A stretch of DNA of 23,452 bases from a virus. Positions within the stretch are counted from its first letter, which is position 1. Each line of letters opens with the position of its first letter. The translations under genes and the position numbers were made by a program. Location of the stretch: the IMG/VR virus record IMGVR_UViG_3300022924_000031, positions 1-23,452 of that record; one strand, given 5' to 3'. This document shows, piece after piece, positions 1 through 23,452 of this stretch. The notes beneath the pieces are model-generated. The model was not told the DNA's origin. It saw only the letters and a list, made by a program, of their open reading frames with translations, and did not search any database.

Positions 1-1398
1 GCAGAACAAATCAAGTCCTTCAAGGACACCATGGTGCAGAAGTCCGCGCGCCAAAAAGAACTGATGGAAGCCGCCGAAGGCCGCACCCTGGACGAAGCCG
101 AGTCGGAAGAGTTCGATACCATCACCGACGAGCTGAAAGCTGCTGAAGTGCACATCAAGCGTCTCGAAGTGATGGAGAAAGCCAACATTGAAAAGGCCGC
201 TCCAGTACAAGACGTGACCAAATCTACTCAGCGCGCACCGCTCGTAGCCAAGAACACCGAGAAGCTGGAACCCGGCATCCTGTTCGCCCGTTACGCCATG
301 TGCAAAATGGCTTCGCAGAACAACCCAGCAATGGCTGTGGAAATCGCCAAGTCGAAGTACCCACAGCACGAAAGTCTCGTGAAGACCCTCGACCTGGAAG
401 CTCGCGGCCAGAAAATGCAGGGCATGATGAAAGCCGTAGTAGAAGCAGGTACCACACTGGACCCTACTTGGGCAGCCCCATTGGTTGAGTACCAGAACTT
501 CGCCGGCGATTTCATCGAGTACCTGCGTCCTCGCACCGTTATCGGCCAATTCGGTACTAACGGCATCCCGTCGCTGAACCGTATCCCTTTCAACGTTCGT
601 ATCGCCGGGCAAACCTCAGGCGGTAACGCATTCTGGACCGGCGAAGGTAAACCGAAGCCGCTGACATCCTTCGACTTCAACAACGTTGAACTGCGTTGGA
701 ACAAAATCGCGACCATCGCGGTTCTGACCAACGAACTGATCCGCTTCAGTGATCCGTCCGCGGAACGCCTTGTGCGCGACGGCCTGGCCGCTGCTGTAAT
801 CGAGCGGGCTGACATCGATTTCATTGATCCAGACAAGGCGGCTGTAGCCAACGTTTCGCCGGCGTCCATCACTAACGGCATCGCGCCAATTCCTTCGAGC
901 GGCAACACTGCTGAAGACATTCGAGCGGATATCCAAGCGCTGTGGGCACCGTTCATCGCAGCCCGTAACCCACCACGCAATGCCGTGTACCTGATGGACT
1001 CGACTACAGCTCTGGCGTTGAGCATGATGCAGAACCCACTCGGTCAGTCCGAGTTCCCAGGCCTCACCATGAACGGCGGCACCTTCATGGGCGTTCCGGT
1101 AATTGTTTCTGATTACCTGATCACCGATTCGTCCGGCGGCATGGTCGTGCTGCTGAATGCTTCGGACATTTGGCTGGCAGACGACGGTCAAGTTACCATC
1201 GACGCTTCGAGAGAGGCTTCATTGCAAATGCTTGATAATCCTACAAATGCCAGCGACACCGGCACTGCTACCGCGATGGTTTCGATGTTCCAAACGAACT
1301 CCACTGCATTCCTGGCGGAACGGTTCATCAACTGGCAGCGTCGCCGCGCAAGCGCCGTCGCATGGTTGTCCGGCGTGAACTGGGGAGCTGGTGCGTAA
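1..1398 (+). CDS. Major capsid protein, HK97 family (5' end outside window)
   Basis: Main shell subunit of the icosahedral head. The frame is open from base 1, before the first ATG at 31, and the upstream codons read AEQIKSFKDT, which looks like part of a delta (scaffold-like) domain. The gene therefore starts outside the window and the 31 ATG is internal. The first ~65 residues are charged, helical and coiled-coil-like, as in HK97 delta domains that are cleaved by a prohead protease. The HK97-fold body follows, with stretches such as AGTTLDPTWAAPLVEY, WTGEGKPKPL and LTNELIRFSDPSAE, and a C-terminal P-loop/A-domain end (GVPVIVSDYL, FINWQRRRASAVAWL). Similar capsid genes in some phages are fused to an upstream protease; this cannot be decided here. 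A strong terminator follows the stop codon. Confidence 0.93.
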   Translation, partial: AEQIKSFKDTMVQKSARQKELMEAAEGRTLDEAESEEFDTITDELKAAEVHIKRLEVMEKANIEKAAPVQDVTKSTQRAPLVAKNTEKLEPGILFARYAMCKMASQNNPAMAVEIAKSKYPQHESLVKTLDLEARGQKMQGMMKAVVEAGTTLDPTWAAPLVEYQNFAGDFIEYLRPRTVIGQFGTNGIPSLNRIPFNVRIAGQTSGGNAFWTGEGKPKPLTSFDFNNVELRWNKIATIAVLTNELIRFSDPSAERLVRDGLAAAVIERADIDFIDPDKAAVANVSPASITNGIAPIPSSGNTAEDIRADIQALWAPFIAARNPPRNAVYLMDSTTALALSMMQNPLGQSEFPGLTMNGGTFMGVPVIVSDYLITDSSGGMVVLLNASDIWLADDGQVTIDASREASLQMLDNPTNASDTGTATAMVSMFQTNSTAFLAERFINWQRRRASAVAWLSGVNWGAGA

Positions 1399-1418
1399 CG
1401 TAGCTCTGTTGTAAACTG

Positions 1419-1482
1419 AAGTCCGCCACATCCGGGTAGCTCCCGAGTACCGTCTCCCAACGGTCGATGTGGCGGACTTTTT
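1419..1482 (+). terminator. Rho-independent terminator with a branched (three-way junction) top
   Basis: A perfect outer stem of 14 bp pairs 1419-1432 with 1466-1479 (core GTCCGCCACATC/GATGTGGCGGAC) and runs into a T tract at 1478-1482. The 33-nt interior is not a simple loop. It contains two further small hairpins: CGGG-TAGCT-CCCG (1433-1445) and ACCGT-CTCCCA-ACGGT (1449-1464). The element sits 20 nt after the capsid stop codon and probably ends or dampens capsid transcription before the endonuclease gene. Confidence 0.88.
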
Positions 1483-1508
1483 CTATTTGGGAGAAACGAT
1501 CATGGGAG
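1453..1508 (+). promoter_or_regulatory. Possible anti-Shine-Dalgarno pairing in front of the GIY-YIG gene
   Basis: TCTCCCAA at 1453-1460, including the loop of the second inner terminator hairpin, is the exact reverse complement of TTGGGAGA at 1487-1494. Its six-base core also matches TGGGAG at 1503-1508, the ribosome binding site 9 nt before the TTG start at 1518. Pairing would hide both candidate ribosome binding sites in any transcript reading through the terminator. The complementarity is seen directly; the regulatory effect is inferred. Confidence 0.4.
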
Positions 1509-1517
1509 TGATTTGTT

Positions 1518-2282
1518 TTGATTACCTACATCTACGCTTTACATTGCCCTATCGCTAAAACTGTGCGGTACATCGGCAAATCGAACAATCCTACTGAAAG
1601 ACTAAAACAGCATATTTATTTTGCGGAGACCGGACGCTCCGATCATCATGCCGCCAGGTGGATACGAAAAGTGCTTAAAGCCGGCCTAACCGTAGAGCTT
1701 AAGGTGATCGCAGAAATTGGGCCGCAAGAGGATTGGCGCGAAGTAGAGCGCCACTGGATCTCGAAAGGTAAAAGCCTAGGATGGGAGCTTACTAACACTA
1801 CTGCCGGCGGCGATGGGGTAGAGATAACATGCCCTGTTGCGCTCGCTAAGTGGCGCAAGGCAGTAAAGAAAGCGTGGGAGAACCCGGCTTTGCGTCGCCA
1901 TTCCTCAGAGACTCTTCAACGGTTCTATTCCACCCCGGAAGGTAAAGCGCTGAAGGAAGAAGTCTCGCGTAGACCTGAGAAAGTGGCGGCGAACGCTGCG
2001 AGCCAGTCCAAAAATTGGATTGATCCTGAATACCGCGAAATGATTATGGCAGCTAAGACCGCGCCTGAAGTAATTCAGAAGCAGAGCGAGAAGGCCGCCA
2101 ATCAGTGGGCTGATCCTGCTATCCGGGCGAAAATGGTAGAAGGCTTGAAGAGAGGACAACAGGCGCGACGTGCTCGTAACGCCAGAACTCCAGAGCAAGA
2201 AGCCGTATGGCGTGAAGAACGATTGGCGAAGCGACGTGAAAAGCGCAGAGCTGAAAAACTAGCAAATACCCAGCCAACCTAA
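1518..2282 (+). CDS. GIY-YIG homing endonuclease (free-standing)
   Basis: Predicted site-specific DNA endonuclease of the GIY-YIG family. The N-terminus has YIYAL (residues 4-8) and RYIGKS (17-22), followed by the ERLKQH segment with the expected catalytic Arg (R28), then ERHWISKG and a Gly-rich NTTAGGDG stretch. The remainder carries four spaced short repeats, AWENPALR, FYSTPEGK, NWIDPEYR and QWADPAIR, resembling the NUMOD3-like DNA-binding repeats of phage homing endonucleases, and a very basic C-terminal tail. The start is taken as TTG 1518 because a TGA at 1509 closes the frame upstream and GGGAG lies 9 nt before it. An ATG at 1502 with its own GGGAG (1489-1493) reads only 18 codons in another frame and may be a start left from an earlier gene. 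It sits between the capsid gene and a decoration-like gene. Confidence 0.88.
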   Translation: MITYIYALHCPIAKTVRYIGKSNNPTERLKQHIYFAETGRSDHHAARWIRKVLKAGLTVELKVIAEIGPQEDWREVERHWISKGKSLGWELTNTTAGGDGVEITCPVALAKWRKAVKKAWENPALRRHSSETLQRFYSTPEGKALKEEVSRRPEKVAANAASQSKNWIDPEYREMIMAAKTAPEVIQKQSEKAANQWADPAIRAKMVEGLKRGQQARRARNARTPEQEAVWREERLAKRREKRRAEKLANTQPT

Positions 2283-2288
2283 TATCCT
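2280..2288 (+). promoter_or_regulatory. Weak late-promoter-like -10 element
   Basis: TAATATCCTGCG begins at 2280. It resembles the TGATATGCTTCCG element at 11667 (TATCCT versus TATGCT as -10) and lies 32 nt before the ATG at 2321, a spacing similar to the other sites. The TG of the extended -10 is replaced by TA and the -35 is poor, so this is the weakest member of the set. Confidence 0.3.
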
Positions 2289-2290
2289 GC

Positions 2291-2317
2291 GTGGGCGACC
2301 AACCCCCGGAAGCCCAC
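2291..2317 (+). promoter_or_regulatory. Hairpin around the ribosome binding site of the decoration-like gene
   Basis: GTGGGC (2291-2296) can pair with GCCCAC (2312-2317), leaving a 15-nt loop that holds most of the GGAAG ribosome binding site (2308-2312). The 3' arm ends three bases before the chosen ATG at 2321. It could modulate translation initiation. The pairing is visible; the function is inferred. Confidence 0.35.
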
Positions 2318-2320
2318 CGC

Positions 2321-3403
2321 ATGAAAGATTTTATTGGCTTCATTAAGAAAATCGTCTTCATCAACCAAGATGAGGCGACGCCTGAACCCCCTATTCCTGC
2401 GCCGCCCGGGCCATACGATCGGCTTATCAATCCGTCCGACGGTTTGAACGGGTACACGACGCCGTACAATTCGCCAACCGGCGCGATGATTGTACGAATC
2501 ACCGGCCGCAACAACGCGAACTCAGCCCCCGGCATCACCGTAACGTGGAATGGCGCGCCGCTTACTGTTGGCGCCGAAGTCCACGACTCGACGACCGGCC
2601 ATATGTTCGCTTGGTTCGGCATTATCAAGGGCGGCGCTACCGGTACAAACAACCTGGCCATAACCTGCACAGGCTCGTGCGGTCTAGCCGCCCTGCGCAT
2701 CGGCGATATCCTCGACTACAGCAGTCTCGGCGCCGTGCAGAGCTTTATCGGCGCATCCGGGCTTATCGATCTCACGATCACTCCGCAGACGCCAGGCGCT
2801 AGCGACCTATCGCAGCAAGCCGCATGGTTAGATGAGCGAGCGTTTCCGGTTTCGCAATTCTATGACGCCGTAACCCAGTGGCAGACGTGGCAAGTTCAGA
2901 CCGGCCCAGAGCTTATCGTTAACGGTGACTTCAGTTCCGCGACTGGCTGGACTCTTGGCCGCGGATGGTCGATCACGGGCGGCCAAGCGGTTCACATCGG
3001 CAACTTCGACCCTCTGACGCGGGCCTTCTCAATCACAGAAGGCCGATACCTTTCAGCCTATGACGTGACGGCTATAACGCCGCCGAATCTTGCAGTCTCG
3101 TGCTGGCGCTACGGCACAGGCCAAACGCAGTCAGCCGGCCAACAACGAACGGCAGCTGGAAGCTATGCTCAGATAGTGCAGACGCCCGGCGCTGTGAACG
3201 GCTACGGTATTTCTTCTGGTGTCGGCGATCTGACAGTGGATAACCTGTCACTGAAGGCTATTACTGGGGGTATGGCAGCATGGTTCGGCCGGCAAGTGAC
3301 TTATGGCGCCCAAATGAACCTTACCTACGAAGCGTCAAACTACAACGACGACCCGCAGGGCGTAGTTCTCCTGGTCGAAATCAAGGGGCTAGTACAGCCT
3401 TAA
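2321..3403 (+). CDS. Putative head decoration/fibre protein with nested carbohydrate-binding-type domain
   Basis: 360 aa, probably on the virion surface. The start is ATG 2321, with GGAAG 8 nt upstream; GTG 2291 is also in frame but lacks a ribosome site and lies in a hairpin arm. The order is: a short amphipathic/basic N-terminus (MKDFIGFIKK), a proline-rich linker (PEPPIPAPPGP), and a beta-rich domain with Ig-like spacing. A segment from about residue 197 to 314 begins ELIVNGDFSSATGW and ends VDNLSLKAI, the usual frame of CBM-like jelly-roll domains in phage adhesins. After it, the outer fold seems to resume (MAAWFGRQVTYG, EASNYNDDPQGVVLLVEI), so the jelly roll looks inserted into the outer domain. 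The capsid-to-portal position favours a head decoration role. Function is by analogy; no enzymatic motif is seen. Confidence 0.6.
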   Translation: MKDFIGFIKKIVFINQDEATPEPPIPAPPGPYDRLINPSDGLNGYTTPYNSPTGAMIVRITGRNNANSAPGITVTWNGAPLTVGAEVHDSTTGHMFAWFGIIKGGATGTNNLAITCTGSCGLAALRIGDILDYSSLGAVQSFIGASGLIDLTITPQTPGASDLSQQAAWLDERAFPVSQFYDAVTQWQTWQVQTGPELIVNGDFSSATGWTLGRGWSITGGQAVHIGNFDPLTRAFSITEGRYLSAYDVTAITPPNLAVSCWRYGTGQTQSAGQQRTAAGSYAQIVQTPGAVNGYGISSGVGDLTVDNLSLKAITGGMAAWFGRQVTYGAQMNLTYEASNYNDDPQGVVLLVEIKGLVQP

Positions 3404-3428
3404 CGGAGTTTCTGATAGACTCCCGTTA
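3401..3428 (+). repeat. Inverted repeat overlapping a late-promoter-like element
   Basis: TAACGGAGT (3401-3409) pairs with ACTCCCGTTA (3419-3428), giving nine pairs with one bulged C and a 9-nt loop. The 5' arm includes the stop codon of the upstream gene and the 3' arm overlaps the TAGACT -10. No clean T tract follows, so it is not called a terminator. Confidence 0.5.
3413..3421 (+). promoter_or_regulatory. Extended -10 promoter (late type) for the portal/connector operon
   Basis: TGATAGACT, that is TG-n-TAGACT, is followed by CCCGTTAAA. Over 18 bases this matches the site at 10803 at 15 positions. It lies 25 nt before the ATG at 3447. No convincing -35 is present, as is common for extended -10 promoters. 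Confidence 0.5.
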
Positions 3429-3446
3429 AATTTGAGGATTTTTCGC

Positions 3447-3731
3447 ATGAGCAAAGTAGAATTCACCTACAGCAAAGGCGGTAAGACCGTACCCATGGCG
3501 CGCCGTTACGCTGAAACTTTGCGCAAGCTAGGCCACGGCACCTACGAAACCCGGATGCTCACTGCTGCCGCGCCGAAAGCTCCTGCAGAAGACGACGAGC
3601 CGCTGGTATCCGCCGCACTCGCAGAGTTCGCCGCTGAGAATAAAGTCGACCTTTCCAAAATCACCGGCACAGGTAAAGATGGACGCATCAAGAAGTCTGA
3701 TATTGAAGCCGCCATCGCCGTGCAGGTGTAA
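3447..3731 (+). CDS. Small phage protein with a C-terminal E3/peripheral-subunit-binding domain
   Basis: 94 aa. The start is ATG 3447 with GAGGA 8 nt upstream; an in-frame TTG at 3432 would include that ribosome site, so it is rejected. The N-terminal ~38 residues (GGKTVPMARRYAETLRKLGH) form a small basic domain, followed by an Ala/Pro/acidic linker. Residues ~53-90 (LAEFAAENKVDLSKITGTG, then KDGRIKKSDIEAAI) match the peripheral-subunit-binding fold of 2-oxoacid dehydrogenase E2 subunits, including the DLS.I.GTG..GRI.K.DIE signature. In E2 this three-helix domain binds E3 or E1. The position just before the portal suggests a virion or assembly role. The partner is unknown; binding either a host dehydrogenase complex or another virion protein is possible. 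Confidence 0.8.
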   Translation: MSKVEFTYSKGGKTVPMARRYAETLRKLGHGTYETRMLTAAAPKAPAEDDEPLVSAALAEFAAENKVDLSKITGTGKDGRIKKSDIEAAIAVQV

Positions 3732-3734
3732 ACG

Positions 3735-5126
3735 ATGCGTCTATTCGGTCGAGAGCTGTCCCTAACCTTCAAGCGCGCGCCAATGTCGCCGCCCGGTACG
3801 GGCATGGGCGGTTGGTGGCCGATGATCCGCGAACCCTACTCAGGCGCATGGCAGAAGAACGATACGTGGACTAACGAATCAGTCTTGGCACATTACGCCG
3901 TCTACGCCTGCGTAACGTTGATCGCTAATGACATCGGCAAACTGCGCCAGCGCTTGATGGAACTGGACGCGAACGGTATCTGGAAAGAGACCACGAGCCC
4001 AGCTTTCAGTCCGGTGCTAAAGAAGCCGAACAACTACCAGAACCACATCCAGTTCAAGCAGTGGTGGCAGACGTCCAAGCTGATCAGCGGCAATACCTAC
4101 GGGTTGAAGCAGCGTGACCAGCGCGGCGTCGTCGTGGCAATTTACTTGCTCGATCCGTGCCGCGTGCTCCCCCTGGTTGCTGACGACGGCTCTATCTACT
4201 ACCAGCTTTCGAACGACAACCTGAACCGAGTAGGCGACGGCGTAACCGTACCGGCGTCCGAGATCATCCATGACCGGATGAACTGCTTGTTCCATCCACT
4301 GGTCGGTGTATCGCCGCTCTATGCCGCTGCGCAAGCCGCGTGTCAATCGCTCAAGATGCAAAGTGATAGCTCGACGTTCTTCGAGAACGGTGCGCGCCCT
4401 GGTGGTATCCTGTCCGCCCCCGGCGCTATCAGCGACGAGACTGCAGCACGGCTCAAAGCGCATTGGGACGCGAACTACACCGGCCAGAATGCGGGCAAGG
4501 TCGCTGTGGTCGGTGACGACCTGAAGTTCCAGCAGATGAAGATGTCGGCCACCGATTCGCAGTTGATCGAGCAGTTCCGGCTTACCGCGGAAATGATCTG
4601 CACCGCGTTCCACGTTCCGCCGTCTAAAGTCGGCGTAACCAACTCGCCGACCGGTACCACGGCCGCGCAAGAGAACCAGAAATATTACTCGGACTGCATT
4701 CAAGTTCTCGTCGAAGAGTATGAAGCCTGTATGGACGACGGTTTGTCCTTGCCTCCGCAGTACGGGGTAGAACTGGATCTAGACGGCCTGCTAAGGATGG
4801 ACATGGGTGCCCTAGTTGAAACGCTTAAAACCGCCGTAGGAGCCGGCATCATGGCGCCTAACGAGGCTCGATACCGTATGAGCTTGGGTCCTGTTACGGG
4901 CGGCGCTCAACCTTATCTTCAAATGCAGAACTTTAGCTTGGAAGACCTGGCTAAACGTAGCGCTTCCGGCGACCCCTTCGGGACGGAGCAGGCAGAACCA
5001 GAGACGCCTACGGAGATTTCAGAAGTAGACGCTGAAAGCATTAAGAATTATACTTTTGAGGCATTAACAAAAGAGTTCGCCTCGAATGAAGATTTGCAAA
5101 ACTTGTGGAATCCCGAAACCGCTTGA
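3735..5126 (+). CDS. Portal protein (HK97-type)
   Basis: 463 aa. Forms the dodecameric ring at one capsid vertex through which DNA is packaged and ejected, and to which the neck is attached. Recognisable portal stretches are LAHYAVYACVTLIANDIGKL near the N-terminus, NTYGLKQRD, the GVSPLYAAAQAACQSLKMQ segment, FFENGARPGGILS, FRLTAEMICTAFHVPPSKVG, and the late GIMAPNEARYRMSLGP. The start is ATG 3735, three bases after the preceding stop, with AGG 3724-3726 as a weak ribosome site. The final ~30 residues (from about 5041) are AT-richer than the rest, and the last 13 codons overlap the start of the HNH gene. In HK97-type phages the portal normally precedes the capsid gene; here it follows. Confidence 0.95.
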   Translation: MRLFGRELSLTFKRAPMSPPGTGMGGWWPMIREPYSGAWQKNDTWTNESVLAHYAVYACVTLIANDIGKLRQRLMELDANGIWKETTSPAFSPVLKKPNNYQNHIQFKQWWQTSKLISGNTYGLKQRDQRGVVVAIYLLDPCRVLPLVADDGSIYYQLSNDNLNRVGDGVTVPASEIIHDRMNCLFHPLVGVSPLYAAAQAACQSLKMQSDSSTFFENGARPGGILSAPGAISDETAARLKAHWDANYTGQNAGKVAVVGDDLKFQQMKMSATDSQLIEQFRLTAEMICTAFHVPPSKVGVTNSPTGTTAAQENQKYYSDCIQVLVEEYEACMDDGLSLPPQYGVELDLDGLLRMDMGALVETLKTAVGAGIMAPNEARYRMSLGPVTGGAQPYLQMQNFSLEDLAKRSASGDPFGTEQAEPETPTEISEVDAESIKNYTFEALTKEFASNEDLQNLWNPETA

Positions 5127-5832
5127 TTCTTTTAGCAAAGCTAAGAGAGCGAGAGGAGAGCGTGCATCACGGGGCGGCAATGGCGTAGCTAGCAACTGTA
5201 AATATTGCGTAGCAGAAAAACGTAGCCCAGGCATCCACGCCCGCAAAGAAGCTGAAGCACAGGAGAGAGCTTCGCTGTACGCCGCGGGGCTCAAACGCTG
5301 TACAAAATGCGAAGAAGTGAAATCGGTATCGCACTTCTGTGTGCGTAAAGCTTCGCCGGACGGCCTGAATTTAAAGTGCAGAGGATGCACGAAGGATTAT
5401 CTCGAAGGCTGGAGAGAAGAAAATCCGGATAGTTTCAAGAACTACTACGCCGAGAAGAAGGGAGAGCTCAACGCTAACTTCAAAGCATGGCGGGAAGAAA
5501 ATTCAGAGTCTCGCGCTGAGTACATGGCGAGATGGCTCCAGCAGAATCGGGCGCTATCCAACGAAAGGGCCATGCGGCGGGTAGCCTCAAAGCGACGGGC
5601 GACGCCAAAGTGGGCTAATCGCGAAAGAATGGTAGAATTCTACAAAGAGGCCGAAAGGTTGACGGCCGAGACGGGAATTCCTCATAACGTGGACCACATT
5701 TATCCTCTGCAAGGGAAGGTTGTTTGCGGTCTTCACTGCGAGGCGAACCTGAACGTCATTACGCAGTTTGAGAACATCCAGAAGCTTAATCGGATGCCTA
5801 CCGAAGAATATTTACAAAGGTGCAAGCAATGA
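5086..5832 (+). CDS. HNH homing endonuclease with two Cys4 zinc-finger-like modules
   Basis: 248 aa. The N-terminus has two CxxC pairs (C4/C7 and C38/C41), then a second such module (C72/C75 and C98/C101); both are typical zinc-binding DNA-recognition ribbons. A charged helical middle carries repeated W-REEN patterns. The HNH core lies near the C-terminus: NVDHIYPLQG (residues 201-210), GLHCEANL (215-222) and ENIQKLN (229-235), matching the D-H...N...N layout of HNH nucleases. The gene starts inside the portal gene (41-nt overlap) and ends overlapping the next ATG (ATGA at 5829-5832), so it fits exactly into the portal-decoration junction. AAGAG ~10 nt before the ATG is a weak ribosome site. 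A selfish insertion is the likeliest reading. Confidence 0.88.
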   Translation: MKICKTCGIPKPLDSFSKAKRARGERASRGGNGVASNCKYCVAEKRSPGIHARKEAEAQERASLYAAGLKRCTKCEEVKSVSHFCVRKASPDGLNLKCRGCTKDYLEGWREENPDSFKNYYAEKKGELNANFKAWREENSESRAEYMARWLQQNRALSNERAMRRVASKRRATPKWANRERMVEFYKEAERLTAETGIPHNVDHIYPLQGKVVCGLHCEANLNVITQFENIQKLNRMPTEEYLQRCKQ

Positions 5833-6743
5833 ATCACGGCGACATCGATAGCATCGTAAAGGGCCTCGCCCCCGCCGTGATGGCGTACCTAAGCAAGGGT
5901 TTGGAAAACTTCGACGCCCGTATAAAAGAGCAGGCGCAAGAGATAGCCGAGCTGCGTAAGTGCCTTGCCGATCGCCCTATGCCGGTTGAACCGGACTTGG
6001 AAGCTATCGCCGCCCTGGTGAAGCTGCCGGAAGTCAAAGACGGCGAGCCCGGCAAAGATGCTGAGCCGGTCGACCTCGCCGCGCTTGCCGAAGCCGCCGC
6101 CAAGCTTATCGTTTTGCCCGAAGTGAAGGACGGCAAAGACGCTGCGGAAGTTGACCTGGCCGCAGTGGCGGCGCTTGTCGAAGTCCCGGCGCCTGAGAAG
6201 GTCGACGTAGAAGCCATCGCCCGCGCTGCCGCCGCGCTGATCCCAGTTCCCGAAGTGAAGCAGCCAGAAGACGGCCGCGATGCGATCGACTTGGAGATTC
6301 TTCCGGCGATCGACGATTCCAAGCAGTACCCACGAGGCACTTACGCAGCGCACAACGGCGGTCTGTGGAAGTCGTACGAGCGCACGCACGGCATGCGCGG
6401 CTGGGAGTGCATCGTGGACGGCATCGCGTCGGCCAGCGTAGCCCAAGACGATGTGCGAGAGTTCTCCGTGAAGCTGGTTAAGTCCAGTGGCGCCGAGATC
6501 GTGCAGAAGTTCCACATGCCAATCCAGGTTTATAAAGGCGTGCACCGTGAAGGCGACTCCTACGACGCTCACGACAACGTGACATGGGCCGGTAGCCAGT
6601 GGACCTCGAACAAGTCGGCAAACACCGACAAGCCAGGCGCTAGCGACGCGTGGACCATGGTCGTCAAAGCCGGTCGTAACGGTAAAGACCTACGTGAGAA
6701 TGCGAGCACTTTTGACCCGGCTAAAGGAGTGACGTTGAAATGA
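5829..6743 (+). CDS. Putative virion decoration/fibre protein with DG-rich repeats and two carbohydrate-binding-type modules
   Basis: 304 aa. ATG 5829 is chosen over GTG 5820 because AAAGG (5816-5820) lies 8 nt upstream. A helical, coiled-coil-prone N-terminus (to ~residue 45) is followed by about four degenerate repeats combining D-[LV]-x-A-[IL]-A-x-L and LPEVKDG-type units (residues ~55-155). The C-terminal half has two stretches resembling CBM5/12-like modules of phage virion proteins: YPRGTYAAHNGGLWKS with GWECIVDG, and YKGVHREGDSYDAHDNV with WTSNKSANTDKPGASDAW. It ends NGKDLRENASTFD. Such proteins commonly follow the portal or capsid and are thought to decorate heads or necks. The exact role is unknown. 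Translation is coupled to the HNH gene upstream and, through an ATGATG overlap, to the connector gene downstream. Confidence 0.6.
   Translation: MNHGDIDSIVKGLAPAVMAYLSKGLENFDARIKEQAQEIAELRKCLADRPMPVEPDLEAIAALVKLPEVKDGEPGKDAEPVDLAALAEAAAKLIVLPEVKDGKDAAEVDLAAVAALVEVPAPEKVDVEAIARAAAALIPVPEVKQPEDGRDAIDLEILPAIDDSKQYPRGTYAAHNGGLWKSYERTHGMRGWECIVDGIASASVAQDDVREFSVKLVKSSGAEIVQKFHMPIQVYKGVHREGDSYDAHDNVTWAGSQWTSNKSANTDKPGASDAWTMVVKAGRNGKDLRENASTFDPAKGVTLK
5994..6295 (+). repeat. Degenerate tandem protein-coding repeats (PEVKDG-type)
   Basis: About four imperfect units of 22-30 codons, each with a helical DLAAxAxL-like part and a proline/valine turn such as LPEVKDG, VPAPEK or VPEVKQPEDG. They lie between the coiled-coil N-terminus and the binding modules of the 5829-6743 product and probably form an extended stalk of evolvable length. 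Confidence 0.6.
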
Positions 6744-7114
6744 TGTACGTCACCCTGGAGCGCGCAAAAGAACACCTGAACATGGACCACAGTTCAGACG
6801 ACAACCTGATCACGGTCTACATTCATGCCGCGTCCGGCGCGGTGAAGAACTACCTAAAGAGCGCTTCGCCTTATGAGGTCGAGCGCGACAGCAACGACGA
6901 TATTATCGTCGACAGCTCGGGCGATCCTATCTACGTCGTCGACAGCAACGGTGACAAAGAGGTCAGCTATCCAGTCCAGGCTGCCACGCTCTTGATGGTA
7001 GGCTTCTTGTACAAAGACCGCGACGAGAACCCGGATGACGCGTTTGCCCGTGGCTACCTACCAATGCCGGTAACCGCACTACTTTACCCACTTCGTGATC
7101 CCGCCCTAGCATAA
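6740..7114 (+). CDS. Head-tail connector protein, gp6-like
   Basis: 124 aa adaptor expected to form a ring beneath the portal. MMYVTLERAKEHLNMDH plus DDNLITVYIHAASGAVKNYL is the characteristic opening of HK97 gp6/phage connector proteins (TLEEAK.HL......DD.LI..YI.AA...V..Y), and the C-terminus VQAATLLMVGFLYKDRDENPD...LPMPVTALLYPLRDP fits the same family. A ~25-residue polar insertion in the middle (DSNDDIIVDSSGDPIYVVDS) looks like a surface loop. The start at 6740 overlaps the previous stop, with AAGGAG (6724-6729) 10 nt upstream; ATG 6743 is an alternative. Confidence 0.88.
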   Translation: MMYVTLERAKEHLNMDHSSDDNLITVYIHAASGAVKNYLKSASPYEVERDSNDDIIVDSSGDPIYVVDSNGDKEVSYPVQAATLLMVGFLYKDRDENPDDAFARGYLPMPVTALLYPLRDPALA

Positions 7115-7127
7115 AAGGACTACAAAG

Positions 7128-7781
7128 ATGGCTGACAAATTCGCACGGGTCTTCGGGAGCTTTCTCCGGCGGATCATCGACATGGGTGATGGAACCTGGT
7201 CGGAACGCGTGGTCGCGGAACCGCCATTTGATCTCCTGACGGATGGCGGCGACGGTCCTGTACGGCGACTCCGCGTTGATACGGGTCAAACCGGTTTCTT
7301 CGGGCGTCGCATGTGGGCTATCAACTACGAGTTCGCGTCGGCCAATCCAATCGCCGCTACACCACTCGTGTTCCGCGTCATTATCCCCGTGAATTTCATA
7401 ATCCACGCGCATACTCTAACTCTCGATCAGGGTGGCGCTACCCTGCGGACGTACGCAGCCTCCCAAGGCGTAGCGGGAGGGACTTTTGCTTCGGCCCACA
7501 CACCTGTATCCGAAAACAGCATGACCGAGCAAGCGGCGTACACGTTCCAATCGCAGATCGCATCAGGAGGCACGTTCACGCCGAACGTCGGCCAGGTTCC
7601 GCTCACCCCGCTTCGTGTCAGGACAGCCGGCGCCACCGCGCAGCAGTCCAGCGTGGGCGGCGAAGCGGTATCCGAGAAAGGAAGGGTAGCAGGGACCTAC
7701 TACGCCGTTATCGCGCGCATGACGGGCGTCAGCGGCGACTGTACGGGCACGTACAACTTGGTCATCGAGGAGCGCCCATGA
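7128..7781 (+). CDS. Conserved-looking phage structural protein of unknown function
   Basis: 217 aa with AAGGA 8 nt before the ATG. I do not recognise a named family with confidence. The first ~40 residues (RRIIDMGDGTWSERVVAEPP) form a short opening of the type seen in head-region proteins, followed by beta-rich sequence, low in charge and rich in Gly, Thr, Ala and Ser, with no membrane segment or catalytic motif. The C-terminal part (GTYYAVIARMTGVSGDCTG, YNLVIEERP) reads like a beta-sandwich end. Position between the connector and the closure protein, and the ATGA overlap with the latter, support a virion component, perhaps a decoration or neck adhesin. Confidence 0.5.
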   Translation: MADKFARVFGSFLRRIIDMGDGTWSERVVAEPPFDLLTDGGDGPVRRLRVDTGQTGFFGRRMWAINYEFASANPIAATPLVFRVIIPVNFIIHAHTLTLDQGGATLRTYAASQGVAGGTFASAHTPVSENSMTEQAAYTFQSQIASGGTFTPNVGQVPLTPLRVRTAGATAQQSSVGGEAVSEKGRVAGTYYAVIARMTGVSGDCTGTYNLVIEERP

Positions 7782-8116
7782 GCCGCGCCGGGCAGTACCG
7801 CCACCGAGTGGACATTCAGGACTGGACCGCAGTTCGTGACGAAGAGACGGGCGGCTTCACTGAAGCTTGGGTAACCGTGTTCGCCGATGTGCCAGCGCGC
7901 ATTGCTCCCGCCAGCGGTCGGGAATTCCTGGCCGCTGCGGCGATCCAATCCGAGATCGTCGCGCGCATCGTGATCCGCCAGCGCCCCGGCCTGAATGCCA
8001 AGCAACGCATTTTACACAACGGGGATATCTACAACGTCCACGCGTGGCTGCCGGATCAGGAAAGCGGGCGCGATTACGTTTCTGCTCCGTGTTCGCGGGG
8101 CGTCAATGAGGGTTAG
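7778..8116 (+). CDS. Head-tail joining / head closure protein
   Basis: 112 aa. ATG 7778 overlaps the upstream stop (ATGA) and has GAGGAG (7767-7772) 5 nt before it. The frame stays open much further upstream, but that part is a shadow of the preceding gene. MSRAGQYRHRVDIQ, EETGGFTEAWVTVFADVPARI, ASGREFLAAAAIQSEIVARI and RQRPGLNAKQRILHNGDIYN are the standard blocks of the Phage_H_T_join family (HK97 gp7/SPP1 gp16-like), small beta-barrel proteins that close the head after packaging and provide the tail-docking surface. Confidence 0.9.
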   Translation: MSRAGQYRHRVDIQDWTAVRDEETGGFTEAWVTVFADVPARIAPASGREFLAAAAIQSEIVARIVIRQRPGLNAKQRILHNGDIYNVHAWLPDQESGRDYVSAPCSRGVNEG

Positions 8117-8119
8117 AAG

Positions 8120-8311
8120 ATGATCTATGATTCAGAGAAAGGTTCACGCGGCAAAGTGTTTTCAAACGGTGTAGAAGTGGATCGCTGCATCAAGAGTGTC
8201 GATACGGAAACCGGAGAAGTAGTGTGCTCCGTTGAGCCTATGCGCGTAGAAAACGGTCGAGTAGTGAATGAAACGCTGGTGCTTGAGAACGTAACTTTCG
8301 AACCGGAATGA
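8120..8311 (+). CDS. Small protein of unknown function (63 aa)
   Basis: Starts 3 nt after the closure gene with AGGG about 7 nt upstream of the ATG, and ends in an ATGA overlap with the glycosyltransferase-like gene. It is hydrophilic and probably beta-rich (GKVFSNGVEVDRCIKSVDTE, GEVVCSVEPMRVENGRVVNE), with no membrane segment. The alternation VSVDTETGEVV-type/VENGRVV suggests a small beta-sandwich. Tight spacing on both sides supports expression. Function is not recognised. Confidence 0.6.
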   Translation: MIYDSEKGSRGKVFSNGVEVDRCIKSVDTETGEVVCSVEPMRVENGRVVNETLVLENVTFEPE

Positions 8312-8859
8312 AAACCTTCGTCTGCATAGCGTCCGGCCCAAGCCTCAACGCACAAGACTGCGAACTGGTCCGGGCGTCAGGCCTCCCCACAATCGCTGTG
8401 AACAAATCCTGGCAGCTAGCCCCATGGTGCGATCACCTTTACGCAGGTGATCTCGCTTGGTGGGATGTGAACGTCCATGGGATTCCCCATGGACCTAAGC
8501 GATGGAGCTGTACGCGCCAGGCAGTGGCAAAGCACGGTTTGAACTATGACGAAAAGTACGGTGAATATAACTCTGGTTTGAGAGCGATCGAACTGGCCTT
8601 CAAGCTCGGCGCAGAACACGTCCTGCTTCTTGGGTACGACTGCACGGTGTCTAACGGTACGCACTGGCATGGCGACCACGAGAACACGAAGAACCCGGAC
8701 GAACTCCGGTGCCGCAAATGGGCAGCGCAACACGCCCGGCTGCCGCAGCGTGATAGGGTGGTGAACTGCTCGCGTGAAACGGCGTTGGAATGCTACCGGC
8801 TCGGGTATTTGGAAAAAGAGTTGCAAAAGGTTGTTGACACTTGTGATAAGCGGGACTAG
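8308..8859 (+). CDS. DUF115/GT42 (sialyltransferase)-like glycosyltransferase candidate
   Basis: 183 aa. The opening FVCIASGPSLNAQDC carries the xGPSL nucleotide-sugar-binding motif found in DUF115/Maf-type and CstI/II-like transferases, followed by a strand-helix pattern (LPTIAVNKSWQLAPWCDHLY, AGDLAWWD). NSGLRAIELAFKLGAEHVLLLGYD is a Rossmann-like segment, and THWHGDH a conserved-looking His cluster. Small proteins of this type are frequent in phages. The acceptor could be a virion protein or a host surface glycan; neither can be told from sequence. The gene is coupled to the 63-aa gene by ATGA. It contains two perfect hairpins (8431-8452 and 8473-8494), and its stop codon overlaps the -10 of a promoter. 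Confidence 0.65.
   Translation: MKTFVCIASGPSLNAQDCELVRASGLPTIAVNKSWQLAPWCDHLYAGDLAWWDVNVHGIPHGPKRWSCTRQAVAKHGLNYDEKYGEYNSGLRAIELAFKLGAEHVLLLGYDCTVSNGTHWHGDHENTKNPDELRCRKWAAQHARLPQRDRVVNCSRETALECYRLGYLEKELQKVVDTCDKRD
8431..8494 (+). repeat. Two tandem perfect hairpins inside the glycosyltransferase-like gene
   Basis: GATCACCT-ttacgc-AGGTGATC (8431-8452; 8-bp stem, 6-nt loop) is followed 20 nt later by GTCCATGGG-attc-CCCATGGAC (8473-8494; 9-bp stem, 4-nt loop). Both are fully paired despite being coding sequence. Confidence 0.8.
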
Positions 8860-8862
8860 AGT
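8834..8862 (+). promoter_or_regulatory. Sigma-70-type promoter
   Basis: A perfect TTGACA -35 (8834-8839), a 17-nt spacer and TAGAGT (8857-8862) as -10 (4/6). The -10 overlaps the stop codon of the upstream gene. It would start a transcript near 8870, running into the leader and terminator before the small membrane-protein gene. Related to the site at 10624-10652. Confidence 0.6.
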
Positions 8863-9043
8863 TCGTTTCAGAGGCAGCTAGCTATCAGGCGCACAACGTG
8901 AAGCCGGACAAGAATGCAGAGTTCCGGATTAAAGTGCAGTCTCTAACTGATCAACCAGCGCCAAGACCGCGAAAGCATGGTGAGTCTAGAGAAGTTCACC
9001 CGTCGCAGCCCGCACATGCGGAACCCCAGAATTCCCGTACTTC
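8863..9043 (+). ncRNA. Structured leader/ncRNA region A
   Basis: A gap of 224 nt with no convincing gene lies between the glycosyltransferase-like gene and the 54-aa gene. It holds a promoter at its 5' edge, a CCGGA/TCCGG hairpin (8904-8927), a GGTGA/TCACC hairpin (8979-9000) and a terminator. A frame open from GTG 8898 runs through to the 54-aa gene but is low-complexity and would cross the terminator. Three blocks align in order with region B (10653-10763). It could be a terminated small RNA or an attenuator leader. Confidence 0.4.
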
Positions 9044-9069
9044 AACCCGTCGAAAGGCGGGTTCTTTTT
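9044..9069 (+). terminator. Rho-independent terminator with GAAA tetraloop
   Basis: AACCCGTC (9044-9051) and GGCGGGTT (9056-9063) form an 8-bp stem, one pair a wobble, closed by GAAA and followed by C-TTTTT (9064-9069). It stands only 15 nt before the ATG of the next gene, so that gene needs read-through or another promoter. Confidence 0.85.
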
Positions 9070-9083
9070 ATCTGGAGATCGAT

Positions 9084-9248
9084 ATGGCTCAGATATCCTT
9101 AACGATTAACCTTAAGAAAGCATGGTGGGTAGGTAGCTTTCTTTGGGGCTCCGCGCTGATCCTGCGCATAGCCGGGCGAGACGAATTCCCGGAAAGCCTT
9201 CTTCGTTGGGTAGTCGCTCACGGATTCAAAATGGAACTTAGCGAATGA
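9084..9248 (+). CDS. Small single-span membrane protein (54 aa)
   Basis: Starts at ATG 9084 with GGAG (9074-9077) 6 nt upstream. The longer in-frame GTG start at 8898 would translate through a terminator and is rejected. Residues ~10-30 (KKAWWVGSFLWGSALILRIAG) form one hydrophobic helix after a basic flank, followed by an amphipathic C-terminal part (FPESLLRWVVAHGFKMELSE). No family is recognised. It overlaps the GT9-like gene by ATGA and may be an inner-membrane anchor or partner for that enzyme, though this is inference. Confidence 0.6.
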   Translation: MAQISLTINLKKAWWVGSFLWGSALILRIAGRDEFPESLLRWVVAHGFKMELSE

Positions 9249-10117
9249 TCATCCACGGAATGCGGGGCCTCGGAGATAATCTCTTCATGCGCCCTTTCAT
9301 AAAAGCTTTGCCCAAACCTGTTTATCTCGATACGCCTTGGCCGGAAATTTATTCTGATATTCCCGGCGTACACTTCCTCCGACCGCAAACCAATCTGCGC
9401 ACCCAAGCGAAGAACATCGCGCGCCACGCAACCTGGACGATGCCGCCCACGCGTCAACCGACTCGGCAGATACGCTACGGTACCGAGGGAATTATTCCCG
9501 GGATGATTGCCAGCTTCGGAGTAATGCCGGGCGAGTTCGACCTACCGCCACTGCCGCCTTCGCCCGAGTCCGACCCGTATGTCGTGGTGAGGCCTGCCAC
9601 AGTGCGCAGTGAGTGGCGTGCCGATACGCGTAACCCTGATCCAGATTACATAGCAGTAGCCGCAGCTTTGGCATGGGCAAAAGGCTATAAAGTGATCAGC
9701 GTCGCCGACCTAGAAGACGGCAAGGAGTGGGCGGTAGAACCTTTGCCGATCGCCGACGTGCGTTATCACAAAGGCGAGCTGCCGGTTGAACAACTGCTGG
9801 CGCTCGTCAAGGGTGCTGCCGCCGTGATCGGCGGTATCGGCTGGCTGGTCCCGGCGGCGCTTGCGGCCAAGGTTCCCGCGTGGATCATCTGCGGCGGCCA
9901 AGGCGGCTTCAATTCCCCGAAGCAGATCTGCCCGGACGGCAGTACAATTACCTTCGCAGTGCCGGACAACTTTTGCCGGTGCAAACTCAAACAACACAAC
10001 TGTGACAAGAGGATTTCCAACTATGACGCCAAGCTTACCGCGTGGGCTGACCGACACCTTGCTTTGGTCGGAGGAGCTGGGGCGCGGATTTCACACGCGG
10101 CCAGCAATGCGCTATGA
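9245..10117 (+). CDS. Glycosyltransferase family 9 (heptosyltransferase)-like protein
   Basis: 290 aa, GT-B-type candidate. The N-terminus MIIHGMRGLGDNLFMRPFI resembles the GxGDxL...P opening of LPS heptosyltransferases, which transfer ADP-heptose to a lipid-linked core. The C-terminal half has GAAAVIGGIGWLVPAALAAK followed by VPAWIICGG, corresponding to the donor-site G..G..H.A.A..VP segment, although the usual His is absent. It is shorter than cellular family members (~320-350 aa). A Cys-rich end (NFCRCKLKQHNCDKR) is unusual. Its last 95 nt overlap the methyltransferase start. It could modify virion or host glycan; the acceptor is unknown. Confidence 0.7.
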   Translation: MIIHGMRGLGDNLFMRPFIKALPKPVYLDTPWPEIYSDIPGVHFLRPQTNLRTQAKNIARHATWTMPPTRQPTRQIRYGTEGIIPGMIASFGVMPGEFDLPPLPPSPESDPYVVVRPATVRSEWRADTRNPDPDYIAVAAALAWAKGYKVISVADLEDGKEWAVEPLPIADVRYHKGELPVEQLLALVKGAAAVIGGIGWLVPAALAAKVPAWIICGGQGGFNSPKQICPDGSTITFAVPDNFCRCKLKQHNCDKRISNYDAKLTAWADRHLALVGGAGARISHAASNAL

Positions 10118-10646
10118 AGGCCAGTATTTCGCGCACTACCAGAAGCTTGATGCAACGCCGATGGGAGGCCTGCTGACCAAAGCGCGATTGGAACTGGTAG
10201 AGAAATACATCGACCCGTCCGAGACGGTAGACATCGGAATCGGAGGGGGCCGTTATGTCCAAGAAGCCAAGGGCCGTGGCTACGATGTGAATATCGATGC
10301 CATCAACTGGCTGGATGAAAGCGGCATCTACTGGGATGTGTACCATCGGGACGGCGCTGTTAAAGCGGTAACCTGCTGGGATAGCTTGGAGCACATCCCT
10401 GAACCTGAAAAGCTGCTGGCGCAGGTAACAGGTTGGCTCTTCGTCTCTATGCCGATCTATAACGACATGGCGGATTGCTTGGCCAGTAAGCACTACAAGC
10501 CGGGTGAGCATTTGCACTACTGGACGCTGCCAGGATTTGTGAACTGGTGCGAAGACCAAGGCTTCCAGGTTATGGAAGTCAACCACGCTGAATCAGAATT
10601 AGGCCGCGAAGGCATTACGTCGTTTGCGTTCAAGCGGGTTAGCTAG
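10023..10646 (+). CDS. Class I SAM-dependent methyltransferase
   Basis: 207 aa. Motif I is TVDIGIGGGRYVQEAKGRGY, followed by a post-I acidic position (VNIDAINW) and the motif-IV-like CWDSLEHIPEPEKLL, the layout of Methyltransf_11/23 enzymes that often act on small molecules or sugars. HYKPGEHLHYWTLPGFVNWC and the final TSFAFKRVS complete the fold. The start is ATG 10023 because GAGGA (10009-10013) lies 9 nt upstream. This gives a 95-nt overlap with the GT9-like gene. A later in-frame ATG, MRYEGQYF at ~10109, would nearly abolish the overlap but lacks a ribosome site. Coupling to the GT9-like gene suggests methylation of the sugar or glycan it handles. Confidence 0.8.
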   Translation: MTPSLPRGLTDTLLWSEELGRGFHTRPAMRYEGQYFAHYQKLDATPMGGLLTKARLELVEKYIDPSETVDIGIGGGRYVQEAKGRGYDVNIDAINWLDESGIYWDVYHRDGAVKAVTCWDSLEHIPEPEKLLAQVTGWLFVSMPIYNDMADCLASKHYKPGEHLHYWTLPGFVNWCEDQGFQVMEVNHAESELGREGITSFAFKRVS

Positions 10647-10652
10647 TAAAGT
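10624..10652 (+). promoter_or_regulatory. Putative sigma-70 promoter related to the 8834 site
   Basis: TTGCGT (10624-10629), a 17-nt spacer and TAAAGT (10647-10652). The stop codon of the methyltransferase abuts the -10. From the -10 onward, TAAAGTTGTGTTTCGGAGG matches TAGAGTTCGTTTCAGAGG at 8857 at about 16 of 19 aligned positions, with one gap. Confidence 0.45.
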
Positions 10653-10763
10653 TGTGTTTCGGAGGAATGCGCAGGCTGATGCGTGACGCCCAAGATGAAG
10701 GCGTTATAAAAGAGCTTGGCAAGACTCGCCAAGCATGTAGGGATCAGTTCCTACCCTTCGATG
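10653..10763 (+). ncRNA. Structured leader/ncRNA region B
   Basis: The gap between the methyltransferase and the gp10-like gene carries a row of stem-loops: ACGCC/GGCGT (10686-10704), a perfect 7-bp GCTTGGC/GCCAAGC with a 7-nt loop (10714-10734), and GTAGGGA/TTCCTAC with a TCAG loop (10737-10754), then a terminator. A frame open from TTG 10652 continues in phase into the gp10-like gene but would cross the terminator and the local ribosome site, so an N-terminal extension is unlikely. No tRNA cloverleaf fits. Blocks of sequence are shared in order with region A. Confidence 0.45.
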
Positions 10764-10797
10764 AAAGCCCTGACCTAAAAACTCAGGGCTTTTTCTT
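10764..10797 (+). terminator. Rho-independent terminator
   Basis: AGCCCTGA (10766-10773) pairs perfectly with TCAGGGCT (10783-10790) around a 9-nt loop, extendable by A-T pairs, followed by TTTTT-C-TT. Confidence 0.9.
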
Positions 10798-10802
10798 GCC
10801 TG

Positions 10803-10811
10803 TGATAAACT
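10803..10811 (+). promoter_or_regulatory. Extended -10 promoter (late type) for the tail-completion genes
   Basis: TGATAAACT (TG-n-TAAACT) followed by CCCGGCAAA, placed directly after the terminator and 24 nt before the ATG at 10835. Fifteen of 18 bases equal the site at 3413. No good -35 is visible. TTGCC/GGCAA flanks it as a short inverted repeat (10796-10819). Confidence 0.55.
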
Positions 10812-10834
10812 CCCGGCAAACCGAGGGCGACGAC

Positions 10835-11278
10835 ATGGCCGACTGGATCACGTACAAACTGAAGGGTGCCGAAGAGCTGTCACGCGTTTTCAAGACGCTG
10901 CCACAGGAGCTACAGCGCCAGGTTGTCGTGCCAGCCGCCAAAGACGCTATGGACATCGTGCTAAAGGACGCCATTCGTCGAGCTGCCGCGATCGATGATC
11001 CCTCCACCGTTCCTGACATCTCGAAGAACATTGCGCTGATTGAAGACAAGGGCTATTTCACCGAGACAGGTAGCACCAAGATATCCGTCGGCGTGCGCAA
11101 GACTAAACGCGGACAGCGCGGCGGCAATACCTATTACTGGTGGTGGGTCGAACTTGGTACATCGCGCAATCGCGCGCAACCCTTCATGCGCAATGCTCTC
11201 GGGCAGAACCAGCAAGCCGTGTTCCAAGAATTCCTTTCCTCTGCAAAATTCCAGCTTTTGAAATTGGGGCTCGACTAA
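10835..11278 (+). CDS. HK97 gp10-like neck/tail-completion protein
   Basis: 147 aa. The start is ATG 10835 with GAGGG (10823-10827) 7 nt upstream, which gives the normal family length. The HK97-gp10-like pattern is clear: YKLKGAEELSRVFKTLPQEL, VVVPAAKDAMDIVLKDAIRRAA, an RTKRGQRGGNTYYWWWVELG-type segment (usual form Y..WVEFGT) and RNRAQPFMRNAL, ending in long helices. Proteins of this family act at the tail-head interface or in tail completion. It overlaps the next gene by one base (TAATG). Confidence 0.88.
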   Translation: MADWITYKLKGAEELSRVFKTLPQELQRQVVVPAAKDAMDIVLKDAIRRAAAIDDPSTVPDISKNIALIEDKGYFTETGSTKISVGVRKTKRGQRGGNTYYWWWVELGTSRNRAQPFMRNALGQNQQAVFQEFLSSAKFQLLKLGLD

Positions 11279-11646
11279 TGGACGTACCTTTCTACACGGT
11301 GTGCAAAGCTGATCCCGCCGTCCGAGCGCTGCTCGGCGGTACGTCGCCGCGTATTTACCCTTTCGGCATGGCGCCTCAGACCGTCGCCAAACCCTACGTC
11401 GTCTACCAGTGGATCGGCGGCTCCCCGTTCAACATGCTTAACTGCCGTCCTGATGCCGACCGCGCTAGCCTCCAAGTGGACGTGTACGGCCTGACCACAC
11501 AGTCTACGACCACGGTTGCAAAAGCGATCCGCAATGCGATCGAACTAGACTCGTACATCACCGGGTACCGGGGCGACATGCGCGACGAAGAAACGCTGCT
11601 GTACCGCACCAGCTTCGATCTTGACTGGCTGGTCGAACGGACCTGA
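11278..11646 (+). CDS. Tail terminator/completion protein (DUF3168-like)
   Basis: 122 aa from ATG 11278, which overlaps the upstream stop; the frame is open further upstream but only as shadow. Blocks typical of DUF3168 are DPAVRALLGGTSPRIYPFG, PYVVYQWIGGSPFN, DRASLQVDVYG, and a final RTSFDLDWLVE strand. Members (lambda gpU-like topology) form a hexameric ring that caps the tail tube and stops polymerisation. Position between the gp10-like protein and the tube gene fits. Confidence 0.85.
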   Translation: MDVPFYTVCKADPAVRALLGGTSPRIYPFGMAPQTVAKPYVVYQWIGGSPFNMLNCRPDADRASLQVDVYGLTTQSTTTVAKAIRNAIELDSYITGYRGDMRDEETLLYRTSFDLDWLVERT

Positions 11647-11647
11647 T

Positions 11648-11675
11648 TTGCGAATCGCGCCCCGCGTGATATGCT
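11648..11675 (+). promoter_or_regulatory. Late-type promoter for the tail tube operon
   Basis: TGATATGCT (TG-n-TATGCT at 11667-11675) followed by TCCGTCGAA. It shares TGATA..CT.CCG...AA with the sites at 3413 and 10803. A TTGCGA (11648-11653) lies 16 nt upstream as -35. The ATG of the tube gene is 36 nt downstream. Confidence 0.55.
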
Positions 11676-11711
11676 TCCGTCGAACGTTCATCAATCCATG
11701 AGGCAACACCC

Positions 11712-12194
11712 ATGACCATCAAGAGCCAGGGAACAGACCTGTATACCATCGACCCGGATACCGGCGCCCTGCTGGACGTGGGTTGCATCACATCCATCGA
11801 CGGTATCGACACCGCGATCGACCAAATCGAAACGACCTGTCTGAACGACCTGTCGCGTACCTACGAAGCTGGCCTCGCCACTCCCGGCGCCGCTACCTTC
11901 GGTCTGCAGTTCGATCCGGCTGACGTGAATCATATCCGTCTGCACCAGTTGAAGACCGCAGGCGTGACGCTGAAATGGGCTATCGGTTTCTCTGACGGCA
12001 CCGCGGCACCAACCACTGGCACTGACAGCTCCGGCGAAGATGAATTCGTTCTGCCGCCGACCCGCAGCTGGCTGACCTTCGAAGGCTACATGAACAGCTA
12101 CCCATTCACCTTCGCGCTGAACACCATGGTCACTTCGACCGTTGGCATTCAAGTGTCGGGCGAACCTGTTCTCATTCCTAAGTCGTCGAGCTAA
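11712..12194 (+). CDS. Major tail tube protein
   Basis: 160 aa, highly expressed virion component expected to stack as rings around the tape measure. The opening TIKSQGTDLYTIDPDTGALL and DQIETTCLNDLSRTYEAGL match the lambda gpV-like/Phage_tail_3-type tube fold (beta barrel), with TFGLQFDPADVNHIRLHQL and SWLTFEGYMNSYPFTFALNTM as later conserved-looking strands. There is no extra Ig domain at the C-terminus. GAGG (11700-11703) lies 8 nt before the ATG. It has its own promoter, consistent with a high copy need. Confidence 0.88.
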   Translation: MTIKSQGTDLYTIDPDTGALLDVGCITSIDGIDTAIDQIETTCLNDLSRTYEAGLATPGAATFGLQFDPADVNHIRLHQLKTAGVTLKWAIGFSDGTAAPTTGTDSSGEDEFVLPPTRSWLTFEGYMNSYPFTFALNTMVTSTVGIQVSGEPVLIPKSSS

Positions 12195-12197
12195 TCC

Positions 12198-12575
12198 ATG
12201 GGCCTGAACCTTAAAGACCTCGTTGCTCAAGGCGCATTCGTCAAAGAGCCTTTCGTAAAGCGCCAGATCAAATGGCACAACACGGAAGGCGAAGAGCTGA
12301 CTGCAGACATTTGCGTGCGCCTGGCGTCTTACCACACGATCACCAACACCTGGAAAGCTGCTGAAGGCAATCAGGAGCACCTGGCCGCACGGATCGCGAC
12401 CATGGTGTGTGACGAAGAGGGCGGCCCGATCTTCTCTACGGCTGACATTCTCGGCACAACCGGGATCGAAGGCCGCGGCGCGATGTGCGACACGCTGTTC
12501 CTCGCACTGATCACCGCGGTTAACGAAGCTCAATCGGCAAAGACGAAGCCCCCGAAGACCTCTGGTTCGAACTAG
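12198..12575 (+). CDS. Tail assembly chaperone, short form (gpG-like)
   Basis: 125 aa, three bases after the tube gene. NLKDLVAQGAFVKEPFVKRQ and CVRLASYHTITNTWKAAEGN, then REARIATMVCDEEGG-type text (AARIATMVCDEEGG), match the phage tail assembly chaperone family between the tube and tape-measure genes. Such proteins coat the tape measure during tail assembly and are absent from virions. It ends with a polar tail where a -1 shift can join it to the next frame. Confidence 0.85.
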   Translation: MGLNLKDLVAQGAFVKEPFVKRQIKWHNTEGEELTADICVRLASYHTITNTWKAAEGNQEHLAARIATMVCDEEGGPIFSTADILGTTGIEGRGAMCDTLFLALITAVNEAQSAKTKPPKTSGSN

Positions 12576-12859
12576 TCCTGAACGGTGTAGGCGGTCGCAC
12601 GATCGCCGAAGCCCAACAGAACCTCTCCATGGTCGAAGCGCGACAGTGGGCTCAGTACATCAAGCGCCACGGGGGCCTGAACATAGCTGAACGTGTTGAG
12701 CAAGCCGCGGCATTGATTTGCAGTACCGGCGCGCAGCTTATGGGCAACAAAAACGTAAAGGTCGCCGACTTCATCCCTAATCGGGAATCTGACGACGAAC
12801 TGCGTTATGCTACGCCGCAAGACTTCTTAAAAGTGCTTCAAGCCTCAAGGAAACAATAG
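12198..12859 (+). CDS. Tail assembly chaperone, long form (gpGT-like) by -1 frameshift
   Basis: The -1 frame is open through the end of the short form and reads GKDEAPEDLWFELVLNGVGG, then TIAEAQQNLSMVEARQW, WAQYIKRHGGLNIAERVEQA and on to TAG at 12859. LWFELVLNGVGG...EA..WA.Y...GGLN...R.E is the usual T-domain opening, but no start codon or ribosome site precedes it, so the T part is read as a fusion of about 220 aa. A later in-frame ATG at 12629 would lose half the conserved opening. The T domain recruits tube subunits to the tape measure in lambda. Confidence 0.82.
12536..12554 (+). promoter_or_regulatory. Candidate -1 frameshift slippery region
   Basis: In-frame codons are GCA-AAG-ACG-AAG-CCC-CCG. 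Two slip candidates exist: GGCAAAG (12536-12542), one base from lambda's GGGAAAG, and the C5 run GCCCCCG (12548-12554). Either leads into the T frame without a stop. Neither is a perfect X-XXY-YYZ heptamer. Confidence 0.55.
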
Positions 12860-12861
12860 CT

Positions 12862-15597
12862 ATGGCGGTAGGCAGCCTCGGGCAATTGACAGTTGATCTC
12901 GTGGCGAATACCGCAGGCTTCGAGCGCGGTATGGATCAGGCCGAACGCGCTTTGGCTGCGACGACTCGGGAAGCTAAAAAGCAAGGTGAAGCCCTTGATC
13001 GGCTGATCGGGCAAATCGATCCGACTGTCGCGGCTTATAGCCGTCTCGACAAGATGGAACAGCAGCTAGACGCCCACCGCAAAGCCGGGCGGTTGCCGAC
13101 TGAAGACTACAAAGCTTACAAAGCCCAACTGGACGCTACGCGCGCTTCCCTGGCGCAGACCGATGCGGCCTTGACCAAAGGCGGCCTTAGCGCAAAGCAG
13201 CTGGCAAACAACCTTCGCGGCGTGCCTGCGCAGTTCACCGACATCGCGACTTCTCTCTACGCCGGTCAAGCTCCCCTGACCGTGCTGCTTCAGCAGGGCG
13301 GCCAGCTCAAGGACATGTTCGGCGGCATCGGCCCCGCGGCATCGGCTCTCGGCGGCTACGTCGTCGGGCTGATCAACCCTTTCACGGTCCTCGCCGCCAC
13401 TCTCGGTACGATCACCGCTTTGTTCATCGACGCGGAGAAGGAAGCCAGCGCGTTTAACAAAGCCTTGTTCAGCGGTTCGGCCAGTTCGGGGCAGACCTCT
13501 TCGTCCTTGTCTCAGCTCGCAGAAGACGCCGCGACGCTAACCGGAAGACTCGGAGAAGCCAGGCAAGCCGTTATCGCCCTGGCCGGCAGCACCGGGCTTA
13601 GCGAAACTCAATTCCGCAACCTCGCGCTAGCCGCTACGGCTATCGGCGAGTTCACCGGCAAAGGCGCGGCAGAAGTCGCTAAATCGCTTGGCGAACTGGG
13701 CGACAATGCTACAACCGCCGCGCAGAAGATCAGCGCGCAGTATGGCTTAATCACCAATGAGCAGTACGAGGTTATCAAAGCCCTCGACGTCCAAGGCAAA
13801 AAGCAAGAAGCCTTGGATGTACTCAGCGCCACCCTGGCCGAGAATGCTCAAACACGACTGAAGACCTACCGCGATTCGTTGTCTGACCTTGAACGCGACT
13901 GGGACGACATCGGAACGGCGATCAGCAATGCCTATGCTCAAGTTCGCGGCGAGCTTTTTCCTGACGCGGCTAAGCAGATCGAACTGCTCGAACGCATCCT
14001 GCAGACCCGCAAAGAGGGCGGCATATCCGGCGCTATCTCTACGGGCCTCGGCAACCTGGCAACCACGCTAGGACTGGCAGACGAAACCACCGAGGCGCTG
14101 GAGAAGCAGCTCGGGTTGCTCAAACAACAGGAGACCTCGAAGAAAGCCGCCGCAGAGGTAACCGGGCAAGAAGTTCGAGCTAACCAAGCGCTTATCAAGG
14201 CAGACGCAGAACGCTTGAAGGCCGCCAAGTCCGCACCGGCGCCTAGAGCCTTCCGAGAAGACGCCGGCCAACGAATGCTCGATACGCTGCGGCAGCAGGC
14301 CGCCGCGCTCCAAGTTCAATCTGAGACGACGGATAAGCTCGGCACCCAAGCCAAAGCGCTCGCCGCTTTTGAGCAGCAGATTGCCGACATCAAGTCGAAA
14401 GACATTCAGACCGCAGATCAGAAGTCGATCCTTGCTTCTGAGGATCTGTTGCGCGCACAGCTCAAACGCAACGTAGCGCTTGAACAGGAAGTTGACGCCA
14501 GGAAACAAGCAACTGCCGAAGCCGGTAAACTTGCTGCGTTCCAAGAGAACCAAGCTTCGAAGCTTAGCCAGGCACAGGAAGGTTTAGATTCTTCGCTTAC
14601 CGGCCTAGGGCAAGGCGAGAAGCTGCGAGAGCGTTTGAAAGAAGATCTGCAGATCCGTAAGGAGTATCAGTCCGAAGTCGACAAGCTGAACAGCCAGTTC
14701 AACAAGGGGCAGATCAGCGACGATCTGTATGGGCAGGAAACAGCGATTCTCGAAGAGAACCTGGCTTCGCGCTTAGTCATGCAGCAGGACTACTACAACC
14801 AACTGGACGAAGCGCAGGGTTCGTTCTTCCTCGGCGCATCCGAAGGGTGGGCAAACTGGGCTGAGGAAGCCACGAACTACAGCTCGATGGCTGCTGAATT
14901 CGTCACTGGTTCGCTTGACGCGCTAACAGACGGTCTTACCGATACGTTCATGTCGATTCTTGACGGCACGAAATCCGTAGGCGATGCCTTCGCCGACCTC
15001 GGCGTGCTGATGGTTAAGTCCATCGTCGGCGCCCTAGTCCAGATGGCCGCGCAATGGCTTGTGTATCAAGCTGTGCAGTTGTTCGTCGGAAAGACCACGC
15101 AAGCTTCGGCGTCCACCGCGCTGATTGCAAACGCCCAGGCTACGGCCTTCCAAGCCTCCCTTGCGGCGTTCGCATCCACCGCGGCTATCCCTATCGTCGG
15201 CCCGTTGCTAGCCCCCGCTGCCGCTGCCAGTGCTGCTGCCTTTGCAGCCCCACTAGTGGCCGGCGTAGCTACCGCTTCGTTGGCAGGTATGGCGCACGAT
15301 GGTATCGACGCTGTGCCACAAACCGGCACATGGCTTTTGCAGAAAGGCGAGCGTGTGACTACCGCACAGACCAGTGCCAAGCTCGACAAGACCTTGGACA
15401 GTATGAAAAGCCCGAGCGGCGGCAACGGCACTACGGTAAACTTGATCGAAGATGCATCACGCGCCGGGCAGTCCGAAGAACGGACAGGCGAGCAGGGGGA
15501 ACGAATGATCGATGTTTTCGTGGCAGATTTGCTGGGAGACGGACGTACTGCAGACGCTATGAACCGTAAGTTCGGCTTGCAGACGGCGGGGCGCTAA
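12862..15597 (+). CDS. Tape measure protein
   Basis: 911 aa, sets tail length and is ejected with the DNA. The N-terminus GSLGQLTVDLVANTAGFERG is the lambda gpH/TMP_2-type start, followed by long coiled-coil stretches. A hydrophobic segment spans ~residues 155-192 (IGPAASALGGYVVGLINPFT onward). A second coiled-coil region runs ~400-640. A hydrophobic C-terminal area has SIVGALVQMAAQWLVYQAVQ and an Ala-rich stretch, ending GMAHDGIDAVPQTGTWLLQK as in lambda-type tape measures. At about 1.5 angstrom per residue it predicts a tail near 135 nm (inference). AAGGA is 10 nt upstream of ATG 12862. Confidence 0.95.
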   Translation: MAVGSLGQLTVDLVANTAGFERGMDQAERALAATTREAKKQGEALDRLIGQIDPTVAAYSRLDKMEQQLDAHRKAGRLPTEDYKAYKAQLDATRASLAQTDAALTKGGLSAKQLANNLRGVPAQFTDIATSLYAGQAPLTVLLQQGGQLKDMFGGIGPAASALGGYVVGLINPFTVLAATLGTITALFIDAEKEASAFNKALFSGSASSGQTSSSLSQLAEDAATLTGRLGEARQAVIALAGSTGLSETQFRNLALAATAIGEFTGKGAAEVAKSLGELGDNATTAAQKISAQYGLITNEQYEVIKALDVQGKKQEALDVLSATLAENAQTRLKTYRDSLSDLERDWDDIGTAISNAYAQVRGELFPDAAKQIELLERILQTRKEGGISGAISTGLGNLATTLGLADETTEALEKQLGLLKQQETSKKAAAEVTGQEVRANQALIKADAERLKAAKSAPAPRAFREDAGQRMLDTLRQQAAALQVQSETTDKLGTQAKALAAFEQQIADIKSKDIQTADQKSILASEDLLRAQLKRNVALEQEVDARKQATAEAGKLAAFQENQASKLSQAQEGLDSSLTGLGQGEKLRERLKEDLQIRKEYQSEVDKLNSQFNKGQISDDLYGQETAILEENLASRLVMQQDYYNQLDEAQGSFFLGASEGWANWAEEATNYSSMAAEFVTGSLDALTDGLTDTFMSILDGTKSVGDAFADLGVLMVKSIVGALVQMAAQWLVYQAVQLFVGKTTQASASTALIANAQATAFQASLAAFASTAAIPIVGPLLAPAAAASAAAFAAPLVAGVATASLAGMAHDGIDAVPQTGTWLLQKGERVTTAQTSAKLDKTLDSMKSPSGGNGTTVNLIEDASRAGQSEERTGEQGERMIDVFVADLLGDGRTADAMNRKFGLQTAGR

Positions 15598-16130
15598 TGG
15601 CTATCCCCGTATATCCGGAAGGGTTACCGTGCCCTCTACGTGAGAACTACGCACGAACCCCAGTAAACAACATCCGCAGAACACCAATGGACAGCGGACG
15701 GTCTCGGCAGCGCGTAGAGTTTACAGACGTGCCGGACACGATCCAACTAACTTGGATTATGACGCCCACCCAAGCCCGGTTTTTTGAAGCGTGGGCGGCA
15801 CAAGTCGTCGGGGCCGGCTGGTTCACCATGGAGCTGCTTAGCCCCCTTGGCTTCACGGAGGAAGAAATCAGATTCACAGAAACGCCCGCGGGAGGAGAGC
15901 TTACGGGGAAATACCTGTGGCGTTATCGGGTCGTTTGCGAGACACGGTACAGACCAATGCTCCCGCCCGGTTGGGTCGAATTGTTGCCGAGCTTTATCCT
16001 GAACCCTGAAATTTTTGATTACGCAATGAATCGCGAATGGCCGTTGGCACTGCCCGGTCAGCCCCTGCTGCTTGAGGACGGCGAAGAGTTGTTAACCGAG
16101 GACGGCGAGTCCTTGACACTGGAGAGTTGA
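15597..16130 (+). CDS. Minor tail tip protein, gpM-like in position
   Basis: 177 aa, overlapping the tape-measure stop (TAATG). YPEGLPCPLRENYARTPVNN, SGRSRQRVEFTDVPDTIQLTW, a MTPTQARFFEAWAAQVVGAG segment and RYRPMLPPGWVELLPSFILNP are recurrent blocks of a small minor-tail family that follows the tape measure in many siphophages. It is expected to form part of the distal tail ring. The last 21 residues contain an LLEDGEELLTEDGESLTLE repeat, a known kind of short C-terminal ornament. The exact family name is not certain. Confidence 0.7.
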   Translation: MAIPVYPEGLPCPLRENYARTPVNNIRRTPMDSGRSRQRVEFTDVPDTIQLTWIMTPTQARFFEAWAAQVVGAGWFTMELLSPLGFTEEEIRFTETPAGGELTGKYLWRYRVVCETRYRPMLPPGWVELLPSFILNPEIFDYAMNREWPLALPGQPLLLEDGEELLTEDGESLTLES

Positions 16131-16133
16131 CCC

Positions 16134-17162
16134 GTGGCTAAAAGAATTAGTGAATTGCCGTCGGCAACACTAGCTAATGAAAGCGATATCGACGCCGTGG
16201 TTCAGTCGGGTATCACCCGCAAACGTACGCTGACACAATTGCGCGCCGCTATCGTGGGCGGGTGGCAAGGGTTTATAGGTACGTTCCTCGGTGCTGCAAG
16301 TGCGGCTGATGCGCGTACAGCGATTGGCGCAATCGGCAGTGCTGACAACATTAGCGGCAGTGCGGCAAAACTGACAACATCGCGCAATATTGCCGCAACT
16401 GGGGATGTCGCGTGGAACGTAAACTTTGATGGCTCAGCCGCAGCTACTGCCGCAGCTACTGTCGGACGCAAAGTAAGTCCGGCGTACATCGAAGGGTTGC
16501 AGATGTCGTGGGTAAGCGCTAACGCACTGACTGTTCAAACGGGTTCGGCCTACATCGATTCGTTGGCCACTGTCTTACCGGTTCCGGCTGCGATTGCAAA
16601 AACCGGTCTCGTGCTTGCGGCTGCAACGAAATACCACGTTTATCTGTTCTCAAACGCTGGTACACCTGACATTGAGATTGTCACCACCGCGCCTTCTGCG
16701 AAGGTATACGGCAACGCCAGGACTAAGACCGGTGACGCATCACGGCGTTATGTCGGGTCGATCTTCACTGGCGCTGCAAACACCATTCTGCGCTTCAAGC
16801 AAAGCGGCAATAAAATACTGTACGGCGGTGACTTCACCGCCTCCCCCTTTTCTGTGCTATCGAACGGCGTGGCCACGGCATCGACTAACGTTTCGTTGGC
16901 TGGTTGTGTGCCGGAAACTGCACCTTTTGCGCAATTGTTCCTATGGAGCAACACGGCAAACGCAGTAGGCCTTTATGTTAATGATGCTGACACTGGTGCG
17001 GTGTCTACGACTAATAGTCAAGTATCGCTTGCTTTGGGTCAAATGCTCTGCTGCGAACTGGCGATTTCTTACGGTGCCCAGTTGCTGAATTACGCGTACT
17101 CTGCCACGCCCGGTGCAAACGGTGCGTACATGCGAGTCCAAGGTTACACCTTCGAGAGATAA
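16134..17162 (+). CDS. Tail fibre protein
   Basis: 342 aa with a GTG start supported by GGAGAG (16121-16126) 7 nt upstream. The N-terminus KRISELPSATLANESDIDAV and TRKRTLTQLRAAI is the usual baseplate/tip attachment segment of phage fibres. A GAASAADARTAIGAIGSADN stretch and a repeat-like LTTSRNIAATGDV / FDGSAAATAAAT region form the shaft, and the C-terminal ~200 residues are beta-rich without a recognised catalytic motif. It probably contributes to receptor contact together with the tailspike that follows. Confidence 0.75.
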   Translation: MAKRISELPSATLANESDIDAVVQSGITRKRTLTQLRAAIVGGWQGFIGTFLGAASAADARTAIGAIGSADNISGSAAKLTTSRNIAATGDVAWNVNFDGSAAATAAATVGRKVSPAYIEGLQMSWVSANALTVQTGSAYIDSLATVLPVPAAIAKTGLVLAAATKYHVYLFSNAGTPDIEIVTTAPSAKVYGNARTKTGDASRRYVGSIFTGAANTILRFKQSGNKILYGGDFTASPFSVLSNGVATASTNVSLAGCVPETAPFAQLFLWSNTANAVGLYVNDADTGAVSTTNSQVSLALGQMLCCELAISYGAQLLNYAYSATPGANGAYMRVQGYTFER

Positions 17163-17166
17163 TTAA

Positions 17167-19320
17167 ATGGCTAACACCTACCCAACCGCGCAGTACCCGC
17201 TAGGCTCGACTGAAGTCAAGGTTCTGTATAACAACGCCTCGAACCTGGACGACGCGGTAAACGATCAAGTCAACTTGACGTGGCCCGACCGTTTCGGGGC
17301 AATTCGAAAGACCTATCACGGTATCGAAGTCGACGCGCAAAACGCGCTGTTGAATACGGGATACGAATTTATCGGCGATTACGACGCGGATGGCCCGCTG
17401 ACGATTGATCGGTTGAACCAGATATTTACGAAGGACGGGGAGTTCTGGCGAGCCGCAGCGCCACCGCCGGGCCCCGGGCCGGTGCTTCCGTATACCACCG
17501 TAAACAACTGGGCTATCGATCAGCCGAAGTTTGTCAGTGCTGGTGACGCAGTGTTGCGTACAGACCTTGCCGCGCCTCCTGGTGCCGGTCTTATCGGGTT
17601 CGCTGGTGACGGTAGCGTAAACTACCCAGCGGGAACTGTTGGCTATGCTTTGCTGCGTTCGCTGCCTGCGTTCGTCAACGCCAGTTCGTATGGCTTCGTT
17701 GGCGACGGTACGAATGTCGACACGCTGCGGCTACAGACAGCTATCGATTCCGGGTTCCCAATTTGCATCAACGCCGGTACGTTCGAAGTCACGCTTGCGC
17801 AGAACATCCCCCTTGAGGGCGGCGCTAGTGTCTGTGCTTTGATCATCAAAACTGGCATGATTTTGAAAGGCGCCGGGAAGGGCAAAACGATCATCAAGTT
17901 GAAGGACAATGAGTCGACTGACGCTTCGCCGAAATACTTCAACATCTTCGCCGGTAACAGCATCATCCAAGATGCCCACTTCAGTGACTTCACAATTGAC
18001 GTGAACGGCGCGAATAACAAGATCAGCCCGAGTCGCGGCTCAGGCGTCTATAACCCTTATAACTGCGCAGGCATCTTCGTGTCAGGCCGCGTGGCTACCG
18101 TCGGCACTGACGCACGCATGCTAAATTGCAGCATTATGAATATGGCGTTCATCAACTCGCCCGGCGTAACCTGCATCGCAACCGGTCAACAGGAAGGTTC
18201 GGCTGTACTCAGCAATAACGTTCAAATCATGTTCTGCGATTTCTACAACAACGGAATCGACAGCAGCGACCACTCGTCTGTGTACATGTGGGGGAACAAG
18301 ATTTGGGTGCAGTTCTGCAACTTCGACCACCCGTCGCAGTCTACCGGTGTCGCTGGCCCTGTGGTTGCTGCTGAACTGCACGGTTCGTCGAACTTCTTCT
18401 GCAACAATAACATCAACAATTACTGCCAGATTGCATGGGTGTCAGGCAACCAGACCGGCCCGTCAATCGGCATGCACGTATGCAACAACCACGCACGGGT
18501 TAGCTGGGTTGGCGTTGGCCTGTACAGCCTGACCACAATTGCGCTTGGCCTGCGTGACGTGATCATCCATGACAACACCATTGAAATCTTGCAAGGGCCA
18601 ATCCTTAACCCTGGAATGACGTTCCCTAAAACGGGCATTTTGCTTGGCGTGGAAGACGGGCAATCCGACCGTGTTTCTGTGCAAGGCAACGTTCTGAAGT
18701 GCTTCGACGTTGTGTCGAACATGGGTATCCTGGTCGCTCCAGGTTCGGCGGCGTTCATGCAGGACACCGACGTAAAAGGCAATATGGTGTCCGGTTTCAG
18801 TCGCGGTATCGTTGTCGGCCTGGGGGCGACCGGTACGGCGTTCGACACGATGATCAGCGACAACAACATCTGCAATCTTACACCGTCTACCGCGGTAGCT
18901 CTGCCGGATGGTATCCACGTCACTGGCGCGCACGGTGCAATGTCCATCAAGGGCAACAAGATTGCGGGCAGCGTGATAAACCGCGGCATCTTCCTAAGCA
19001 CCTTCGGCGGTCCGTCTACGCTTGACTCGCTTGATATGGACGGTAACGACGTTGCGTCGAATGCGACAACCCCTATCTTCGATTCGATGATTGTTTCCGG
19101 TCGTCGTCAAGGTCGTCAGGCCTGCACGATCACTACCGCAGTGCCAACCAACGCGACCTGGCGCATCGGTGACGAAGTGTACTATGCGCCAAACCTGATG
19201 GCCTTCGGTGGCGGTGGCGGTACGCAGTACATTGTGGACGGGTTGCGCAGGATGACGAACGGGACAGGCAACGTACTAAACGTCGACTGGTTCCAGCAAC
19301 GTCGACTGACCGGCAACTAA
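17167..19320 (+). CDS. Tailspike with right-handed beta-helix, probable capsule/O-antigen depolymerase
   Basis: 717 aa. Residues 1-~95 (YPTAQYPLGSTEVKVLYNNA, RFGAIRKTYHGIEVDAQNAL) are a virion-anchoring domain found on many tailspikes, followed by a PPPGPGP hinge and a second short beta domain. From ~residue 178 (SSYGFVGDGTNVDTLRLQTA) it follows the pectate-lyase-3 superfamily opening, with many short beta-helix rungs containing N-N-x-I/V patterns (NNVQIMFCDFYNNGI, FFCNNNINNYC, NNHARVSWVG, GNMVSGFSRG). The C-terminal ~60 residues look like a separate cap. Such trimeric proteins bind and cleave surface polysaccharide. Catalytic acids cannot be assigned by eye. The tip set interrupted by fibre and spike suggests modular exchange. 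Confidence 0.85.
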   Translation: MANTYPTAQYPLGSTEVKVLYNNASNLDDAVNDQVNLTWPDRFGAIRKTYHGIEVDAQNALLNTGYEFIGDYDADGPLTIDRLNQIFTKDGEFWRAAAPPPGPGPVLPYTTVNNWAIDQPKFVSAGDAVLRTDLAAPPGAGLIGFAGDGSVNYPAGTVGYALLRSLPAFVNASSYGFVGDGTNVDTLRLQTAIDSGFPICINAGTFEVTLAQNIPLEGGASVCALIIKTGMILKGAGKGKTIIKLKDNESTDASPKYFNIFAGNSIIQDAHFSDFTIDVNGANNKISPSRGSGVYNPYNCAGIFVSGRVATVGTDARMLNCSIMNMAFINSPGVTCIATGQQEGSAVLSNNVQIMFCDFYNNGIDSSDHSSVYMWGNKIWVQFCNFDHPSQSTGVAGPVVAAELHGSSNFFCNNNINNYCQIAWVSGNQTGPSIGMHVCNNHARVSWVGVGLYSLTTIALGLRDVIIHDNTIEILQGPILNPGMTFPKTGILLGVEDGQSDRVSVQGNVLKCFDVVSNMGILVAPGSAAFMQDTDVKGNMVSGFSRGIVVGLGATGTAFDTMISDNNICNLTPSTAVALPDGIHVTGAHGAMSIKGNKIAGSVINRGIFLSTFGGPSTLDSLDMDGNDVASNATTPIFDSMIVSGRRQGRQACTITTAVPTNATWRIGDEVYYAPNLMAFGGGGGTQYIVDGLRRMTNGTGNVLNVDWFQQRRLTGN

Positions 19321-19321
19321 C

Positions 19322-19816
19322 ATGAGCGCCATTCTTGCGGAAGTTAACGCAGGGGCCAATGAGGGTACGGATTGCATAATCCGTACCCTTGAGTTGGTTT
19401 GCGCTGCGTGGGCCGAACCGGTGTTCATATGCACCGGTTTTGAAGACGTTATCGCGACTGATGAAAATGGCAGGGTGATAACCTTCATCGGGGCCAATAT
19501 CGATATCGCCTTAGCGGCCAAGAATAACAAGGGGAATCAGACATTAGCCTTCGCTGTGGACAATACGACTGGTGAAGCCTCGCGACTTATCGACCGGGCT
19601 ATCGAAGCGAACGCCCGCGTTACAGCGATTTACCGAACCTATCTGAACACGAACCTTGCCGCACCCGCCGAAAAGCCCTACGTGCTTACGCTTCTCGGAG
19701 GAACTATACAAGGACAACAGGCGCAGCTTGATACCGGGTTCTTCAACATGATTGGGGTAGCCTGGCCGAGACAGCTGTACACTGTAAACTTCGCCCCAGG
19801 TCTGAGGTACATATAG
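19322..19816 (+). CDS. DUF1833 minor tail protein (gpL-like position)
   Basis: 164 aa, one base after the tailspike stop and overlapping the NlpC/P60 gene (TAGTG). ITFIGANIDIALAAKNNKGN, QTLAFAVDNTTGEASRLID, VTAIYRTYLNTNLAAPAEKP and a final WPRQLYTVNFAPGLRYI are typical of DUF1833, a tail-tip component found directly before the NlpC/P60 and gpJ-like genes. No good ribosome site precedes the ATG, so translation is probably coupled to the tailspike. The first 120 nt contain two strong hairpins. Confidence 0.85.
   Translation: MSAILAEVNAGANEGTDCIIRTLELVCAAWAEPVFICTGFEDVIATDENGRVITFIGANIDIALAAKNNKGNQTLAFAVDNTTGEASRLIDRAIEANARVTAIYRTYLNTNLAAPAEKPYVLTLLGGTIQGQQAQLDTGFFNMIGVAWPRQLYTVNFAPGLRYI
19362..19389 (+). 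repeat. Perfect 12-bp hairpin inside the DUF1833 gene
   Basis: AGGGTACGGATT (19362-19373), loop GCAT, AATCCGTACCCT (19378-19389). The repeat is fully paired and begins 40 nt after the start codon. No T tract follows. Confidence 0.9.
19416..19439 (+). repeat. Second perfect hairpin inside the DUF1833 gene
   Basis: AACCGGTG (19416-19423), loop TTCATATG, CACCGGTT (19432-19439), followed by TT-GAAG. It starts 26 nt after the 12-bp hairpin. Confidence 0.85.
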
Positions 19817-20211
19817 TGGAATGGGTCAATAGTTATCTGTGTTGCGCGTACGAGGATGGCGCACGGGGTCCCGACCGGTACGACTGCTGGGGCCTGGTTA
19901 GACACGTCAGACACGCTGAACTAGGCAAGAGGCTCCTGGCCGAGTACGGCAGCCTGCGCAATAAAGACCCACGAGAATTCACGCGTGCCTACGAGGAAGA
20001 ATCCTCCGTAATGGAGTTGTGCCAGCCCGAGCACGGAGCCATTGCCGCTGTTATGATTGGGCGTATCTGCACACATGTAGCACTGGTCGTAGAGTCCCTT
20101 GACGGATTGAGGATCCTTGAGATAAACCCAACGCGCGGCCCTCGCTTCCTTCCCCTACACAAATGGTTGCGTGACCATTCGACGGTCACTTTCCACAGAG
20201 ATCGCCCATGA
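19816..20211 (+). CDS. NlpC/P60 family peptidase (tail tip, gpK-like)
   Basis: 131 aa with a GTG start overlapping the DUF1833 stop. The catalytic Cys lies in YDCWGLVRH (C24), the His in ICTHVALVVES (H87), and the third polar position is in LEINPTRGP (about N104), the arrangement of NlpC/P60 gamma-D-glutamyl-diaminopimelate peptidases. In tail tips these enzymes cut peptidoglycan cross-links to help DNA entry. It lacks the JAB/Mov34 half found in lambda gpK, so it is the peptidase-only version. It overlaps the gpJ-like gene by ATGA. Confidence 0.92.
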   Translation: MEWVNSYLCCAYEDGARGPDRYDCWGLVRHVRHAELGKRLLAEYGSLRNKDPREFTRAYEEESSVMELCQPEHGAIAAVMIGRICTHVALVVESLDGLRILEINPTRGPRFLPLHKWLRDHSTVTFHRDRP

Positions 20212-22922
20212 TCGAAATCTACGCAAGCCGCCTTTCAGACGAAGGGAAGGAAACCTATCACATTCGCAAACCACAACTGGTCAGCGAGTGGTTGTACCGG
20301 CATGGGATATCCCGAAAGACCGATCTTAGTAAACTCTCCGTAAGTCTGTACCTGAACGGCGAGATGCTAATTCCGCGCCAATGGCTAAGCACCTTAATCA
20401 CTGCCGCCGATACTGTTGAAATCTACAGAGAGCCAAAGGGCACTGACCCGTTTTCAATCACGTTCGCATTGATCGCAGGCGCGAAGGCTGTGCTTGGGCT
20501 GCTGATGCCAAAACTGCCGGGGATCAACCAAGGGAGCGGCGGTCCGCAAGGTGAAGGGTTGGGGCAGGGCAGCACGAAAGGCAATAAAGTAAAGATCAAT
20601 GATGTCCGGCCTGAACTCTTCGGGTACAACCCGCAGAGATATCCGGACTACTTGATGCCCCCGCGCAGCTACTACGCCGGCCCTCGCGAGCCACGTACAG
20701 AAATGTGTCTTAGCATCGGCCAGGGTTCGTATCAGATCAATTCAAACGAGGTGAAGACGGGGGAAACTCCGTTGACCACTTTGGGTACGGACGCCGTGTT
20801 CCACATCTACGGCCCCGGTGCGAACATCTTTAACGACCCCGCTCATTTCTTCTGGTACACCGCTCCAGAGGTAGGGGCCAGCAACACAGGTGCTAACGGT
20901 CTTGAGCTGACAACCGGCAGCGACCTTACATCACGGGCGACAGCGTCTGTGTTCTCCTTCAGCGGTGACACCGTGACCATTCCTAGTGGCGCTGGCGTGT
21001 TCCCCACCGACTGGCCTATAGGCATCTTGGTAAACGTCGCAGCGCCGTACAACTACACCGTAGCAGACGGCACAGGGGTTGGCGGGCGTGACGTTATAAG
21101 CGGACCGATTGCGCAGCATCATTTTCTGGTTGGCGATCAAATCCAGATAACAGGCGATAACCAAGGCTTCTACACAGTCACCGCAGTAACGCCGACTACG
21201 CTTCAGGTTGACTATGACGGGGGCGCACCCGGCACCGGCCTTGTGATCGGCTCTGTCGTGATGGCGATGTCGTATCGCAACATGCAATTTCGGATATTGA
21301 ACATCACCACCAACACCATGCAGGTCAAGCGTCTGCGCCCTGACGGTACTGATGACAACTCCTGGCCAGGGTGGGACGCCTTGTCGTCCAACGTCGCACA
21401 GGTGTTGCTCGACAGCTCCAACCAAGCGGCCGGCTACCGCGGACCTTTCCCGGCTTGCCCTGCTGGCGAATTGATCACGATGTTCGAAGTAGACGTGTTC
21501 TACCCAAGCGGGCTTGTGTTCCTCGATGCCAAAGGTAACTACAACTCGTTGACTGGTTTTCAGTCACTAGAGTGGCGCGACAAAGCACTGGGCGGGGCGT
21601 GGAACGTTTCAACTGTGCAGGCTACGTCAAACAACCTCGACGCGCAGGGCTACACGTATCAGGTCGCGTTGCCGTACCCGATGCGGCCTGAGGTCCGTAT
21701 GAAGAAAATCTTCGTGAACCAAGGCAGCGGCGACCCCGAGAAAGAACAAAACGACACGATGATGTGGCAACGTCTTAAGGGTCTGATGGTCTATTCGTCT
21801 CCTTCCGTATACGAAGGCTTGACGGTTATGACGCTCAACATACGCGGCGGTGATCGCATTTCTTCGCAAAGCGAAAGCCTAGTTAACTTGGCGTGTACAA
21901 GGATCTTGCCGGTGTTGCGAGGCGGCGCGTGGCAGGCGCCACAAGCGACGCGCGAGATATCCGCAGCCGTAGGCCATATAATTCGTAGCGTAGGCTATAA
22001 CGACGTAACGGATATCGACCTGACCGAACTGCAACGCTTGGAGTCAACACGCTGGACGCCGCGCGGGGATACCTACGACCGAATTGTTAATGACTCTAAG
22101 ACCGTAAAGTCGAATGTGATAGACGCGCTCCAAGCCGGCTTCTCCGAACTGACCATCGATCGAGGCCTACTGGTACCAGTGCGCGACGAACCGCGCGGGC
22201 CAGCGTTCGACCATGTATACAACCCTCCTGTCATGCTGGAGCCGCTCCAGTACGACTTCGTTATGCCGGATCAGCCGGACGACTTCGACGGCGTGGACGT
22301 AGAATATTACGATCACATCACGCGCCAAGACGAAACGGTGCCATGCCGATTGCCGGGGGACACAGGCGAACGAGTGGAGAAAATAAAGATCGAGGGCGTC
22401 GGGGTAAGGTTCCGCGCTTGGCGTATCGGCATGCGCCGGCGCCGAGCCCACCTGTATCGCCAGCGGCAGTACAGCTTCAAGACAGAACTGGACGCGCTTA
22501 ACAGCGCATACTTCGACTACGTGGCCCTGGGCGTGGCCACGCCCGGCTACGGGCAAAGCGCTGAAGTTGTAGGGTACACACCTGGAACACCGGTCACGAT
22601 AGAGTCGTCCGAACCCCTGGACTGGTCTACCCCCGGACAATACAAAGTAGTTATCCGGCGCCTAGACGGTACGGCTTCGGGGCCGTACGTCGCAACCTAT
22701 GTTGACGACTACACGTTTACCATTCCTTCGCTTGATTTTGTGCCGAACGTGTCCGGTGAAATTGACACGCCACCGATCATACAATTCGGGCATGAATCTA
22801 CATGGGCGTTTCCTGCCCTCGTCACTGAAGTAAAACCGAGCGGCACGAAGTCATGCAGTGTAACGGCTGTCAACTATGACGTTCGGATGTACGCAGACGA
22901 CGACGCGTTCCCGCCGAGTTAA
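20208..22922 (+). CDS. Tail tip / central host-specificity protein, gpJ-like with gpI-like N-terminus
   Basis: 904 aa. The first ~80 residues (KLSVSLYLNGEMLIPRQWLS, ITAADTVEIYREPKG) resemble the small ubiquitin-like gpI/tail assembly domain. A hydrophobic stretch (FALIAGAKAVLGLLMPKLPG) and a glycine-rich linker lead to the tail-hub domain VRPELFGYNPQRYPDYLMPP with CLSIGQGSYQI, as in lambda gpJ-like and related central proteins. Later parts are RVLPVLRGGAWQ-type hub text (RILPVLRGGAWQ), YDRIVNDSKTVKSNVIDALQ, and fibronectin-like beta segments near the C-terminus (GTASGPYVATYVDDYTFTIP). It closes the tail tube and takes part in receptor recognition and ejection. The C-terminus is short, with no long fibre. 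Confidence 0.88.
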   Translation: MIEIYASRLSDEGKETYHIRKPQLVSEWLYRHGISRKTDLSKLSVSLYLNGEMLIPRQWLSTLITAADTVEIYREPKGTDPFSITFALIAGAKAVLGLLMPKLPGINQGSGGPQGEGLGQGSTKGNKVKINDVRPELFGYNPQRYPDYLMPPRSYYAGPREPRTEMCLSIGQGSYQINSNEVKTGETPLTTLGTDAVFHIYGPGANIFNDPAHFFWYTAPEVGASNTGANGLELTTGSDLTSRATASVFSFSGDTVTIPSGAGVFPTDWPIGILVNVAAPYNYTVADGTGVGGRDVISGPIAQHHFLVGDQIQITGDNQGFYTVTAVTPTTLQVDYDGGAPGTGLVIGSVVMAMSYRNMQFRILNITTNTMQVKRLRPDGTDDNSWPGWDALSSNVAQVLLDSSNQAAGYRGPFPACPAGELITMFEVDVFYPSGLVFLDAKGNYNSLTGFQSLEWRDKALGGAWNVSTVQATSNNLDAQGYTYQVALPYPMRPEVRMKKIFVNQGSGDPEKEQNDTMMWQRLKGLMVYSSPSVYEGLTVMTLNIRGGDRISSQSESLVNLACTRILPVLRGGAWQAPQATREISAAVGHIIRSVGYNDVTDIDLTELQRLESTRWTPRGDTYDRIVNDSKTVKSNVIDALQAGFSELTIDRGLLVPVRDEPRGPAFDHVYNPPVMLEPLQYDFVMPDQPDDFDGVDVEYYDHITRQDETVPCRLPGDTGERVEKIKIEGVGVRFRAWRIGMRRRRAHLYRQRQYSFKTELDALNSAYFDYVALGVATPGYGQSAEVVGYTPGTPVTIESSEPLDWSTPGQYKVVIRRLDGTASGPYVATYVDDYTFTIPSLDFVPNVSGEIDTPPIIQFGHESTWAFPALVTEVKPSGTKSCSVTAVNYDVRMYADDDAFPPS

Positions 22923-22929
22923 TTGTGCG

Positions 22930-22938
22930 TGGTATCAT
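22930..22938 (+). promoter_or_regulatory. Extended -10 promoter for the lysis genes
   Basis: TGGTATCAT (TG-n-TATCAT, 5/6 to TATAAT) followed by GGCCGAAAC, 26 nt before the holin-like ATG at 22964. The layout and downstream CCG...A resemble the late-type sites, with a one-base shift. No -35 is visible. Confidence 0.55.
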
Positions 22939-22966
22939 GGCCGAAACACATAGGGGTTAGGCCATG
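22936..22966 (+). promoter_or_regulatory. Inverted repeat masking the holin start codon
   Basis: CATGGCC (22936-22942) is the exact complement of GGCCATG (22960-22966), whose ATG is the holin-like start codon. The 17-nt loop holds the AGGGG ribosome site (22952-22956). The 5' arm overlaps the -10 element, so only transcripts started upstream would contain both arms. Confidence 0.6.
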
Positions 22967-23347
22967 CGGGATCAGTGCGAGACTTACGCATACCTTTGGG
23001 TTTGTGCTTTGCTAGCCGGGATGAATGGTTACGCCGCCGCCGGCGCCGCGATAGGTTGTTGCTTCTACCTGGCCGCGCCGAAAGCTACCTCGTTTCGGGA
23101 ACGATTTATGCTTACGCTGTTCTCATGGGGTATGGCCTACGGCGGCGGTGTCTATTTCTACGGCGGCGGTCCGCCATACGACGAGAAAGCATTGTTCGTA
23201 TCTGGGGCCATTGGTGCGCTTATCGCGGTCGTATTTACCGCTCTAGGCTATATGGTTGAGAAAGATGGCCCAGTGCCAGAGTGGATTAAGACAATCATCG
23301 GTCTCATTCCATTTTTCAAAAGCCGGGGTGGCAACGATGGAGCTTAA
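22964..23347 (+). CDS. Holin-like protein (three membrane segments)
   Basis: 127 aa. ATG 22964 has AGGGG 7 nt upstream. Three hydrophobic segments are visible: ~residues 10-40 (YLWVCALLAGMNGYAAAGAA), ~48-68 (FMLTLFSWGMAYGGGVYF) and ~76-98 (LFVSGAIGALIAVVFTALGY). A short basic, cytoplasm-type C-terminus (FFKSRGGNDGA) follows. Size, three spans, Gly/Ala-rich helices and position right after the tail genes fit a class I-type phage holin, which times lysis by forming membrane holes. The gene overlaps the next one by 11 nt. A specific Pfam holin family is not assigned with certainty. Confidence 0.75.
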   Translation: MRDQCETYAYLWVCALLAGMNGYAAAGAAIGCCFYLAAPKATSFRERFMLTLFSWGMAYGGGVYFYGGGPPYDEKALFVSGAIGALIAVVFTALGYMVEKDGPVPEWIKTIIGLIPFFKSRGGNDGA

Positions 23348-23452
23348 CGTGATTCTGCTTTGGGTAGAGTGCGTCATCCATTTCGCAACCTTCCTGATTC
23401 TTTTCGTCTACAACGGTTCCCACTCACGACAACGCTGGGGCGTCTCTATGCT
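23337..23452 (+). CDS. Second holin-like membrane protein (3' end outside window)
   Basis: Begins at ATG 23337, inside the end of the first holin-like gene in another frame, and runs open to the window edge. The visible 38 residues start with a hydrophobic segment (VILLWVECVIHFATFLILFV) and continue YNGSHSRQRWGVSM, resembling the N-terminus of small 3TM holins (Phage_holin_3_7 type: hydrophobic helix, then a SRHRxGVS-like turn). A two-component holin/antiholin or holin/pinholin pair is plausible. An endolysin would be expected downstream. Confidence 0.65.
   Translation, partial: MELNVILLWVECVIHFATFLILFVYNGSHSRQRWGVSM

Follow-up and report, generated by a model that had tools for sequence, protein, structure and literature searches.

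Probable host-type extended −10 promoters at late module heads, and a possible C4-like RNA before a homing endonuclease gene, in an uncultivated HK97-type phage

Promoters of the sigma-70 extended −10 class have the form TGnTATAAT, with a −35 that is poor or absent, and the sigma-dependent pause sites of lambda pR' look like extended −10 elements as well. The C4 antisense RNA of P1 and P7 is processed by RNase P to a separate RNA of ~77 nt. In T4, endonuclease insertions have displaced transcription starts or bring promoters for the next gene (PMC2988022).

The stretch of DNA analysed here (the window; 23,452 nt) is a whole IMG/VR record that holds the structural block of an HK97-type tailed phage, with capsid, GIY-YIG endonuclease, portal, endonuclease VII-like, connector, tail and holin genes. 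No near DNA match to the window was found among deposited phages, whose portals are at most 53% identical, and our search of the open literature returned nothing that deals with these phages. Among portal relatives, IMG/VR contigs come closest, with up to 99% identity over the part of the portal compared; the nearest portal homologues in bacterial genomes, mostly beta- and gammaproteobacterial, are 44-61% identical. Two of four relatives of 45-47 kb (G001, G002, G005 and G008) carry ~127-nt terminal repeats, which suggests that these two are complete circular assemblies. In the window an endonuclease VII/HNH-like gene (5086-5832) overlaps the 3' end of the portal gene and is followed by a gene whose PHROG match is to the C-terminal part of a portal fusion. 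Past residue ~419 most relatives do not have the same portal C-terminus, and this end of the portal looks as if it had been rebuilt by endonuclease insertion. Between the connector and neck genes (8308-10646) lie accessory genes with sialyltransferase and methyltransferase PHROG matches, in an order conserved across relatives.

An earlier note on this DNA had placed 18-base elements at 3413, 10803 and 11667 and had read them as extended −10 motifs (TG-n-TAnnnT) at module heads, mostly without a −35. All three 18-mers have the sequences and coordinates that were given for them, and the reading as extended −10 motifs at module heads, mostly without a −35, is supported; relatives keep the element at the same distance from the same genes. 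The features concerned are as follows.

3413..3430, + strand: predicted extended −10 promoter of the portal operon; TG 3413-3414, −10 TAGACT 3416-3421, predicted start ~3428, ATG 3447
10765..10795, + strand: intrinsic terminator, 9-bp stem and T-tract, directly upstream of the neck promoter; in 38/47 distinct relatives
10803..10820, + strand: predicted extended −10 promoter of the neck gene; −10 TAAACT 10806-10811, predicted start ~10818, ATG 10835
11648..11653, + strand: possible weak −35, TTGCGA, 16 nt ahead of the −10 of the tube gene; most tube upstream regions conserve it
11667..11684, + strand: predicted extended −10 promoter of the major tail tube gene; −10 TATGCT 11670-11675, predicted start ~11682, ATG 11712
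22930..22945, + strand: predicted extended −10 promoter of the holin gene; −10 TATCAT 22933-22938, predicted start ~22945, ATG 22964

The TG at −15/−14 is present at 3413, 10803, 11667 and 22930, and T-12, A-11 and T-7 recur in all four hexamers (TAGACT, TAAACT, TATGCT and TATCAT), each with a frequency of 0.93 in the matrix. In terms of promoter parts, TG would be the extended −10 motif and TAnnCT the −10, with CCG falling in the discriminator and the AA near the end of the 18-mer lying where +1 would fall. A search of the window for the 12-base pattern gave three exact matches and no more, each on the + strand and in a gap ahead of a start codon; at up to three mismatches there are 19 matches against 14.4 expected, and thus no additional copies of the full pattern. 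Because the pattern was derived from those three sites, its rarity in the window is not evidence, and we therefore compared the orthologous upstream regions of relatives. In a genome-wide matrix scan the known sites scored far above the rest, but counts at lower cut-offs did not exceed those of shuffles, so we claim no genome-wide excess beyond the gene-start positions. An inverted repeat at 3405-3423 was considered as a functional feature and is taken as chance, its left half being absent in relatives such as L115 and L148.

For the comparison of orthologs we scored [TC]GnTAnnCT within −70..−15 of the start in distinct upstream regions, with shuffles as the control. The motif occurs in 20/37 distinct clade sequences at the portal operon, in 38 of the 44 at the neck gene and in 38 of the 42 at the tail tube gene (shuffles 0.7-1.2), counts that are not independent, the relatives forming one clade. 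Among outgroup phages it was found in 0/42 neck and 0/47 tube upstream regions. When any TAnACT-like hexamer is allowed, the portal operon has one in all 43 of 43 sequences and in 9/9 unrelated upstream contexts, 23-33 nt from the ATG, against a chance rate of 0.019 per sequence, the P value being indicative only because the hexamer set was picked after the data were seen. Taken gene by gene, the portal-operon, neck, tube, GIY-YIG and holin genes show clear enrichment of TGnTAnnnT upstream of the start, and most other genes are at or near background; a looser pattern has matches in 12/40 upstream regions of the tape-measure gene, and the genes at 17167 and 20208 have 5/26 and 4/28. Within the 18-mer TA..CT is conserved, TG mostly so (5/9 portal, 2/2 neck and 3/3 tube context representatives), and CCG not. 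The element is missing from five neck regions and from certain tube regions (L019, L154-type) and is therefore dispensable at single places. Where relatives bear the GIY-YIG gene, the final codons of the endonuclease (PYTES) contain the portal-operon −10, and retention of the −10 there could reflect protein sequence too. Upstream sequence of the tail tube gene is similar in many relatives.

Two further sites had been proposed. The one before the holin gene is borne out: the window reads TGGTATCAT at 22930, relatives carry TGGTATCAT, TGATACACT, TGTTACACT or TGCTACAAT there, and TGnTAnnnT is found upstream of the holin in 9 distinct relatives. The promoter suggested at 2280 we do not retain: its TAA serves the GIY-YIG gene as stop codon, a TG is lacking, and the relatives with it are few and share one upstream context. 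The terS region lies beyond the window, and in relatives a −10-like site is located between a conserved cos-like sequence and terS. There (in L200, L196, L029 and others) a promoter-like TGTTAnnCT comes after the cos-like CTGATCGCGCCGACC...AGAGATT, with short inverted repeats on either side (TTTGTTAC...GTAACAA in some relatives), possibly an operator.

At the neck gene the predicted promoter follows directly on a terminator. These terminators, present in 38/47 distinct regions, end 39-50 nt before the ATG and are built on several unrelated stems; with the −35 region taken up by the T-tract, an extended −10 would be of advantage. The cassette of terminator and promoter is present at 39/44 loci and absent in L005, L006, L038, L121 and L149, all of which have an HNH gene between the methyltransferase and neck genes; L019 has an HNH gene at that place, yet keeps the cassette. 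In outgroup loci (L043, L063, L087, L182 and others) an intrinsic terminator stands directly before the major tail tube gene with no −10-like element after it, implying read-through or antitermination there.

We consider it probable that the elements are extended −10 promoters of the host sigma-70 type, from which transcription starts afresh where each of these late sub-modules begins. Host RNA polymerase would read them at terS (seen in relatives), the portal operon, neck/tail, tail tube and holin, with TG at −15/−14 and the TAnnCT −10 substituting for a missing or weak −35. At the neck in most relatives, and at the portal operon in some, the promoter would sit directly behind an intrinsic terminator whose T-tract occupies the −35 region, a compact boundary located after the accessory genes. 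Promoter activity, use of the host polymerase and late timing are what we infer from sequence comparison, and late timing is plausible from the genes served. Instead of one master promoter, the predicted arrangement has several, at the head of the late block and within it. The C at the fifth −10 position departs from the textbook TATAAT and counts against a sigma-70 reading.

It is unlikely that the whole 18-mer with its CCG is the target of a phage-encoded activator or sigma-like protein that turns the modules on late. The elements do stand mainly before late genes, often without a −35, as such a factor would have it, but the CCG, taken by the earlier note as a defining part and as a sign of a possible phage-modified polymerase or activator, varies freely where the −10 alone is retained: it is present in 3/9 portal-operon, 1/2 neck and 1/3 tube contexts, base frequencies in that stretch of the matrix reach at most 0.59, and relatives have CCCG, CACC, CAGT, GAAT or GCGG in its place. 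It is therefore not a recognition element by itself. Against a modified polymerase, moreover, sister promoters in the same phages have −35 boxes (TTGACA N16 TAGAAT, TAGACA N16 TACACT and TTGAGT N16 TATACT); upstream of the endonuclease in several relatives the same −10 lies 16 nt after TTGACA or TAGACA, and portal-operon variants that lack TG carry TTGAGT at this same 16-nt spacing. Matches to the −35 averaged 3.1 with TG, 3.5 without TG and 2.4 in shuffles, a weak difference (P 0.04, relatedness not corrected). No RNA polymerase was found among the ORFs >500 aa of the four 45-47 kb relatives, which match terminase, capsid/protease, tape measure, tail, helicase, polymerase and primase; a phage polymerase was judged from this annotation because a PF00940 scan gave 0/20 and its control also gave no match. 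Small HTH proteins in some relatives resemble the sigma-r4 profile, which would suit a phage factor, but all of these matches are sub-threshold and no sigma match reached the cut-off. Promoters of single-subunit RNA polymerases are long and nearly invariant across sites; here only TA..CT and TG are kept. Finally, in some relatives the early HTH/primase operon is preceded by a similar −10 with a −35-like sequence (TTGCGT N17 TACGCT, read from the sequences), and the form is therefore not late-specific.

Still less probable, in our judgement, is that the elements are sigma-dependent pause or antitermination sites that mark Q-like loading points and not starts. Several of them are near terminators, and known pause sites resemble extended −10 elements; no promoter lies close upstream of them, however, the fixed distance to Shine-Dalgarno and ATG better suits a start site, and we noticed no Q-like gene in the PHROG matches of G001. 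Least credible is chance or shared ancestry, in which similar upstream DNA was inherited with the genes and has no function: the likeness of the tube regions and the small number of sites (three in one window) would fit it, but the −10 stays in place across unrelated upstream contexts and while the neck terminator stems turn over, and other gene starts of the same block are without the element.

Besides the elements that we read as host-type extended −10 promoters, a further −10 adjoins a structured RNA located between the capsid and GIY-YIG genes, with the following parts.

1412..1417, + strand: −10 TAAACT, next to the structured RNA upstream of the GIY-YIG gene; TA.ACT does not vary in alignment A1; in the window no TG and no −35
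1418..1482, + strand: three-way-junction RNA (65 nt) ending in a T-tract, from folding and covariation
1418-1432/1466-1480, + strand: RNA stem P1
1433-1436/1442-1445, + strand: RNA stem P2
1449-1453/1460-1464, + strand: RNA stem P3, loop CUCCCA 1454-1459
1487-1494, + strand: linker UUGGGAGA, complementary to the P3 loop
1503-1508, + strand: Shine-Dalgarno UGGGAG, in hairpin 1499-1512, complementary to the P3 loop; GIY-YIG start TTG 1518

In relatives the counterpart of the −10 at 1412-1417 has a −35, TAGACA, at 16 nt. None of 200 shuffles folds as well as the RNA (z −4.3), and 14/24 pairs carry compensatory changes across ten sequences, one of them from an outgroup. Ten distinct members are known including the window, 8 before GIY-YIG genes and 2 before HNH-like genes. 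Loop and target change together (CUCCCA/UGGGAG, CUCCCG/CGGGAG, CUCCUGG/CCAGGAG, CUCUCA/UGAGAG and CCUUCA/UGAAGG), and among six members the pairing of each loop with its own target is the maximum of all 720 permutations. The RNA matched no Rfam family; RF01695 (C4) gave no match at E up to 5 on the window stretch and up to 10 on two relatives, and a search from the single sequence for GIY-YIG relatives confirmed none. Four bacterial genomes gave covariance-model matches (E 8e-6 to 0.05), which are just 33-60 nt long and were set aside as simple hairpins.

We tentatively propose, as a real possibility, that one of these promoters is part of a new form of RNA control, that capsid-gene transcripts carry a terminated C4-like RNA whose loop, paired with the endonuclease Shine-Dalgarno as well, keeps that gene quiet, that transcripts begun at the −10 could escape, and that the structural modules are re-started by host-type extended −10s. 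A transcript from ~1424 would be without the first six bases of P1 and may therefore escape the terminator, unlike capsid-gene transcripts; we liken this to the T4 I-TevI case (PMC2988022). A second arrangement before the GIY-YIG gene is seen after the capsid gene in L157, L161, L128, L037, L025, L152 and L144, where a −35 (TAGACA/TAGACT), N16 and a −10 are followed at once by a simple terminator hairpin and then the endonuclease start. The −10 lies so near the hairpin that transcripts started from it would miss part of the stem.

If the RNA works as we read it, a selfish endonuclease would be under the control of an RNA switch, and C4-like systems would extend beyond immunity control. The promoters, for their part, suggest that uncultivated siphovirus-like phages could express late genes with the host polymerase from many small re-start promoters, often behind terminators, as an alternative to one long antiterminated operon, and they allow a comparison of how accessory and endonuclease genes displace promoters or leave them in place.

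With sigma-70 extended −10 promoters the elements share the TG one base before the hexamer, the mostly poor or absent −35 and a predicted start on A/G 6-7 nt after the hexamer. They differ in the −10, in most cases TAnACT or TATGCT with a C as its fifth base, in a G+C-rich discriminator, and in being present in several copies at late module heads in one clade. The structured RNA resembles the C4 antisense RNA of P1 and P7 (RF01695; PMC5320573, PMC2864571) in its three stems upstream of the target and in a loop complementary to the ribosome-binding site of that target; here, in contrast, the RNA ends in a T-tract, one loop would pair with both downstream sites, and the target is a homing endonuclease gene, where that of C4 is an antirepressor. 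With the regulation of T4 homing endonucleases (PMC2988022) the locus has in common the displacement or embedding of promoters and ribosome-binding sites held in RNA structure, but it belongs to another phage group, its promoters are sigma-70-like whereas T4 late transcription uses gp55, and the sequestering partner would be the loop of a separate upstream three-way junction.

Follow-up and report, generated by a model that had tools for sequence, protein, structure and literature searches.

Two gaps in a phage late operon are predicted to hold exchangeable structured RNAs, one of them of an unannotated family

Phages and prophages carry the structured RNAs GOLLD and ROOL, which, according to the accessible part of PMC12286853, frequently lie close to tRNA islands, contain kissing loops and variable linkers and have an unknown function; the GOLLD linker sometimes contains tRNAs. 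StxS-type late-leader sRNAs lie between a late promoter and its terminator and are constitutive in lysogens, and in Stx phages an sRNA is produced between PR' and tR' and processed by RNase E (PMC7873438, accessible part). Phage T4 carries the small stable RNAs rnaC and rnaD (species 1 and 2) beside its tRNA cluster; the annotation of the record assigns them no function.

We analysed a 23,452-nt stretch of DNA from a soil phage (IMGVR_UViG_3300022924_000031, hereafter the window), in which gap A (8834-9069) and gap B (10659-10761) flank three genes, all features given here being on the plus strand. The genes encode a small predicted membrane protein (phrog_9557; 9084..9248), in place of which relatives have other small ORFs, a GT9-like protein (phrog_6804; 9245..10117), which had no Pfam match and owes its name to the annotation of phage relatives, and a methyltransferase (PF13489; 10023..10646). 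From the sequence analysis, we favor, with a probability of about 0.6, the reading that the gaps hold trans-acting stable phage RNAs, gap A as an autonomous unit and gap B as a scaffold, which we named F1, followed by a terminator. Like GOLLD and ROOL, F1 combines a fixed scaffold with a variable insert, and in one relative (L039) this insert contains a tRNA-like gene. Unlike them, F1 is short (80-216 nt, median 130, versus more than about 800 nt in many GOLLD members), has a different sequence without Rfam match and showed no sign of a cage. F1 of phages HK620 and HK633 occupies the late promoter-terminator interval, as StxS-type RNAs do, whereas the window RNAs do not lie between pR' and its terminator; the window clade uses a promoter of its own, with no Q observed in the vicinity. 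The accessible part of PMC7873438 does not describe the F1 scaffold for StxS-type sRNAs. There is also a likeness to rnaC and rnaD as small stable RNAs beside phage tRNAs, and a scan of their region in T4 found no F1 frame. As in phage morons, the promoter and terminator of gap A bracket an accessory unit of the late operon, which is absent from relatives such as PAJU2; unlike that of morons, its predicted cargo is RNA instead of an ORF. Only gap A combined its own promoter and terminator within the late operon with sporadic presence.

Gap A is a unit made of a promoter, a predicted non-coding RNA and a terminator. The promoter (TTGACA-17-TAGAGT, 8834..8862) agrees with the consensus at 10/12 positions in a promoter scan and lies inside the 3' end of the upstream gene, whose stop codon is covered by the -10. 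Because the scan returned fewer promoter-like sites than in shuffles (3 versus 8.3), the case for this promoter rests on its conservation. Codons 172-177 of the upstream gene were the top 6-codon window for synonymous conservation (0.99 versus a mean of 0.63, measured over 35 relatives), and the identical promoter DNA word was present at the end of this gene in 38 of 42 gap-A arrays. A scan of genome contigs in which the upstream protein served as query found no relative. The first predicted module, A1 (8870..8944), has a core motif (8884-8937) with an outer stem (8891-8894/8934-8937), an inner stem (8904-8908/8923-8927) and the invariant letters GAAG, GAAUGCAGA and AUUAAA. Since shuffles folded as well as the first half of gap A (z +0.1 to +0.4), the structure of A1 rests on covariation: in seven sequences, 98.4% of cells were paired, 6 of 9 pairs were altered on both sides, and covariation was 0.815 versus 0.244. 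A pattern scan for A1 returned 47 stretches, most of which were discarded as devoid of complementary flanks and resembling chance or coding matches; apart from the window and two named phages, the pattern fitted the clade loci L138/L146/L157, L196 and L201 alone. Its relatives in an Alishewanella phage and an Aeromonas phage both lie within tRNA clusters. A linker common to several modules (GATCAACCAGCGCC, 8949..8962), of which RTCAACCARCGCC was present in 23/42 arrays, leads to module A2 (8963..9021), with the hairpins GGUGA/UCACC and CCGC/GCGG. A2 had a fold z of -2.1, with 8/200 shuffles reaching an energy as low, and its word GACCGCGAAAGCA was found in 11/42 arrays. The terminator scan placed an intrinsic terminator at 9044..9068 (fold z -3.4), and a GC-rich hairpin with a T-rich run was present in 36/42 arrays.

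Gap B from 10659 to 10761 is a single predicted RNA element, F1. Its outer helix P1 (10659-10665/10755-10761) encloses the P2 hairpin (10670-10683, with AGGCUGAU in the loop), a variable insert of two hairpins (10684-10736) and the P3 hairpin (10737-10754, containing AUCAG). The window thus shows in order the features by which we defined the family, namely P1, a P2 with the loop GGCUGAU and a P3 with the loop AUCAG; the loops GGCUGAU and AUCAGC are complementary. The multi-stem fold of 10660-10760 had an energy of -40.5 kcal/mol (z -4.25), which none of 200 shuffles attained, and an intrinsic terminator follows (10764..10796, fold z -4.4). The earlier note, made from the letters of the window, had described promoter, stem-loops and terminator in this order in both gaps. 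We confirmed this for gap A and, as regards fold and terminator, for gap B, but not for the promoter of the latter: the candidate at 10624 (TTGCGT/TAAAGT), which matched 7/12 positions by hand count and was absent from the scan output, was rejected. Its -35 falls within the methyltransferase coding sequence. Because there is no convincing promoter, the gap B RNA may be merely part of the late transcript.

The same note took the gaps for related copies that served as exchange points around a three-gene cargo. In favor of shared, ordered blocks, the gapped end-to-end alignment of A and B scored 23.5 (mean 7.9, sd 2.8, in dinucleotide shuffles), a value reached by none of 1000 shuffles and by none of the 257 and 188 other stretches of the window. 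Among strictly local blocks, the best one, CAAGAC...AAGCATG, stayed at chance level, its score being attained by 199/1000 shuffles, and was dropped as a shared block. A seedless direct-repeat search of the window region gave no convincing pairing of A with B. Sequences related to the 5' block of gap B do stand at position A in other phages (L039, 38 nt, E 5e-6). The hairpins thought to be compensatory turned out to be two different ones, that of gap B being P3 of F1 and that of gap A belonging to another module. PAJU2 lacks both gaps yet retains the genes for GT9 and the methyltransferase, an outcome that the earlier note had itself named as refuting its reading. We rejected the idea that A and B are copies of each other, and with it that of exchange points flanking a cargo.

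Further evidence for F1 as an RNA came from its relatives. In 89 P3-seeded sequences, 92.4% of P1 cells were paired, compared with 62.0% (sd 1.2) when partners were shuffled; the corresponding values were 93.7% and 89.6% for P2, and 93.1% and 90.1% for P3 (78 sequences). P3 lay downstream of 84/120 P2-seeded matches and upstream in 1/120, while P2 lay upstream of 91/116 P3-seeded matches and downstream in none. These data bear on the proposal of a DNA-level mobile cassette, in which the frame of inverted repeats would serve for recombination or transposition, like an attC site or a MITE, and the RNA fold would be incidental. Such a cassette would fit terminal inverted repeats enclosing variable inserts, as well as the mosaic exchange and the endonuclease genes in the same gaps described below. 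It appears quite improbable, as P1 covaries across 40 distinct octamers, G-U pairs included, so that there is no fixed recombinase site. Moreover, P2 is closed by U-G in 33/89 sequences, which marks one strand and points to RNA, and the inner hairpin loops are conserved. The Klebsiella F1 folded no better than shuffles (z -0.44), and a seedless generic kissing-frame finder did not separate the strands (29 plus, 23 minus).

The P2 and P3 loops of F1 probably kiss, with exceptions. Loop-loop pairing was compensated in L139, L401, L410, L454 and L455, and wobble pairs occurred in many loci. The prediction test had a mixed outcome: in 6 of 11 matches with a C-to-A change in the P3 loop, P2 stayed canonical (GGCUGA), hence a mismatch, and L446 and L466 were also mismatched. 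In the window, P3 can also adopt a 7-bp stem capped by a UCAG tetraloop, a fold in competition with kissing.

We also considered that the gaps might be N-terminal extensions or small ORFs. The reading frame of the window is open through gap B into gp10 from 10652, and some records annotate a hypothetical protein across F1. This explanation is extremely improbable, since the frame is open in only 2/40 loci and the base pairs are compensatory. Of the 135 F1 frames, 59 overlapped a frame of 120 aa or more without stops, and 79% of the loci is covered in this way.

If the gaps hold trans-acting RNAs, transcription from a sigma-70-type promoter, located where the sialyltransferase-like gene ends, would yield an RNA of about 200 nt in the late operon, which would comprise two structured modules and stop at the intrinsic terminator. 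In gap B, F1 would precede its own terminator, P1 closing the junction, the two loops probably kissing and the scaffold carrying the variable insert. We infer that these RNAs are transcribed and stable. The modules may be separated by cleavage at AU-rich linkers and would have their effects in trans, as do phage tRNAs and the sRNAs of late leaders; the hypervariable insert could bind a host factor, a plausible role being that of a decoy, or of an antitoxin mimic, to counter host defence.

The suggestion in the earlier note of a structured RNA was borne out and even understated, as the elements extend far beyond the window phage. F1 was seen in phages of Klebsiella, Escherichia, Pseudomonas, Burkholderia and Aeromonas, where its sites are tRNA islands or the interval from Q to holin. 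All 14 named-phage loci opened for F1 showed P1, P2 and P3, with UUCAG in P3 in two of them (IME10 and 2_D05). The element sits between Q and holin in HK620, HK633, IME10 and Shamal, and at most 600 nt from tRNAs in ZC08, swi2 and ASO78B. A tRNA was nearby for 13/135 F1 frames versus 3.0% of random positions, a modest excess, and a same-strand tRNA was present in all 13. Of 5426 complete E. coli genomes, 715 contained the commonest F1 5' end (an exact word of at least 28 bases), and in none of the 30 E. coli matches listed did it coincide with an annotated feature. Mycobacterium matches were counted as chance: they were P3-only, and those listed fell within a gene for ribonucleotide reductase.

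The annotated pR' and qut (or qut-like) sites of HK620 and HK633 precede F1, and every element is directly 5' of a terminator and gene. This is what one would expect of cis-acting leaders that adjust how the late genes after them are transcribed or translated (attenuation or antitermination) and have no role in trans. We regard this as unlikely, since the following genes are wholly different among phages (holin, gp10, tRNA, other ORFs), the F1 insert is hypervariable whereas a cis regulator should preserve its switch, and tRNAs occupy the same gap A unit in relatives.

Rfam 15 (4227 families, with GOLLD and ROOL if these are included) gave no match in the window at the gathering threshold, nor in 8800-10850 up to an E of 5; in relatives and F1 loci it gave nothing over these RNA elements, tRNAs apart. 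ARAGORN and RF00005 found no tRNA in the window. The literature searched, which mostly excluded subscription papers and preprints, contained neither a description of F1, which may exist under another name, nor any of three letter strings taken from it. F1 is an RNA family that lacks annotation, covaries strongly and occurs in phages from several host genera. Because it is found in many unrelated phages yet has no Rfam entry, a layer of swappable phage RNAs seems to have escaped annotation. More tentatively, phages might own an exchangeable small-RNA repertoire, with fixed scaffolds and fast-changing inserts, as agents of counter-defence or host takeover. If so, RNA cassettes would be swapped among loci and phages across tRNA islands, Q leaders and promoter-driven arrays, and F1 would be one scaffold among many in a part of the virosphere's RNA that catalogues have missed. 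Because F1 occurs in the tractable E. coli phages HK620 and HK633 and, in its HK620-type form, in the lysogen-bearing E. coli strain HS, the old question of the role of stable RNAs of unknown function beside phage tRNAs is now testable.

In 42 distinct relatives, gap A is a mosaic of small structured RNAs; 40 of the 42 arrays were mosaics whose segments were each shared with different relatives. The exchanged units are thus predicted RNA modules within the gaps. F1 was located in gap A in 7/42 arrays and in gap B in 3/40, and was not seen in both gaps of one locus among close relatives, across which the two gaps vary independently. Among the 36 close loci scanned, 12 had tRNA genes in the homologous gap A according to ARAGORN. 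In several relatives, endonuclease genes with a recurrent leader fill gap A or B, and genes of the GIY-YIG and HNH/EndoVII types occur in other parts of the window. The gaps could accordingly be remnants of homing-endonuclease insertions, that is, decayed leaders or flanks, now functionless. We hold this to be very unlikely, as the endonuclease leader differs in sequence and decay would not leave helices that still covary in phages from several host genera. Pseudoknot-like modules were also noticed by eye in relatives.

The window, an IMG/VR record of 23,452 bases, spans the genes for head and tail in a siphophage that is distant kin to Pseudomonas phages PAJU2 and D3. Its sialyltransferase-like gene (phrog_4603) is followed by gap A (8834-9069), genes for a 54-aa membrane protein, a GT9-like protein (phrog_6804) and a methyltransferase (PF13489), gap B (10624-10797) and an HK97 gp10-like gene. 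In PAJU2 the corresponding genes overlap and both gaps are absent. An earlier note had taken the gaps for two related copies of one promoter-leader-terminator segment. Structured RNA was borne out in both, and its reach is wider than had been supposed; the pairing as copies was a misreading of real structure. An end-to-end alignment of the gaps outscored all of 1000 shuffles; the best strict local block among those they were said to share, however, was matched by 199 of 1000, which is chance level. The 5' block of B was found at position A in relatives (L039, E 5e-6), which indicates that segments move between the two positions.

The predicted terminators are present in gap A and in gap B. The promoter proposed for gap A is a good one (10/12 consensus matches), conserved at the end of the upstream gene; none convincing was found for gap B, which has a very stable fold. 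The promoter scan alone provided no evidence, since it returned 3 promoter-like sites versus 8.3 in shuffles. In the upstream gene, codons 172-177 reach as far as the -35 region and enter it; across 35 gap-free relatives of this gene their synonymous identity was 0.99, compared with a mean of 0.63, which makes them the most conserved of all 6-codon windows.

We compared 42 distinct intervals between the upstream gene and GT9, taken from 80 + 41 further IMG/VR loci, leaving out 4 identical intervals and one locus (L125) without GT9. The promoter word was retained in 38/42; of the other four, an endonuclease-type ORF occupies this place in L013, L023 and L047, and the promoter has diverged in L037. 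By a strict test, a GC-rich hairpin followed by a T-rich run occurred in 36/42. Mosaics made up 40 of the 42 arrays, with separate segments matching different phages exclusively. ARAGORN found tRNA genes in 12 of 36 close loci scanned, every one within gap A, and an Rfam search of the relatives returned tRNAs only. Between promoter and hairpin, gap A of the relatives also holds tRNA-like stretches, pseudoknot-like modules and stems enclosing variable inserts. A second scaffold, GTTGCACCA...TGGTGCAATTG, was seen in 15/42 relatives (e.g. L016, L031, L032) with differing inserts, some tRNA-like. By eye, the final module in L006, L012, L024, L025 and others resembles an H-type pseudoknot whose stems seem to covary (CCGGGA/UCCCGG, CUCGGA/UCCGAG, GAAUCC/GGGUUC).

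Within the first RNA module of gap A (A1, 8870-8944), positions 8875-8933 matched intergenic DNA of an Alishewanella phage (E 2e-3; 78% over 59 nt). A weak match (E 0.8) was to intergenic DNA of an Aeromonas phage; both stretches lie within tRNA clusters. In an alignment of 7 sequences (the window, these two phages, contigs L196 and L201, and two close relatives), 98.4% of cells were paired and 6/9 pairs had changed on both sides. Covariation was 0.815 versus 0.244 in shuffles, none of 500 being as high, and slid controls gave at most 46% pairing. The invariant letters are GAAG, GAAUGCAGA and AUUAAA.

The element in gap B (F1, 10659-10761) consists of an outer helix, P1, closing hairpins P2 and P3 with a variable insert between them. 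In the minimum-energy fold of the window, P1 pairs CGGAGG with CCUUCG and the loop region of P2 reads AGGCUGAU; the insert forms two hairpins, and P3 (GUAGG...CCUAC) contains GAUCAG. Seeding with P2 only recovered at least 120 stretches from IMG/VR; among the matches listed, P3 lay within 230 nt downstream in 84/120, versus 1/120 upstream, and all 84 had a P1 of at least 4 bp. Seeding with P3 only gave P2 upstream in 91/116 versus 0 downstream, all with a P1 of at least 5 bp. With counts referring to sequences rather than independent events, and seeds fixing part of each motif, P1 (89 P3-seeded sequences, single fixed register, 40 distinct octamers) had 92.4% paired cells versus 62.0% (sd 1.2) with columns shuffled, P2 93.7% versus 89.6%, and P3 93.1% versus 90.1% (78 P2-seeded sequences, one GATCAG word each). 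The basal pair of P2 is U-G in 33/89 and U-A in 32/89, which marks the RNA strand.

The loops of P2 and P3 are complementary to each other. A scan for P3 loops with an altered central base found compensated partners in L139 (GCUAA/UUAGC), L410 (GCUAAU/AUUAGC), L401 (GCUCA/UGAGC), and L454 and L455 (GGCCGA/AUCGGC), and many changes were accommodated as G-U. Against strict kissing, GGCUGA was retained in 6 of 11 frames with C to A in P3, and the loops are mismatched in L446 and L466. Kissing is thus likely, though not proven. In the modelled window fold, P3 may close to a tetraloop.

With the Klebsiella ackermannvirus element as query, which has the F1 frame with different stems in an unannotated non-coding stretch, 172 of 50,697 phage records matched at E 0.05, some short matches being due to chance, and 33 covered at least 80% of the query. 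The full frame was present in 14/14 named-phage loci opened for F1. It lies between Q and holin in HK620 (between pR'/qut and terminator tQ), HK633, IME10 and Pseudomonas phage Shamal, and less than 600 nt from tRNAs in ZC08 (inside a nine-tRNA cluster), swi2 and ASO78B; the remaining loci are those of UPM 2146, Magnus, SopranoGao, 6991, mEp460, CSP3 and 2_D05. Among 135 distinct frames from all fetched loci, 13 had a tRNA within 600 nt, in each case with one on the same strand; for random positions the figure was 3.0%. HK620-type F1 occurred in 108/5426 E. coli genomes. An exact word for the commonest 5' end of F1 was present in 715/5426, with no annotated feature over it among the 30 matches listed. 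In Klebsiella phage UPM 2146, a stretch of about 2.4 kb (L088:600-3024) has neither annotated genes nor tRNAs found by ARAGORN. It is built of units with complex interiors, each enclosed by a long perfect stem, and is probably a large array of RNAs; Magnus has an array of this kind, with tRNAs about 2 kb further.

The best-supported reading is that both gaps yield stable RNAs of the phage. Gap A would act as its own promoter-terminator unit, and in gap B the terminator would free F1 RNA while the late genes are transcribed. In relatives, the modules are joined by GAAUUC/AAAUUC linkers that resemble RNase E sites. A variable insert held by a closed scaffold that stays constant is what diversifying selection would be expected to produce, and our preferred inference is that the RNAs act in trans, as decoys or in the manner of antitoxins. 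With F1, a new RNA family joins a class already known in outline, the structured RNAs found in tRNA islands and leaders of phages; its setting here, a promoter-driven hypervariable RNA array among tail genes, is unusual. StxS (PMC7873438) offers a precedent for an sRNA from a late leader, and GOLLD/ROOL (PMC12286853) one for scaffold RNAs that have variable linkers and lie close to phage tRNAs.

The leader GCGGATAGGGGGCACCCGA...TCCGC recurs in 12/47 loci (L006, L013, L020, L023, L033, L037, L047, L071, L073, L075, L078, L094), and has a diverged form in gap B of L055. Where the sequence was read, an endonuclease-type ORF in one of the two gaps follows this leader, which resembles a structured 5' UTR travelling with the gene. 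In the window, a GIY-YIG gene (PF01541) and an EndoVII/HNH-type gene lie amid structural genes (1518-2282 and 5086-5832). The module CCGATAGGCCTMTCGNAGAAGCCCAAATCTTTCGG, probably another small RNA, recurs in 11/47 loci (in gap B of L007, L010, L015, L018, L021, L022, L030, L031 and L055; also in L008 and L094). Block CTTGCCTGTGATAAACTC, between terminator B and gp10 (10793-10834), is retained in 30/47 loci; it could serve the tail genes as a promoter or as a processing site. Phage T4 species 1 RNA (rnaC, L392) looks partly tRNA-like, because it ends in a T-arm-like hairpin, CCGGGTTCGAATCCCGG.

Follow-up and report, generated by a model that had tools for sequence, protein, structure and literature searches.

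Complementarity between the discriminator of a lysis promoter and the holin ribosome site: probable masking of the holin start on read-through mRNA in a group of Pseudomonas-type phages

If a holin gene lies directly behind a tail gene on the same strand, how can its translation be kept from following the supply of tail mRNA? The question is raised by a viral stretch of 23,452 nucleotides, analysed over its whole length and referred to here as the window, at the end of which a J-like tail-tip gene is followed by a holin gene. No terminator-like site is listed between the two, and the J-like transcript would, as read from the sequence, run into the holin gene. The features concerned, all on the plus strand, are the following.

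20208-22922, plus strand: upstream J-like tail-tip gene (PHROG 469 tail protein, E 2e-217), with its stop codon at 22920-22922, 13 nt before the 5' arm
22930-22938, plus strand: extended -10 element TGGTATCAT (TG 22930-22931, hexamer TATCAT 22933-22938), without a -35
22936-22942, plus strand: 5' arm CATGGCC, made of the 3' half of the -10 plus the discriminator; exact complement of 22960-22966
22943-22947, plus strand: GAAAC, matching the A-rich AAAC of relatives, with the putative transcription start near 22944-22946
22952-22956, plus strand: Shine-Dalgarno (SD) sequence AGGGG, 7 nt before the ATG and in the hairpin loop on read-through RNA
22960-22966, plus strand: 3' arm GGCCATG, with the holin start codon inside; exact complement of the 5' arm
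22964-23347, plus strand: holin gene, the first of the lysis cassette (127-aa ORF; PHROG 198 holin, E 1.6e-5)
23337-23452, plus strand: second holin gene, start only (ATG 23337), continuing past the window end; the counterpart ORF in the relative L035 is PHROG 217 / PF05449

The window junction is taken to be the head of the lysis cassette because, in L035, the holin is followed by the second holin, a GH19 endolysin and Rz/Rz1, and the assignment to PHROG 198 draws both on the profile match and on this place in the cassette. The second holin start, which overlaps the end of the first holin gene and may be coupled to it in translation, also has strong upstream complementarity (-15.3 kcal/mol, best 16-mer). 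An intrinsic terminator at the window junction was considered and ruled out, as no T run follows the 3' arm and none is listed there.

Relatives were gathered from IMG/VR, GTDB genomes and phage records using the holin and J proteins, and 24 of the 25 distinct junctions carry an element of the form TGnTAnnnT ahead of the holin, the exception being L055 (CGTTATACT). Its inner positions vary among the relatives in the way known from sigma70 -10 elements; 5-8 nt further on, an A-rich AAAC is common. The window site TGGTATCAT is not listed by a sigma70 promoter scan that requires a -35. When J and the holin are separated by a tail-fibre gene, it is the holin that the element precedes, both in L024 and in the L070/L116 and L091/L115 contigs (TGTTAAACT), and no such element follows J in the latter contigs, nor in L092-L095, which carry related J genes in Pseudomonas genomes; the element is also found ahead of the Psp6 holin. 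This distribution speaks for a promoter proper to the lysis cassette, one that remains with it when a different gene lies upstream. No clear TGnTAnnnT precedes the holin in PPpW-3, Persinger, Lana, PMBT3, UAntarctica and AF, and these phages were omitted from the tests, a choice made on the promoter and not on the hairpin. With no -35, an extended -10 of this kind may have low activity, or may be active at any time.

The initial annotation had described an inverted repeat that locks the holin start, and its sequence details proved accurate: both arms and their coordinates are exact, the ATG (22964-22966) lies inside the 3' arm, the ribosome site is looped, with the SD in the loop, and the 5' arm, beginning at 22936, overlaps the TATCAT hexamer. 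The repeat can be extended to 10-nt arms with one mismatch (22936-22945 and 22957-22966), the 5' extension to 22945 being weaker, and in the predicted fold the loop is mostly single-stranded. Opening the start region is predicted to cost 12.6 kcal/mol on read-through RNA vs 4.1 kcal/mol on RNA begun at 22945, and these figures barely shift when the transcript starts 2 nt earlier or later. A seven-codon mini-ORF (22937-22960, MAETHRG), with its start in the 5' arm and its stop at the 3' arm, would be present on read-through RNA only.

These elements suggest a mechanism in which (i) the lysis cassette would be driven by its own sigma70-type extended -10 promoter, with a start at about 22945; (ii) the bases from the -10 to the start would also serve as one side, the 5' arm, of a hairpin that has the holin start codon in its 3' arm; (iii) read-through messages of the tail operon would hold both arms and thereby hide the holin start, while messages from the local promoter would be free of the 5' arm and translatable; and (iv) holin output, and hence lysis timing, would track the local promoter, whatever the level of tail mRNA. 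What the sequences themselves show is the two arms, the conserved promoter and, across the family, a position-specific pairing of discriminator with ribosome site; where transcription starts, how much tail mRNA reads through, and what follows for translation and lysis timing are the parts that we infer. That local messages are translatable and read-through messages masked is, in our judgement, the best account of the window lysis cassette and a probable one, argued from sequence.

The masking was evaluated in the relatives as the pairing energy between the -10/discriminator region and the ribosome site, the phage's own combination being compared with all between-phage swaps. Among 19 representatives less than 80% identical, own complementarity was -12.0 vs -8.7 kcal/mol for swaps (permutation P 5e-5), and discriminator shuffles gave z -5.7. 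The own-vs-swap signal persisted without the window (P 2e-4), among ten representatives below 70% identity (P 2e-4) and without the five strongest (P 0.013), and was modest inside the window's own holin family (P 0.018). The cost of opening the start region was likewise higher with the own leader, at z 9.2 vs random coding leaders and z 5.2 vs swapped leaders. In a 10-nt position scan from -56 to +13, own complementarity exceeded that of swaps only at the -10/discriminator; in a 6-nt scan the peak fell on the six bases after the -10, and the signal was absent four bases further on, past the predicted start. Scan windows further upstream in the same genomes gave no signal, which argues against an artefact of base composition.

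A second set of junctions was assembled once the pattern had been seen and the measure fixed, from new junctions that a final holin-alignment scan had brought in; a rule assigned their starts and -10 elements, and junctions resembling the first set were removed. In the resulting 14 junctions, which include L150, whose rule-assigned -10 is probably wrong, complementarity was -10.6 vs -8.6 kcal/mol (P 0.001), again with the peak at the discriminator. The masking reading of the initial annotation is thus upheld at the family level, where the conserved -10 moves with the lysis cassette and complementarity to the ribosome site is confined to the stretch between the -10 and AAAC in both sets; for the window phage itself, we consider masking likely on the same sequence comparisons.

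The stems themselves are not conserved. They take the following forms.

L038: ATCATGCGCAG/CTGCGCATGAT, 11 pairs
L055: about 14 pairs, locking the ATG
L024: ACCCCTGTCA/TGACAGGGGT, with the outer arm upstream of the -10
L101 (Psp6), L115, L119 and L121: TGCGCC/GGCGCA
L117: CATGCGTC/GGCGCATG
L120: CCTCCCC/GGGGAGG, vs CCTCG/CGAGG in L122
L174: CCCTTAGCGG/CCGCTAAGGG
L097: about 14 pairs, with the extended -10 itself as an arm

Because the stems differ in sequence between clades, what recurs is, on this comparison, the masking and not a motif. Accessibility in the first 26 junctions was mixed, with a very strong minority and several junctions without gain; the read-through leader gave none in L042, L054, L058, L060 and L079, and in L051, the closest sister clade of the window, 5 pairs are kept and the difference in opening cost is just 2.7 kcal/mol. 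The leader of L097 is among those with the longest stems found; there the holin frame (2944-3093, MVKETALIG...) closes after 50 codons, perhaps through a frameshift or a sequencing error. A long, nearly perfect inverted repeat, TGCTACACTACTACAAACACC ... GGTGTAGTAGTGTAGCA, was also noted at about 636-680 of L130 (G001:C1 about 46333), where it is intergenic and close to the L035 contig end.

The window hairpin can also be explained by chance, the promoter being real and the 7-bp repeat arising from a TATCAT -10 followed by GGCC, which gives CATGGCC, with the holin translated from both messages. A comparable arm (an exact match of at least 7 nt, upstream within 40 nt and overlapping the ATG) accompanies 14 of the 598 ATGs in the window (2.3%; 8/318 on the plus strand and 6/280 on the minus strand), and the sister clade L051 has lost two pairs. 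Taken by itself, the window hairpin is not significant in single-site folding against shuffles (z -1.0), and about 9% of random coding leaders have an opening cost at least as high (P 0.09, not significant); the single-site P is about 0.1. An Rfam search returned no match. The significance derives from the relatives, not from the window site. Against chance, the window discriminator outdoes 98% of its own shuffles (P 0.016) and the window's family has a strong, position-specific signal. Among the 21 gene starts tested in the window, the holin start gives the strongest fixed-window match (-13.1 kcal/mol, the next being -12.5). We regard a chance repeat as unlikely.

A second alternative accepts the hairpin and holds that read-through mRNA is translated anyway, because the lock could be opened by ribosomes that terminate at the J stop and then reinitiate, or by RNase cleavage within the A-rich loop, so that the hairpin would tune holin translation and not silence it. 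The 13 nt between the J stop and the 5' arm, the largely single-stranded loop and the mini-ORF overlapping the stem are all consistent with tuning. In the relatives, however, the spacing between the J stop and the arm is variable, the stop overlapping the -10 at one extreme and lying tens of bases away at the other, and, given the footprint of a ribosome at a stop codon, most of a hairpin so placed should stay free to refold. Tuning in place of silencing appears to us improbable to a marked degree. The idea that the inverted repeat works as DNA, as a repressor operator spanning the -10 and the start point, gains something from the arms flanking the predicted start in the window and in L038, but the arm sequences change from one clade to another, and the 3' half keeps to the SD or the ATG at varying spacing, which fits RNA masking and not one protein site, making an operator very improbable.

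Masking of the start codon is not the only form that the discriminator pairing takes. MR14 (L104) and L164/L165 have AGCCCCCG directly behind the -10 and, pairing with it, CGGGGGCTTTTT immediately ahead of the ATG; the two make up a hairpin of intrinsic-terminator form whose 5' arm lies in the discriminator of the lysis promoter. The sequence just upstream of the holin (about 1045-1096 in MR14, and in L164 and L165) reads TACACT AGCCCCC ... GGGGGCTTTTT ATG. Most of the 5' arm would be missing from RNA initiated at the predicted position, so that termination should be limited to upstream transcripts, with local ones passing; this would give equal insulation at the level of termination.

In phage T4, the start sites of gene e (lysozyme), soc, 49 and I-TevI are masked on upstream transcripts and free on transcripts from late promoters (PMC3014915). 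Those late promoters are of the form TATAAATA with gp55, the early transcripts being the masked ones (PMC3014915). The window leader resembles that of gene e in that (i) in T4, long upstream transcripts fold the SD and AUG of the lysis gene into a hairpin, and in the window the 3' arm GGCCATG covers the ATG with the SD in the loop; and (ii) leaders of a similar kind occur in T4-type relatives. A further likeness would hold if transcription begins where predicted: in T4, the local promoter occupies the region of the 5' strand, which local transcripts therefore lack, and in the window the arm at 22936-22942 lies in the -10 and discriminator, the family signal ending past the predicted start. The window leader differs in that (i) its promoter, TGGTATCAT (TGnTAnnnT in the relatives), is a sigma70-type extended -10 and not the late-type TATAAATA; (ii) the masked transcripts would be those of the tail operon, and the gene concerned encodes a holin; and (iii) the stem sequence changes from clade to clade among the relatives. 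The window leader is therefore filed as one that would work like T4 gene e but is not a member of the T4 gene e family, since its promoter is not of the T4 late type.

Two other systems are less close. At the lambda S holin, the sdi stem-loop at the start picks between two start codons on one message; the likeness is a stem-loop governing translation at a holin start, and the difference is that the window holin has a single start codon, hidden or free according to the origin of the message, with no second start codon nearby (MRDQCETYAYLWVCALLAGM, the next in-frame Met being residue 20). In E. coli pyrC, the nucleotide supply moves the start point of a single promoter, and the presence of a few 5'-end bases settles whether the SD is sequestered in a hairpin. 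The window shares this dependence on a few 5'-end bases, but the first base of its 5' arm, 22936, falls within the hexamer 22933-22938, a place at which its own promoter cannot initiate; because the arm lies partly in the -10, a small shift of the start cannot restore it, and gain or loss of the arm in the manner of pyrC is not found here.

For the broad group of Pseudomonas-type phages, we lean, by somewhat more than even judgement, towards a lysis promoter that serves as a read-through filter, such that only locally begun transcripts make holin, the discriminator being selected to pair with the ribosome site or, as in MR14 and L164/L165, to complete a terminator, and the pairing being reinvented in new sequences as the phages diverge. 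Literature searches, covering papers outside subscription, found no report of such masking for these phages. The comparison yields a sequence rule with which other genomes can be searched, namely complementarity of the discriminator to the ribosome site, and the insulation of lysis timing from structural-gene expression is now a question open to direct bench test. The holin is the gene that sets the moment of lysis, and masking of its start could help to time the bursting of the cell; if the reading is true, the trick known from T4 lysozyme would be a common, repeatedly rebuilt design that works with ordinary promoters and is applied to the holin.
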